NCBI GenBank assembly: GCA_029834535.1
Contig: JAQMWT010000420.1
Location: forward strand, 54,463-118,462
Length of the DNA: 64,000 nucleotides
DNA from: Chrysophaeum taylorii
Taxonomy: Eukaryota > Sar > Pelagophyceae > Pelagomonadales > Pelagomonadaceae
Direction of reading: 5' to 3'
Positions 1 through 64,000 of the stretch are shown piece after piece. Both the position numbers and the translations under genes were made by a program. Below the pieces are notes generated by a model. It made no database searches. It was not told where the DNA came from and saw only the letters and a list, made by a program, of their open reading frames with translations. Positions within the stretch are counted from its first letter, which is position 1. Each line of letters opens with the position of its first letter.

Positions 1-195
1 TTCCGATATGGCACGGAGATGGTTGAGGAACGAAGGAAGGGATTGGAAGGTGATAACGTTGGGGAATTGTTTGCGCAACATGCGCACAAGATTGTCATCG
101 GACTCAACAACACTTTCGACATCGATGTTCAAGACCAAGTCATTGGTTGCTTGTGACAGAAACGCAGGTGTGGATAACCCAGAACATAATAGCAT
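1..195 (-). pseudogene. N-terminus of methyltransferase-like ORF2, copy A (cut by window edge)
   Basis: The minus-strand reading from the ATG at 195 stays open to base 1 (65 codons). It aligns without gaps to the start of ORF2 in copies B and C: MLLCSGLSTPAFLSQ, then a hydrophobic beta-strand, then VVESDD. In C5-methyltransferase terms this is motif I (normally F-x-G-x-G, SAM binding) followed by the acidic residue of motif II. The canonical Gly pattern is weak, so SAM binding is an inference. The ORF starts in a frame different from the upstream protease ORF, as in copies B and C. The rest lies outside the window, so whether this copy is intact cannot be judged. Confidence 0.6.
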
Positions 196-297
196 GACCG
201 TTGGTTTGCGAGAGTTGTTATGTGTGGTTGATAGGAATGCTGGTCGAGTTCGCAGTCAGGCAAGAGGAGAGGTATTTTTCCTAACGTACTCGTTTTG

Positions 298-870
298 TTA
301 CCGAAGATTGAGAAGGAGGGTACGGAGCCAAGGGCGTGCTGAGAGCTTCGTAACCAAATAAGTGCAATAGTGCAGTAAGTCACGATTTTCATTATACCTC
401 TTCAGAGGGAATGCCAACGAGCGTAATTCAAGGTTCCTATCACGCGCCAGGGCGTAAGGTAGACAGGGTAGTGCTGGTAGGTCGTGATCCACAAAGTGAA
501 TAGGCACATTCACGTCTTTGTCAATCAGACTAGTTAAGTGGGACATACCTGGTTTTTCACTGTCGTTAAGGGTGACGGTCAACTGAGCCTTGTTCCACTC
601 AGGTGCACTAAGAATAAATAAGTGACGACCTTGCCCTGGCTTGAGAAACAAAGCACAATCCGATTTCACGTGGCCGATGCTAGGGTGATCAGGCAGTGGA
701 GACTCAATGTTTTTCGTTAAAATAATGTGCGAGACTTGTTGTTGTCCTGTGGCAGTTTGAACAACAGGGGCACATTTTGGATCGATTGGCGCAATGTGAT
801 TAGGTAGAGCGAAATCAAATGTGGTAATCAGTGAGATGGAGGCACCGCTGTCCAGATATAGAAATTGGAA
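298..870 (-). pseudogene. Retropepsin domain of copy A with canonical DSGAS
   Basis: The frame is open on the minus strand from about 870 to 298. At 841-855 it encodes L-D-S-G-A-S, the catalytic Asp motif of retroviral-type aspartic proteases. A conserved segment follows that matches copies B and C (ATGQQ, then ILSAPEWN, then LRSLAFPLKRY). The enzyme would act as a homodimer to mature the Gag-Pol polyprotein. Copies B and C have Cys in place of the motif Gly (D-S-C-A), so A keeps the ancestral active site although its gag is frameshifted. The ORF ends shortly before the methyltransferase ORF starts in another frame. Confidence 0.75.
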
Positions 871-3074
871 ATGAAGGGGGAGATTGTGATCTCTCCTATA
901 CTTGGTAAGGAACGCATTCTCGCGAGGGACACTGGTAGAGCTGGTAGAGGGAATGCCTGCAGCAAAAAATTAGGTTGGCCAAGAAGCTTGGAAGTGACGA
1001 TCACTTGGGAGAATTTAATGGGGGCGACGGGTGCAGTTGGTTCACCGTTGTCAGCTCTTAAACAATTATTAATGTCGAATGGCGAGAGATTCTCTTGCGT
1101 GGTAGTCTGTGATGTGGCAGACTGAGATGTCGATTGAGCAGAACTCTTGAGACACATGGCTGCAGTAACATGAGAAGAGAGCTCATTCCGCCGCTCCGGT
1201 GATAATTGCGCAATAGCATCCGCGGTTAGATTGACAGATTCAGTAGGAGGAATGGCGGGTGGATCACTATTGCCATTTGCGTTCGGTGGAGTTGTAGAGG
1301 AATTGGGTGCAGACACAGATGATTGGTCTGCCCCATAGTTTAACGACGTTGAGGTCGAAAGCATATGTATATCAACATCCCTTGCGATATCTTCGGCATA
1401 GGAAAGTTGATCATTAAGGCGGAGAATGTCGGAGATGTCATCTGAAGTTGTAGTAGCAATGATATCGGCCGATTGTAGTAAGCTCTCAAACAGCTTGTTG
1501 ATATTTTCTTGCAATTGAGACGTAGTCGCACTTTGGGCAGTATGCTTAGATAGCTCGCGAAATTGATATTTAAGTGCGCGCATCGTGTGCTTTGTGCGAT
1601 CCAAGAACTTCATGTCAGATCGAGCGGGTCGGTCAGACGTGCGCGCATAAATAGGTCGGTCGTTAGATTGACCAGGACTGCGAGCTCTGGTGACATCGGA
1701 GTCTCGAGGGCCGTAGTATATCATTAGGTGAGAAAGGCTGACGAGCGTCTTTTGAGTTGCGGAGGCGTCGTGCGTTAAAAGCGGGTTTTGACTGTTGTCC
1801 CTGTGCTGGAGTGGTAAGCGATGCGAAAACATGCGCTGTGTGTTCCAGTTCAGAGTGCGTGTTGTCCAACAGCTGAGTCGAGAGTAATTTGGGTTTCTGG
1901 TGGGTGGATAACCCTTCAACATAAGGTATCCAGGAGACTGGGGGTTCGAGACGCCTTCTCTCGCTTGCGTTGGAAACGGAATTATAGAGATCCAAAGCAA
2001 ACTCAAGAATAGCTGCTGAATCAGACGGATGACATTGCCTGTCGGCTTCAGGACGTGCTCTGACAGAAGATCTTGTCTCATAAATAATGCACCAGTCAAC
2101 CCAGCCTCTATCATAGCGGTTGTTGCTGGTATTATCAGAGAAATGCTTATATAGTTCTTCATATTTTTTGCGACTAAGTGTAGATTCGTCGAACTGTAGA
2201 TTTGTCTCATCCTGGTTAAGCTGAAAAGAGAGATGTATGAAGGACTGCACACATTCAACGAAGACATGTACATACCAGTTAGGATTGTACACAACAGCGT
2301 TAAATTGCTGTTTCTAATACGAAACATCGTTACTGGAAACAGTTTCATAACAGTTAAAGGCAATGAGCATTTTGGCTCGGGTATTGTTAGGGTGGTAGTG
2401 CCGATTGTATACCTCCGTAATGGCTGGCGATGCCGCAAGAGCGGGTTTCCCCACACTTTCGTGGTTAAAGAAGGTATACGAAAAGGTGGCATATGTAAAT
2501 TGGTAAGTTTGCCAATCGGCATGTGAAAAGGCAAAGGTGGACACTGGAGCGTTGAATCTCTCATCAAAGGCGAGCTCACGGGGGTAGTTACCGTTGAGCT
2601 CCCGTTCGGCGTCTTTAAGGGGTTATTTATTTCGGGGCGAAGAGCCCGGACCTCATTACCGTAGCAGACAGTGGCCAACTGTCCAACTTCGGGGTCTGGT
2701 AAGTTTGGGAGCGCCTCAGATGTGAAGTGCCAGCTCTGATATTCAGGAAGCAAGTCTTCAGCATCTTGGAGGTTGAGTTCTAACATTATGGCACGTTGCC
2801 AGTCCAGGAAAACCTGGTCTAAGATCCCATTGCGCTTGACTTCGTAGTCAGGGCAGGACCTCGTGTAAGCCTCATACGAATCGAATTCGAAGAGGGCTCC
2901 TGCGTGGTGGAAGCGCAGTAATTGCCTAATCTGTCTCACTTGGAGCGAGACCTTCCGGCTTTGAAGCTGAAACCGATTTCCATCGTTGAGAAACTCAACA
3001 ACAGGGCCCTCTAACTTGAGAGTATCCGCGCCAGTGACTGCCTTGGGTGCGGCTCTTGCTGCTCGTTCCGCCAT
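871..3074 (-). pseudogene. Gag of family 1, copy A (frameshifted)
   Basis: The chosen start is the ATG at 3074, giving MAERAARAAPKAVTG, conserved in B (34048) and C (57827). The N-terminal ~150 residues match the other copies. The reading then shifts frame near 2620, is carried by a second minus frame over roughly 2292-1720 (NPNWYVHVF, NNRYDRGWVDWC, ARRLRNSKDARQPF), and returns to the first frame to the T-S-L-N-Y motif at about 1340. The protein is mostly helical in appearance and lacks the CCHC zinc knuckle common in copia Gag. It would form the virus-like particle shell. Two compensating frameshifts and divergence mark it as dead. Confidence 0.8.
1336..1358 (-). repeat. SLNY motif (copy A, end of gag)
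   Basis: This is the 21-bp family-1 motif with a variant middle (GTTGAGGTC). It encodes S-T-S-T-S-L-N-Y in the gag frame, between Gag and the protease-proximal region. Confidence 0.8.
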
Positions 3075-3256
3075 GAGAACGGTGACGTGAACCTATGGTT
3101 CGGTCAGAGCAGTTGACAACAGTGAGACATTCTAAGGGGGTCTGTCTAGCGGCGTCCACGCACACTCATCAGGTAGACAATGGAAAGCGCTTATATGGCA
3201 ACTGTACAAACGGTGCTTCCTGCCAGTGTGAAAGGGCATGCACGGACAGGCAGTTG

Positions 3257-3442
3257 TAGAGATAGAAAATTCCATTTAGAGTTAGGACCCCCCCCCCTTA
3301 TCTCACACTCACACCTAAACACCAACAAATCGCTGTGTCGATTACCGTGCAGCTCTTTGTGTCGTTAGAGGACAGGACGAAAGGCAGCACTACCACTGCC
3401 ACCATTCTGTACCAAGGGCACAGTGATTTTTAGTGTTCTCTA
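3257..3442 (+). repeat. 5' LTR of element F (family 2)
   Basis: This 186-bp segment begins TAGAGATAGAAAATTCC and ends GTTCTCTA. It matches, in opposite orientation, the two LTRs of element E (42690-42874 and 13835-14087). The ends form a short inverted repeat TAGAGA/TCTCTA rather than the usual TG/CA. A C-rich run with TTAGAGTTAGG occurs near the start, as in E. A primer-binding-site-like sequence follows directly. Confidence 0.7.
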
Positions 3443-3458
3443 GGTTTGGACCCAGTCC
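3443..3458 (+). other. Primer-binding site candidate of F
   Basis: GGTTTGGACCCAGTCC lies directly 3' of the LTR. It resembles the GGTTATGGGCCCAG site of family 1 and of Drosophila copia with one base missing and one changed, so priming by an internal tRNA fragment is likely. Which tRNA is uncertain. Confidence 0.5.
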
Positions 3459-3778
3459 GGTACTGGTAGAGAAACGTCATCCGAAAGACACCGATCTCGA
3501 TCGACGTCTCGGACAAAGACCCAGGATTTCCAGGTAAGAGCAATCTCCTTAAGTTCCTGAAAGTTCTAAGACCGTAGTCAAGTCTCATCGCTTGCTACTG
3601 GTGAAAAGTGCGAAAAGTGTGAAAGGCAACCAACAACGCGCAGAACGGTCATCCGCAATGCCCCCGCTATGTCGCACCCACAGGGACAAGACACGCTGTC
3701 AACGGTCCCACGATCACCATACTCGCAGGAACTCACCGCAACTTTAGGTATCACTCAGATTCACCAGGTACTCCCGCC

Positions 3779-6379
3779 TTGTTCGATATCTCTCGATCAG
3801 TCGCTCCCGATCACTTCAAAGCTGGTTCCACCTCGCTGTCTTCTCTCTCCGAAGACAGGCACGCACTGCCGCTCACCGGCGCTCACTGCTGCACCCACCA
3901 TCCACCTTCCCGGCCGGATGCACTGGATGACACTGCCCAGCAGGTTGCATGGACCCAATTGGGATCACCATGTTACGATTCGATGGATGTCACCGCACGT
4001 GCATCAGTCGCAGCACATGCTCATCGGCTCTTCAACTCTCAATCAGAGGACGCACTCCTTTCTACTGCCAACCCTTATGTCTCACCGCGACGAAGTTTTT
4101 GGCAAGCCTCCACCATGGCCGCAGTCACAGACTCAGATTTCGAGAATTATGAACGCGCCGATCAGCCGCAAACTGTGCACGCTCATATTGCGACCACCCC
4201 GGTCCTTTATGTCCGCTTGCGTCGCTCTCTTCTGGACGCCACACGCCTACGCTGCCTCGTCGATGTTGCGCTCTCAGGAGACATTCTCCACGCGCACTGC
4301 ACAGACACGCTCCATCTGAGCCGCTTCTGTCAGCATTTTCACATAATAGGAATGTACGACGAATGTCCCATGCCAGCTGCCGGCTCCACCGAAGACATGC
4401 ACAATCGCCACACACGATGCCTCCCTCGACAGCGGTTTATCGCTCGGCACGTCACTCCTCATTCGAGGACGCAAGTCATAAGCCCGCACCATCACATGCT
4501 ATGCACGCCTATGGGCAACCCTGGTCACTATGGCACTCGCCGCTCTGGTCCCCGCACCTCCGTCATTGAGGATGCAACCAGCATGACTGACCCTTCCATC
4601 GCCCTTGGCTCTACTCCACTCACGCACTATGACCCCAGCGAACTCGCACTCTCCTTCGGCGATCCCCCTCTACGATTTCCCGCACTGGACCCCACGCATC
4701 CCAGGCCGGATATTCTACCCCACGGGATCTCAGCTCACGCACCCATCTGCACTACCTTGCGGACAGGTCGGCGGCGGGCCACTTCTCTTTTGGCACCGAT
4801 TTCGGACCACTCGCACTACCCGATCTTGCTCTTTGAGCATGACCCGCTTCTCGATGCTCCCCGCGTCACCGCCTATGACACCAAGACACTTGCCTTTTCC
4901 ACTGACGCTCCGCGCCGCCATATGTCTCACGACCTTCCGATCACCAACATAACTCGCCCGCGCCCACCTCTGGTCGCGCACGCCTTACGAGGGCGTATTT
5001 TAATTGGTGACCTCACAGGTCTTTCGACGCACTTCCCGACATTCGACTTTGAACTTACGAGTCACTTTATGGAAATCCCCAAAGCAAAGACGTCTGACGC
5101 TACACAACCATGTCTCTGGAACTCCCCAGCCACAGAAACTGCCAGCCAAACAAGCACTCAGCTCCCCACAGCTGCTAAACAGCTACCTCTCGTCTCGCAC
5201 ATAGCAACGACGACTGTCTCGCAGTCTCTCTTTGACGAAAAGACGAAAGATAAGACCTCAACTGCTAGGTACACCAGTCAGCCCGTCGATGAAGCAGACG
5301 AGACAATGCAAACCAGCTGCACAGCACGGTTCCGGACTAAGCCGACAATGCCCAGGTCCGACGTTCAAGCGCTCGACCAAGCACACGTTCAGTCACTCGA
5401 CCCTGCCCTGCTACAGGCTCCTGTCTCACTCATAGCTGATGCACCCCATCCGATTGATCAGTCCTTCAGACATGTCCCGCTCGCAGAAGCACAACTGCAG
5501 GAAGCACAGGCACATCACGAAGACACAGGTAAGCGCACCGCGACTACGCGCACTAGCGTATTGCGCCTATCCGATCACGATGAACTGAAGCTACAGCAAC
5601 GCTCGCTCCCTTCGCAACTGGAAGACAAAGGCCGCCTTCCAGCCACCCAGACACCTGACCCGCCCCTGCCGCTGCAACCCGCGACAGCATGGACGATCTC
5701 GCCCCCCTGCATGACTACAGATCAGGCACTAGCCAATGTCAGCACTCGCCAGAGTAATGCGCACCCGCTGGTATCTCATCAGCACGCCTACTTCAGCCAG
5801 GCAGGTCACTGCACCACCTCGGTCTCCTCTGATACCAGGTCGATGCATCGCTCCTTCGCAACCACTTCACGTCATCTATTGGACGACTATGATTTTGAGC
5901 ACGAACTCATCGCACCGATTGAGTCATATCCAAGCAGGAACCCTATTTCGAATCCAACTCAATCTATCCCACATGAACCTTGGCCACCAGACGCTACCCA
6001 TATGCTCATGGTTTCTCCATTGGTCTCCTCCATAGCTCTTGACTGCAGCAGAGACAAGATGCAACCATCCCATGCGACTATACTCGCATTCTCGTTTGGG
6101 ACACATGCATTTCCTTCATGTCATATGTTTACGCTCATGGTACCGCCATATACGGCAACAAAGATCGACGAGGACTGCATTCCACCCTCCTCTTCGAACG
6201 TTACCCACGACATGCTGCTCCCCGCATTGTTAGCCAGCTCTATCACGCCAGATTCAGCTCCCATCGCCTTGTATGACGTCATACGCCATATTCCGATTAC
6301 AGCCCAGACACCGCACAGGCTCCTGCGCACTCGCGACGGCACGCTCGCCGTCCCTCTCGGTTATAGACTACCCACATAG
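3779..6379 (+). CDS. Gag-like polyprotein of family-2 copia element F
   Basis: This is an uninterrupted 866-codon frame. No domain is recognised directly. Its assignment rests on position (after LTR and PBS) and on clear homology with the broken gag region of E: shared stretches include TMAAVTD-like, LSGDILHAHCTD, SHDLPITNI, HALRGRILIGDLTG, YTSQPVDEADETMQT and ALIADAPHP-type segments. A segment reading CLVDVALSGDI is a possible but weak protease-like motif. Composition is rich in His, Thr, Pro and Ser. The homology begins near residue 100, after a VSPR segment, so the true start may be downstream or in the frame entered near 3669. The C-terminal third (after about 5755) has no counterpart in E, which carries a deletion there. 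Confidence 0.6.
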   Translation: MFDISRSVAPDHFKAGSTSLSSLSEDRHALPLTGAHCCTHHPPSRPDALDDTAQQVAWTQLGSPCYDSMDVTARASVAAHAHRLFNSQSEDALLSTANPYVSPRRSFWQASTMAAVTDSDFENYERADQPQTVHAHIATTPVLYVRLRRSLLDATRLRCLVDVALSGDILHAHCTDTLHLSRFCQHFHIIGMYDECPMPAAGSTEDMHNRHTRCLPRQRFIARHVTPHSRTQVISPHHHMLCTPMGNPGHYGTRRSGPRTSVIEDATSMTDPSIALGSTPLTHYDPSELALSFGDPPLRFPALDPTHPRPDILPHGISAHAPICTTLRTGRRRATSLLAPISDHSHYPILLFEHDPLLDAPRVTAYDTKTLAFSTDAPRRHMSHDLPITNITRPRPPLVAHALRGRILIGDLTGLSTHFPTFDFELTSHFMEIPKAKTSDATQPCLWNSPATETASQTSTQLPTAAKQLPLVSHIATTTVSQSLFDEKTKDKTSTARYTSQPVDEADETMQTSCTARFRTKPTMPRSDVQALDQAHVQSLDPALLQAPVSLIADAPHPIDQSFRHVPLAEAQLQEAQAHHEDTGKRTATTRTSVLRLSDHDELKLQQRSLPSQLEDKGRLPATQTPDPPLPLQPATAWTISPPCMTTDQALANVSTRQSNAHPLVSHQHAYFSQAGHCTTSVSSDTRSMHRSFATTSRHLLDDYDFEHELIAPIESYPSRNPISNPTQSIPHEPWPPDATHMLMVSPLVSSIALDCSRDKMQPSHATILAFSFGTHAFPSCHMFTLMVPPYTATKIDEDCIPPSSSNVTHDMLLPALLASSITPDSAPIALYDVIRHIPITAQTPHRLLRTRDGTLAVPLGYRLPT

Positions 6380-6473
6380 CGCCATCGTCTTGGTACGCTC
6401 ACGGTGAACTGAGATGCACGATCGCTTGTTGCATAGTACGATACCCGAACATCCATTGTTTCAGGTTCAACAC

Positions 6474-6867
6474 TAACTAACTAACTTCAGACCTCTCCCG
6501 AGCATGGGAGCCAGGCCGGACAGGCAGGAGCCGATCCGGAATCACAGAGGAAAATCACGCAGTTGGGGCTGAGGCGAGGGACGATGACTCGTTGATGACG
6601 GACCGCCGCTGCGCGCGGTCTTGTGCGAAGTCGTGCAAAAGCGTCGCAGGCCGAAAACGTGTTGGTCCACGAACAATCGACCTGTCCGTCGCGTTCTGCC
6701 CAACCGAGCGAACCCCATCCCAGCGCGGACTTTCCGGGTGCTAACCGGCCAGCCCGGGAGGCGAGCAGGCACCGTCTCACTCCGGGACGGCCGGGGCCGC
6801 CGCAGGGAGCAAGCATGTTAGGCGCCGTCCTCCATCGCAACCAACGGTTAGCGATCGCAGGGTTAGG
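6474..6867 (+). repeat. SINE-like repeat G1 with 10-bp target duplication
   Basis: It runs from TAACTAACTAACTTCAGACC to GCGATCGCAGGGTTAG. It is flanked by GGTTCAACAC at 6464-6473 and at 6868-6877, a perfect target-site duplication. The first ~80 bp and last ~130 bp match the other copies (G2-G5), while the middle is diverged, so it is an older or different subfamily. It inserted in element F just after the gag ORF. Confidence 0.8.
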
Positions 6868-6877
6868 GGTTCAACAC

Positions 6878-7566
6878 AACTATACTTTTCCAGTCACCGC
6901 CTACGCTCCCCCTCCGACCGCCGCCCGGCTCTGCGCTCGTTCCGCAACCACGGTCTCTCCGCCTCACCGGCAATTCGGAGATTTTACCAAGTTCAAATTA
7001 CGAGGGCGCATTCGTCTTCCACCGCGGACAAGACCTGTTACGACTCATATTAGTCACGCATCCTAGGACTACTCTGACTACATCGGAACCCACTTTAAGG
7101 CACATACTGAAGTCCCTCTCCCTAGGAATCTCCGTCACATGACAAGACCTGATGAGCTCTCGTCGTTACTCCCCGCCTCGACGCGACTCCCGACGATTCG
7201 CTTCCCGACGATTTGTGATGATACTAAGCTTCGTCATCAAAGCAATGCCGAGCCTCCCACGCTCACCTGTCAGCCTCTTACAGTTCACACCTCTCAAGTT
7301 TCAGCTCACCTGGTTCCACCCTGTGTGCTGCCATATGCAAATGAAGTTTTGTCGTGCCAACGCCACATGTCGCAGTTATCGCCAGTCTCGCGCAACAAAT
7401 GCCCGCCACTGAATGATAGCCGCACGCAGAGTCCTTTGCTCACCTCATTTAACGTCCCTCCCAGCACTATGCTCGACGTTGAAGCTCTGCACCTTGATGA
7501 TTCGGTTACAACACGACTGCACGCGACATTATCCTCGCCCAGTTTTGTTCACGTTTCGCATCAGTC
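6878..7566 (+). pseudogene. Family-2 internal coding segment of F, left of hAT
   Basis: A plus frame is open from 7139 to the hAT insertion. If the hAT element and one target-site copy are ignored, the same frame continues to the right at 10463. The encoded product has no recognised domain. The stretch at 6878-7138 is low in coding signal, with scattered stops. It lies between the gag ORF and where protease would be expected in a copia element. Confidence 0.45.
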
Positions 7567-7574
7567 AACATTAC
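7567..7574 (+). repeat. Target-site duplication of the hAT element (left)
   Basis: AACATTAC, repeated exactly at 10455-10462. An 8-bp duplication is the hallmark length for hAT transposition. Confidence 0.9.
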
Positions 7575-7592
7575 CAGTGTTGGGAATTCACT
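7575..7592 (+). repeat. Left terminal inverted repeat of hAT
   Basis: CAGTGTTGGGAATTCACT, inverted-repeat partner of 10437-10454 with one mismatch at position 4. Confidence 0.9.
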
Positions 7593-7859
7593 GGGCTCAC
7601 TTCACTAGGTTCACTGAATTTGGTTCACTTCACTTCAATTCACTTCACTACACCGAAGTTTTTCGTCCGTAGTCCAATGTTCACTTCACGTTCATTCACT
7701 TCGGCTGACGGCCTGACCCTGACCCCGTCGGATGAGCGAAGTCGAGCCGCTACCTGGAGGTGGAAGATAATGTTGATGATGAGGAGGAATACGCGGAACA
7801 TAAGGAGGAGCACAAGAACGAGCCGATTGCGACGTCGATGCTGACGTGGAACACATCCG

Positions 7860-10170
7860 GCAAAAGTGGACGATCAACCAGGTCCAAGGTGTAGGACTGC
7901 GTGCGTCGACTGAAGGAAGATCATGCTGACCGCGTCAGTGGGAAGGCGACGCACGTGTATATCCGGTGCTGGGAGCGCCTGAAGGTGACGAGAGACTTCA
8001 AGAAAGGCACATGGCAGACGACCAATCCTCTTGCCCACTTCAAGGCTACGCATCCGGAGGACGAGATGGGACGTCAACAGCTCACCAAGAAACAGAATAC
8101 AGACAAAGAATAGGAGGGCGTCATGACGGTCGTGGGCGTTGTTGCAGCCTCGAAGGGTAAATCGGATATTACGAGCTACTTCATGGCCATGCCCAGCTAG
8201 GCAAAGCACTCTCCCCTGATGGCGTTCTCGGCTCGGCACTACGTGGACACGTCGCAGCGGATCTCCAAGCGCACCTTTGACGACGAAGATCATCGCAACC
8301 TAATTGAGGCGTATTACCGCGGCGGTGGCGGGAAAGGCAAGTGCCCGTTCATGACTCGAAAGGCGCTGTTTGAATGGGTGGACGCTGAATATCGTTGCTT
8401 TGTTCGAATCTCGAAGCACGTCGTTACGGAGTGTTATGAAGCGGGTTTCGGCAATCCATTCGCCCAGGTGCTGCATGACGGCGGGACACTCAAGGATAAG
8501 TTCAAGCGACAGGCCATTGGCCTATCCTTCATCTGGCCCGATTGGAGTGGCGTTGAGACGGTGTGCGTGGGCCTCGTTCCAGCTGACGACGGAACCGATT
8601 CCGGCACGGCTTCTCTGCTCCGTTCTGTGGTCGCGGAGCGTGCGATAATCGATATCGATTTGGCGGCCGCAACCATTGTTCAAGACCGGGCTGCATTTGG
8701 CGTCGCCGAATAATTTTGTGTTGAGGTCGAAGCGTGTGACGTGCATGATATCTCAAAAATCTCGGCAGCGGCATGTGGCGACTTGACACGACCCAGAGGC
8801 AAGCAGGTGATCAATCCATTCCCAGCTGGCCAGGAGCTGCCGAACAGTGCCCACGATGGAGCCAAGTTCTTTTCGTACGGCACACGTCGGAAGAATCTGC
8901 ATGCGCTTTAGCCATTATAGCCGGGTAAATCGCCGAAGCTCAAGCTCAAGCTCGACCTCAATAAGACGAGGTTCCGGGCGCGATGCCAGCTTGTTCGTTC
9001 CTTGCTGCGTATGCACCACGTGCTCAAACTGTACGCGGCTACCAACACTGGACTCCCCTGGACAATCAGTGATGAGCAATGGGTGGCGTTGGCTGAATTC
9101 GAGGCGATTTTTGCTTTAACGGATGCGGCCGTTGTTTTCGTGCAATATGAACACTTACACCTGGGGGCGTGCGCCGCATTGATCAAGCGCAACATGATCG
9201 AGTCTCTGCGAGCTGGGACACTAGAAGTCTTTGATATCCTGAACATAACTGCGAAATCCATGCCACGTAAGACTGTCGATGTTGACGACCTCAGCGAGAC
9301 CGGCAAAATCAGTCTTGAGCGGGCTATTCTCGAATGTGAGCGTCGGTTTTGCGGGAATAATGAAAACTACGTGCGTCACTTCGACTACGAATTCAACGAT
9401 CGCGAGCTGATTGCATTCCTTCTTGACTTTCGGACTGTCAACTGCCGGCACCTCTCGTCCCCAATCACAGAGCTCGGGCCAGGAAGTTGCTAAAGGAAGA
9501 ATATGTGATTTACGCACGGACTGCATTCCACCACGAAAAGGCAAAGACTTCCTCCGAGTCTGCGCCGCCCTCCGAGCCTGCGCCTGCCTGCTGTCTCTTG
9601 GCGGCACTCGACGCACCCGACGCTTGGGACGACATTAGTGGCGACGTGCCTTCTTTTGCTATGCCTGAGAACCAGACGCCCGATTTCAATGTGGAGTTTG
9701 AACAGGACTTCACTCAATGGATCCGGCTGTCGAGATCGCTCAACTGGAAAGAGTATCATCCCGAACTTGAGAAGAAGGATGAAGTCGGCTTCCCAGATCT
9801 GGCTGTGCTCGACGTTGGAAAGCTGTATCGACCGCTCACCAAGGAGCAGTATGGGTTCCTTCCGGACATGGCGAGAGCCTATAAGGGTTCAATTGGTACA
9901 CATGGCGCGCAGAGCTACTGTGAGCGCTGCCTGAGCACTGGAAATCTTGTCCTGACTGAGGGATACACGTTGCACAGCGCGGACGAGACGGACAAAGTTG
10001 CCCTACTGCGCATGAACACGAATTTCATTGCGGCGGCCCGGATTAAGTACTGGGACCTCGCCGAGACCGAGTTCAAAAACGCCGAGAGCACCATCCCCGA
10101 AGACTCTTCGGAGATGGAGGTTGATGAGGAAGAACCAGACGAAGATACCGAGGTCGTTCACATCGCCTAA
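7860..10170 (+). pseudogene. hAT transposase (BED finger to dimerisation domain), degenerate
   Basis: Pieces on the plus strand in order: a BED-type zinc finger around 7905-8080 (conserved Cys, TTNPLAHFKATH with His-x4-His); a DITSYF segment near 8165; 8219-8713 carrying the start of the RNase H-like catalytic region (LSFIWPDWSGVE); a frame change near 8660 leading to CDMHD and VINPFPAGQ at about 8735-8825; 9002-9493 (LKLYAATNTGLPWTI, then the alpha-helical insertion); 9487-10170 with the C-terminal dimerisation domain (FPDLAVLDVGKLYR, SYCERCLSTGN, LLRMN). Order and motifs match hAT transposases, particularly oomycete-type ones I know. Stops after 7890 and 8113 and frame changes near 8660 and 9490 make it inactive. 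It needs an external transposase to move. Confidence 0.8.
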
Positions 10171-10436
10171 AGCAAGAAACACTGAACCCCATCAATGGTA
10201 ACTCCTCCTTCGCCCCGAAACGCGAAAGAATCTAAGAGCACCAGACCTGGGCAATAGCGCGCGGGGGGCACGGAACTGACGGAGCGCGACAGGGACCGGC
10301 GATGGCGTTAAAACAAACAAAAAATGTGGCGTTCACTTCACAAAGGTTCACGATGGCCACGTAGGGTGACGTGTTGACTTGAAATCACTTCACCAATATT
10401 GCGTGGCTGGTGAAGTGGTTCACGTTCACTTGCTGA

Positions 10437-10454
10437 AGTGAATTCCCAACGCTG
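10437..10454 (+). repeat. Right terminal inverted repeat of hAT
   Basis: AGTGAATTCCCAACGCTG, followed by the target duplication AACATTAC at 10455-10462. Confidence 0.9.
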
Positions 10455-10462
10455 AACATTAC

Positions 10463-10653
10463 TGTCAGAATTCTGCTTCGGACACAGCTTAGACTGCACT
10501 CGCATATTATGCTCGTATGACGCACCCGGTTCGCTCGTCTCCGTTCACACTGCAGGTTCCATCTTGCTGAACTCTGAGCTCACCGGCTGCTATTGCGATT
10601 CGCACCCAGTCGACATTCTCCGCAGCATCCGCGAGGATAACCTCCAATCTCCC
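10463..10653 (+). pseudogene. Family-2 internal segment of F, right of hAT (possible protease)
   Basis: The frame entering from the left flank of hAT continues here for about 60 codons until the SINE-like repeat G2. It contains a CSYDAPGSLVSV segment followed by a hydrophobic run. This could be a drifted retropepsin motif (compare L-D-S-G-A-S in family 1), and the position after gag fits. The extra residue and missing D-[ST]-G make this a weak call. Confidence 0.35.
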
Positions 10654-11019
10654 CTTACCCTGATCGCCGACTGCGGTTGCGATGGAGGACGGTGCCTCAT
10701 GAATCCTGAGCCTTGCGAGGGCATCCGCCCTCCCGGCGTAGGTTGGCACCTATTCGCCTCCCGGGCGGGCCGGTTGGCAGCCGGAACGTTCGCAGTGGGA
10801 CGGGGTATGGCCGGGGGGCAAAGACGGAAGGTTATCGACGAGTTGGTTGTCAGTCACATCGCGGTCTCCTCGTCGCATGGCGACAAGCTTGATGGTCACT
10901 CTCCGCCGACCGACCTTTCGGCGCTCCTCGTCTACAGGCCCGTGATTCCGGACTGGCACCTGTCGGTCCGGCCTGGCTCCCATGCTCGGGAGAGGTCTGA
11001 AGTTAGTTTAAGTTAGTTA
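10654..11019 (-). repeat. SINE-like repeat G2
   Basis: It matches G3-G5 along its length in reverse orientation, from TACCCTGATCGCC to the GTTAGTTTAAGTTAGTTAG tail. No clear target duplication is seen, though both flanks contain CTCCA. It interrupts element F. Its plus-strand frame (starting at 10699) encodes the same ~103-residue product as in the other copies. Confidence 0.8.
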
Positions 11020-11508
11020 GCTCCACAGGTTGGACACGCGCTCTGCTATCAGCATTCTACCGACTGTCACTGTCGCACATCGCATCCCCCACCCAGTTGT
11101 GATATGAATCAAGGGAAGTCAATTGCCATGCCTATCTCTTCCTTTATTCCCGCACACTCGCTGCTAGCCACAGTCTGGCACGACTCGTTCTTATCGGACA
11201 GTCTTCGCACTATGCCAATTTTCTCACATCACATTCACTCTTCGGACATCCCCCGTCCACAGATTCATCCTCTCTTGCAACATACGCTCCCTCCGCGTTG
11301 TATACTGTACAGTTCTCGCATATCGATATTACCCTTCTGTCGAATGTCTCAACTTTCAGTCACTGCACAATTCACCAGGGATGCACCGCGCTCACTCGCG
11401 CTTGTACATCAAGGGAAGTTCGATTCTGGTGAAAACGACACCGGTCATGAAATATAACACGACCCTCCAGTCAACTGTCACGACTCAGGCCCACCTTGCC
11501 GAATAGAA
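11020..11508 (+). other. Residual F sequence, no gene recognised
   Basis: There is open frame in short patches (for example 11104-11457), but none gives a recognisable domain. It is probably the continuation of family-2 internal DNA. It ends at the conserved boundary ACAAGTGCAGGCC at 11509, which also starts the units at 43209 and 44244. Confidence 0.4.
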
Positions 11509-11528
11509 CACAAGTGCAGGCCAGTAAG

Positions 11529-11640
11529 CTCACCTATTCCCAATCTCCAACCCCAGTAAGTTCACCTGTTCCCGTTAAGTTTCAATAAGTTCACCTGGTC
11601 AGTAACTTCACCTAGTCCCAATCTCCAACCCCAGTAAGTC
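11529..11640. repeat. AGTAAGTTCACC minisatellite array
   Basis: Imperfect copies of AGTAAGTTCACCTGGTC alternate with TCCCAATCTCCAACCCC. The same array recurs at 13640-13770, 43220-43330, 43455-43565, 44255-44350 and 44500-44605. Confidence 0.75.
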
Positions 11641-11809
11641 CGGGCGCCGCCAGGGGCCCGGCGGCCGATAGACGTAGGGGTCGTTGGCGTTTCTGTAAGC
11701 GTCTTGGCGCTCCCTGAAGTGCGCCTGTGCGTAATGTCGTTGCCGGAGGTGGGCGGTGGCTGCACCGCTTTCGACATACGGGTGGCCTGCCAGAAGGAGA
11801 CGAGCACGC

Positions 11810-13364
11810 TCACCATGCACCGTGAGAAAGACGCCGGTAGAGGCGCGTTGTCTGAGCCGCCGTGGCTGCCGCGAGGGAAGGAGCACCCTCCTTGAGGCCG
11901 GTGTTGATGCCAATTCGACGGGCAACACGGTGGATGAGACCATGTAGATTGTCACTACCCTCCGCGAAATTACCAACTACAAACCCCAGCACGGGCCCGA
12001 ACTCCGCAAGGCGGTCCCGAAACGGATCCCGCGAGGCTGCCGGGTCGACCCCGCAGAATTTCCAGTCGGCGTACGCAGCGTGCGCGACGTATTCGCGTTG
12101 GATGTCGTTGGCCCGCTTGTCAACTGGGATCGGGGTGCCATCGCGGCGGCGATCGACGTTAGTGGTCGGATATCGCGACGGGCAGAATACGATCGTCTTG
12201 ACATCGCCGAGGCGGAGACCGCCCGGAGTAGGCGTTCCCGGTGGCTCCGCGATTGAAAAGTCAGGAACGAGCCTCGACGTGGACTCGGACGAACGGAAAG
12301 CACGCCGGGTGAGGGGTGGGACGCAATTCCAGAACAAGCCCAAGGGCTCGACCGTGTGCCGGACGCCCCCTTCGTGCACGAGGCCACTCAACACGTAAAG
12401 CACCGAGTCGTGCATGCAGGACCGAGCTCCGTTGCGGTTGACCAAGCGATTGTCCGTGAGCAAGACGTTGCCGTACGGGTCGAGAACCCGCTGGGTGTCG
12501 CCAAGAATGCCACGTCCGGACAGCGGTACGCAGGCCGGCGACGGCAGCCCGATGTAGTTGGCAGCGACGTCCGGGAAGTCGCTGTTCGAGAATGCCAGAG
12601 ATCGCGAGGGCCATGAAGCCACCCAGGCGGCGGAGAGCTTGTCGGTGCACAGGTAGGACGCCTTGCGGACGTCAAGCGCAGGGAGAGCACGAAGGCTCGC
12701 CTCAAGGCGCTCGGCGCGAAGAGCCTCGCGTTGTCTCGTCACGGCCCGCAGTACCTTCCCGTACGGGGCTCCGGCCGATGAATCAATGCCCGCGCATTGT
12801 ACTACCGGAGCCAATGGGCCCTCGTCAGGCCTCCCGGCGTCCGCCTGCAAACGGCCCCAAGCGAAACAGAAAGCGCGGGCCAGCACGGACGTTGGTTGGG
12901 ACGCTGCAAGGGTCGCGAAGCGCGAGCTCATGTTGGCCTCGTCGAAAGATTTACGCCCCAGCAAGGGCGCGAGCGGCTCCCAGAAACCGCGCACTGTGCC
13001 GCCCATGGCCGGAGAGCGGCTGAGCATGCGGGGGAGGACCGCACAGGCGGTCCCAGCGAAAGCCGCATCAGCGACATCGGCACGCGAGCGCAATCCAAGG
13101 CCACGCAACCGACTGGGTAAACGCAAGCGGCGTGTCGCAAACGGGGTCAGCAGCCACAATATCGCCGGTAGGGCCCAGCGCCGTGTAGTAGGAGTCAAGG
13201 GCCGCGGCGTCGAAACGGGTGAAGGCTGCATGCGAGTCGGCCGGGTAGGCATTCTGGGTAACGTGGTCAGCAAGAGAAGCAGCACAGTAGTACATGACAG
13301 CATCGGCGGCATGGCGCGAGTGTGACGTGAGTGCACGTTGAATAGTTTCAATCTTAGGGCACAT
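11810..13364 (-). pseudogene. Non-LTR retrotransposon C-terminus with restriction-like endonuclease
   Basis: Two minus frames joined by a frameshift near 13110-13140 form one product. The first (from 13364) carries the helical segment that follows reverse transcriptase in many non-LTR elements (MYYCAASLADHV, FDAAALDSYYTALG). The second begins with LPSRLRGLGLRSRADVADAA, the typical L-P-x-x-x-G-G-L-G-like post-RT motif, and ends in a PD-(D/E)xK nuclease: VPDFSI, then LGDVKTIVF, then a conserved region to residue ~490. In R2- and CRE-type elements this nuclease nicks the target. The reverse transcriptase itself is missing (5' truncation, usual for this class). Several shadow frames run antisense to it and are not real. 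Confidence 0.75.
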
Positions 13365-13639
13365 TTTGCCCGGACGGTCAGGCTAACGCCTGGCCGCCCT
13401 TACTTACACCTTACACCCCGTACACCCTCCCACCCCACTCTCATTTCAGCTCGACGCTCTCACCCCCGCCAATATAAGCTGCTTTGATCAGCGCACGTTC
13501 GCTAACCTTAGAGTTTACTCCCGAACCCCACTAAGTTCGGCGTAAACCCACACCCACTCACCCCACTCTCCTTTGAGCTCGTCGCTCTCGCCCCCGCCAA
13601 TCTAAGCTGCGTTGATCCGCCGCTAACCTTTGAGTTTAC

Positions 13640-13770
13640 TCTAAAACCCCCAGTAAGTTCACCTTGCCCCAGTAAGTCCACCTGGTCACTAAGTTCACCT
13701 AGTCCCAATCTCTAACTCCCGTAAGTTCACCTGGTCCAAGTGAGTTCACCTGGTCCCAGTAAGTTCACCT
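13640..13770. repeat. AGTAAGTTCACC minisatellite array
   Basis: Four to six imperfect units, same family as 11529-11640. It marks the far side of the Helitron-type sequence interrupted by the non-LTR insertion. Confidence 0.7.
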
Positions 13771-13834
13771 ACAGTGCGCGTGTAGACGCCGGGAGGGTGC
13801 TTATCGGCATTGCGCAGCACGTGTGAGGTAGGGT

Positions 13835-14087
13835 TAGAGAACAGTAATTTCAACTGTGTTACCCTTCAGCAGAGCGAGAGCAGTGGTAGTCTGCCCTCGT
13901 ATCTGTCTCCTACAACGAGGACAGCCGGTGTGAATAACACAGCGTTTTCTTAAATCGAAAGGTGCTAAAAGGTAAGAGAGCCGGTGTGAATAACACAGCG
14001 TTTTCTTAAATCGAATGGTGCTAAAAGGTAAGAGAGCTAACCCTAGGATAGGGGGGTACTAACCCTAATTCGAATTTTCTATCTCTA
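13835..14087 (-). repeat. 3' LTR of element E
   Basis: On the minus strand it begins TAGAGATAGAAAATTCGAATTA and ends TTCTCTA, matching the 5' LTR and the LTR of F. It is 253 bp long against ~185 bp for the 5' LTR. The difference includes an internal 56-bp tandem duplication. Confidence 0.7.
13924..14035. repeat. 56-bp tandem duplication inside the E 3' LTR
   Basis: Units 13924-13979 and 13980-14035 start GCCGGTGTGAATAACACAGC and differ at a single base (AAAGG versus AATGG). The duplication is very recent relative to the LTR divergence. Confidence 0.9.
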
Positions 14088-14098
14088 CGCCCTCCCAG
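14088..14098 (-). other. Polypurine tract of E
   Basis: The minus strand reads TGGGAGGGCG directly before the 3' LTR. It is the expected primer for plus-strand DNA synthesis. Confidence 0.5.
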
Positions 14099-14129
14099 AT
14101 TGAACTCGGTGAGCGAAATCTGGATAAAA

Positions 14130-15484
14130 CTAAGCAGGAAGCGACTTGCCATCGACAAGAACATAGAGAGTGTTCTGGACGGAGTCGTACGGTTGAGGGG
14201 TAGCAGAAAGAGCAACTTGATGAGATGGTGGTGAATAAGATGTAGAGTGAACACCGTAGGCGTTTTCGAACTTGTGGAATAAATTGCGGGGAAGAGGCTT
14301 TGAAAAGTGATCGGTTACCTGGTAGTGAGTCGGACACCAGAATGGACGAATGACCGAGTTGGCCTGGGAGTCACGAATGCGAAATTCTCGTAAATTGATA
14401 TGACGAGAAGGAGCACTGACTCTAGGGTGATTAGCGACATGTAATGCGCTAGCGTTATCAATAAGCAGGGGAATAGCGTGAGCTTGATCACGTGAAACAG
14501 ATAAGGGTGAGAGGAGAAGATCTTGAGGAGCCATTGACATTCATCCGCGGCTGCGCTAGCGGCGATGAGTTCGGCTTCCATGGTGCTTTTGGCAGTAAGA
14601 GTTTGGCGTTTGCTAGACCAGAATACGAGACTGCCAAATACGAAAATACATGCAGAATAAGATCTTAAGCGAGGATCAGAACGGTCAGCGAAACTGGCAT
14701 CAGTAAAACAAATAATGGGCGAACGAAGGTGATCCAATTCTGGGTAGTTTCCGATCAGATACTGAAGAATGGGCGTAACATAGGGGCTGTCGGATGAATA
14801 GTCGAGAGAATCATTCGGAGCACCCTTCAAATAACGAAGTAAAACATACAAGTGTAGAAGACAGGTCTGCTCAGGATTGTGCATACCATTGCAGCATTTG
14901 TTGCACAGAGTGGTGATATCTGGGCGACATGTGACAGGCAAGTAAATACTAGTGCCACAGTAGTGAGGAAAATGCCTGCGTAATATTTCTAAAGTGGGAG
15001 CCAAGTCGGAGAGAAGCTTAGCAGAAGGTTTTTGAGTGAGAATGTCCGAGTAGGGGACGTCAGTGGTATGGAGGTTGAGTTTATGCTCGGCGAGCATCTT
15101 GTTTATCTTCGCGGCTACATTCATAGTGAGGTGACCAGCGGTGACGTTGTAGTGTACATCGATACCAAGGAAGGATCGATGTTATCATGCCATGTACCTT
15201 TGCCATATTCCTTCACCAGAGCGGTGCGAAGAGACGTGATTTTGGCAGCATTGGACCAGTGATCAATAGGTCATCGACAGAGGTGGATAGAAGAACCCAT
15301 CTGTTGATATATCGATCCCGACTGATATAGAGGCAAGTATCGACTTGTGAGCGTTCGAACTCATGTTGTCGAAGAAACGAGTCGAGCTTAATGTTCCACA
15401 ACAAAGCTGACTGTTTGAGACCATAGAGAGCCTTTACGAGCCGGAGAGCTAACTTGGACTCTGGGTGGTTTTTCTGTATCTGCT
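14130..15484 (-). pseudogene. E: reverse transcriptase C-terminus and RNase H
   Basis: The segment 15484-15213 continues the RT of 34888-35740: ALRLVKALYGLKQSALLWN, then STSVDDLLITG, the catalytic Y-V-D-D loop with Ser for Tyr. The frame 15124-14315 carries the RT thumb/connection (RPDITTLCNKCCNGM, LLRYLKG) and RNase H (ICFTDASFAD, SSKRQTLTAKSTMEAELIAA). A further frame (14540-14130) carries the last catalytic Asp and the copia C-terminal signature (LIDNASALHVANHP, HINLREFRIRD, TDHFSKPLP). These are connected by frameshifts near 15210 and 14530. The enzymes would copy the element RNA to DNA and degrade the RNA strand. This copy is broken by three frames and the 19.4-kb insertion. Confidence 0.85.
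15480..15484. repeat. Target-site duplication CTGCT of the nested family-1 insertion
   Basis: CTGCT lies just outside the LTR at 15485 and again at 34883-34887 just outside the LTR ending at 34882. Five bp is the usual copia length. The RT of E resumes directly on each side. Confidence 0.9.
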
Positions 15485-15798
15485 TGCAGAGCATTTAGCC
15501 AGCAGTGGTAAGTCACCTGGGAAACCATCCCGTCTCATCATGAACGTCTGAAAGTATTTGATTCGGGGAATGAAGGGTATGTTCCCTATATCCTCATAAC
15601 ACGACAGGCGGCATCTAGAACTACACGAGAAATGTAAAGTGTATAGTGCTACATACCTCGGGACGCGCTAGACCATGATGATGAGCTTAAGCACAAATCA
15701 GAGGACCATTTGACTGTGTAGCAAGGAAGAATAAGGGTAAGGAAGAGATCACGCTCTCAACGGACGGATAAGGGTAAGAGGCAGCAGATTTCTCTGCA
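15485..15798 (-). repeat. 3' LTR of D
   Basis: It is 314 bp. The minus strand starts TGCAGAGAAATCTGC and ends AATGCTCTGCA (TGCAGAG/CTCTGCA inverted ends, TG...CA). It is preceded by the polypurine tract CTCGAGGGGG (15799-15808). Confidence 0.9.
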
Positions 15799-15939
15799 CC
15801 CCCTCGAGATGTCTTAAGCGCAAGGTACGACTATAGAACATCACTTGAGAAAGATGATGATGAAGGAAAGAAAAAAAGGAGAATACAGTCTTGATGGTCG
15901 CAGAGGTCACATACGAAGCATCAAGAGTATAGAAGGGTC

Positions 15940-17842
15940 TTAGGACTTGGTGGAGCTGAGAGTCGATTTGACCATTTTGAAGAGAACATTAAGAAAGACA
16001 GATACAACAGACAGTGTGTTAGGATTATCGGAGGAGAGGTGGTAGATGTCGTTAATTGTTGCCGGTTCGAGAGTGTTGGAATCATCGTCAGCTTCTACTG
16101 TAAGGTGGTGAACACCAATAGCCGAATGATGTGGTGCCAAGTGAAGGGTGAGTGCAAGTAGAGCATTCAGTATGGATGGCGAAAGATAATATAGTTGAAA
16201 GGTGTCCAGTTGGTTTTTCGAAAAAGTTGGACTTGGCGAACGAAGATAGAAGAGTCTTCAGATTCACATGAGAGCGGACGGAATGCTCTGAAGCATGAGA
16301 GCAACTTGCCACGTATATGAAGGAGGTTATCGTCCGGGGAGGAGTGGCTGGCAGCATGTTGGTCATGAGCGGTGAGTGTTAAGCGAGACAACAGCTCTGT
16401 GATCTTGTACAGTGTTATAAGTAACACGTGGGTGTTGGCTGTAGGAGGGAAGAGCCTCTCCAGGGAGGTGATTGAAGCAATGGCAGCCTCGGTAATATAG
16501 ATTCGAAGAGTTTCCTGGAGTTGGTCGACTTGTTGACACAAGACGTCGAAATCAGCAAGCGAAGCAGAAGACGTAGGTAACGATGGCGAAGACATCTCCA
16601 GAGTAGAGTCTGGCGTGGAGTGTAAGTAGTTTAACGACGTTTCGGTCGACGATTAAAAAAAAAAAGGCGCAGGAAGTCTTAATGTTCTGCCCGAGTATAA
16701 GAGGGGCCGAACCTTACTTCCCGGAGTGATGGCGGTTCTGTATCATCAGAGGATGATGCGTAGTCGTCAAGATGTTGTACACACGATCGAGCAACAGTAC
16801 TAATCAAATGCTGAATGGATGGCTTACATAGCCTGAGCTTTGCGACTCTGTGTTCGAACAAGAGTCACAAGTAACTACGATGCTCAAGGTGCATATGTGT
16901 TATAAGCCGAAGATCCAGTGCGAATGGCCATTGTATGTATGGTAGAATCTGTTGTGGCCAGGGCGGATACGGATAAGATCATGTTAAGAAGTGATGATGG
17001 GTGTTGTGCTAGCATGCTTGTTAAAAGAGTATATAATTCCCTTGGCAAATGATAGATGCGTATGAGGGTAGCGCGTATATGAACAGCTGAGCGCGCATCA
17101 CAAGGGAATTGGAAGGAAGTATCATTGCGAGCACATACGGTAGGTTGTAAAGGCACCTGATCAGTATTGTGACAAGCAAGGCAAATTCCTATAGTAGTAG
17201 CAGAGATGGGGATGTGGCCATTCTTCTTATGGTCGTCCGTGTCGAGGTGACTCCGCATTTCAGTGGGGAGTTCACGAGATGTTTGTGCCTTGGAACTGTA
17301 CGTGGTCGAGACTAGGAAAGTCGGTTGTCCACGATCATCGAGGCACTGCGTACAAAAAAGCCGACAAAATGAAACGTTCGCGTTTGGGGGCCTCTATAGC
17401 AGCCAATAGAAGCAATAGCAGGAGCAGCTTCCCAAGGTATGGTAATGGGTAAGCGCATGGATATGAATGTGGTCAGGTCCACAAACAATGAAAAGTCAGT
17501 AGACTCATAGGGCAGTGTGAGTTCCACTCGCATAAACGAAGAGAGAAATGGGGTGACAGGGACACGGAAGTTCTCAAGGAGAGAGATTCCTCGTTCGGAA
17601 GCAGCATAGTCAATACTGAGGCCGTCCTGGAACGTCAGCGACTGAGGTGAGATATGCACGGCTGGTGTCGGTGCAACCGCAGCAGCCTGTGTGGTAGCAG
17701 TAGTAGCAGTCGTGGTTCGTTGCTTTTGCGACAACCTGGGGGAAGGTTCGGCCGTGGAGAGCGAGAAAGGACTGTCCTTCAACCGACTAGGGAGATGCCG
17801 CGGCCACGGGAGTGCCGAAAAAAGGACGTAGGCGACACTCAC
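15940..17842 (-). pseudogene. D: degenerate third ORF
   Basis: Five short minus frames (17842-17312, 17258-16884, 16861-16679, 16595-16167, 16140-15940) align in order to the intact 660-residue ORF of B. Shared segments include LFVDLTTFISMRLPITIPWE, ICLACHNTDQ and LYKITELLSRLTLTA. Multiple frameshifts and small deletions separate them, and an A-rich run near 16660 lies in a deleted stretch. The pairing with B shows that the third ORF belongs to the family and is not a chance insertion in B. Confidence 0.8.
16627..16647 (-). repeat. SLNY motif (D, third ORF)
   Basis: A perfect copy of the motif core; the frame gives T-E-T-S-L-N-Y within the broken third ORF. Confidence 0.85.
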
Positions 17843-17891
17843 ACGCGCACAAAAATTTGTGGCAAAAGAAGGTAGGGCCAGGGCTAGTGGC

Positions 17892-17912
17892 TAGTTTAAC
17901 GACGTTGCGGTC
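17892..17912 (-). repeat. SLNY motif (D, after RNase H)
   Basis: The motif lies past the RNase H stop codon in the same frame and reads V-T-A-T-S-L-N followed by TAG in place of Tyr, exactly as in B at 25247. Confidence 0.8.
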
Positions 17913-17996
17913 ACTAGAGTTAGGCATCTTCAATCCTGTAAAGGCTTGTCATCAGAGGCATGATGCATACCGAGTAGAGAACGAAAAGTGGAGAAC

Positions 17997-19715
17997 TCAG
18001 CAGCAAGTGGCTTTGTAAAAACCATCAGCTACGTTTAGCTTGCCGGGAACATGATGGACTCGAATTTCCAGTAGCGAGATGTACTCACGGATCTTAAACC
18101 ATCTGGTCGACAGTGCCTTGGATCGAGAAGACCCATCTGGGTTATTAGAGGTGTGAACGGCGGCGACATTGTCAGACAAGAGAGGTAGGCTTCTAATGAA
18201 GCGCATATCTTCAGCAATTGGGTTGTCATTGTCATCGAAATCAACGGGATCAGCGGTGTTCTCACCACCATTAACATTGTTGACGTAGAAGGTGGGGTTG
18301 ACGACAAAGGAGAGTTCCAACAGCAGCTTGCGTAGCCAAACCGCTTCATCAGCACAAATACTGAGGGCTATCAACTCAGCTTCGTGAGTTGAGCAGGAGA
18401 CAATCGGTTGAAGCTCGCTTTTCAAACCAGTAAGCCAATTGAAAAGATAGAGGACAAACCCGGTGGAAGATTTCCTATCTTCCGGTGCGAAGGAAGGGGC
18501 GTTGTCAGCGTCAACCATGGCGACTAAGGGATCGAACTGTCCAGTGGATACATCCTGCGGTTGGTAGTCGTCGACCACAGTGGAGAGATCAATTCGATTA
18601 GCGGAGACAGTGTGAAGGTGAGCTTCAATAGCATTACCTTTAGGATGGAACCAGAGGCGAAGTGAGCGGTTTTCCGGCTTCTTGAGGTAGCGAAGCAAAT
18701 GCTCTAGCATTTGGACGTGAACATACGTAGGTGCATGCATATCGCGCGAACATCTACCCAAGGCTTGCGAGAAGTCAGGTCTGCAGGCCACTTGCATGAA
18801 CACCAGCTCGCCAAGGAGGGTGGCAAAGTGCGAATTGATGTACAACTCTGTTTCAGAGCTGGGAGTGTCATCTTTGTACTTGAAGGACGATGATATAGGA
18901 TATTTAAGCGGGGTCAGTTGCTGCAAGACAGGGTGATCGGCGAAGAGTTCATCCAGCTTGGCTTGCACATCCAGAGAAATGGATCCATCAGATGTACGAC
19001 ACACACGCATACCTAGGAGGGTATGGACAGGTTCAAAGTGCTATACAGCACACCGTCTGTGAAGGGCATCCTGCAACTCAGTACGAAGAGTGTCATCATT
19101 GGACACAATAACAATGTCGTCTACAGACAGACTGCATACGACGAACTTAGCATGTGCGGATACTCAAACATATAGGCAAGAGTCCGAATGCAGGCGTTTG
19201 TAGCCAAGGCTACGGAAGGAGCCGTCTATCTCTTTGTTCCAAAGAGATGGTGATTGCCGAAGTCCATAAAGTGACTTCAGCAGTTTCGGTAGGCGTCGAT
19301 CCTTGTACTTAGCGTCATCGGGGTCGATAAGCTTGATGCCGTCTGGTAACTGAACATAGACGTTGGCATCAATGTCAGACTGAACGAAGGCGTTCGGGAC
19401 GTCTGCATGGTAGACAGGCAATGGCTTGTATGCTGCAATAGCCAGTAGTACCCGGATTGCGGTCGTTGTGGCCATTGGGCTGAAGGTGCCAAAGAAATCG
19501 GCGCAAAGAGATGCTATGAAGCCACGTAGCACGAGGCGAGCCTTGTGCTTAACGTATTGGCCTGCAGAGTCAGTTTTAATCTTCAGCACCATCCTGCTGT
19601 CAATAGGGCGAGAGACACCGTCGGGTAAGGCAAGTTTGAAGCAGCCAAAGCGGATAATGTCGTGGAGTTCCTTGGCGATGGCCTTGAGGTAGGCGTGCCT
19701 GTTTCCCGGCGACAT
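17997..19715 (-). pseudogene. D: reverse transcriptase and RNase H
   Basis: The frame 19715-19164 carries the RT fingers and palm (MVLKIKTDSAGQYVKHKARL, FFGTFSPMATTTAIRVLLA, VYHADVPNAFVQSDI, LLKSLYGLRQSPSLWNKEI). The catalytic segment near 19100-19140 reads CSLSVDDIVIV in another frame. The frame 19010-17997 carries the rest of RT and RNase H (VACRPDFSQALGRCSRDMH, AMVDADNAPS, VSCSTHEAELIAL, LLSDNVAAVHTS, STRWFKIREYI, VADGF). A frameshift near 18030 removes the normal end. The sequence is close to B but with independent disabling changes. It lacks the 1-bp change that breaks the B frame just after S-V-D-D. Confidence 0.85.
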
Positions 19716-19806
19716 ACCGTGGAGGCACTTGAGTTTATATTCGTCAATGGGAACGTCCGCTTCTTGGACCTTATATTCGTCAGGACCAACAGTGGCTGGT
19801 GAATGA

Positions 19807-19827
19807 TAGTTTAGCGACGTTGCGGTC
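19807..19827 (-). repeat. SLNY motif (D, integrase/RT junction)
   Basis: Variant TAGTTTAGCGACGTTGCGG: T-A-T-S-L-N-Y, with one base change shared by B at 27154. Confidence 0.8.
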
Positions 19828-21870
19828 GAGGCAGTGTGCGCAACTTCGGGATACGCGGGAACAGCGTCCGTAGGAGGAGTAGGAGAAGCAGATTCCAGTT
19901 GAATATGGATAGTAGGGTAGTAGGCATGTAAGACCTGGGTGATAAACTCGGTAGAGACCAGAAGGTATTCCCCAAGTCAGCCAGAGATGCAGAATTAGCG
20001 GCAAACTCGGAGGAGTTGTGATCAATAAGGCTGGTCGGCGCCAGGTACGTAAGTGCATATTGGAAGGAAGAAGTGCCAAAGGCAGCAGCGTGTTCAGTGA
20101 ACGCAGCTAAAAGGGGCTAAGGAATGGGGCACGCAAGTGAACCATCAGCAGTTAGAAAGGTTGCAGCTGGGATGCTGGATGCGCACTTGGCGTGGGCGAA
20201 GTAACCATCGACGTGCGGGTAGCGGGCAAGTAAGTCAGTGCGCAACGGGAGAAGAAGACGAGCTAACAACGCATGTTCCCCCTCTGAGCAGATAGCAGAC
20301 CAGAGGATACCACCATTGATATGAAGGGCGGAGAGGGCGGGAGACTTTGCAGAGACTTGAACGTAAGAAAGTGGTGGCGAAGATCCCAGCGGAAATCGGC
20401 GAGTTTGCCACCCGCGGCTTTGTAAGCACCAATAGTAGACGCCTGCAGCCGGGCTTTGATATTTTTCATGGAGGTTGCCTTGCGGGTGTTATGTTGTTTG
20501 GAACCTGGGACAAAGGATGAGGTCATCTTGTGCAAAAAGGTATTTGTAAGAAGGAAGCAAGGGCGGCGGTGACATAGAGCCAGAATCGTCGGCGAGAGCG
20601 TCAGAAGAGGGAGAAGAGGGAGAAGGGGCAGGAGCAGGGAACGAAGAAGGAGCTGAAGGAGGTGGAGAGTGCCCCCTCTGAGGATGAGGAGTCCGTTTCC
20701 CCCTCTGAATGACATGGTCTTGGATAGCGGCGTGGGGGGTGAGCGAGAAAGGCGCGGGAGGAGCGTGAGGCGGCGGAGCAAGTTCAGGATCAGGAGTAGG
20801 ATGCTCGAGCATGTAGAGGAATTGCAGCTTGGACGAAACACGAATTTGTCCGTTTTCAGGGTCGAGGACGACGTCAGCGACATGGTCGACGCGTGGGGAG
20901 ACGAGCGGGTTTTGCGCGTTGGCGCAACAGAGATATAAGTATTTGCGGCGGCACGGTTCCCACTTGTGGTGTTCGTGGGGCTCCAATAGAAGGTAGCATT
21001 CAGCGCCGAAGATCTTGAGCATGTCATGTTGGGGAGTGTTGAGTTGGTTGTAGAGTAGCTGTTGCGGAATCAGGATAGCATGGTGAATGCGCTCGAGCGT
21101 GGCGTTCGGGAGAAGGTTGTAGCTTTGGACGGTGTGTATCACCGCCCAGGGAAACATGATGGCTGGTTCCACGATCTTGGAGCCACGATAGTGAGCATCA
21201 AGGGAGAGCGAAGGCGAGTTGAGGAGGCTGAGGCGATGAAACCGATGGCGGACTCAACTTCAAAGTTAAAGTAGTGCATGTACGGCGGGAAAGCGATGAG
21301 CTGAATGCCCTTATCGACGCGGTACGGGGAGGTAATGTGCTGGCTAAAGTAGGGCTTGAAGGCATCGGAGTAGAGGGTGCGCATGTGCACGTTGAGTTGT
21401 GTACGACAAAAGTCATACACAAAATCCAGAGCTTGAGTGAACTCCGTGGCGTTGGTGCGCGCAAAGTACAACAAGAGAAATTCCGAAATGAGTTCCTGGA
21501 AGACGATGATGTGTGTGAAGCCTCCCCATTCGGATGGGATGGTTACATAGCCGCCGTCGCACGCCCAGACTTCGCCGGCTCTGTGAGTTTGCTTAAAAGA
21601 GGGCTTGGTGGCATTGAAGTGCTTGTGCGGGTGGCGCTTGTTGGAAGCGATTGGCACGTTCTTTGGCGTTGAGATATTCGGTAGATCCATGTGCGAGGGA
21701 CTTGCGAGGAATGGGATGAGCGGGAATATGACGTTTGCGCCCAACATCGAACTCGAGTTCGGTGTCCAAGGCAGGGGAAGGCTGTGCGTCGTTATCCTGG
21801 TGCGCAGCTGGGTCACTTGGAGGTGCATCCTCATCATCACGAGTAGCGAGGGTGTCTTCGTATGACGAAG
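19828..21870 (-). pseudogene. D: integrase and integrase-RT linker
   Basis: Minus frames 21840-21139 and 21172-20489 carry the DDE integrase core (EVWACDGGYVTIPSEWGGFT; TLYSDAFKPYFSQH; FNFEVESAIGFI) and its C-terminal part (FGAECYLLLEPHEHHKWEP). The zinc-binding region upstream is damaged: the stretch holding C-x2-C and VLARPGFS in B is deleted around 21645. The Pro-rich linker to RT is broken at 20480-20490, 20250 and 19970. Catalysis would join element DNA to the host chromosome. This copy cannot make the protein in one piece. Confidence 0.8.
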
Positions 21871-21875
21871 GTATA

Positions 21876-21896
21876 TAGTTTAACGACATTTCGGTC
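21876..21896 (-). repeat. SLNY motif (D, MTase region/integrase junction)
   Basis: Variant with GACATTTCGG: L-T-E-M-S-L-N-Y, the same as in B (29318) and C (62853). Confidence 0.85.
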
Positions 21897-22724
21897 AAGC
21901 AGTTGCTGGAAATAGACGCCATAAAAGATTTTGCCAAAGATAAGGTATCTGTGCTGCACGTGGTGGAGGCCTGGTCAACGGTCATAAAATTGGATACATA
22001 GGATTGCTTCGTCACGGCAGCAGTATGTTGGAAGGTAGGGTCCAACATGAGGGATTTAATATCGGCAACGAGGAGCGAAAGGTGCTTGTACAGTGTGCTG
22101 TACGTACCGGTAGGCAGAGCATTGCTGAGCATGTCACAGCAAAGGTCGTGGCGAAGAGACCAGAGGAAAGACTCCTGTTGCTTGGTGTGGTTGTTAGCAC
22201 GAATCAACTCCGATCGAGTGGGGTAGCGTAATTTCCCGTTGCGAGGGTCGAGTAAAATAATGTTGGCATACCCTCGGACAGTGGGCAATGGAGCAAGCAT
22301 GGAGTGGATTTTAGAACCGAGTTTGCGGTCACTTCCACGAAGGTACCCTATATAGCGACTATGAGATAAGTGGTGATCTTACAGAGCAAAATGAGGATCC
22401 TTGTAGTCGAAAGAGTTGTCGATGGCCTTGTAGGTAAAGCAGCCAGGCATCACAAGAGAGCATATGGACAAGAGCTTTTGTATGGCGGTGCCATAGGTGG
22501 CAGCGGAGCCAACTTGAGGAAGGGCTTGGACTATCCGCAAGTAACCCATAAACGGCTCCAAATATATGGACCTGTCCCGGTCGGGGGGGGGTGTCAGAAG
22601 CAGTGAACGTATACGTGCCTCCAAACGCGTCAATGGAAGCATGATACTTGGTGGCGGCGTTCTCTATGGTGAGGTTGCCGTCAGAGTGGTGGCCACCAGT
22701 TAAGAAGTAGGGGTTGTGTGATGT
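21897..22724 (-). pseudogene. D: ORF2 middle region (after MTase), 5'-truncated by the B LTR
   Basis: The segment collinear with B 29339-30170 begins in the middle of ORF2, at TSHNPYFLTGGHHSDGNL, directly after the LTR. It includes YLEPFMGYL and LLDPRNGKLRYPTR, and leads to the SLNY motif. A small change near 22380 and a G-run at 22585 break the frame. The region has no recognised domain; it sits where GAG-pre-integrase normally lies. The upstream MTase part of D is gone. Confidence 0.8.
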
Positions 22725-23038
22725 TGCAGAGCATTTAGCAAGCAGTGGTAAGTCACCTGGGAAACCATCCCGTCTCATCGCGAACGTCTGGAAGTATTTC
22801 ATTCGGGGAATGAAAAGGTATGTTCCCTATATCCTCAGAACACGACAGGCGGCATCTAGAACTACACGAGAAGGTAAAGTGTATAGTGCTACATACCTCG
22901 GGGCGCCCTAGACCATGATGATGAGCTTAAGCACAAATCAGAGGACTATTTGATTGTGTACAAAGGGAGAAGCAGGTTAAGGGATAGATGACGTTCTCAA
23001 CGGACGGATAAGGGTAAGAGGCAGCAGATTTCCCTGCA
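22725..23038 (-). repeat. 3' LTR of B (middle LTR)
   Basis: It is 314 bp. The minus strand starts TGCAGGGAAATC (one change from TGCAGAG in the other LTRs) and ends CTCTGCA. It follows the polypurine tract CTCGAGGGGG (23039-23048) and joins straight into D ORF2 sequence at 22724. Confidence 0.9.
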
Positions 23039-23208
23039 CCCCCTCGAGATGTCTTGAACGCAAGGTGCGACTATAGAGCATCTCTTGAGAAAGATGATGA
23101 TGAGGGAAGGAGAAGAAAAAAAAGAAAAAAACAGAAAAAAAAGAAAAAAAAGGGACTACAGTCTTGATGGTCACAGAGGTCACATACGATGCATCAAGAG
23201 TGTAAGAC
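23039..23208 (-). other. B 3' untranslated region with polypurine tract and homopolymer run
   Basis: It holds the polypurine tract next to the LTR and, at about 23112-23152, a T-rich run on the minus strand (A-rich on plus, broken by single G and C). No gene is seen. Confidence 0.6.
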
Positions 23209-25191
23209 TTAGGACTTGGATTTGGTGGAGCTGAGAGTCGACGGGACGCTTTTGAACAGAGCATTACGAAACACTGGTACAACAGAAAGTGTGTTAGGAT
23301 TATCTGAGGTGGTAGACATCGTTACTGGTTCGAGAGTATCGGTATCGTCGTCGTCAGCTTCTGTTGTAAGGTGGTGAACACCAATAGCAGAATGGTGTGG
23401 TACCATGCGAAATGTAAGTGCAAGTAAAGCATTCAGTATGGATGGCACCAATGAGTCAAGTTGTAGGGTGTCCAGTTGTGTTTCCAAGAAGTTGGACTCA
23501 GCGAACGGATCTGAGAAGATAGAAGGGTCTTCCGATTCACATGCTAAGGGAATGCTTTGAAGACACGAGAGCAGATTGTCACGCAGATGATGGAGGTGAT
23601 CGTCCGGGGAGGCGTGATTGGCAGCATGTTGGTCATAAGCTGTAAGAGTTAAGCGAGACAGCAGCTCTGTGATCTTGTACAGTGTTATGAGTAACACGTG
23701 TGCATTGGCAGTAGGAGGAAAGAGCCGGTTCTCCAGGGAGGTGATTGAAGCAATGGCAGCCTGTAGATCAGTGCGCAGAGATAGATTTTCAGCGCTGAGG
23801 GTGTTAACCTTGCGGATATATAGGCGCAGGGTTTCCTGGAGTTGCTCGACTTGCTGATGTAAGGCATCGACATCAGCCGAGGCAGAAGAAGCAGGGTGTG
23901 TCGATGGCGAAGTCCTTTCCAGAGTAGGTTCTGATGTGGAGAGTGAGTAGTTTAACGACGTCTCGGTCAACACATGCTGTGCAAGTAGGGGGTATTTCGC
24001 GTTTAGAAAGCGCAGAAAGTCTTGATGTTCTGCCTGAGTATAAGTGGGGCCGAACATTACATCCAGGAGTGACGGCGGTTTTGTATCATCTGAGGATGAT
24101 ACGTAGTCGTCAAGATGTTGTACCCACGATTGGGCAACAGTATTAATCACATGGTGGGATTTGGAGGGCTTGAACATAGCCTGAGCTTTGCGACTCTGTG
24201 TTCGAACAAGAGTTACAAGAAAGTTAAGATGCTCAAGGTGCATCTGTGTAATAAGCCGAAGATCCAGTGCGAATGGCAGTTGAGTGGTGGAATCTGTGGC
24301 TGCATCGGATACAGATAGGATTAAATGAGCAAGTGACGGGTATTGCGTTAGATTGCTAGTCAAAAGAGTATATAACTCCTTTGGCAAATGATAGGTGCGT
24401 ATGATGGTCGCGCGTATATGACCAGCTGAGCACGCATCACAGGGGGATTGGAAGGAAGTAGCATTGCGGGCACATACAGTAGGTTGTATAGGCACCTGAT
24501 CGGTGTTGTGACAAGCACAGCAAATGTTCATGGTAATAGCAGAAATGGGGATGTGACCATTCTTCTTATGGTCGTCCGTGTTGAGGTGACTCAGCACTTC
24601 AGTGGGGAGTTCACGAGGTGTTTGTGCCTTGGAACTGTATGTGGTAGAGACAAGGAAGGTTGGTTGTCCCAAATTGTTGAGGCATTGCGTACAGAAGGAT
24701 GACAAAATGAAACGTTCGCGTTTGGGGCCTCTGTAGCAGCCAATAGAAGCAATAGCAGGAGCAGCTTCCCAAGGTATAGTAATGGGTAGGCGCATGGATA
24801 TGAATGTTGTTAGTTCCACGAACAGTGAAAGGTCAGTAGACTCATAGATCGAGTTGAGTGCCGTAGCGATTTCCGCTCGCATAAAAGAAGAGAGAAATGG
24901 GGTGGCAGGGACACGGAAGTTCTCAAAGAGAGAGATTCCCCGTTCAAACAGGGGAAAATCCATGTTGAGGCCATCCTGGAGTGTTAGGGATTGATGTAAG
25001 GTATGTTCAGCTGGTGTCGGTGCGACAGCAGCAGCCTGGGAGGTAGCAGGAGTAACAGTGGTCATGGGTTGTCGCTTTTGCGATAACTTGGGAGAAGGTT
25101 CGGCCGTGGAGAGCGAGCGATGAATTGTCCTTCGAACGACTGGAGAGATGCCGCGGCCACGGGAGTGCCAAGAAAAAGACATGAGCGACAC
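23209..25191 (-). CDS. B: third ORF, Cys-rich protein of unknown function (env position)
   Basis: An intact 660-codon frame lies between RNase H and the 3' LTR. No family is recognised. Residues 180-260 contain several C-x2-C pairs (FCTQC, CCACHN, CARN, CDACSAGH), suggesting one or two zinc sites. About residues 430-500 look like a coiled coil (DVDALHQQVEQLQETLRLYI, then LENRLF). The motif T-E-T-S-L-N-Y occurs at about residue 410, suggesting the product is cut in two. No signal peptide or clear transmembrane helix is visible, which argues against a classical envelope glycoprotein. A degenerate copy exists in D. It probably needs its own subgenomic or spliced RNA, since stops separate it from RNase H. 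It could be a nucleic-acid-binding accessory protein or a captured host gene. Confidence 0.65.
   Translation of the reverse strand: MSLMSFSWHSRGRGISPVVRRTIHRSLSTAEPSPKLSQKRQPMTTVTPATSQAAAVAPTPAEHTLHQSLTLQDGLNMDFPLFERGISLFENFRVPATPFLSSFMRAEIATALNSIYESTDLSLFVELTTFISMRLPITIPWEAAPAIASIGCYRGPKRERFILSSFCTQCLNNLGQPTFLVSTTYSSKAQTPRELPTEVLSHLNTDDHKKNGHIPISAITMNICCACHNTDQVPIQPTVCARNATSFQSPCDACSAGHIRATIIRTYHLPKELYTLLTSNLTQYPSLAHLILSVSDAATDSTTQLPFALDLRLITQMHLEHLNFLVTLVRTQSRKAQAMFKPSKSHHVINTVAQSWVQHLDDYVSSSDDTKPPSLLDVMFGPTYTQAEHQDFLRFLNAKYPLLAQHVLTETSLNYSLSTSEPTLERTSPSTHPASSASADVDALHQQVEQLQETLRLYIRKVNTLSAENLSLRTDLQAAIASITSLENRLFPPTANAHVLLITLYKITELLSRLTLTAYDQHAANHASPDDHLHHLRDNLLSCLQSIPLACESEDPSIFSDPFAESNFLETQLDTLQLDSLVPSILNALLALTFRMVPHHSAIGVHHLTTEADDDDTDTLEPVTMSTTSDNPNTLSVVPVFRNALFKSVPSTLSSTKSKS
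23948..23968 (-). repeat. SLNY motif (B, third ORF)
   Basis: TAGTTTAACGACGTCTCGGT: L-T-E-T-S-L-N-Y in the frame of the third ORF. Confidence 0.9.
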
Positions 25192-25246
25192 TCACACGCG
25201 CACACAAAAATTGTGGCAAAAGAAGGTAGGGCCAGGGCTAGTTTGC

Positions 25247-25267
25247 TAGTTTAACGACGTTGCGGTC
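25247..25267 (-). repeat. SLNY motif (B, after RNase H)
   Basis: It lies 18-38 bp past the RNase H stop (TGA at 25285-25287) in the same frame, and its Tyr codon is replaced by TAG. It is retained at the nucleotide level although untranslated in a simple reading. Confidence 0.85.
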
Positions 25268-25284
25268 ACTAGGGTTAGGCATCT

Positions 25285-26484
25285 TCAATCCTGTAAAGGA
25301 TTGTCGTCAGAGGCATGATGCATACCGAGTAGAGAGCGAAAGGCGGAGAACTCAGCAGCAAGTGGCTTTGTAAAACCATCCGCCACGTCTAGCTTGCCGG
25401 GTACATGAAGGACTCGTATTTTATATAGCGAGATGTACTCACGGATCTTAAACCATCTGGTCGACAGTGCCTTGGATCGAGAAGACCCATCTGGGTTATT
25501 AGAGGTGTGAACAGCGGCAGCATTGTCAGACAAGAGAGGTAGGCTTCTGATGAAGCGCATATCTTCAGCAATTGGGTTGTCATTGTCATCGAAGTCAACA
25601 GGATCAGCGGTGTTCTCACCATTAGCATTGTTGACGTAGAAGGTGGGGTTGACGACAAAGGAGAGTTCCAACAGCAGCTTGCGTAGCCAAACAGCTTCAT
25701 CAGCACAAATACTGAGGGCAATCAACTCAGCTTCGTGAGTTGAGCAGGAGACAATCGGTTGAAGTTTGCTTTTCCAACCAATAAGGCAGTTGAAAAGATA
25801 GAAGACAAACCCGGTGGTAGATTTCCTATCTTCCTGTGCTAAGGAAGGGGCGTTGTCAGCGTCAACCATGGCAACTAAGGGATCAAACTGTCCAGTAGAT
25901 ACATCCTGCGGTTGGTAGTCGACCACAGTGGATAGATCAATTCGATTAGCGGAGACAGTGCGAAGGTGAGCTTCAATGGCATTACCTTTAGGATGGAACC
26001 AGAGGCGAAGTGAGCGGTTTTCCGGCTTCTTGAGGTAGCGAAGCAAATGCTCTAGCATTTGGACGTGAACATACGTGGGTGCATGCATACCACGCGAACA
26101 TCTGCCCAAGGCTTGCGAGAAGTCAGGTCTGCAGGCCACTTGCATGAACACCAGCTTGCCAAGGAGGGTGGCAAAGTGCGAATTGATGTACAACTCTGTT
26201 TCAGAGCTGGGAGTGCCATCTTTATACTTGAAGGACGATGACATAGGATATTTAAGCGGGGTCAGTTGCTGCAAGACAGGGTGATCAGCGAAGAGTTCAT
26301 CCAGCTTGGCTTGCACATCCAGAGAAATGGAACCGTCAGATGTGCGACACACACGCATGCCTAGGAGGGTATGGACAGGTTCAAACTGCTCTACAGCATA
26401 CCGTTTGTGGAGGGCAACCTGTAACTCTGTACGAAGAGTGTCGTAATGGACATAATAACAATGTCGTCTACAGACAGACTGCAT
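25285..26484 (-). CDS. B: reverse transcriptase C-terminus and RNase H
   Basis: Functional homology starts near residue 25. It comprises RT thumb/connection (PVHTLLGMRVCRTSDGSIS; VACRPDFSQALGRCSRGMH; LLRYLKKPENRS) and a complete RNase H with its acidic residues (AMVDADNAPS; STTGFVFYL; VSCSTHEAELIAL; LLSDNAAAVHTS) and the copia C-terminal signature (STRWFKIREYI; HVPGKLDVADGFTKPL). RNase H degrades the RNA strand during cDNA synthesis. An insert rich in Asp/Asn between EL and RFIRSLPLLSDN is larger than usual for copia. The frame is separated from the RT N-terminal frame by a 1-bp difference next to S-V-D-D. Translation of the whole pol would therefore need a shift or is lost. Confidence 0.85.
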   Translation of the reverse strand: MQSVCRRHCYYVHYDTLRTELQVALHKRYAVEQFEPVHTLLGMRVCRTSDGSISLDVQAKLDELFADHPVLQQLTPLKYPMSSSFKYKDGTPSSETELYINSHFATLLGKLVFMQVACRPDFSQALGRCSRGMHAPTYVHVQMLEHLLRYLKKPENRSLRLWFHPKGNAIEAHLRTVSANRIDLSTVVDYQPQDVSTGQFDPLVAMVDADNAPSLAQEDRKSTTGFVFYLFNCLIGWKSKLQPIVSCSTHEAELIALSICADEAVWLRKLLLELSFVVNPTFYVNNANGENTADPVDFDDNDNPIAEDMRFIRSLPLLSDNAAAVHTSNNPDGSSRSKALSTRWFKIREYISLYKIRVLHVPGKLDVADGFTKPLAAEFSAFRSLLGMHHASDDNPLQD

Positions 26485-27795
26485 ACGACGAACTTAGCAT
26501 GTGCGGATACTCGAGCATATAGGCAAGAGTCCGAATGCAGGCGTTTGTAGCCAAGGCTACGGAAGAAGCCGTCTATCTCTTTGTTCCAAAGAGATGGTGA
26601 TTGCCGAAGTCCATAAAGTGACTTCAGCAGTTTCGGTAGACGTCGGCCCTTGTACTTAGCGTCATCGGGGTCGATAAGCTTGATGCCGTCTGGTAACTGA
26701 ACATAGACGTTGGCATCAATGTCAGACTGAACGAAGGCGTTCGGGACGTCTGCATGGTAGACGGGCAATTGCTTGTATGCTGTAATAGCTAGTAGTACCC
26801 GGATTGCGGTCATTGTGGCCATGGGGCTGAAGGTGCCAAAGAAATCGGCGCCAAGAGATGCTAGGAAGCCACGTAGCACGAGGCGAGCCTTGTGCTTAAC
26901 GTATTTGCCTGCAGAGTCTGTTTTAATCTTCAGCACCATCCTGCTGTCAATAGGGCGAGAGACACCGTCGGGTAAGGAAAGTTTGAAGCAGCCAAAGCGG
27001 ATAATGTCGTGGAGTTCCTTGGCGATGGCCTTGAGGTAGGCGTGCCTGTTTTCAGGCGACATACCGTGGAGGCACTTGAGTTTATATTCGTCAATGGAAA
27101 CGTCCGCTTCTTGGACCTTATATTCGTCAGGACCAACAGTGGCTGGTGAATTATAGTTTAGCGACGTTGCGGTCGAGGCAGTGTGCGCAACTTCGGGATA
27201 AGCGGAAACAGCGTCAGTAGGAGTAGGAGAAGCAGATTCCAGTTGAATATGGATAGTAGGGTCGGTGTGTAAGACCTGGGTGATAAACTCTGTAGAGACC
27301 AGAAGGTATTCCTCCAAGTCAGCCAGAGATGCAGAAGTAGCGCCAAACTCGGAGGAGTTGTGATCAATAAAGCTGGTCGGCGCCAGGTACGTAAGTGCAT
27401 ATTGTAAGGAAGAAGTGCCAAAGGCAGCAGCGTGTTCAGTGAACGCAGATAAAAGGGGCTGAGGAATGGGGCACGTAGGTGAACCATCAGCAGTTAAAAA
27501 GGTTGCAGCTGGGATGCTGGATGCGCACTTGGCGTGGGCGAAGTAACCATCGACGTGCGGGTAGCGGGCAAGTAAGTCAGTGCGCAACGGGAGAAGAAGA
27601 CGAGCTAACAACGCATGTTCCCCTCTGAGCAGATAGCAGACCAGAGGATACCACCATTGAGATGAAGGGCGGAGAGGGCGGGAGACTTGAACGTAAGAAA
27701 GTGGTGGCGAAGATCCCAGCGGAAATCGGCGAGTTTGCCACCAGCGGCTTTGTAAGCACCAATAGTAGACGCTTGCAGCCGGGCTTGGATATTTT
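26391..27795 (-). pseudogene. B: integrase-RT linker and reverse transcriptase N-terminal two-thirds
   Basis: The frame carries the linker (TYLAPTSFIDHNSS, PTIHIQLESAS), the T-A-T-S-L-N-Y motif, and the RT fingers/palm: MVLKIKTDSAGKYVKHKARL, FFGTFSPMATMTAIRVLLA, VYHADVPNAFVQSDIDANVY, LLKSLYGLRQSPSLWNKEI and VCSLSVDDIVIM, the catalytic Asp pair with Ser where copia RT normally has Tyr. Just after this a 1-bp deletion relative to D (about 26447) shifts the frame. Upstream, 27605-27799 is open in another frame continuing from the end of ORF2, so two frame changes are needed to go from integrase to RT. The enzyme is recognisable but unlikely to be made intact. Confidence 0.8.
27154..27174 (-). 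repeat. SLNY motif (B, integrase/RT junction)
   Basis: T-A-T-S-L-N-Y between the integrase linker and RT. It shares the single-base variant (TTTAGCG) with D. Confidence 0.85.
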
Positions 27796-30700
27796 TCATA
27801 GAAGTGCCTTGCGGGTGTTAGGTTGTTTGGAACCTGGGACAAGAATGAGGTCATCTTGTGCAAAAAGGTCTTTGTAAGAAGGAAGCAAGGGCGGCGGTGA
27901 CATAGAGCCAGAATCGTCGGCGAGAGCGTCAGAAGAGGGAGAAGAGGCAGGAGCAGGGGACGAAGAAGGAGCTGAAGGAGGTGGGGAGTGCCCCCTCTGA
28001 GGATGAGGAGTCCGTGTCCCCCTCTGAATGACATGGTCTTGGATAGCGGCGTGGGGTGTGAGCGAGAAAGGCGCGGGAGGAGCGTGAGGCGGAGGAGCAA
28101 GTTCAGGATCAGGAGTAGGATGCTGAAGCATGTAGAGGAATTGCAGCTTGGACGAAACACGAATTTGTCCGTTTTCAGGGTTGAGGACGACGTCAGCGAG
28201 ATGGTCGACGCGTGGGGAGACGAGCGGGTTTTGCGCGTTGGCGCAACAGAGATATAAGTATTTGCGGCGGCACGGTTCCCACTTGTGGTGTTCGTGGGGC
28301 TCCAATAAAAGGTAACATTCAGCGCCAAAAATCTTGAGCATGTCATGTTGGGGAGTGTTGAGTTGGTTGTAGAGTAGCTGTTGCGGACTCAGGATAGCAT
28401 GATGAATGCGCTCGAGCGTGGCGTTCGGGAGAAGGTTGTAGCTTTGGACGGTGTGTATCACCGCCCACGGAAACATGATGGCTGGTTCCACGATCTTGGC
28501 GCCACGATAGTGAGCATTAAGGAGAGAACGAAGGCGAGTTGAGGAGGCGGAGGCGATGAAACCGATGGCGGACTCAACTTCAAAGTTAAAGTGGTGCATG
28601 TACGGCGGGAAAGCGATGAGTTGAATGCCCTTATCGACGCGGTACGGGGAGGTAATGTGCTGGCTAAAGTAGGGCTTGAAGGCATCGGAGTAGAGGGTGC
28701 GCATGTGCACGTTGAGTTGTGTACGACAGAAGTCATACACAAAATCCAGAGCTTGAGTGAACTCCGTGGCGTTGGTGGTGCGTGTAAAGTACACCAAGAG
28801 AAATTTCGAAATGAGTTCCTTGAAGACGATGATATGTGTGAAGCCTCCCCATTCGGATGGGATGGTCACATAGCCGCCGTCGCACGCCCAGACTTCGCCG
28901 GCTTTGTGAGTTTGCTCAAAAGAAGGCTTGGTCGCATTGAAATGCTTGTGCGGGTGGCGCTTGTTGTGTGCGATGCAGTCGGTGCATAAGTCGCGATATG
29001 GTATGTCAGAAGCAGAGAATCCAGGGCGAGCAAGTACGTTGGGGGCCTTGGCAGCGACGTTGTCGGGGCAGTGGTGCACCCGGTGGAAGCGATCGGCACG
29101 TTCTTTGGCATTGAGATGTTCGGTAGATCCGTGTGCGAAGGACTTACGATAAATGGGATGAGCGCGAATATGACGTTTGCGCCGAACATCGAACTTGAGT
29201 TCGGTGTGCAAGGCAGGGGGGGGCGGTGCGTCGTCATCCTGGTGCGCAGCAGGGTCACTTGGAGGTGCATCCTCATCATCACGAGTAGCGAGAGTATCTT
29301 CGTAGGACGAAGATATATAGTTTAACGACATTTCGGTCAAGCAGTTGCTGGAAATAGACATCATAAAAGATTGTGCCAAAGACAAGGTATCTGTGCTGCA
29401 CGTGGTGGAGGCCTGGTCAACGGTCAAAAAATTGGATACGTAGGATTTCTTCGTCACGGCAGCAGTATGTTGGAAGGTAGGGTCCAACATAAGGGATTTA
29501 ATATCGGCAACGAGGAGCGAAAGGTGCTTGTACAGAGTGCTGTACGTACCGGCAGGCAGAGCATTGCTGAGCATGTCACAGCAAAGGTCATGGCGTAGAG
29601 ACAAGAGGAAAGATTCCTGTTGTTTGGTGTGGTTGTTAGCACGAATCAACTCCGGTCGAGTGGGGTAGCGTAATTTCCCGTTGCGAGGGTCAAGTAAAAT
29701 AATATTGGCGTACCCTCGGACGGTGGGCAATGGAGCAAGCATAGAGTGGATTTTAGAGCCGAGTTTGCGGTCACTTCCACGAAGGTACCCTATATAGCGA
29801 CTATGAGATAAGTGGTGATCTTCCAGAGCAAAATGAGAATCCTTGTAGTCGAAAGAGTTGTCGGTGGCCTTGTAGGTAAGGCAGCCAGGCATCACAAGAG
29901 AGCATCTGGACAAGAGCTTTTGTATGGCGGTGCCATAGGTGGCAGCGGAGCCAACTTGAGGGAGGGCTTGGACTATCCACAAGTAACCCATAAACGGCTC
30001 CAAATATATGGACCTATCCCGGTCGCGGGGAATGTCGGAAGCAGTGAACGTATACGTGCTTCCAAACGCGTCAATAGAAGCATGATATTTGGTGGTGGCG
30101 TTCTCTATGGTGAGGTTGCCGTCAGAGTGGTGGCCACCAGTTAAGAAGTGGGAGTTGTGTGATGTTGATGAGGTTGTAAGTAGTAACCTGTGTGACGGTT
30201 GGTTAGTTTCGAAAACGGTTATGTAATAGGACACAGGAGTGGGTGAGTTAGTGTGTAATCTGGCAAACAAGTTATAGAGGATTGTAAAAACCTTGACGTG
30301 TATAGGGTAGGTTGCATTGGGTAGCGGCTCCATAGAGGAGCGTTTAAAGCACAGCTGATGATAAGTACACTCGGATTGAACAGAGTGAGTACGTTGCTCG
30401 TGAGCCTGTTGTGAGTGAAGGCGAAGCAGTAACATATTGAGGGATTCAAGGTCAGCCATAGTAAGCTGAACAGAACCTGTGCGAGAGTAAGGTGCAAACG
30501 TTTTAGGAACGGGGATATATGGAGGATCGGGGAACACCCGGATCCAGTCTTTGGATACGTGTTTAGGTAGCCAAAGGCGCTTGGGAATAGCTTGTAGATC
30601 ATCCACGATCTTTAGGAAGGGGCGTGGATGGAGGATAGGCCACGACAATAATTTAATTGGTCCAGTAGAATACCTGCGTGCGATGCATATCCATCTTTCT

Positions 30701-31200
30701 CTAGATTGGTAGTCGCCACAGAGGTAGGTCGGGAACCTATCAACAACATCGACACAGTAATCAATTATAGCATGTATGAGGTTGGCCACTGTGATGTGGT
30801 CTTGATGACAGTACTTATGCGGAGGCGTCATCTCAGCCAGTAGTACCAAGGGCTGGAGTAGCTTGATGACAGACAGCATGCTGTCGAAAAGAGAATCGTC
30901 CAGCAGGCTGTGTAAGTCTTTGGTCTTATGCTGCTTTAGTAGATTCCTGTTCGTGCAGGGAGGAGCAATCTCAATTATATCACTACAGAATTTGCGCCTT
31001 TCCTCTGGTGAAATTAGGTGAATATGGTTAATAAAGGCGGGGAGAGATTCAAATAATAATACAGTAGGGAAACGGTGGCGTAACATACGAACAAGCGTAT
31101 CATCAGACTCAACAACAACTTTTACATTGATATTTAAGCCTAAGTCATTAGTGGCTTGAGACAGGAACGCCGGAGTTGACAAACCAGAACAAAGTAACAT
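27796..31200 (-). CDS. B: ORF2, C5-methyltransferase-like domain fused to copia integrase
   Basis: This is an intact 1134-codon frame. Residues 1-~340 look like a cytosine-5 DNA methyltransferase: motif I (3-15, LLCSGLSTPAFLSQ), acidic motif II (E31), motif IV with the catalytic Cys (EIAPPC, PPC at 80-82), motif VI position (VLLAEM, 119-124, Met for Asn-Val), motif VIII (QSRERWICIARR, 165-176), motif IX-like (QLTMADLESLN) and motif X (PNATYPIHVKVFTILYNLF). A region without known domain and the motif T-E-M-S-L-N-Y follow. Integrase comes next: an H-H-x~30-C-x2-C zinc site (HHCPDN ... LCTDC) and the D, D, E catalytic triad (WACDGGY, LYSDAFK, FEVESAI). The start ATG at 31200 is in a different frame from the protease ORF. 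It probably acts as a pol precursor. Whether the MTase is active or only binds DNA is unknown. Confidence 0.8.
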   Translation of the reverse strand: MLLCSGLSTPAFLSQATNDLGLNINVKVVVESDDTLVRMLRHRFPTVLLFESLPAFINHIHLISPEERRKFCSDIIEIAPPCTNRNLLKQHKTKDLHSLLDDSLFDSMLSVIKLLQPLVLLAEMTPPHKYCHQDHITVANLIHAIIDYCVDVVDRFPTYLCGDYQSRERWICIARRYSTGPIKLLSWPILHPRPFLKIVDDLQAIPKRLWLPKHVSKDWIRVFPDPPYIPVPKTFAPYSRTGSVQLTMADLESLNMLLLRLHSQQAHEQRTHSVQSECTYHQLCFKRSSMEPLPNATYPIHVKVFTILYNLFARLHTNSPTPVSYYITVFETNQPSHRLLLTTSSTSHNSHFLTGGHHSDGNLTIENATTKYHASIDAFGSTYTFTASDIPRDRDRSIYLEPFMGYLWIVQALPQVGSAATYGTAIQKLLSRCSLVMPGCLTYKATDNSFDYKDSHFALEDHHLSHSRYIGYLRGSDRKLGSKIHSMLAPLPTVRGYANIILLDPRNGKLRYPTRPELIRANNHTKQQESFLLSLRHDLCCDMLSNALPAGTYSTLYKHLSLLVADIKSLMLDPTFQHTAAVTKKSYVSNFLTVDQASTTCSTDTLSLAQSFMMSISSNCLTEMSLNYISSSYEDTLATRDDEDAPPSDPAAHQDDDAPPPPALHTELKFDVRRKRHIRAHPIYRKSFAHGSTEHLNAKERADRFHRVHHCPDNVAAKAPNVLARPGFSASDIPYRDLCTDCIAHNKRHPHKHFNATKPSFEQTHKAGEVWACDGGYVTIPSEWGGFTHIIVFKELISKFLLVYFTRTTNATEFTQALDFVYDFCRTQLNVHMRTLYSDAFKPYFSQHITSPYRVDKGIQLIAFPPYMHHFNFEVESAIGFIASASSTRLRSLLNAHYRGAKIVEPAIMFPWAVIHTVQSYNLLPNATLERIHHAILSPQQLLYNQLNTPQHDMLKIFGAECYLLLEPHEHHKWEPCRRKYLYLCCANAQNPLVSPRVDHLADVVLNPENGQIRVSSKLQFLYMLQHPTPDPELAPPPHAPPAPFSLTPHAAIQDHVIQRGTRTPHPQRGHSPPPSAPSSSPAPASSPSSDALADDSGSMSPPPLLPSYKDLFAQDDLILVPGSKQPNTRKALL
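29318..29338 (-). repeat. SLNY motif (B, MTase region/integrase junction)
   Basis: L-T-E-M-S-L-N-Y in the ORF2 frame, about 625 residues from its start and before the integrase zinc site. Confidence 0.9.
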
Positions 31201-31257
31201 GACAGAGGGTTTGCGGAGATTGGACTATTGTGAGAGAAACACTGGGCGTGAGAGTAT

Positions 31258-32385
31258 TCAGGTTAATGGCTGTGTGTTTTGCTGAACAAACTTGTTCTGT
31301 TTCCGAAGATTGAGAACCAAAGGGCGAATCCACGGGCGATCTGGTAAAACTCTTTGGAGTAGGTAGTTGTAGTATGCCAGTAGATCCCTGTTTTCATGGT
31401 ATCGCTTGAGCGGAAATGCGAGGGAGCGAAGTTCGAGTTGTTTGTCGCGAGCGATGTTGTAGGTGAGACAAGGGAGAGCAGGTAAATTAGCTGCTATGTA
31501 GTGTATGGGAATACGTACATCTTTGTCTATGCGGCTCGTGACAGCGCTGAGCTTTGGCTCAGCTCGATCATTGAACACAGTGGTCAGGTTCGTCTGGTTC
31601 CACTCGAGCATGCTCAGGATAGCGAGATGTCGGTCGTGCACTGGCTGAAGACATAAAGCGAAGTCGATCTTAACATAGCCAACTTGTGGATGATCTGGTA
31701 GGGGAACAACGATGTTACGTGTTAACATCATGTGTGAGGCACGTTGTTGTCCAGTGGCAGTTTGAATAACAATCGGCGCGTATTTGGAGTCCAGTGGAAT
31801 AATATGATTTGGTATTGCAAAATCGTAAGTGGACATCAATGAGATGGTAGCACAAGAGTCAAAATATAGAAAGGAACAATGTGGAGGGACACTGTTTACC
31901 TTCATGTAGTTGGTGAGGAAGGCGTTTTCCGAATGTGGGCAAGTAGTGGAGAGGCTGGCTGTGAAGAAGTTCTCCAGCAATAACAGATGCGTTGGAATAA
32001 TAATCGGTTGAACAGGTGGTGATGGTTCGTCAGCCTCATCAGCCATGCCGTGCTTTTCATCAAATGACGATAGCGAAGTATGATCGGCATCCCTTTTGGT
32101 TTCGGCTTGTGGTGGTTGGTTGAGGGCAGATTGGACCTGTGAAGATAGCGAGGACAGTAACGCTGGTGGTAAAGCCGAGATGGCGGAAGCAGTAAAGAAG
32201 TTAGGCACAATATTGGAGGGATTACCCTGTGTGTTGGGGGCATTCTTCGTGTCTGTAGTAGGAGGAGTTGCCTTTGGGGTGGGAGCAGTAACAACAGTAT
32301 GATGTTGTGGCTCCACGTAGTTTAACGACTTTTCGGTCGAGGATAGATGACCGTCTACATCATAAGTGATGTCTTCTGCAAACAT
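31258..32385 (-). CDS. B: Gag C-terminus and retropepsin (DSCA variant)
   Basis: This 375-codon frame starts with the end of Gag (MFAEDITYDVDGHLSSTEKS), has the SLNY motif at about residue 22, a low-complexity Thr/Pro linker, and an aspartic protease with LYFDSCATISLM. It continues with ATGQQRASHMML and ILSMLEWN, then LRSLAFPLKRYHENRDLLAY. Copy A has the canonical D-S-G-A-S, so B and C share a Gly-to-Cys change in the active-site loop. This may lower or abolish activity. The ORF ends about 60 bp before the ATG of ORF2; in copy C the two ORFs overlap by 53 bp, shifted by +1. Upstream it is cut off from the rest of gag by a stop near 32405. Confidence 0.8.
   Translation of the reverse strand: MFAEDITYDVDGHLSSTEKSLNYVEPQHHTVVTAPTPKATPPTTDTKNAPNTQGNPSNIVPNFFTASAISALPPALLSSLSSQVQSALNQPPQAETKRDADHTSLSSFDEKHGMADEADEPSPPVQPIIIPTHLLLLENFFTASLSTTCPHSENAFLTNYMKVNSVPPHCSFLYFDSCATISLMSTYDFAIPNHIIPLDSKYAPIVIQTATGQQRASHMMLTRNIVVPLPDHPQVGYVKIDFALCLQPVHDRHLAILSMLEWNQTNLTTVFNDRAEPKLSAVTSRIDKDVRIPIHYIAANLPALPCLTYNIARDKQLELRSLAFPLKRYHENRDLLAYYNYLLQRVLPDRPWIRPLVLNLRKQNKFVQQNTQPLT
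32318..32338 (-). repeat. SLNY motif (B, Gag/protease)
   Basis: S-T-E-K-S-L-N-Y-V near the start of the protease-bearing frame. Confidence 0.9.
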
Positions 32386-32406
32386 GAGTTGTTCGTTTAG
32401 ACGAAG

Positions 32407-34048
32407 TCAGTTACTGTTGTCCTCAGTAGATGTCGTTGACAGAATGTCAGCTGACTGTAATAGAGTCTCAAATAACTTGTTGATATTCTGTTGTAGCTGA
32501 GCCGTGGTATCATTATCTGTCACATGCTTCGTAAGTTCGCTACACTGCTCTCGCAGGGTGTTTAAGGTGTGATTTGTTCGATCTAATAATTTCATGTTAG
32601 ACCGAGAGGACCTGTCAAAAGTGCGGGGGTAAATTGGACGGTCATGGGACTGTCCAGCAGTTTTCTTGGTGACGTAAGAATCACCAGAACGATAATACGA
32701 TAAATCGCTGCGAGAGAAAGGCTGGCGAGCATCATTAGAGTTACGCAAGCGTCTAGCATTAAACGTGGAAGATGTACCAGGTTGAGACGAAGTGATGAAG
32801 GCGAGTGTGTTAGCAGTTTGAGTCAGACTTTTGTCTGCTAAATCCAGCGTGTTTGTAAGTAGTAACTTTGGCTTTGGTTGAGATGATAAACCTTCGACAT
32901 AGGGTTGCCAAGAAACGGGGCGTTCTAAGCGTCTTTGTTCGACCCATTTGATACTACGTTATATAAGTCTAATGCGTATTCTAAAATGTAGCTAGGGTTG
33001 GTAGGGTGACACAATCGTTCAGCTTCTGGCACAGGCCGAGATGAAGATCGGGTTTCATACATATAACACCAATCTACCCAACCACGATCGTAACGATTGT
33101 TGCTGGTATTATCGGCATAATGCCGATGTATCTCTTCATAAATTTTTATACAAAGAGTACCAAAGTCGAATTGAAGGTCAGTCTCTTCCTGGTTAAGTTG
33201 GTAAGAGATTTGCCTAAATGCTAGGACAGCTTCGATAAATACATGGACATACCAGTTAGGATTATAAACAACAGAGTTAAATTGCTGTTTCAAATAGGAC
33301 ACATCAGTAGTCGTAACAGACTCGTAGTGACTAAAGGCGATGAGCATAATGGCTCGAGCCTTGTTGGGTAAATAACTTTTGTTATATACCTCATTGATGG
33401 CGGGCCAGGCCGCAAGTGCTGGTTTTCCAACACTTTCAAGATTGAAGTAAGTATGCAAGAATGTAGCATACGTGTTCTGATAAGTGTGCCAGTCAGCAGC
33501 AGTTAACGAAAACATGGTAACAGGGGCACGAACACGGGTGTCGAAAGCTAATGCCTTCGGGTGCGCGCGATTTAAGATTCGTTCCTCTTCTAAGAAACGG
33601 GCATTGATTTCAGGACGTAATGCCTTGACTTCATAGTCGTAACAGACAGTAGCTAGCTGAGCTACTTCTGCATCAGGTAAGTGGGGAAAGCTTCGTTGGT
33701 GAAATGCCATTCCTGATACTCAGGGGGCAATTCATCAACAGCTAAACGGAGATCAGCAGCCCTATCGGTCTTCCATTCCAGGAAAACGCGATCGAGAATT
33801 TGATTCCGGAGGATCTCGTAGTCCTTGCATGACCGAGTATATGCTTCGTACGAGTCGTACTCGAGGAAGGCATCGGCATGACTGGACCGTAACAATTGCT
33901 TAATATGCTTGATTTGCAAGGATACCTTGCGAGTCTGAAGCTGAAATCGATTTCCATCGTTAAGAAACTCAACTACAGGAGCTTCGAGCTTCAATATATC
34001 CGCACCTGTGATCGCCTTGGGTGCGGCTCGTGCTGCGTGTTCTGCCAT
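32407..34048 (-). pseudogene. B: Gag (frameshifted)
   Basis: It starts at the conserved MAEHAARAAPK (ATG at 34048), first frame to about 33690, then a second frame 33710-32925, then a third over 32748-32407 (LRNSNDARQPFSRSDLSYY, DRTNHTLNTLREQCSEL). The N-terminal half is helix-rich (VSLQIKHIKQLL, YEAYTRSCKDYEIL). No zinc knuckle is seen. Three small indels and a stop before the protease frame break it. In copy C the first two frames are joined correctly, so the break near 33690 is specific to B. The role is particle formation and packaging of element RNA. Confidence 0.85.
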
Positions 34049-34552
34049 AGCAGTTGACGGGGAACCTGTGGGTTCAGTCACGCAGTTGACACTGTCTAGA
34101 CATTCTAAGGGGGTCTGTCTATCGGTGTCTATGTACACTCATCGTTTTCGATGGAAAATGTCTATTTGACGACTGTGCAAGCTGTGAGTCCAGAGTAGTG
34201 TCGCTAAGCGTAGTCACTCAGGCAGCTGGTTAGTTTTGGTGCTCTCAAGGAGCTTGTTAAGTGCATTGCCATGGAATGTACGAGTGGACGTACCCAAAAT
34301 ATTCCATAACATGTGTGCAAGAGTACAGGTTAGCCAATTACACACACATCAACATTGACATGACAATACGATACTATGAACAGGTGCACACAAGGTTGCA
34401 CGATCACGTGTGCAAAATAGGTTATATACAGCCCAATGGTAATGGCGTTATATCGACAAGCGTGTTTACGTGGCGAGGCTGAACCGGCGCGGTAACAGTC
34501 CAAAACCCATACGTTACGTGCGCGTTTTAACACATGGTTTCTCAGGGACCCG
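34049..34552 (-). promoter_or_regulatory. B leader between primer-binding site and gag
   Basis: About 500 bp of untranslated leader are conserved with C (57327-57826) and, in part, A (3075-3230). It holds short upstream ATGs on the minus strand. A packaging signal would be expected here, but no specific element is recognisable. Confidence 0.5.
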
Positions 34553-34567
34553 CCTGGGCCCATAACC
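34553..34567 (-). other. Primer-binding site of B, complementary to tRNA-iMet anticodon arm
   Basis: The minus strand reads GGTTATGGGCCCAGG directly after the LTR. Its complement CCTGGGCCCATAACC is the anticodon stem-loop of eukaryotic initiator tRNA-Met, including the CAT anticodon. Drosophila copia uses the same half-tRNA priming. The site is identical in C at 57308. Confidence 0.85.
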
Positions 34568-34882
34568 TGCAGAGCATTTAGCAAGCAGTGGTAAGTCACC
34601 TGGGAAACCATCCCGTCTCATCATGAACGTCTGGAAGTATTTAATTCGGGGAATGAAAAGGTATGTTCCCTATATCATCAGAACACGACAGGCGGCATCT
34701 AGAACTACACGATAAAGGTAAAGTGTATAGTGCTACATACCTCGGGACGCGCGAGACCATGATAATGAGCTTGAGTACAAATCAGAGGACTATTTGATTG
34801 TGCATAAATGAAGAATAAGGGTAAGGAAGAGATCACGTTCTCAACGGGCGGATAAGGGTAAGAGGCAGCAGATTTCTCTGCA
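34568..34882 (-). repeat. 5' LTR of the B/D insertion
   Basis: It is 315 bp, with TGCAGAG/CTCTGCA ends, next to CTGCT (34883-34887) on the outside and the primer-binding site on the inside. It is probably a recombinant of the D and B 5' LTRs. Confidence 0.85.
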
Positions 34883-34887
34883 CTGCT

Positions 34888-35740
34888 GGATAAGGTTGTG
34901 CGAGACACGTATCCCTCGAGGCAAGTCAATCCATACCGGGCGATCGAGTGCCGATTGGATGAATGCCTGGGGAATGTCCGCGTGCGCTACCGGGAGCTTG
35001 TGCTTCACAGCGATGGCGAGCAATAACCGGCTGGTGGCGAGCATTGCGGTTGGTGAGGATGTGGCATAAAAGTCAATGCCTACACGTGCCAAGAAACCTC
35101 GGGCAACTAGACGAGCTTTATAGCGGTCTGGGGTGCCGTCAGCAAAATACTTGATCTTCAGCACGAGTTTCGTCGAGATAGACGAACGGTCGGGCGGTAA
35201 AGGTTCCAGCTTGAAGACACCGTTGGAGCACAATCCTTCAATTTCTTTGCGGATCGAAGCAATATGCTTTAACTTATCTTTTTCACGGAGTCCTTTGAGT
35301 TCGACAATCTTCTCAGGCTCATAGACAATATCTTCAGCAGTCACGAGTTGTAACACGACATGGTCGATGTGCTGCAAGTCATAGTCCATGACTTCTTGGA
35401 TAATGTCTTGATTCGGATCACTTTGACTTCGAAAGAGGTGTCCGAGTTCGCCATAATCATGCATGAAGGCGTGTCTGTGACGAGAAGCTATGTGGTAGTG
35501 CTGATGCGCTGATATGTCCCATAAGAGAGAGGAACTCATACAAAAGAATGCTTGGTTCCATTGACGCAAATAGTACTCTGGCGGTGACAGTTCGTCGTGG
35601 CACATATAGTTCGCGAGAACACAATTTTCGTTATCCAGGTGGTCGACCAATACAGACGAGTGGTACGGCTTCCTTGGGAAGTCAACGTACAAGAGTTCTG
35701 CGTCGGTTTCTCTCTGCAGATCCAGTGCAGTGCCGCCCAT
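34888..35740 (-). pseudogene. E: reverse transcriptase N-terminal part
   Basis: The frame has a linker (HRHAFMHDYGELGHLFRSQS), then copia RT fingers and palm: LVLKIKYFADGTPDRYKARL, VARGFLARVGIDF, LPVAHADIPQAFIQSALD and WIDLPRGIRVSHN. It stops at the LTR of the nested insertion and resumes at 15484 with ALYGLKQ and S-V-D-D. RT would copy the element RNA in the particle. The protein is clearly related to, but distinct from, that of family 1 (different motifs around HADIPQAF versus HADVPNAF). Confidence 0.9.
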
Positions 35741-36128
35741 GATACCCTAGTCTTGGGTGGTATTTGCTAGGAGACATCCTTTCGGGACATCGTATGGCGG
35801 CTTAGCATCCCTTCTAATGTTGTGATCAGATGCGATGCTGACGGCATGGCCATGGTGCAGAGCGCTGACACTGATGAGGGACATCAATGTGCTGGACATG
35901 TTGGCTGGCGCGAGCCGTGGATTGCTCCTGCTGGTATTTCCAGTTGCGACCATACTCTGAAGCGATAATGCGTCTGGTGGAAAGTTTTTCATCGTCGACA
36001 CGCTTCACGATATATAGTTGGTCCTTTGGAATGCGGAATCCGCGATCGTTCTTGAGATCTGCCTTGAGTTTATCACTCTGGTTGCGATGTACGAGGACTG
36101 GAGTAAAACATGAATCATCGAGAACAAC

Positions 36129-37940
36129 CTATAGGCGATCCTTTCGTTTGGGCATCGGAATGCTACCGTCCGGCGGAGATGGCCGGTTGAGGAACGAAAA
36201 ATCCTGTTCAGGTGTCTCGTCGCTGACGGGACTTGGATCAGCAGCAGAGGTTGGATCCGGTTCTTTGTGCTCGTCGTCATCGTCGGGTTTATCATCCTCT
36301 TCGTCATCATGAGTCCCGCCCTCATTTTTCGATTCCTGTCCAATTTCCGGCATTTGCTGTTCGCTTGTAGCTGGGAGCGGGTCCTCTTGCCGTGCCTCTG
36401 TTGGGATCTGCGTGAGTGCTTTGATCCGTTCGATATCCTTGTTGCGGTTGACTGGCATGTCTGCATCAACGTGGAAGTCGTTAGAGGTGACGATTTTCTC
36501 ATATCGCCCCTGATGTACAAGCAGGATAGAGCTATGAACATCAGGGATAAATCGGTCTGTGCCGGGGAGGTTCGGGAGGTAATTGTTGCTATGAAAATAA
36601 GAGGCGGAGACGCTGGAGGGCTCCAGTTTGTGACTTTGCGGATAGACAAAGGTGACAGGTTCGCCAAAGGGAAGGAGCTTCAGGAGCGGTGCCATGGGTG
36701 ACATGATGCGCCGGGGAACGGTGCAGGTCATGTTAGTGCGCGAGGCCAGTCCATAAGAGCGCGGATTGTCGGCTTGGATCTTATGCAGCAGAGCAAACGG
36801 GTGATAATACTCGGCGGCAATAGGCTTTCCTTCGATGCGGACACTGCGAAGGTCCAGGAGGCGGACTACAGTGCCTCGTGTGCTTTCCTTAATGATGTTT
36901 TCCGCGAAGTTCCCCTGGTGTAGGTGGCGTCCAATGATTTGAAACTGGATGCCGAGTTGCACCTTGAGCGGGTGGAAAGCTTCGGAGCGGAAAGTGGAAA
37001 AGGCACCAGATGAGATGATTTTCACATTTACATCGAATTCGACATTAATCACATTGACCATGTAGAGGATGCCAGCCAGAACGTCCTGCGCGTCTAGTTT
37101 CCTCATAAAGTATACACATTTGTGTGCCGAAATAACACACACAAGATGCATGATGCAACGAAAGCCACCATAGCATTTGCTGATTCTCGGGTATGAGACA
37201 TCCACGTGGAGATGTTGGCCAGGAGCATAGACTAGTTCATCCTGTCACCAGGAAGTGTTCTTGTGACGGAAGGTGACTTGCGATTGACAGCGCTTGCATT
37301 CGCTGCAGTCTTGCAGATACTGATCATCACCTGGGCGGGGATTCGTTACATTGGCGGCAATCGTACGGCGAATAATCTCTGGTTGCTGGTGGTGTATGCG
37401 GTGCCAGCGAGTGACCAAAAGCACTATTGTTGCGTGCTGAATGGTGCCGGGCTTGTGCAAGGGGGGCAGAGCGGCAGTCGAAGCGCTAGGGGGGTTGGGT
37501 CGCGTGACAACTCGGACTTTAGAAACTGCAGCCTCAGCGAGTAGTGTCTCGAGGTTTTTCGATTTGCCTGGCTTGCGGATCGCAGCATGGTGAGCATCTG
37601 CTACGGCATCGAAGATGGATGTGAGGTGAGGTCCTCCTCTGTTAAGAGACGGCTGGAGATGTTCAAGAAGAATCCTGCAACCTGGTTGATGTCTCCTGGG
37701 CTGGGAATGCCATTGCGTATGGTTGCCCATTCGACGTGAAGGTTCACATGGTGATGCGATTCGTGGAGTGCGAGGACAACGCTGTACTTGGCCTGCAGCA
37801 TGTTGTGCGGGACGGTGTTGGCCAGTGCCTTGAACGCGAAGTACGGCGGGTGCTGTTGGAACAGGCGTAGCAGTTCCGGGTCCGAGTGGTGTCCGAACTT
37901 TGCGATTTCGTTGAGAGTCGCGTATCGGATGTGGTCGGGA
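36129..37940 (-). pseudogene. E: integrase
   Basis: The zinc-binding region is in the frame ending at 37245: HRIHHQQPEII ... CSECKRCQSQ (H-H-C-C). The core is in the frame 37205-36129: MDVSYPR carries the first catalytic Asp. The second region reads SGAFSTFRSEAF, where the usual S-D-N-G Asp seems lost. The third (HLHQGNFAENII) carries the Glu. A C-terminal acidic linker (DDEEDDKPDDDDEHKEPDP) follows, and PMPKRKDRL looks like a basic nuclear-localisation segment. Integrase joins the cDNA to the chromosome. The frames are disjoined near 37240 and 37950, and a catalytic residue appears missing, so it is inactive. Confidence 0.75.
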
Positions 37941-38439
37941 GAGATCAGCAGTAATGCGTAGGAGTAGCTCGTGTTGGTTGGGTACGAGCCAGTGACCGAG
38001 TAGCACTTTGTGGATTTCTGGAGCGTGTCGCCGATGTGCCGACGTGGTCCGCGTAAGTGGGACGTGCTTCGGACATTATGAGTCCCGTGGGGTCATCGAG
38101 AGTAATTCGCCCTCGTGAATCGATCGCGGCAAAGCCGGAATGCGAGCGATTCATGTAGTGGACCCACGTGGAGGGGCGAGCAGCTGTGAGCGGCGGCCAA
38201 GGAATTGGTATAGGCTACGACCAGAAAGGCGGTGCCCTTGGGGACATCCAAATGGAAAAGGTGTGCGTTGGGGAGAAGACTGCGGGTTGGTGGGGACAGT
38301 CCAATATCGGAGGGGGCCTGGAATGGAGGGTGAGGGAGGCGCGCGGGAAGTAGCCACATGCGACGGCAGTAGCGAAAGTGCCGGTGATGGCTCCATCCGA
38401 ATAGTAAGCACATTGTGACGCTGAGGCATGAAAACAGCG

Positions 38440-39611
38440 GAGGGTGTTCCAAGCGGCTAGAGTAGATGTTGCGACAAGTGATGCAGCAATGTGAATGCCA
38501 AGAGATGGGAGATTTTGGTCACCGAGGCATAGGGGGTGCCGTCGGCGTCGAGTCCTTAATCCGTGAAGGGCTTCTTCGAGCGTGCGAGCATTTGGCAGAT
38601 GCGTGCATTATCGGAAATCGAGAGTTTGGAGGCGTTGGCGGGTTTGTATGAGAAGGTGGCCTTGTTCTGGTAATAGTCCAATGTGGAGCGGGTCACTGTG
38701 CCACGAAGGGCGGGGTTGGCGATCCAGAGATCGTCGGGGATGGTGTGACTGGGGTCCAGTGGGGGAACCATGCTCGGAGGAGATATTAACCAGGGAGAAG
38801 CGGTTTTCTCGAGGTTGTAGCCGGCGAGCGGGTGTCGGGCATATACAGCGATGTAGCGGTGCTTGCTTATGACGTCACCAAAAGCGGAGGCATTGTAGAC
38901 ACCGGAGTGTCAGAAGTAACCGATGCGCGGATAGCATTTGGCGAGTTCAGTGTACTCGCGATGAGTTCGGGGGTTGGGGGGTACGTTCTCGACAATGGTG
39001 TATGTCGAGAGCGTGCAACGAACAAAGCGGATTTGTTCATGGACGAAAAGGTCGGCGGTCACCGGAGTGGCATAGCCGTCGTATTCTTTCATTGCACTCA
39101 AATGTTGACATGGCAAGGTGAAAACTGCTAAGTCAAAATGAGGTAGTCGTATTTTGCCGGTTTGCAGAGCGGCAGCGAGCTTTCTTAGATCCGCATTATG
39201 CTGAGCGTGCGGGAAGAGTTGTTGCGCGCGGGCGCGCATAATAGGGTTAATTTTACAGGTGACGACGACAGTAATGCGTTTGTCGAAGCGTTCGCGAAAA
39301 GAGTCAAAGCCTTCTTGGCGGAGTCCACCTGCAATAATGGGTGTGTTTAGCGGAGGGGGCTGTGCTTGCACAGAGAGGTCCGCTGAGGCAGTGAATGCAT
39401 ATTGGACGAGAGTACGCGGGAGGCTGATAAGCTCCGTCAAAAATATAGAATGGTTCTGTACTTTTGCGAAATCTAACATGTGGGATTGCGAACGTGTCTT
39501 TGCGACGTTCTGTGTGATGTGTGCGAGATCATCCTTGAGTGACATTCTCGTTCCGGTGTGAAAACGGAGCACAGCGCGGAATGTTTGCTTAGGATGGGAT
39601 GGCAGGGACAA
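38440..39611 (-). pseudogene. E: cytosine-5 DNA methyltransferase domain
   Basis: The minus frame from 39611 (233 codons) has motif I/II-like IIAGGLRQEGFDSF and ITVVVTCKINPIM (about residues 92-125), motif IV FDLAVFTLPCQHLSA with the catalytic Cys in P-C-Q (167-169), and motif VI TIVENVPPN (E-N-V at 208-210). An in-frame TGA follows at about 38910. The same frame then reads on with motif VIII-like YNASAFGDVISKHRYIAVYA, the target-recognition region (IPDDLWIANPALRG) and KLSISDNARICQML (motif IX-like). Motif X-like LPSLGIHIAASLVATSTL is in another frame near 38490. C5 enzymes methylate cytosine in DNA. Placed between gag and integrase, it would be made as part of Gag-Pol. One stop and one frameshift inactivate this copy. 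Confidence 0.8.
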
Positions 39612-39666
39612 TAGACCATTAGTTTGGCGATTGGCGAGAACTACTGCGGTTTTGCCTAGAAGCGTC

Positions 39667-42540
39667 TTATATCATTCTGCTCTGGAGAATGCTGGCATTG
39701 GCTTGTGCCTGATCTGCCGTCGTGCAGAGATGCGATATCGTCTGTGCTAATGCGGATTGCAGCGACAGGGGCGGGTCAGGTGCCTGGGAGGCTGGAAGGC
39801 GGCCTTTGTCTTCCAGAGGCGAAGGGAACAAGCAAAGCTGTAGCTTCGTGTCGTCGTGATCAGATAGGCGCAATGAGCTTGTGCGTGTGATCGTGGTGCG
39901 CTTACCTGTATCTTCATGATGTACCTGTGTGTCCTGCGGTGGTGCTTCTGCGAGCGGGACATATCTTAAGGACTGATCCATCGGATGGGGTGCATCAGCT
40001 ATGAATGAGACAGGAGCCAGTAGCAGTACAAGGTCAGGTGACAGAACGTGTGCGTGGTCGAGCAATTGAGCGTTGGACCTGAGCATCGTTTGCATAGTCT
40101 GGAACCGTGCTGTGCAGTTGGTTTGCATTGTATCGTCTGCTACATCAATGGGCTGGCTGGTGTAGCTGGCCGTTGTGGTCTTATCTTTCGTCTTGTAGTC
40201 CAAGAGAGACTGCGAGATAGTTCTCGTTGCTATGTGCGAGACTACATGTCGCTGTTGAGCAGCTGTGGAGAGCTGAGTGCTTTATTGCCTGGCAGTTTCT
40301 GTGGCTTTGGAGTTCCAGATACATGATTGCGCAGCTTCGAACGTCTTGGCATTGGGGATTGCCATAAAGTAATTCGTAAGTTCAAAGTCGGACGTCGGAA
40401 AATGCATCGAAAGCCCTGTGAGGTCACCAATTGAAATACGCCCTCGTAAGGCGTGCGCGACGTGGTGCGGGCGCGAGCGACTTATGTTGGTGATCGGAAG
40501 GTCGTGAGATACGTTGCGGCGCGGAGTGTCGGTGGAAATGACGAGTGTCGTGGTGTTAGAGGCGGTGACGCGGAGAGCATAGAAAAGCGTGTCATGCTCC
40601 AAGAGCAAAGCGCGCGATGCGGGTGGTCCGAAGTCGGTGCCAAAGGGGTGTGGCTCGCGGCTGACCTGTCTGCAAGGTAGGGCAGATGGGAGCGTGAGCT
40701 GAGATCCGGTGGTGGAGAGTATCCGGCCTGGAATGCTTGGGGTCCAGTGCGGGAATTCGAAAAGGGGGATCGCCGAAGGAGAGTGCAGTAGAACCAAGGG
40801 CGATTGAAGGGTCAGTTTTGCTGGGTGCATCCTCAATGGCGGAGATGCGAGGACCAGAGCAGTGAGTGCCGTAGTGACCAGGGTTCCATAGGCGTGTAGA
40901 GCATGCGAAGGTGCGGGCATGTGACATGCGTCCTCGAACGAGGAGTTACGTGCCGAGCGACAAGACGCTTTTGAGGGAGGCAACGTGCGTGACTTGGGTG
41001 CATGTTTGTCGTGGAGCCGGCAGCTGGCGTCGAGTGTTTGTCGTACATTCCAGTGATGCGAAAGTGCTGACAGAGGCGGTTCAGGTGGAGCGAGTCTGTG
41101 CATTGTGCGCGGAGAATGTCGCCTGAGAGCGCTACATCGATTTTCCGGAGGCAGCGCGAGCGTGTGGCGTCCAGAAGAGAGCTTTGCAAGGGGACATAAA
41201 GGACCGAAGTGGTCGCAATAGAAGCGTGCGTAGCTTGCGGCTGATCGGGTCGTTCAGAACTCTCGAAATCTTTGTCTATTACTGCAGCCATGGTGAAGGC
41301 TTTCCAGACGCTTGGTCGCGGTGAGACATACGAGGGCGTAGACGGAGGTGCATTGGAACTTTGAGAAAGGAGGTGGAGTGTTGCTTGGGTGGAGACGGGG
41401 GAATGGTCGTAGCCGTGGAGTGCGTAGGCACGCGAGTGGAGATGAAAATCGGGGTAACAGCGACTTTCGAAAGGCGATGAAGGTCGGTCGGGATGGTCCG
41501 ATGGGTGGGCGGCAGTAGCTTGAGCCGCGGAAGGAGCTGGGGTAGGAATGGAAGTGCCGGAGCCGTCGTGGCCGTAGGTGGCATGGTCTCGTGTGTATAG
41601 ATGAAAGTCTTGAGGAGAGTGACTTGCGGAAGATGATGGATATCGGACAGTAGGGTCCGACGGTGGGGCGGCAGGAGCTTGAGCCGCGGTGGGGGCTTGG
41701 TCAGGGATGACGGTGCCGGGGCCGTCATGGCCGTAGGTGGCATGATCATCAGGAAGGGGATGAGTGGTGCGGCGAAGCGGGTTGACGAGGATGTTTGGGA
41801 ACTTGAATAGATGATGTAGTGGGAGTCGCCGATAGTGGGGAGTTAGGCTCCAGTGAAGGAGGTGGAGGCTCCGGTGGGGTTGGTGGAGTGAAGGGAGTAG
41901 TGTTTAGTGGTGGTGGTGGTGGAGTGTTCAACATCGCTGGTGCGATATTCGAACAAGGTGGAGTGTCCTCGTGAATGATGGGTGTGCCAGGTTGTGGAAT
42001 AATCTTGGCGATGCCTGGGTCCGGAGGGAAGGCAGTGGGGTCTGAGACTTTGCCGTGGGGTGTTTGACATCCGGTGAGGTTGTCGGCAGGAGGTGGGTTC
42101 TGTTCGTGTTCGAGAACACTTTGAACAGCAGGAGGGGGGGTGACCATCGAGATGATCGGGTCTTGGGTCGCGACTTCGTGAGCAGTTTGCTTGAGGGGGG
42201 TTGCCGTAAGAACAGCTGGTTGAGGAGCTTGTTCAAGTTGCTCGTCTTGATCGAGTTGCTCGTCTTGAGCTTCGATTGCAGCAGCGATTTTGGCTCTGAG
42301 ATCAGCGTAATCAGCGGCGAGTTGATATAAGAAAATAGCTTTGAGCTGTTGGCAATCAGCGGCGAGGTGATCAAAGAAATCGGCATTGAACTCTTGCAAG
42401 AGAGCTTGTTGTGTAGCGAGTTGCGTCGCTACATCCAGACTCGGGACTTGTGGGTCCTGAGTCGCCAACGTTTTGGGGTTGCGTTTTGCGCGCTTGTGTT
42501 GGTTGCTTTCACACCTTTCACACTTGTTCATCAGTAGCAA
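39667..42540 (-). pseudogene. E: Gag region (fragmented)
   Basis: Minus frames in order: 42540-41749 (N-terminus with CERC, then Gln/Ala-rich helices such as QLAADYADLRAKIAAAIEAQ, then a Pro-rich tail), 41749-41280 with ~160-bp imperfect internal repeats, 41291-40833 (TMAAVIDKDFESSERPDQPQ), 41103-40282 and 40203-39667. From the AAVIDKDFE segment on they match the single 866-codon ORF of F. The match ends at QANASILQSRMI (39667), after which E joins sequence just before the MTase; the equivalent of F 5755 onward is deleted. No zinc knuckle is seen. Frameshifts separate all pieces. Confidence 0.7.
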
Positions 42541-42673
42541 GTGATGAGACTTGACTACGGTCTTAAAACTTGCAGGAACTTCAGGGGATTGCTCTTACCT
42601 GGAAATCCCGAGTCTTTGTCCGAGACGTCGATCGAGATCGATGTCTTTCGGAGGACGTTTCTCTACCAGCACC

Positions 42674-42689
42674 GGACTGGGTCCAAACC
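42674..42689 (-). other. Primer-binding site candidate of E
   Basis: The minus strand reads GGTTTGGACCCAGTCC directly after the 5' LTR, identical to F at 3443. Confidence 0.5.
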
Positions 42690-42874
42690 TAGAGAACAGT
42701 AAAAATCACTGTGCCTCTCGTAGAGAATGGTGGCAGGGTAGCGCCACTCTACTCGTCCTGTCCTCTTACGACACAAACAGCGGCACGGTGTTCGACACAG
42801 CGATTTTGGGTGTTTAGGTGTGAGTGTGAGACTAAGGGGGGGGTCCTAACCCTAAATGGAATTTTGTATCTATA
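42690..42874 (-). repeat. 5' LTR of element E
   Basis: It is 185 bp and matches the LTR of F and the E 3' LTR. The outer end is slightly degraded (TATAGATAC for TAGAGATAG). A GGGTTAGGACCCCCCCC stretch is near its start. Confidence 0.7.
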
Positions 42875-43206
42875 ATAGCGGTACAGAAAAACACTCCCGA
42901 CCCTCAGGTGACAAGGGGGGTACGCACGGACTCGCTCTACACCTCACTGAACGAGGCCAACACGGACTCGGGGTCGGTTATGCTCGCCACACACCTTGCT
43001 CACGCTCACCAAGCCTCTCAACTTGAGGATGGAGAGTCGATTTATGATAGCAAGATACGCCTCTCTCGAGGGAGAGGTATGACGTCACTAGGAAAGTAAG
43101 AAAAGGCGTCCCGTTGAACGGGTATCAAGCCTTGAGAAGGGGGGGGGTAAGCCTTAGCGTCAGGGGTTGCCGCCACACATTTGAACTCAAAAGACCCACT
43201 CAATTT
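42875..43206. other. Unassigned spacer with a palindrome
   Basis: No gene is seen. It contains the palindrome CCTCTCTCGAGGGAGAGG at about 43057-43075 and a G-run near 43140. It does not match the Helitron sequence on the far side of E (13834 and leftward), so it is not a simple continuation of that target. Confidence 0.4.
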
Positions 43207-44241
43207 GGACAAGTGCAGGCCAGTAAGTTCACCTAGTCCCAATCTCCAACCCCAGTAAGCTCACCTGTTCCCGTCACGTTCACCTGGTCAGTAAGTTCAC
43301 CTAGTCCCAATCTCTAACCCCAGTAAATTCGGCGTAAACCCACTCGTGCTCACACCCACTCACCCCACTCTCCTTCGAGCTCGTCGCTCTCACCTCCGCC
43401 AATTTAAGCTGCTTTGATCCGTACACGCCGCTAGCCTTTGCGTTCACTCTAAAAACCCCAGTAAGTTCACTTGGTCCCAGTAAGTTCACCTGGTCACTAA
43501 GTTCACCTAGTCCCAATCTCAAACCCCAGTAAGTTCACCTGGTCCCAGTAAGTTCACCTACAGTGCGCGTGTAGACGCCGGGAGGGGGCTTATCGGTATT
43601 GCGCAGCACGTGTGGGGTAGGGTGGAGTCGTCGACTCAGAAGAGCATATCCTCGGGGTTGCCGATCGACAGAGAGCCACGTAGAGCTGGACGTGACAGAA
43701 GACGGGCTTCGCCAAGAGGACGCCGACCTCGCGGGGCGTCTGGCCCTGGCTCTTGTTGATCGTTTGGCGTCGGCGGGCCTTAAGGGATACAGGTTGGAGG
43801 AGCCTCGGTGACACGACATGATCGATCATGTATCTGGTACCGTTGCAGTGGCCGTGCGACGGGTCGAGGTTGCGAAGACTTGAAGCTCGCGATCAAAGTC
43901 AGCATGCCGTTGGTTGTCAGGGAGTTGAAAACTCGACTGTAAAGAGCGAGGCGTCGTCTTCTGACCCAACCTAGTCGGCTGAAAAGAACTCCGACGCCTC
44001 GTCTCCAGGAAAAAAAGGCCGCGGTCATTCATGCGCGCGTTGTCAGCATCGACAACATCGTTTCGACGGGGCGTGAGAATGGCACGCTGGCTAAAAGAGC
44101 CGCCGCGGGTCGTGGAAACAGTCTGCGAGGTCGCCGTAGACGGCTTGGAGGATCAATGGCTGGCTGGCTCGCGGGCCTACCTGATCCTTACCCTAAATCG
44201 AGGGACAAACAAACAAACAAACATCTGTCGATTAGTAGTAA
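43207..44241 (-). mobile_element. Helitron-type unit 1 (3' part with helicase)
   Basis: This ~1035-bp unit is repeated head to tail at 44242. It starts with GGACAAGTGCAGGCC and the AGTAAGTTCACC arrays, followed by the helicase C-terminal coding region on the minus strand, and ends with an (AAAC)n run and GATTAGTAGTAAGG. Its left boundary is shared with 11509. Confidence 0.7.
43570..44205 (-). pseudogene. Helitron Pif1-like helicase C-terminus, unit 1
   Basis: Reading the minus strand over three frames gives the order found in Helitron Rep/helicase proteins: ILQAVYGDLADCFHDPRR and AILTPRRNDVVDADNARM, then FNSLTTNGM, then HCNGTRYMIDHV, then INKSQGQTPREVGVLL and PVFCHVQLYVALCR, which is helicase motif VI. 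Frameshifts fall near 44090, 43960 and 43860. The N-terminal Rep (HUH) domain and helicase motifs I-III are absent, so this is only the last ~200 residues. Confidence 0.75.
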
Positions 44242-44612
44242 GGACAAGTGCAGGCCAGTAAGTTCACCTAGTCCCAATCTCTAACCCCAGCAAGTTCACC
44301 TGTTCCCGTTAAGTTCACCTAGTCCCAATCTCTAACCCCAGTAAGTTCGGCGTAAACCCAATCTCTAACCCCAGTAAGTGCGGCGTAAACCCGCACCCAC
44401 TCACCCCACTCTCCTTCGAGCTCGTCGCTCTCACCCCCGCCAATCTAAGCTGCTTTGATCCGCACACGCCGCTAAGCTTTGAGTTTACTCTAAAAGCCTC
44501 AGTAAGTCCACACTTGGTCTCAGTAAGTTCACCTGGTCACTAAGTTCACCTAGTCCCAATCTCTAACCCCAGTAAGTTCACCTGGTCCCAGTAAGTTAAC
44601 CTATAGTGCGCG

Positions 44613-45250
44613 TGCAGACGCCGGGAGGGGGCTTATCGGTATTGCGCAGCACGTGTGGAGTAGGGTGGAGTCGTCGACCAAGAAGAGGATATCCTCGGGG
44701 TTGCCGATCGACAGAGAGCCACGTAGAGCTGGACGTGGCAGAAGACGGGCTTCGCCAAGAGGACGCCGACCTCGCGGGGCGTCTGGCCCTGGCTCTTGGT
44801 GGTCGTTTGGCGTCGGCGGGCCTTAAGGGATACAGGTTGGAGGAGCCTCGGTGACAACGACACGATCGATCATGTATCTGGTACCGCTGCAGTGGCCGTG
44901 CGACGGGTCGAGGTTGCGAAGACTTGAAGCTCGCGATCAAAGTCAGCATGCCGTTGGTTGTCAGGGAGTTGAAAACTCGACTGTAAAGAGCGAGGCGTCG
45001 TCTTCTGACCCAACCTAGTCGGCTGAAAAGAACTCCGACGCCTCGTCTCCAGGAAAAAAAGGCCGCGGTCATTCATGCGCGCGTTGTCAGCATCGACAAC
45101 ATCGTTTCGACGGGGCGTGAGAATGGCACGCTGGCTAAAAGAGCCGCCGCGGGTCGTGGAAACAGTCTGCGAGGTCGCCGTAGACGGCTTGGAGGATCAA
45201 TGGCTGGCTGGCTCGCGGGCCTACCTGATCCTTACTCTAAATCGGGGGAC
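44613..45250 (-). pseudogene. Helitron Pif1-like helicase C-terminus, unit 2
   Basis: Same motifs as unit 1 (SLTTNGM, KSQGQTPREVGVLL, PVFCHVQLYVALCR), with the same frameshifts near 45130 and 45000. This shows that the damage preceded the duplication. Confidence 0.75.
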
Positions 45251-45292
45251 AAACAACCCCACACACACCCCCCTCTTAGCAGTCGACATTTA

Positions 45293-45330
45293 AAGACAAA
45301 CAAACAAACAAACAAACAGACAGACAAACA
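45293..45330. repeat. AAAC/AGAC microsatellite
   Basis: About nine tetranucleotide units. A shorter (AAAC)n version is at 44201-44222 at the equivalent place in unit 1. Confidence 0.85.
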
Positions 45331-45382
45331 TCTGTCGATTAGTAGTAAGGATAGTAAGGAAGGATTCCCGCGCCGTGCTAGC

Positions 45383-45736
45383 TAACTAACTTCAGACCTC
45401 TCCCGAGCATGGGAGCCAGGCCGGACCGACAGGAGCCAGTCCGGAATCACGGGCCTGTAGACGAGGAGCGCCGAAAGGTCGGTCGGCGGAGAGTGACCAT
45501 CAAGCTTGTCGCAATGCGACGAGGAGACCGCGATGTGACTGACAACCAACTCGCCGATAACCTTCCGTCTTCGCCCCCCGGCCATACCCCGTCCCACTGC
45601 GAACGTTCCGGCTGCCAACCGGCCCGCCCGGAAGGCGAATAGGTGCCAACCTACGCCGGGAGGGCGGATGCCCTCGCAAGGCTCAGGATTCATGAGGCAC
45701 CGTCCTCCATCGCAACCGCAGTCGGCGATCAGGGTA
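45383..45736 (+). repeat. SINE-like repeat G3
   Basis: It starts TAACTAACTTCAGACC and ends CGATCAGGGTA. It is about 98% identical to G4, which follows without spacer. A minus-strand frame of 103 codons (from 45693) is conserved. Confidence 0.8.
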
Positions 45737-46105
45737 ACTAACTAACTAACTTCAGACCTCTCCCGAGCATGGGAGCCAGGCCGGACCGACAGGAGCCAGT
45801 CCGGAATCACGGGCCTGTAGACGAGGAGCGCCGAAAGGTCGGTCGGCGGAGAGTGACCATCAAGCTTGTCGCCATGCGACGAGGAGACCGCGATGTGACT
45901 GACAACCAACTCGTCGATAACCTTCCGTCTTCGCCCCCCGGCCATACCCCGTCCCACTGCGAACGTTCCGGCTGCCAACCGGCCCGCCCGGGAGGCGAAT
46001 AGGTGCCAACCTACGCCGGGAGGGCGGATGCCCTCGCAAGGCTCAGGATTCATGAGGCACCGTCCTCCATCGCAACCACAGTCGGCGATCAGGGTAAGGG
46101 TAAGG
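45737..46105 (+). repeat. SINE-like repeat G4
   Basis: A head-to-tail copy of G3, ending CAGGGTAAGGGTAAGGGT. The tail resembles a telomere-type (GGGTAA)n run of three units. Confidence 0.8.
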
Positions 46106-46363
46106 GTGCACAAATCCTTAACCCTACCCAGTAGTTTTGCGGCCCACAACTGGGCGATTTGTGCGCGTGAAATGAGATGTGGTGTTCTGTCTAATATCAG
46201 TGATTAAGAGGCTTCTGTTTTAGCAGAATAAGAACGACAAGGCAACTTGATTATGAGCTTTCGTTGACAGCGTATCACGATCTGTTGGAGAGGGAGTAAT
46301 CTGGCCACCACAACAGTTCGTTAGTTCCCAAATCCGCCAGTTCACCAGTGTGAGATTTTAAAC
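46106..46363. other. Spacer upstream of the WD40 gene
   Basis: No gene is seen. It contains GCACAAATCC and GATTTGTGC about 45 bp apart in inverted orientation. A promoter for the downstream gene would lie here, but no defined element is recognised. Confidence 0.3.
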
Positions 46364-48110
46364 ATGAATGTTTCGTTCTCGCTGCCACAGACCAGATTAT
46401 GTCTCGGGGAACATTCATGCTTGAGGCACCGTTTCGATGGGAGTGCTGAATCTTCCGTTGACGTCATCAAGTTCGATAAACACGGGAATTATCTAGCATC
46501 TGGACACCGCAGTGGGGCACTCTGCATATGGGACTTATCGCTCCGATCAACCCGTTGCACTTCAGTGAGTATATCGTGATCCCTTGGAAAAGTGAAGTTC
46601 AGGCTGCTCCCATTCGCCAAGTGAACAATGCTTTCACTATCTCCATAGTGAACCTCGAATGGTCGTCTGACAGTATCATGTTGCTTAGCGCCGGTGGAAA
46701 CTCAACCCACACAATTACTCTGTGGGATATGATGTCTTCGTGAGTGTCCAGGATGAAGGAAAGGCTCAGTCTGGCCCGGTAGGGGCACCGCACTTGCTGC
46801 AGTCTCTTCTTACTCATTTTGCACTAGAACTCTGTCCATTTCCATGGCTGGTGATTCTGTCATGAGATTAGTGTGATCCCCACCATAGGGCCTTACGCAT
46901 GTGGGCATGTATTTGTACTGGTGACCTTCAACGATTGCGTGCGCTTTTGTACCGCGCATCGTTTGATAGCGAATACTGACAGGAAACCTCACCAAAAATT
47001 CTATCTGCAGCGATATCTCGTGGCCCGGAGTTCTCATTGAGCTTGATGGAAGCACTAGGTATCACCGAGTTGAAGCATGTAACAGACATTAATTTCAGGG
47101 CAGTCGCATAGGCATTCGTTGTCGTGTTAACCTGCCACGAAGTCAAGTATGGGACAGCACTATGGAGCTCTTAAGCTGATTTTGCGCTGCTCAGGCTGCA
47201 ATCGGATTTCTTGCATGCAGTTTTAAGGTGGATGATCTGAAGGCATTCTTCGTTGGACACTGGGTCCTAGGCCGACAAATATTGTTAAGTGTCAATGTGA
47301 GCTGTCAATGAAATTGTATGCACGAACAGTTGGTGTGTATTGCTGCCCCTGTCGAATTCGATCTCACAGGCAACATATGGATTTTTGCTTGCACTGTCAG
47401 ACTTCTCGTCCTTGATACCTGAAAACTGCAATGCTCGAGCGCGTAGTCAGCCGTCTGTTAAGGTGATAGATAAATCCGGAAGTGCATTCGCATGCTTTTT
47501 CCAGAGATGTAAGATGTTTCCATCAGGATCTTCATGCTACCCGTGCTAGCGAGTTCATACGACTGTACATATGCTCCCTAACTAGTCCTGATGGAGAATT
47601 ATCAGGCAGCGATCATCACGTGTGATCAACATGTAAGTCCGACTTCCCACTGGCTATTGTTGAGTTACATCATGACAAGCCAGGATATGCTCAACGTCCT
47701 GCGCAAGGATTGTGGTGAACTCGTCAGATTGTGCCTTACGACTATTTCTCCGGCCCTTCCACACACCCTGCACGTGAGGCCTGTCGCATCTCACAAAGAA
47801 ATCTTGCGTAGAGAGCGTCGTCCTGATTGAGCCATTGCAGGTGTGAATACGTGCAGGCGCGTGAATTTTGGAATCCTGTCGAAAGAGCGAATTGGCTTGC
47901 GTGTGGGTTCACTGGAGATGAACTAGCCATTATCGGTCTGTTCAAGCACAGTAGTACTTCAAAAATGTCTTCTTACTACAGGTGCCGCGCGTTGCTTAAG
48001 CTCGTTTTCATTATTCGTATGGGAGGCTGGCAGTGGAATGTTACTTCATCGCATCCAACGTGCTTATCTAACCACTTTGGCACTGTGTCTAGCCTGATTC
48101 CTTTGTGTTA
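46364..48110 (+). CDS. WD40-repeat protein resembling RBBP5/Swd1 (COMPASS subunit), multi-exon
   Basis: Exon pieces on the plus strand follow the order of RBBP5/Swd1. 46364-46564 (VIKFDKHGNYLASGHRSGAL, CIWD) is WD repeat 1. A GTGAGT donor follows at ~46565 and an acceptor CCATAG at ~46648. Next come NLEWSSDSIMLLSAGG and TLWDM (repeat 2, to ~46738), then another GTGAGT. Further pieces are PVEFDLTGNIWIFA with RLLVLDT (about 47350-47430), SVKVIDKSGSAFACF (about 47455-47510), and AREFWNPVERANWLACGFTG (47853-47915), matching the V-N-R-x-x-W-x-x-C-x-F-S-G-D segment of RBBP5. In other eukaryotes the protein is a core subunit of histone H3K4 methyltransferase complexes in the nucleus. Introns are short (~80 bp). 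Exon limits are only approximate, and a pseudogene is possible. No other host gene is recognised in the window. Confidence 0.5.
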
Positions 48111-48111
48111 G

Positions 48112-49602
48112 CACGATGAGTACCATCAAACCGCGCATGCAGTAATAACTACGCCAGTGGTCTTTGCACAGCTCCGGGGATAACAGGGCTCGTGTCTTGT
48201 CTTATATGTGGCGCAGAAACCTCAGAGTTCGACGCTCATTTAGTACCACGGTATTGGTAGCTAGCAGACTCATGCAGGTCACCCTCGCTCTGGCCTTGTA
48301 GCCGCTGCTATGGTAGAAGGGGGATCAGGTCAGAGAACCTTTTTTCTGAGAGCCACCCTACATCTATGCTTCAGGTGCGCTTCATTTTTGGAAATTACAC
48401 AATCGACTGTTTCCGCCTTTATCCGTGTCTCTTGACTTGTTTGCAAAGATATCACAAGAGCTAGTGAACCCAGGCGAGCGTTGGCACCTTCATTTCAGGA
48501 GCTCGGAAGAAGCTTACGACATTGCGAGCATATCGCAGTGCCACTTAATACTTTGCTCATTACGTGTAATTACGCAAGCGCTCGTCGAAGTCTCACCGCC
48601 ACGCAGGCTTGAAGACGAGCATGATAGCCTTGCTCGTGACTGCAGCTCTGGCTCGGACTTTTGACACATCATTCGTTGATAAACCATAGCTTGTTCCACT
48701 TGTGTCCATCTTAAGGACAAAAATGTAATCAGAACTCATGCCACTGAAATTTCTGCTGGGTTTTACTTACTGCGGCTTTCTCCCAACGCACACATACTCC
48801 CACAGCACACTTGTGTTGCCCTTATTATGCAGAAAGAACTCAAGACCAACTACTTTGGGTCGGAGATGTCACCTCTCTACGATGAAACCCTCTTCGATCG
48901 CCACACAGTGTGTTGGTTGTAAGCGAGTGAAGGTCCTAATTGTACTCACTGGTGGATCAACAACGAACAATGAGCAGCAGTTGAGACACCAATGAGTAAA
49001 CTCAGGTCATTGTTGGCGAACAGGTCCGGTTGTGAGTTGACTCGATGACAGCTTCACATAGTCACACTTCAATCCACTGGGAGCCAGGGGCCGTGAGGAG
49101 CATTACTCAGCTGGCGTGTCATTGTTGTCAAAGGTGCTTTCGAAGTTAAACATGGTAGCTCAAATTGCAATTCGATTTCTCTGGTATCGAGTTCTGAATT
49201 AAGTGTCATATTCTGTCCACCGAAGGGTTCGTATAATCAGGATCACTAGGAAAAAGAATCGTGGGGCCAGCAGCATCTGCTCAACAGAATGTGCGTCATG
49301 TGCAACGCACATCTCTTCAAGATGTGCGGGCGGGGAGGCGCGCGCGCCGGCACGATCGAATAGAGCTAGCACTTACATAGCAGAAATGAATGTTGTCAAA
49401 ACACGCAAGGCACTGTAGGCCCCTCACCCTGGACAGCACATCAACCCTGGATAGCCTGGGTGCCTCGTCGACACCCTGGCCACCCACCTCGTACCAATCA
49501 ACGGGGGTATACTTATTTTCGTACACAGAATCTTGTATCATATCCGTCTTTTTATTGGACGAGAGACGCTGTGCGGCGAAGCCGCTGGAGCTGCCGCAGC
49601 TC
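48112..49602. other. Region without recognisable gene
   Basis: Only short frames occur (for example 48425-48664 and 48738-48995 plus), with no domain and no repeat match to the rest of the window. It could hold the 3' exons or the flank of the WD40 gene. Confidence 0.4.
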
Positions 49603-49681
49603 GAGCCACCCAGAAGTAGCCGGCGTTTCCGACGGCCAACAACACATCCTAGCACATTCACCCGCTACTTCTGGGTGGCTC
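49603..49681. repeat. 18-bp perfect inverted repeat, 43-bp loop
   Basis: GAGCCACCCAGAAGTAGC (49603-49620) is mirrored exactly by GCTACTTCTGGGTGGCTC (49664-49681). It separates the gene-like region on the left from the G+C-richer element DNA on the right. It may be a short foldback element or a hairpin at an element end. Confidence 0.85.
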
Positions 49682-49739
49682 CGCGGTCCCTTGTTCCAGG
49701 CCCCGTCGCGGTCCGCGGGAGGTTCTCAGAGGCTTCGAA

Positions 49740-50470
49740 TGGATATGAGCGACGTTATCGACGTCGCCAAAGAGGCCGCTGCGGTGAAGGACGCACTGGC
49801 TGGACCGGAGCCGGCTGGCATAGACTATAACGTCACCGGCCGGACCGGAGCCGGTCGGCATCGACATTGACATCAACGATATCGGGGCGCTTGCCCCGAG
49901 GGGGCGCTGGTTGGCGCTCGACGAAGACTTCAACGGCCCCCACTTCACATTGGCTGCTGTCACCGGGTTCGTCTTTGGCGCCGTACACCGCGTTGCTAGA
50001 AGCACGACTGGCTTGGCGAGTTCTTTGTCCGATACGCTGATGGCTCGGGACTCTTCCGCCGCCCGAGCCGAACGCTGGCACGGGCTGTGAGCACGGAGGA
50101 GGTCGACCAATACCTCCAGGGCCAGGAGTACGCGAACGTCGCAACTGAGCAACGGTAGCGCAAGCGCCGGCAGTTCGCTCTCGGGAAGGTCACATGGCTG
50201 ATCGTCTACCCAACTCGCTCGACGGCAAAGTCGATCAGTCCGGTTGACCAGATTCCACCTCGCCGCTCCCGACACCGCGTGGCTACTCTGCGTCAAGGTT
50301 GGGTCAGTCACCCCTGGGCCCGAGGAGCGTCAGACCATCGACGAGCTCATAAACGAGAACGCCGGCGAACTCTATGGCAGGCCGGCGCCCGAAGTAGGAT
50401 GGCCTAAGATCGAGGAGGTGCCCGAACCCATTTATCTTGACGAAACTAACAACTGGCCACGACGACGATG
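49740..50470 (+). other. Coding-like remnant, plus strand, unrecognised
   Basis: Several plus frames in succession have coding-like composition: SDVIDVAKEAAAVKDAL (to ~49820), DINDIGALAPRGRWLALDED then HFTLAAVTGFVFGAVHRVA (49865-50090), and TIDELINENAGELYGRPAPE (50335-50470). No family is recognised, and the frames change every 150-250 bp. A short tandem repeat (GGACCGGAGCCGG) at 49803 and 49843 is present. It could be the 5' part of element I or an unrelated decayed gene. Confidence 0.3.
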
Positions 50471-50830
50471 ACGCCCCGTCTCGCAGGCCGCTCCATGAGC
50501 ATAGCCGTGTCCTCCTCGATCTAGGCGTTGATCTTGTGCCACTTCCCATAAGGGAAAACCTCCTGGAAGAGAGGAATGAAGAATCGAAAGAGGTAAGGGC
50601 GGTGCTGGATGATGCTTTCCAAAACATGCTTGCGATTGTGTAGCTAGGGCCAAACCAACCAGATGTTCTTGAGATAGAGCTTGCGAACTTCCAGCCAAAG
50701 CTGGACGCCGACGTCGTGCTCGTCGTCTGCTGCGTCGTCGGATGCGAGCAGTTCGTGGAGCCGCTCCTCCTCCGTGTTGAGTACGTCGTCCAGATCGCCG
50801 TCGTCCATTACGGCACTGGAGAAGCGAGCC
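50304..50830 (-). other. Coding-like remnant, minus strand, unrecognised
   Basis: From about 50805 the minus strand reads MDDGDLDDVLNTEEERLHEL, VQLWLEVRKLYLKNIW, then in a shifted frame HVLESIIQHRPYLFRFFIPL, FQEVFPYGKWHKIN and IEEDTAMLMERPARRG. The acidic N-terminus followed by a helical segment recalls N-terminal parts of some DDE transposases, but I cannot place it. Frameshifts and stops occur near 50645 and 50525. Confidence 0.3.
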
Positions 50831-51697
50831 GGCAGGGCGCCGCCATGTCACGAGCACGTAGCGCGCTTTTCACCTACACTTGTTATTACGCGCGCTTGCA
50901 CTGACAGCACGTCGCGTCGGAAATCGCCAGAAATTTGCGGCTATGGTTTTATAGCGCGAGCTCTAGAAATTCTATTGTTTTGGTGTGCGAAAAGACAGAA
51001 GAAGGAAGTTCGTCCTCGTCCCGACGCTGATGGGTAGAGCTCGCGCGTCGCACACCCGCGCCCTATCTAGCTTGCACACTATGTATCTTCAGTCAATGCG
51101 GCAAGCGCGAGCATTAGCACTAAGTGTCGCTCGTTGCGAGCGCATAACCAGGCTGCGGGTAGCCATCTATGTACTGTGATGGCAGCCTGCTCAAGTTCGA
51201 CGCTTACACAGGATGTGTAGTGAACTCTGCCGTCGTGCTCAAATACCAGGTCATCCAGACTCGGTGTCCAGCGACTGATCGGCACGTCTTCGAAGGTCCC
51301 ATCAGCGTCGAATCTCTGAACAGAGATGTTCAAAAGCGAAGTCGAGGAAACATTGGCCAGGGATTAGACCTTCCATCGAGTCGGTGCCGCCGAACCAGTA
51401 GTGGCGGTCGCAGGGCTGAGTGCAGTCGACGGCACGAAGATCCGATGGCCTCCTTGCAAAGTGCTCCGCGAAGTCGCGGTCGAGTGACAGCTGACGATGG
51501 CGCCAGGGTTGTCCTCCAATCCTCTTGCAACCACATCGCGCGACATCTCGACGTGCGCGGCAGTGATTGAGTCGACGCAATTACCGCGCTTCAGGAGAAC
51601 CTGCCGCACGCTACCGCGGTAGCCACAGTGCCGTCGCCCACCTCGTTCTGCCGTCGGCGTGCGCATTCCGTCATTTGCTCGTCGATAAGACTGCGCA

Positions 51698-52180
51698 TCA
51701 CGCCGGCGAAATCAGCATTGCGTACGATCCGAAACCAAGGGGGGGGTCCGAAGCCGCGGCGCCAAGCCCATCCCTATAGTGCGACGGGGCCAACAAGAGG
51801 TCGACTACCGAGTTGCCCATTCGCACCGAACATAGCGTCGTGTCGACTTCCGCAGGACGGAGGACAATTCCTTGGGGCCAAGAGCGACCGCCGTCAGCCG
51901 AAAGAGACATAATTGTCCAGCCGCGCAGGAGCTCGCCCGGGATGACGCCTTCGCGATCGAGTGCTGTCGGTACAAAACCCGACGCTAGAGCTCTGTACTC
52001 TTGCAGGTCGAAGGCGCCGAGCCCACACAAATAGCTTGGATTCACATCGGTCACGTTGACGTGGAGGTCACTCGGGTCGGTACTTCCAGGAGTTGGCCTG
52101 ACCGTTTCTGCTTCTGACATCACCTCAGTGTGTACGTCGTCCTCGTCGCCACGCACTCCACCGTTGTCCTTGACGGACAT
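51698..52180 (-). CDS. Unrecognised 160-residue protein, possible gene fragment
   Basis: This open minus frame has balanced composition (HVNVTDVNPSYLCGLGAFDL; VIPGELLRGWTIMSLSADGG; GNSVVDLLLAPSHYRDGLG). It may continue, with frame changes, through 51666-51364 and 51333-51079 (SLDDLVFEHDGRVHYTSCVS). No family or catalytic motif is recognised. A stop at 51698 lies close to a G/C homopolymer run (51740-51747), a likely frameshift site. It could be the structural or replication part of an unidentified mobile element, or a decayed host gene. Confidence 0.35.
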   Translation of the reverse strand: MSVKDNGGVRGDEDDVHTEVMSEAETVRPTPGSTDPSDLHVNVTDVNPSYLCGLGAFDLQEYRALASGFVPTALDREGVIPGELLRGWTIMSLSADGGRSWPQGIVLRPAEVDTTLCSVRMGNSVVDLLLAPSHYRDGLGAAASDPPLGFGSYAMLISPA

Positions 52181-52309
52181 GGCTCGTTTCCCCGCAGCTG
52201 GTCGCGGCTGGATGAAGGGCCTTCGAGCCTTTGCAGCGCCGCCTTTGTTTCACAGCTACCTGCTGTTCCTCAGCACGCTTGTCGCGGTCCGGACGAGCCG
52301 TGCGCGCCC

Positions 52310-54865
52310 TGATCAAGCGCGCCGACGAAGAGTTCAAGAGGGACCATCGTCGTGGGAAAGTTCCCCGGCCGGATACGTTAGTCGTCGGAAGTGACGACGC
52401 GCGGATCGGTTCGAGCCGACGCGCAACCCGAGTGCCGCTGCCGCAGGCGAGCGGAGTGAGATCGCTACTCACTGAGGCATTTATTGCCGGGCAGAGACGA
52501 ATTCTACCGCCCACCGGAACTGATAGATCAGTCGGTGGAAGACGCACGCGGCGACGATATTGCGCGTGTCGTGGACGAGTAGGAGTCCCAGAGTCGGAGG
52601 AACACGAGAACGACGACGACTCAACCGTTTTGGACCCGTTCTGACTTTGGCCGATTAGAGCGAGCCGGAGCCGATATGGAGGACGAGGATGCTGCTGACG
52701 AGCAAATACGAGAACCCGAACCTTGAAGTCGTCCCGAGGGGACGAACGAGCGGAACGATAATGATGAAGATGAAGTTGATGATAATGCTGATAAGGACTA
52801 TGCTACCGAGGGTGATGACGATGAAGAAGAGCTGGACTACGACGGCGATGAACCGGTGGAAGCGCCGCCGGCGAGGCAACCGGCAGCTCCGTCAACACGT
52901 GCGCGAAGCCCAGACGCAACGAACATGAACAAATTTTACGAAGCTCATCTACGCGAGTTACGCCGAGAAAACGAACGCGCGCAAGAGAGACTTCTACAGC
53001 AGATAGCAGAAGAAAACGATCGGAAGGAATGACTACGCCGGAAGGAGACAGAAGAGTTGCGAGAGCAAGTGCGGAAAGCGAACGCTCGAGCAGAAGAACT
53101 CCAAGCTCGATCCGAGGAACTTCAAGATCGAGTAGATGTATTGACCCGAGAAAGGGACGACTTACGGACGCCGAGTCGCTCGAGGCGAGCGAGCAGCCCG
53201 GGATCCCGACCCGAGGAAGAGCCGCCGCCTACACGAACACGCGCGAAAGTTAGGAAGCCGCGCTATGATGACGATGATTACGAAACTAAGGGGGAGACGC
53301 ATGACGACGGGAAGATCGACAACCAGAAGTTCCTCATGGACTTCACTGACCGGTTCGCCAGCGCGCTAGCTAAACACGATCGCAGCAAGGATCGGCGATC
53401 AACCTCCGGATTGAAGACTGAAACGTTTAAATTGGTTCTTGATGGTTGCGACCAGGACCAGTTCGATTTAGATGCGATGCAGTCGCAGTGATGAGTACGT
53501 TAGCCGAAGACCATTTCAGCATGGAAAAGCTGCGGTATCTGCTGCCAGTAAGCTTACGCGACACAGTCGCACCGATTTTCCGAGAGCACTTGAAGAAATA
53601 TAAGGACGAGTGCAAGGATCTCGACCATCCGGCGTCTTTCTATTTACGTCGGGATATCGACGATGAGGAGCACGGTTCAGTGGTACGACGACTACGACGA
53701 CTGAACAGGGAGTACTGCCTCAAGATTTTGAGATACTTCCGATCGAGTTGCCCTTTGCCTATGACGACAGAGGAATTATTACGAAAGCTTCAGAGTACGA
53801 CCCAGGCGACCGTTCCGAAGCGGCCTGGGGAACGCCACGTGCACACGTATTGCACCAAATTCCAGAGCGAGGCGATGGCCTACTGCTCTGTGGCCAACCG
53901 AGACCTCAATGATGTGGATATCCTTTCTTATTTGATACGTGGACTGGAGTCTAACGAGTTACGATCCCGCGTGCGAACCATGCGCAGCGGGCACCCGACT
54001 ACGTATAATACGTTTACGTCGACGTTGTCACTGATTACGCGGCTCGAGAACGATTACGCGACCGCGCTGGCGGAGCGGAGCAGCCGCAATTCGCCGAACC
54101 CGTCGAGCGGGAAGCCGCAGAAACCGCCGTCTGGACGCTCGGCCTCCGCGCTGGCGGAGCGGAGCAGCCGCAATTCGCCGAACCCGTAAGCCGCAGAAAC
54201 CGCCGTCTGGACGCGGAGGCCGAGCGCTAGCTTCGGGACCGAAAGATAAGAAGACGAAATATGAGTCGTTACGTTTAGAAGAGAATCCGAAAAAGTGGTA
54301 CGAGCTCACATGCAAGGATTGTGGATTTTCCCTCTCGACCCACGACAAGGATGAACATGGGAGCCGCGTCATTTGCACCCGCGAACCCGATGACTACTAT
54401 GTGGCGATGTGTAAGTACATCGAAAACGATAAGAATCTTCTCTCTCGAGGCAGATGGGAGAGTCGACAGAAGAAGGATACCCAGCCGCGCGATGATGGCA
54501 GTTCAAATGCCACTCTCGGTTCGAGCGCCGCTCATGATATTCAGAGCAGACTCAACGACATGGGCACGCAGCTCACCACGGTCATGGATTCCGTGAAGCA
54601 CTTGAAAGATGGACACGGCCGATCGTCTTCGACACGACCTGGCCGTCGAGATAGCCGGAGCCCCCGACGCCGCGACAAGAGCCGTAGCAGCTCGCGTCCG
54701 CGCCGACGGAAAGAAAGCCGGAGCCCTAGCAGACATTCGCGCCGACGCCGGCGACGAAGATCTCGCGATCGCAATTCGGACGATGGACGTTACCGAGAAG
54801 ACTCGGGTCATTCGTCTGCTACGTTTGCGTTTACGGCCCCTTGCGGTCAACAGTTACCATTATGA
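52310..54865 (+). pseudogene. I: Gag (coiled coil, zinc-binding, Arg/Ser-rich)
   Basis: In order: a basic start (ADEEFKRDHRRGKVPRPD), an acidic low-complexity part (NDNDEDEVDDNADKDY at ~52760), a coiled coil (NKFYEAHLRELRRENERAQE; EELREQVRKANARAEELQ at 52930-53130), and a capsid-like helical domain (DNQKFLMDFTDRFASAL at ~53320; ASFYLRRDIDDEE; VHTYCTKFQSEAMAYCSVAN; DILSYLIRGLESNELRSRVR to ~53990). A Cys/His segment (LTCKDCGFSLSTHDKDEHGS) follows at ~54305-54365, then an Arg/Ser-rich tail (54620-54780; RRDKSRSSSRPRRRKESRS). Stops or shifts occur near 52645, 53030, 53490, 54190 and 54400. Gag would package element RNA. The SR-like tail is unusual for a retroelement and may bind RNA or the splicing machinery. 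Confidence 0.6.
54064..54212 (+). repeat. 84-bp tandem duplication in the gag of I
   Basis: The unit starting GCGCTGGCGGAGCGGAGCAG at 54064 is repeated at 54148, but the second copy lacks CGAGCGGG (8 bp). This shifts the frame and creates the stop after ERSSRNSPNP at 54187. Confidence 0.85.
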
Positions 54866-56431
54866 GTGATGAAGTACCCGAACACGGACACCCGCTCCGA
54901 CGACGCAGCCGACGCACTTGCCGCGGCCGCATTCGAAGTTCGTGCTCGCCCGCCGCCGGACGAGCCACCCAGCGAAGTTGACGAGTCGTCCCCGGACGAC
55001 CCACCGTTTGTTTTTGATGAGGAAGCCCTCGGCGCTATCGGCTTATCTTTGGACCCTCCAGAGACGACCTTTGGTGACCGGACTGGCTGTGAGCCAGACA
55101 TGGATTTCTGGAGCGATAGCTCGGATGATCATTCAACGGACGAGACGAAGACCATCGCGAGTGATGCAGACGACGATCTTACGATAGAGTTGACGTCGGG
55201 GACGACGCCATCTTTTCCTGCGGACCCCCCCAAAACGGTTTCGGTTACGATGGATCGAGACACGGATACGCCGCCGGAAGAAAAGGACACGAAACCGCAT
55301 ATTGCGTCGGACGAGAAGCTACGTGTACGGCCCGAAGACGAAAGGGTCGCTTCTCCGATCGAGCAATGCCCGGATTTGTCACCGCCAGAAGAAGAGCGCA
55401 GTGACGGGGTTGCCGGAGTCAAGCCGAACCCGACCGAAGAAGATGGATGTAAGAAGAAGATTAGCAGCGTTCTCGATTGGGACGAAGACGAGCCGACGTG
55501 GAACCTGCAGGATTGGTGGACGAGAACTCGGAACTTCTTGCTAAAGAAGCCACCAGAACGACCACTCAGCTACGGAATCGAAGCCGCAGCCGACACGGGA
55601 CCGATCGCCACCGACGGTGACGATCAACCGACGACGAATGAATCTACGGATGCATTCTGGAACGACGAAATGAATGACTTATGGGAGAGGTCCTTTGCTT
55701 CCGAGAACGCCGAAGACCGGGATCCCCTACCAGCATTGATTCCCTCCGAGATTGTCATGGAGGAAGAGCGGAAGCCGCCAGATAAAGAGGATGCCGCGAC
55801 CGCTGCGTCGATGACGCCGACGATAGATGATACGAGAGCTCAAGCCGCAGTGTCGATGCCCAACCCCGGCGACGAGCGAGTCAGAGCCCAATGTTCTCAC
55901 ACTTCGTTGACGCCGCGAGATGGCAAGACGATCGAAGATGATTTGGTTACCCTCAGTTGTTTGGATACGGGTACTCTTACGTTTATGGCCTGTCACATCT
56001 ACAGGAATCGTGACGGACCGAAATTCTCGACGACCATCGGTGTCGATGGAATGGCAGATGTTTCTTATATTTGCCGCGAAATGGTCAGAAAGCTGGCCAA
56101 AGATAAGTTGATTTTTGATGAAGGCGAGCTTCCGATTAAGCGCAAGCTGTGCGGATCGGGGTTGAATACGACGACGATCTATCGTTGGATCGCGATCCGG
56201 GTCGCTCTCGCCGATGACATAGCCGCCCCCATTGTCGCTATTGTGGCCGACACCAACTACCTGTTACTGTTGGGAGGGCGCGATATCCGAGTTTTAGGAG
56301 CCGTCGTGGACTACCCCCACGATCGGATCTGTTTTTATCGAACCCAAGTCGTCTACGGGCGCAAGAAGATTAAAGTCAAGGTTGAACGAGTCGATGCACC
56401 CATTGTGAGTCTACGGGCGCAAGAAGATTAA
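54866..56431 (+). CDS. I: acidic linker and retropepsin
   Basis: This 521-codon frame is acidic and disordered over the first ~340 residues (DEPPSEVDESSPDDPPFVFD; many Asp/Glu/Pro). The C-terminal ~150 residues resemble a retropepsin: FSTTIGVDGMADVSYI corresponds to the active-site strand (usual L-V-D-T-G-A-x-x-S/N), and LLLLGGRDIRVLGAVVDYPH to the flap-distal I-L-G-R-D motif of Ty3/gypsy-type proteases. The active Asp is present, but D-G-M-A replaces D-[ST]-G-A. The frame ends early because of a 58-bp tandem duplication at 56351-56464. The first Met (54866) follows the end of Gag by 1 bp, so the real polyprotein may read through from upstream in this or a shifted frame. Confidence 0.65.
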   Translation: MMKYPNTDTRSDDAADALAAAAFEVRARPPPDEPPSEVDESSPDDPPFVFDEEALGAIGLSLDPPETTFGDRTGCEPDMDFWSDSSDDHSTDETKTIASDADDDLTIELTSGTTPSFPADPPKTVSVTMDRDTDTPPEEKDTKPHIASDEKLRVRPEDERVASPIEQCPDLSPPEEERSDGVAGVKPNPTEEDGCKKKISSVLDWDEDEPTWNLQDWWTRTRNFLLKKPPERPLSYGIEAAADTGPIATDGDDQPTTNESTDAFWNDEMNDLWERSFASENAEDRDPLPALIPSEIVMEEERKPPDKEDAATAASMTPTIDDTRAQAAVSMPNPGDERVRAQCSHTSLTPRDGKTIEDDLVTLSCLDTGTLTFMACHIYRNRDGPKFSTTIGVDGMADVSYICREMVRKLAKDKLIFDEGELPIKRKLCGSGLNTTTIYRWIAIRVALADDIAAPIVAIVADTNYLLLLGGRDIRVLGAVVDYPHDRICFYRTQVVYGRKKIKVKVERVDAPIVSLRAQED

Positions 56432-56464
56432 AGTCAAGGTTGAACGAGTCGATGCACCCATTGT
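56351..56464 (+). repeat. 58-bp tandem duplication after the protease of I
   Basis: GTCTACGGGCGCAAGAAGAT occurs at 56351 and 56409. Because 58 is not a multiple of three, the frame of the protease ORF moves and ends at 56431. The downstream open frame (56463 onward) is in register with the pre-duplication frame. Confidence 0.9.
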
Positions 56465-56995
56465 GACCTTTCGATCTGTTTGCGATCGAGACCCGACAAC
56501 CGTGCCGATTTACAATCATCAGCACGACGCCTCTCGGCAGAGTCTCGACCTGGTCAAGACTCGAGTTGACGCTCGTTTGAGCACGATCATAGATCTCCGC
56601 AGCCCGCCGCCGGAACGAGCGGCAGCCTTGGCGACGTGGGGACATTCTACGAACAAACTCTTCCCAGCTCCGGGGGAAGCCACGCGGGAAGTAGTTGCTT
56701 ACGCTGCGCGCGCGCTTCAAATCGAGCCCGGTCGAACTTACAATTTACCAGTTATTTTGTCGATGCCTATGGAAAAAGAACAGGTTTTCGTCGCTACGTT
56801 TGCAGAAAACGAACAGTTGAGAGTTGTCGAAGGGATGTGTTCTTCTTGCGAAGAGCACGACAGGTCAGCTGCTCGCGTGGCGGTTACTTCCGCGGGAGAA
56901 GTGCCGACTGTCGTCACTAAAGGCGAGGTTCTCGCAATTGGCGACATCGCTCGGTACGAAGATAAGTTGAACGTTTCTACGATCAACGAGCTTAC
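56463..56995 (+). pseudogene. I: polyprotein after protease, cut by LTR of C
   Basis: The frame reads SLDLVKTRVDARLSTIIDLR, YAARALQIEPGRTYNLPVIL and VLAIGDIARYEDKLNVSTIN, then enters the LTR of C, where the predicted residues (AEKSAASYPYP) are LTR-derived. The position fits the region between protease and reverse transcriptase in Ty3/gypsy-type elements (P-x-R-x-V style segments), but no RT motif is reached. Confidence 0.55.
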
Positions 56996-57307
56996 TGCAG
57001 AGAAATCTGCTGCCTCTTACCCTTATCCGTCCGTTGAGAACGTGATCTCTTCCTTACCCTTCTCCTTCCTTTCTACACAATCAAATAGTCCTCTGATTTG
57101 TGCCTACGCTCATCATCATGGTCTAGCGCGCGCCGAGGTATGTAGCACTATACACTTAACCTTTCTCGAGTAGTTCTAGATGCCGCCTGTCGTGTTCTGA
57201 GGATATGGGAACATAACCTTTCATTCCCCGAATTAACCTTCCAGACGCTCACGATGAGACGGGATGGTTTCCCAGGTGACTTACCACTGCTTGCTAAATG
57301 CTCTGCA
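56996..57307 (+). repeat. 5' LTR of C
   Basis: It is 312 bp, TGCAGAG...CTCTGCA, and matches the LTRs of B and D along its length in opposite orientation. The flank before it reads CTTAC. Its partner duplication would be outside the window. Confidence 0.9.
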
Positions 57308-57322
57308 GGTTATGGGCCCAGG
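57308..57322 (+). other. Primer-binding site of C (tRNA-iMet anticodon arm)
   Basis: GGTTATGGGCCCAGG, identical to B, directly after the LTR. Confidence 0.85.
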
Positions 57323-57826
57323 CGGGTCCCTGAGAAACCATGTGCCAACATGCACGTAACCTATGGGTATTGGGTCGTTACCGCGCCGACCTAGCCTCGA
57401 CATGTGACACGCTTGTCAATATATCGCCATTACCATTGGGCTGTATATAATATCTTTTTGCACACGTGATCGTGTAACCTTGTGTGCACCTGTTCATAGC
57501 ATCGTATTGTCATGTCAATGTTGATGTGTGTGTAATTGGCTAACCTGTACTCTTGCACACATGTTATGGAATATTTTGGGTACGTCCACTCGTACATTAC
57601 ATGGCAATGCTTAACAAGCTCCTTGAGAGCACCAAAACTAACCAGCTGCCTGAGTGACTACGCTTAGCGACACTACTCTGGACTCACAGCTTGCACAGTC
57701 GTCATATAGACACATTTTCCATCGAAAAATCGATGAGCGTACATAGACACCGATAGACAGACCCCCTTAGAATGTCTAGACAGTGTCAACTGCGTGACTG
57801 AACCAACAGGTTCCCCGTCAACTGCT
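57323..57826 (+). promoter_or_regulatory. C leader between primer site and gag
   Basis: It aligns throughout with the B leader, including TGTAATTGGCTAACCTGTAC and the segment before gag ending ...CAACTGCTATGG. No gene is seen. It holds several short upstream ATGs, one of which (57794) is in frame with gag. Confidence 0.5.
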
Positions 57827-59650
57827 ATGGCAGAACACGCAGCACGAGCCGCACCTAAGGCGATCACAGGTGCGGATATATTGAAGCTCGAAGCTCCTGT
57901 AGTTGAGTTTCTTAATGAGGGCAACCGCTTTCAGCTTCAGAACCGCAAGGTATCCTTGCAAATCAAGCATATCAAGCAATTACCACGGTCCAGTCATGCC
58001 GATGCTTTCCTCGAGTACGACTCGTATGAAGCATATACTCGGTCATGCAAGGACTACGAAATCCTCCGGAATCAAATTCTCGATCGCGTTTTCCTGGAAT
58101 GGAAGACCGATAGGGCTGCTGATCTCCGTTTAGCTGTTGATGAGTTACCCCCTGAATATCAGGAATGGCATTTCACCAACGAAGCTTTCCCCCACTTACC
58201 TGATGCAGAATTAGCTCAGCTAACTACCGTCTGTTACGACTATGAAGTCAAGGCATTACGTCCTGAAATCAACGCTCGTTTCTTAGAAGAGGAACGAATC
58301 TTAAATCGCGCGCACCCGAAGGCACTAGCTTTCGACACTCGTGTTCGTGCCCCGGTTACCATGTTTTCGTTAACTGCAGCTGACTGGTACACTTACCAGA
58401 ACACGCACTCTACATTCTTGCATACTTACTTCAATCTTGAAAGTGTTGGAAAACCGGCACTTGCGGCCTGGCCCGCCATCAATGAGATATACAACAAAAG
58501 CTATTTACCCAACAAGGCTCGAGCTATTATGCTCATCGCCTTTAATCACTACGAGTCTGTTACGACTACTGATGTGTCTTATTTGAAACAGCAATTTAGC
58601 TCTGTTGTTTATAATCCTAACTGGTATAACTAACTAACTAACTTCAGACCTCTCCCGAGCATGGGAGCCAGGCCGGACCGACAGGAGCCAGTCCGGAATC
58701 ACGGGCCTGTAGACGAGGAGCGCCGAAAGGTCGGTCGGCGGAGAGTGACCATCAAGCTTGTCGCCATGCGACGAGGAGACCGTGATGTGACTGACAACCA
58801 ACTCGTCGAGAACCTTCCGTCTTCGTCCCCCGGCCATACCTCGTCCCACTGCGAACGTTCCGGCTGCCAACCGGCCCGCCCGGGAGGCGAATAGGTGCCA
58901 ACCTACGCCGGGAGGGCGGATGCCCTCGCAAGGCTCAGGATTCATGAGGCACCGTCCTCCATCGCAACCGCAGTCAGCGATCAGGGTAAGGGTAAACTGG
59001 TATGTCCATGTATTTATCGAAGCTGTCCTAGCATTTAGGCAAATCTCTTACCAACTTAACCAGGAAGAGACTGACCTTCAATTCGACTTTGGCACTCTTA
59101 GCAGAAAAATCCACGAAGAGACACATCGGCACTATGCCGATAATACCAGCAACAACCGCCACGATCGTGGTTGGGTTGATTGGTGTTATATGTGCGAAAT
59201 CCGATCTTCATCTCGACCTGTACCAGAAGCTGAACGATTGTGTCACCCTACCAACCCAAGCTACACTTTAGAATACGCATTAGACCTTTACAATGTCGTA
59301 TCAAATGGGTCGAACAAAAGACGCTTAGAACGCCCTGTTTCTTGGCAACCCTATGTCGAAGGTTTATCATCTCAACCACAGCCAAAGTTACTCCTTACAC
59401 ATACTTTGGACTCATCGGACAAAAGTCTGACTCAAACTGCTAACACACTCGCCTTCATCACTTCGTCCCAACCTGGTACATCTTCCACGTTTAATGCTAG
59501 ACGCTTGCGTAACTCTAATGATGCTCGCCAGCCTTTCTCTCGCAGCGATTTATCGTATTATCGTCCTGGTGATTCTTACGTCACCAAGAAAACTGCCGGA
59601 CAGTCCCATGACCGTCCAATTTACCCCGCACTTTTGACAGGTCCTCTCGG
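57827..59650 (+). pseudogene. C: Gag, interrupted by SINE-like repeat G5
   Basis: The ATG at 57827 (MAEHAARAAPKAITG) is chosen because it is the conserved start in all three copies; 57794 gives 11 extra residues in frame. The first part runs intact to VVYNPNWY (58627), the second resumes after G5 with NWYVHVFIEAVLAFRQISYQ and continues to ~59640 (NNRHDRGWVDWCYM; RRLRNSNDARQPF). Apart from G5 the frame is intact over more than 500 codons, the best Gag in the window. A frame change occurs at about 59640 to the next ORF. It lacks a zinc knuckle. Confidence 0.85.
58628..58994 (+). repeat. SINE-like repeat G5 with 9-bp target duplication
   Basis: It is 367 bp, from AACTAACTAACTTCAGACC to CAGGGTAAGGGTA. 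It is flanked by AACTGGTAT at 58619-58627 and 58995-59003. The uninterrupted site exists in B (TAACTGGTATGTCC, reverse complement near 33250), which proves insertion and gives exact ends. It is highly similar to G3 and G4. Confidence 0.92.
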
Positions 59651-59656
59651 TCTAAC

Positions 59657-61084
59657 ATGAAATTATTAGATCGAACAAACCACACCTTAAACACCCTGCG
59701 AGAACAGTGTAGCGAACTCACGAAGCATGTGACAGATAATGATACCACGGCTCAGCTACAACATAATATCAACAAGTTATTTGAGACTTTGCTACAATCA
59801 GCCGATATCCTGTCAACAACATCTACTGAGGACAACAGTAGTTTACTTCGTCTAAACGAACAGCTCATGTTTGCAGAAGACATCATTTATGATGTAGACG
59901 TTCATCTATCCTCGACCGAAAAGTCGTTAAACTACGTGGAGCCACAACACCATACTGTCGTTACTGCTCCCACCCCAACAACAACTCCTCCTACTACAAA
60001 CACACAGGGTAATCCTTCCAATACTGTGTCTAACCTCTTTACCGCTTCCGCCATCTCGGCTTTACCACCAGCATTATTGTCCTCGCTATCTTCACAGGTC
60101 CAATCTGCCCTCAACCTACCATCACAAGCCGAAACCAAAAGGGATGCCGATCACACCTCTCTATCGTCATTTGACGAAAAGCACGGCATGGCTGATGAGG
60201 CTGACGAACCATCACCACCTGTTCAACCGATCATTATTCCAACGAATCTGTTATTGCTGAAGAACTTCTTTACAGCCAGCCTCTCCACTACTTGCCCACA
60301 TTCGGAAAACGCCTTCCTCACCAACTACATGAAGGTAAACAGTGTCCCTCCACATTGCTCTTTCCTATATTTTGACTCTTGTGCTACCATCTCATTGATG
60401 TCCACCTACGATTTCGCAATACCCAATCATATAATTCCATTGGACTCCACATACGCTCCGATTGTTATTCAGACGGCAACAGGACAACAACGGGCATCAC
60501 ACATGATGTTAACACGCAGCATCGTTATTCCCCTACCAGATCATCCACAAGTTGGCTATGTTAAGATCGACTTCGCTTTATGTCTTCAGCCAGTGCATGA
60601 CCGACATCTCGCTATCCTGAGCATGCTCGAGTGGAACCAGACGAACCTGACCACTGTGTTCAACGATCGAGCTGAGCCAAAGCTCAGCGCTGTCACGAGC
60701 CGCATAGACAAAGATGTACGTATACCCATACACTATGTAGCAGCTAATTTACCTGCTCTCCCTTGTATCACTTACAACATCGCGCGCGACAAGCGGCTGG
60801 AACTTCGCTCCCTTGCATTTCCCCTCAAGCGATACCATGAAAACAGGGAGCTACTGGCATACTACAATTACCTACTCCAACGATTTACCAGATCGGCCGT
60901 GGATTCGCCCTTTGGTTCTCAATCTTCGGAAACAGAACAAATTTGTTCAGCAAAATACCCAGCCATTAAGTTGACTACTTTCACGGCCAGTTTTTCTCTC
61001 ACAAGAGTCCAATCTCCGCAAACCCTCTGTCATGTTACTTTGTTCTGGTTTGTCAACTCCGGCGTTCCTGTCTCAAGCCACTAA
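59657..61084 (+). CDS. C: Gag C-terminus and retropepsin (DSCA variant)
   Basis: This 475-codon frame starts MKLLDRTNHTLNTLREQCSE (Gag C-terminus), then STEKSLNYV at about residue 91, a Thr/Pro linker, and the protease LYFDSCATISLM (about residue 245) with ATGQQRASHMML and ILSMLEWN. It ends SGVPVSSH at 61084 and overlaps the ORF2 start (61032) by 53 bp in the +1 frame. Translation of ORF2 as a fusion would need a +1 shift in this overlap. Compared with copy A, the active-site Gly is Cys. It probably processes Gag-Pol if active at all. Confidence 0.8.
   Translation: MKLLDRTNHTLNTLREQCSELTKHVTDNDTTAQLQHNINKLFETLLQSADILSTTSTEDNSSLLRLNEQLMFAEDIIYDVDVHLSSTEKSLNYVEPQHHTVVTAPTPTTTPPTTNTQGNPSNTVSNLFTASAISALPPALLSSLSSQVQSALNLPSQAETKRDADHTSLSSFDEKHGMADEADEPSPPVQPIIIPTNLLLLKNFFTASLSTTCPHSENAFLTNYMKVNSVPPHCSFLYFDSCATISLMSTYDFAIPNHIIPLDSTYAPIVIQTATGQQRASHMMLTRSIVIPLPDHPQVGYVKIDFALCLQPVHDRHLAILSMLEWNQTNLTTVFNDRAEPKLSAVTSRIDKDVRIPIHYVAANLPALPCITYNIARDKRLELRSLAFPLKRYHENRELLAYYNYLLQRFTRSAVDSPFGSQSSETEQICSAKYPAIKLTTFTASFSLTRVQSPQTLCHVTLFWFVNSGVPVSSH
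59914..59934 (+). repeat. SLNY motif (C, Gag/protease)
   Basis: GACCGAAAAGTCGTTAAACT: S-T-E-K-S-L-N-Y-V. Confidence 0.9.
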
Positions 61085-62910
61085 TGACTTAGGCTTAAAT
61101 ATCAATGTAAAAGTTATTGTTGAGTCTGATGATACGCTTGTTCGTATGTTACGCCACCGTTTTCCTACTGTACTATTATTTGAATCTCCCCCCGCCTTTA
61201 TTAACCATCTTCACCTAATCTCACCAGAGGAAAGGCGCACATTCTATTGTGATATAATTGAGATCACTCCTCCCTGCACAAACAGGAATTTACTAAAACA
61301 ACAAAAGTCAGAAGACTTACACAGCCTGCTGGACGATTCTCTTTTCGACAGCATGCTGTCTGTCATCAAGCTACTCCAGCCCTTGGTACTACTGGCTGAG
61401 ATGACGCCTCCGCATAAGTACTGTCACCAAGACCACATCACAGTGGCCAACCTTATCTATGCTACTCTTGATTACTGTGTCGATGTTGTTGATAGGTTCC
61501 CGACCTACCTATGTGGCGACTACCAATCTAGAGAAAGGTGGATATGCGTCGCACGCAGATATTCTACTGGACCAATTAAACTATCATCGTGGCCCATCCT
61601 CCATCCACGCCCCTTCCTAAGATCGTGGATGATCTACAAGCTATTCCCAAGCGCCTTTGGCTACCTAACCACATATCCAAAGACTGGATCCGGGTGTTCC
61701 CCGATCCTCCATGTATATCCGTTCCTAAAACGCTGGCAACTTACTCTCGCACAGGTTCTGCTCAGCTTACTCTGGTTGACCTTGAATCCCTCAATATGTT
61801 ACTACTTCGCCTTCACTCACAACAGGCTCACGAGCAACGTACTCACTCTGTTCAACCCGAGTGTACTTACCATCAGTTGTGCTTTAAACGCTCCTCTATG
61901 GAGCCATTATCCAACGCAACACATCCTATACACGTCAAGATTTTTACAATCCTATATAACGTGTTTGCAAGCTTACATACTAACTCACCCACTCCTGTGT
62001 CCTATTACATAACCGTTTTCGAAACTAACCAACCGTCACACAGGTTATTACTTACAACCTCATCAACATCACACAACTCCTACTTCTTAACTGGTGGCCA
62101 CCATTCCGACGGCGACCTCACCATAGAGAACGCCACCACAAAAAACTCCACTCCCATTAATGCCTTTGGGAGTACGTATACGTTCACTGCTTCCGACATC
62201 CCCCGCGACCGGGACAGGTCCATATATCTGGAGCCGTTTATGGGTTACTTGTGGATAGTCCCGCCATACAAAACCTCGTGTCCATATGCGCTCTCATTAT
62301 GCCTGGCTGCCTTACCTACAAGGCCACCGACAACTCTTTCGATTACAAGGATTCTCTTTTTGCTCTGGAAGATCATCACCTATCTCATAGTCGCTATATA
62401 GGGTACCTTCGTGGAAGTGACCGCAAGCTCGGCTCTAAAATCCACTCAATGCTTGCTCCATTGCCAACCGTCCGAGGGTATGCCAATATTATTTTACTCG
62501 ACCCTCGCAACGGGAAATTACGCTACCCCACTCGACCGGAGTTGATTCGTGCTAACAACCACACCAAACAACAGGAGTCTTTCCTCTTGTCTCTACGCCA
62601 TGACCTTTGCTGTGACATGCTCAGCAATGCTCTGCCTGCCGGTACGTACAGCACTCTGTACAAGCACCTTTCGCTCATCGTCGCCGATATTAAATCCCTT
62701 ATGTTGGACCCTACCTTCCAACATACTGCTGCCGTGACGAAGAAATCCTATGTATCCAATTTCATGACCGTTGACCAAGCCTCCACCACGTGCAGCACAG
62801 ATACCTTGTCTTTGGCACAATCTTTTATGATGTCTATTTCCAGCAACTGCTTGACCGAAATGTCGTTAAACTATATATCGTCGTCCTACGAAGATACTCT
62901 CTACTCGTGA
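61032..62910 (+). pseudogene. C: ORF2, methyltransferase-like region (frameshifted)
   Basis: The frame 61032-62012 starts MLLCSGLSTPAFLSQ and holds the MTase-like motifs: VIVESDD, IIEITPPC (catalytic Cys), LVLLAEMTP and QSRERWICVARR. It leaves the true frame near 61590-61620; the correct continuation is 61589-62260 (VDDLQAIPKRLWLP, QLTLVDLESLNMLL, motif X-like SNATHPIHVKIFTILYNVF), then 62251-62910 to L-T-E-M-S-L-N-Y. A further deletion relative to B near 62260 removes ~20 residues after YLWIV. The motif set is the same as in B, which argues that it was under selection in the family. This copy is broken. Confidence 0.75.
62853..62873 (+). repeat. SLNY motif (C, MTase region/integrase junction)
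   Basis: GACCGAAATGTCGTTAAACT: L-T-E-M-S-L-N-Y-I, 70 bp before the integrase-bearing frame. Confidence 0.9.
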
Positions 62911-62941
62911 TAATGAGGATGCACCTCCAAGTGACCCTGCT

Positions 62942-64000
62942 GTGCACCAGGATGACGACGCACCGCCTTCCACTGCCTTAGACACCGAACTCAAGTTCGA
63001 TGTTCGGCGCAAACGGCACATTCCCGCTCATCCAATTCCTCGTAAGTCCCTCGCACACGGATCCACCGAATATCTCAATGCCAAAGAACGTGCTAATCGC
63101 TTTCACCGGTGCATCACTGCCCCGACAACGTCGCTGCCAAGGCCCCCAACGTACTTGCTCGCCCTGGATTCTCTGCTTCTGACATACCATATCGCGACTT
63201 ATGCACCGACTGCATCGCACACAACAAGCGCCACCCGCACAAGCATTTCAATGCGACCAAGCCTTCTTTGAGCAAACCCACAAAGCCGGTGAAGTCTGGG
63301 CGTGCGACGGCGGCTATGTGACCATCCCATCCGAATGGGAGGCTTCACACATATCATCGTCTTCAAGGAACTCATTTCGAAATTTCTCTTGGTGTACTTT
63401 ACACGCACCACCAACGCCACGGAGTTCACTCAAGCTCTGGATTTTGTGTATGACTTCTGTCGTACACAACTCAATGTGCACATGCACCCTCTACTCCTAT
63501 GCATTCAAGCCTTACTTTAGCCAGCACATTACCTCCCGTACCGCGTCGATAAGGGCATTCAACTCATTGCCTTCCCGCCGTACATGCACCACTTTAACTT
63601 TGAAGTTGAGTCTGCCATCGGTTTCATCGCCTCCGCCTCCTCAACTCGCCTTCGTTCTCTCCTTAATGCTCACTATCGTGGCGCCAAGATCGTGGAACCC
63701 GCTATCATGTTCCCATGGGCGGTGATACACACCGTTCAAAGCTATAACCTTCTCCCGAACGCCACGCTCGAGCGCATTCATCATGCTATTCTGAGTCCGC
63801 AACAGCTACTCTACAACCAACTCAGCACTCCCCAACACGATATGCTCAAGATTTTTGGCGCTGAATGTTACCTCCTATTGGAGCCCCATGAACACCACAA
63901 GTGGGAACCGTGCCGCCGCAAATATCTGTATCTCTGTTGCGCCAACGCACAAAACCCGCTCGTCTCCCCACGCGTCGACCATCTCGCTGACGTCGTCCTC
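62942..64000 (+). pseudogene. C: integrase (frameshifted, cut by window edge)
   Basis: Three frames in turn carry the domain: 62942-63110 (ELKFDVRRKRHIPAHPIPRK), 63109-63330 with the zinc site (HHCPDN ... LCTDCIAHNKRH) and WACD-type core in shifted frames, 63302-63490 (FTHIIVFKELISKFLLVYF; FVYDFCRTQLNVHM), and after 63530 a frame with IQLIAFPPYMHHFNFEVESA and FGAECYLLLEPHEHHKWEP up to the edge. The D, D, E residues seen in B are present in these frames apart from damage near 63490-63510, where SYAFKPYF replaces SDAFKPYF. It is inactive. Confidence 0.8.

Follow-up and report, generated by a model that had tools for sequence, protein, structure and literature searches.

A 21-nucleotide motif recurring in copia and gypsy retroelements of Chrysophaeum taylorii, probably a nucleotide signal within polyprotein linkers

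RNA viruses carry dispersed packaging or RNA-protein binding motifs, usually short stem-loops. The motif described here is likewise short and repeated along a genome, with some copies inside coding sequence, but its 17 specified bases share no local fold and lie at inter-domain linkers. At the protein level, the comparison is with polyprotein processing in Ty1/copia elements, with sites at the Gag/PR and IN/RT junctions, as here; passages of PMC6952103 give a PR/IN site with Asn before the cut and a hydrophobic P2 residue (VPTIN*NVHTS, the asterisk marking the cut), which resembles an SLN-Tyr bond, while the other two sites given have Ala and His before the cut. These three Ty1 sites differ among themselves, whereas here one 21-nt sequence recurs and is conserved at the nucleotide level. 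Cytosine methyltransferases are carried by LINE, DIRS and Gypsy elements, with Symbiodinium Copia elements described as lacking a DNMT (de Mendoza 2018, PMC5890265); the gypsy element of the present genome similarly carries a DNA_methylase match, but the passages of that paper considered here mention no repeated motif. No description of the motif was recognised among titles and abstract starts, or in passages of PMC5890265, PMC6952103 and PMC9998398.

Motif copies and the elements that carry them

Within the 64-kb stretch of DNA analysed (hereafter the window), the 21-base motif GACCGNAANGTCGTTAAACTA was found at all 12 positions reported by the initial annotation, each with 0-1 mismatch (Table 1); the best place outside these copies differs at 5 bases, and none of 20 dinucleotide shuffles of the window gave a match at ≤3 mismatches. 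Eleven of the copies lie in one copia family (A); that at 1336 lies in a second one (B). Copies are not simply identical: sites vary at positions 5, 6, 8 and 9 (mostly 6, 8 and 9), and the remaining 17 bases are nearly invariant between sites. The SLNY peptide originally read from the motif is present at the coding sites, but copies after RNase H read SLN-stop (14/14), those at 17892 and 25247 being TATSLN-stop ~12 codons 3' of the pol stop codon.

Table 1. Motif copies and element features in the window.
Feature	Position	Strand	Details
Motif, Gag/PR site, copia family B	1336..1356	-	TSTSLNY; within ORF 828-3074
Motif, ORF3 site	16627..16647	-	TETSLNY; second, decayed element copy
Motif after RNase H	17892..17912	-	SLN-stop (TAG); second element copy
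Motif, integrase/RT junction	19807..19827	-	TATSLNY; Leu codon CTA
Motif before integrase	21876..21896	-	TEMSLNY
Probable 3' LTR, central element	22725..23117	-	
ORF3, 3' of pol	23209..25191	-	
Motif within ORF3	23948..23968	-	TETSLNY; then Ser/Thr/Pro-rich and coiled-coil-like stretch (by eye)
Motif after RNase H	25247..25267	-	SLN-stop (TAG); ~12 codons past pol stop
RNase H end of pol	25285..26484	-	By position and sequence
ORF with copia reverse transcriptase	26391..28346	-	RVT_2, PF07727, E 2.5e-36
Motif, integrase/RT junction	27154..27174	-	TATSLNY; Leu codon CTA
MTase-like region and integrase, copia family A	27796..31200	-	rve E 0.0014, SH3_retrovirus E 0.00027
Motif between MTase-like region and integrase	29318..29338	-	TEMSLNY
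Motif, Gag/PR junction	32318..32338	-	TEKSLNY
Probable 5' LTR, central element	34568..34961	-	Repeat of 22725-23117
Motif, Gag/PR junction	59914..59934	+	TEKSLNY; third element copy
Motif before integrase	62853..62873	+	TEMSLNY; third element copy

The central element, flanked by direct repeats of ~394 nt (the probable LTRs), shows the Ty1/copia features of an RVT_2-type RT with integrase matches upstream of it, rve and SH3_retrovirus both being under their curated cut-offs; in L011, both sites lie in one continuous ORF. The RNase H end of pol had no Pfam match, and no tRNA gene was found in the window. The MTase-like region before the integrase aligns collinearly but weakly with a methyltransferase (hhalign E 0.028, probability 1.7%), and the copia protease-like motif is DSCA in most copies (DSCA[TS] in copies of both families) and DSGA in one copy, the retropepsin pattern being D-S/T-G-A.

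Copia-type elements carry the motif at fixed places (Gag/PR, before integrase, integrase/RT, after RNase H and within ORF3), with two additional sites in the second family, and a gypsy-type element has a motif pair in Gag separated by a 22-residue spacer. In this gypsy element, the DNA_methylase match lies in one ORF with RT, RNase H and integrase. The expectation that the motif always marks domain junctions held for many copies, but the single copy examined of copia family D lacks it at two junctions (integrase and integrase/RT), which, with the lack of SLNY in the nearest outside relatives, goes part of the way towards the refutation that the initial annotation had set out.

Across the 70.8-Mb host genome, we counted 1094 exact motif copies (545 + 549, vs. 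0 + 0 for a reversed-pattern control) and 646 + 655 matches to the 12-base core GTCGTTAAACTA (control 0 + 3). The first 100 core matches all lie in retroelements in sense orientation, 76 of them in the SLN-Tyr frame. A pattern unconstrained at the two middle codons and at most wobble positions gave 1317 genome matches (control 8), and among the 100 of these listed base 7 was always A and base 10 always G, although the first and second bases of the same codons vary. Copia and gypsy elements have these motif bases in common.

Nucleotide conservation within and around the motif

Conservation was compared among copies selected by their flanking sequence, at 46 loci for the Gag/PR site and at 33 loci of family B for the integrase/RT site (the latter also at n = 37, with four loci from the same match list). 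At Gag/PR, pairwise difference was 0.276 at flanking 4-fold sites and 0.356 at free bases 5, 6, 8 and 9, with 0.022 at the Thr/Ser/Leu/Asn wobble positions and 0.014 at wobble bases 1, 7 and 10 of variable codons; the corresponding values at integrase/RT were 0.323, 0.187, 0.085 and 0.000. Seven random third-position columns of the flanks were equally invariant with a frequency of 4e-5 (integrase/RT) or in 0 of 200,000 draws (Gag/PR). The main new result is this strong conservation of 17 bases out of 21, which extends to third positions in codons free to change their amino acid and bears out the unusually high nucleotide identity that had been noted.

In 38 Gag/PR loci, the difference at free bases rose from 0.017 to 0.42 as that of the flanks rose from 0.009 to 0.447, and the 17 fixed bases stayed at 0.019-0.032 over the same range. 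At integrase/RT, free bases track the flanks less regularly, with a renewed drop in the bin of greatest distance. Downstream of the pol stop, where copies were picked by motif matches, the motif is unchanged between widely different flanks. Fixed third bases, together with free bases that diverge with the flanks, point to long-term purifying selection on nucleotides rather than homogenisation. The initial annotation had offered homogenisation or an additional RNA/DNA role as explanations: the former, as exchange between sites, is disfavoured since free bases at Gag/PR follow the flanks while fixed ones do not, and the latter gains support. Such selection on 17 of 21 bases indicates more than a protease site needs.

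Conservation blind to codon position holds at the Gag/PR site only, where the Thr/Ser/Leu/Asn wobble value of 0.022 compares with 0.043 at first and second bases, vs. 0.085 and 0.024 at integrase/RT (mostly TCG to TCA). Synonymous variants of the motif in the genome include TCA, CTA and AAT, TTA-to-CTA being seen in 6 of 10 family A integrase/RT sites and in 9 of 100 matches genome-wide. The integrase/RT wobble variation and the TTA-to-CTA variant suggest that the amino acids, too, may be under some constraint. The synonymous-site comparison proposed earlier is divided: third bases fall far below the flanks at both sites, but at integrase/RT wobble variation exceeds that of first and second bases.

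Candidate functions of the motif

Conserved polyprotein linkers are readily mistaken for protease sites. Here, third bases indicate selection on nucleotides, at multiple sites within an element and across two superfamilies, between which sharing of sites by descent is not expected. As letters are kept where a protein would hardly care, the motif probably acts as an RNA (or DNA) signal and not solely as a protein cut site. We favour, at about even odds (roughly 0.5), a cis-acting sense-strand signal, of which the simplest form would be a sequence-specific site in element RNA. A putative factor, whether a guide RNA or an RNA-binding protein of element or host, would bind the motif and handle genomic RNA, e.g., in packaging or processing. 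The motif sits in inter-domain linkers and immediately downstream of pol, places that may tolerate 7 extra codons; RNA rather than DNA would be the selected molecule. A local RNA hairpin was looked for and not seen: one of 12 sites had z below -2, no common fold was seen, and Rfam gave no match in window positions 14000-36000.

The peptide may matter as well. The coding site classes use the same reading frame although another sense frame is open, which would be surprising for a peptide of no importance. This shared frame and the placement suggest that the motif peptide may also be a protease site, perhaps cut before Tyr. If cleavage occurs, the Asn-Tyr bond would be a good candidate, since a stop codon replaces Tyr after RNase H and Ty1 cuts VPTIN*NVHTS after Asn; a cut after Tyr is also possible, by analogy with HIV, where the SQNY-P site is cut after Tyr. 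The 2A/StopGo peptides bear an NPGP signature and were excluded, the motif peptide being TxxSLNY.

A mainly proteolytic account, in which a retropepsin cuts TxxSLNY at each junction and codon identity reflects recent site copying or homogenisation, appears quite improbable to us. It would suit sites that sit at domain junctions, in one frame and in linker-like sequence, the gypsy Gag pair flanking a 22-residue spacer, the SLN-stop ending of the site after RNase H (14/14), the synonymous variants with integrase/RT wobble exceeding first- and second-base variation, and the Ty1 PR/IN cut after Asn, one of three sites given in PMC6952103. Set against these are Gag/PR wobble positions that vary no more than the first two codon bases, the near-invariance at both sites of third bases in variable codons, free bases that diverge with the flanks, and a chance of 0.0046 that ACC, TCG, TTA and AAC coincide at one site (from codon usage in the long open frames of 11 pieces). 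Of the 5 families examined at the site after RNase H, 4 have stop codons ahead of it, the motif is common to copia elements and the gypsy element, and most copies carry DSCA in place of D-S/T-G-A.

Nucleotide-level conservation suits DNA as well as RNA, and a host or element DNA-binding protein might read the motif on integrated copies or cDNA, e.g., for methylation, silencing evasion or integration. The DNA_methylase match of the gypsy element and, weakly, the methyltransferase-like copia region fit such a site, but a DNA site could also occupy non-coding sequence or, one antisense frame being open, the antisense orientation, whereas all 100 matches are in sense orientation and the probable LTRs hold no match at ≤4 mismatches; we consider it unlikely. 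Small-RNA targeting tolerates mismatches in a pattern resembling that of the motif, whose length also recalls a small-RNA target, so that a host guide RNA of ~21 nt might pair with bases 10-21 and 1-4 and tolerate mismatches at 5, 6, 8 and 9. However, selection would be expected to remove a silencing target through synonymous change rather than keep it, and the idea works only where the element benefits, which makes it very improbable; the search for a guide gene covered the first 100 core matches, all of them in retroelements.

Returning to the favoured sense-strand signal, its occurrence in two superfamilies suggests that rival retroelements within one genome use the same reader of RNA (or DNA). 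It is tempting to speculate, though tentatively and against the odds, on an RNA punctuation code common to unrelated retrotransposon superfamilies, in which one cellular trans-acting factor would read the 21-nt mark in copia junctions and gypsy Gag, the mark also encoding a C-terminal tail, TxxSLN, common to the processed proteins.

Relatives outside the genome

Protein pieces P0003 and P0002 had no homologues found. The 17-base pattern gave 33 viral stretches, and 34 prokaryotic ones vs. ~30 expected by chance in 257 Gb (an estimate); neither source is favoured. The RT piece had 196 homologues, of which 120 were listed. Its nearest outside relatives (P0007-P0023) contain no SLNY, and single SLNY strings occur in other contexts in P0090 and P0092 among the matches listed. 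Metagenome proteins P0024-P0026 combine RVT_2 with PF00145, and the closest named RT relative among the matches listed comes from Aureoumbra lagunensis, a pelagophyte alga.

Motif copies in the window and genome

All 12 copies of the 21-base motif claimed in the initial annotation, which read it as encoding TxxSLNY, lie where they were placed, each with at most one mismatch to GACCGNAANGTCGTTAAACTA, and no match at ≤3 mismatches was found in 20 shuffled windows. Across the 70.8-Mb genome (697 contigs), exact copies number 1094 vs. 0 for the reversed pattern, and copies of the core GTCGTTAAACTA 1301 vs. 3 in the control. Among the first 100 of these 1301 core sites in the genome list, all 100 are in sense orientation: 98 match a retroelement protein copy from another genome piece, every one in sense, and the remaining two are L027 itself, where self-matches were excluded.

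The proposed coding holds at most of these sites, with SLN-Tyr in frame at 76/100, and fails at the 17 that read SLN-stop (one in frame plus 16 more), 14 of them after RNase H, one at Gag/protease (PR), one at integrase/RT and one without site class. SLN-Tyr lacks a spanning match at two sites, both the family B Gag site, and has its best spanning match in another frame at five: L033, L036 and L040 contain an extra base in an A run, L038 is a more altered relative and L053 is near a contig end. This insertion causes a frameshift within the motif, and three of the five, L036, L038 and L040, are ORF3 copies related to one another.

Carrier elements and placement of the sites

The motif carriers are copia-type elements (RVT_2 E-value 2.5e-36, integrase domains upstream of RVT_2), here labelled families A to E, family A being that of the central window element. 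Of the named RT relatives among the matches listed, the nearest is a transcript of the pelagophyte alga Aureoumbra lagunensis (52% identity), and SLNY was not found in the nearest outside RT relatives, P0007-P0023.

Fixed placement at domain junctions holds in many copies, though not in all. Nine family A elements were sampled around motif matches, and six (L009/L010, L011/L012, L013/L014, L015/L016, L017/L018, L025/L026) have all five site classes, with a changed residue in the ORF3 site of L016 and L026; the site before integrase is missing from L019/L020 and the ORF3 site from L023/L024, and in L021 the contig ends before Gag/PR is reached. The one family D copy examined (L124, whose RNase H end probably lies in L015, the adjacent piece) has no motif at its integrase and integrase/RT junctions, where the linker aligns as ~6 codons shorter, and a degenerate copy after RNase H. 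Family B has two extra sites, each seen in few copies: one lies in Gag (TEMSLNYGPERF), the other separates PR from the MTase-like region (L028, L082). A gypsy-type element carries a motif pair in Gag, 29 codons apart (L027, L034, L039); in its continuation, L125, RVT_1, RNase H, integrase and DNA_methylase matches share one open frame, and the coding strand has no motif match at ≤4 mismatches, leaving the Gag pair (L027) as this element's only motif.

Locations and sequences of motif sites and other features
Feature	Location	Strand	Detail
Family A Gag/PR site			TEKSLNY
Family A site before integrase			TEMSLNY
Family A integrase/RT site			TATSLNY
Family A site after RNase H			TATSLN-stop
Family A site inside ORF3			TETSLNY
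Motif copy, family B	window 1336		Gag/PR site
Motif copies (11), family A	window 16627, 17892, 19807, 21876, 23948, 25247, 27154, 29318, 32318, 59914, 62853		
Protease-like motif	window ~31863	-	DSCA[TS]
Protease-like motif	window ~60371	+	DSCA[TS]
Protease-like motif	window ~855	-	DSGA
Gypsy-type element (with L027)	L125 1-5000	-	DNA_methylase, E 0.0004
ORF	window 38910-39611	-	DNA_methylase, E 0.005, below curated cut-off
Gag_p17-like match	window 37245-38006		E 0.0067
Other repeats	window 43468-45156, 45375-46034, 10644-11008, 58627-59000		

The protease-like motif DSCA[TS], found in copies of both copia families (also in L002, L009, L030 and L037), alters a usually fixed glycine.

After RNase H, the motif lies beyond stop codons in families A (more than one copy), C, D and E, and no stop comes before it in family B (one copy examined). 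The spacing between the RNase H end and the motif varies by full codons only, and this tail may therefore once have been translated. The motif continues there as TTAAACTARCCC in L012, L028, L032 and L015 and as TAGTCC in L038, and the base following TA is A or G in 14/14.

Nucleotide and peptide constraint

Because exact motif searches select for conservation, copies were collected by flanking protein only. For integrase/RT, a 60-residue upstream flank query gave 500 candidates, of which 150 matches were scored and 40 places sampled; L098, L100, L109, L116 and L117 were dropped (indels or absence) and L122-L123, being family A, left out (n = 33). For Gag/PR, a 65-residue query gave 335 (150 scored, 40 sampled), with L225 dropped and seven same-list places added (n = 46). 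Pairwise difference at Thr/Ser/Leu/Asn wobble positions was 0.022 vs. 0.276 at flank 4-fold sites for Gag/PR, and 0.085 vs. 0.323 for integrase/RT. In the same order, wobble bases 1, 7 and 10 of variable codons gave 0.014 and 0.000, the free bases (5, 6, 8, 9) 0.356 and 0.187, and first and second bases of fixed codons 0.043 and 0.024. With four more same-list integrase/RT loci (n = 37), the values were 0.315 (flank), 0.077 (Thr/Ser/Leu/Asn wobble), 0.018 (bases 1, 7, 10) and 0.217 (free). Seven random flank third-position columns were equally invariant with probability 4e-5 (integrase/RT) and in 0/200,000 draws (Gag/PR); in family A alone, which is young (n = 13), P was 0.10 and the test lacks power.

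These tests support selection on the motif at the nucleotide level. At Gag/PR the third bases are no more variable than the first and second; at integrase/RT the Thr/Ser/Leu/Asn wobble varies more (mostly TCG to TCA, 4/33), and a share of amino-acid constraint is therefore possible there. An open pattern, with Ser, Leu, Asn and Tyr wobble and both middle codons free, has 1317 genome matches vs. 8 in the control. In the 100 listed, base 7 is always A and base 10 always G, although both middle codons vary at their first two bases; the first is GAA (81), GCA (16), TAA (2) or AAA (1), and the second ACG (37), AAG (27), ATG (21), GCG (10) or another (5). Ser is TCG in 97 and TCA in 3, the Leu position TTA in 90, CTA in 9 and TTC in 1, and Asn AAC in 99 and AAT in 1. 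Tyr is split between TAC (58) and TAT (42), so the position immediately following the 21-mer is free. From codon usage in long open frames of 11 pieces, joint ACC, TCG, TTA and AAC at one site has probability 0.0046.

Recent homogenisation, the other origin initially suggested for this identity, was weighed by binning pairs by flank difference (Gag/PR, 38 loci, L208 and L225 dropped; integrase/RT, 33 loci). At Gag/PR, free bases track the flanks (0.017, 0.062, 0.121, 0.273, 0.42) while the 17 fixed bases stay flat (0.0196, 0.0186, 0.0256, 0.0324, 0.0324), which disfavours whole-motif conversion, since conversion would have evened out the free bases as well. Integrase/RT fixed bases are flat as well (0.078 in the six closest pairs, 0.028-0.050 beyond); free bases climb to 0.227, then drop to 0.133 among the most divergent pairs. 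All 17 fixed bases are intact in 18/25 family B Gag/PR copies (flank mean 6.9, maximum 14) and 25/33 integrase/RT copies (mean 5.7, maximum 14).

We favour a nucleotide signal, more probably in RNA than in DNA, given the nucleotide conservation, uniform sense orientation, persistence of the motif beyond the pol stop codon and its presence in more than one superfamily; an additional RNA/DNA role had been suggested initially, and these observations support it. A factor would bind the motif, and its position in linkers would follow if seven codons were tolerated there only. Local folding gave no structure common to the motif sites. The peptide may matter as well, as suggested by the ~8 coding site classes (two from few copies over short flanks, some perhaps related by duplication) sharing one reading frame though a second sense frame is also open. 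Cleavage before Tyr (SLN|Y) is plausible: the site after RNase H ends in SLN-stop, and Ty1 protease cuts after Asn at one of the three sites given in PMC6952103.

Neighbouring elements and repeats

The window ORF with a DNA_methylase match and the Gag_p17-like match possibly represent another DNMT-bearing retroelement. The metagenome proteins P0024, P0025 and P0026 combine RVT_2 and PF00145 DNA_methylase in one protein, and by these precomputed domains are copia-type elements with a DNMT. The other window repeats include a duplication whose period is ~1043 nt, as well as a repeat of 300-360 nt at four places, one of them inverted.
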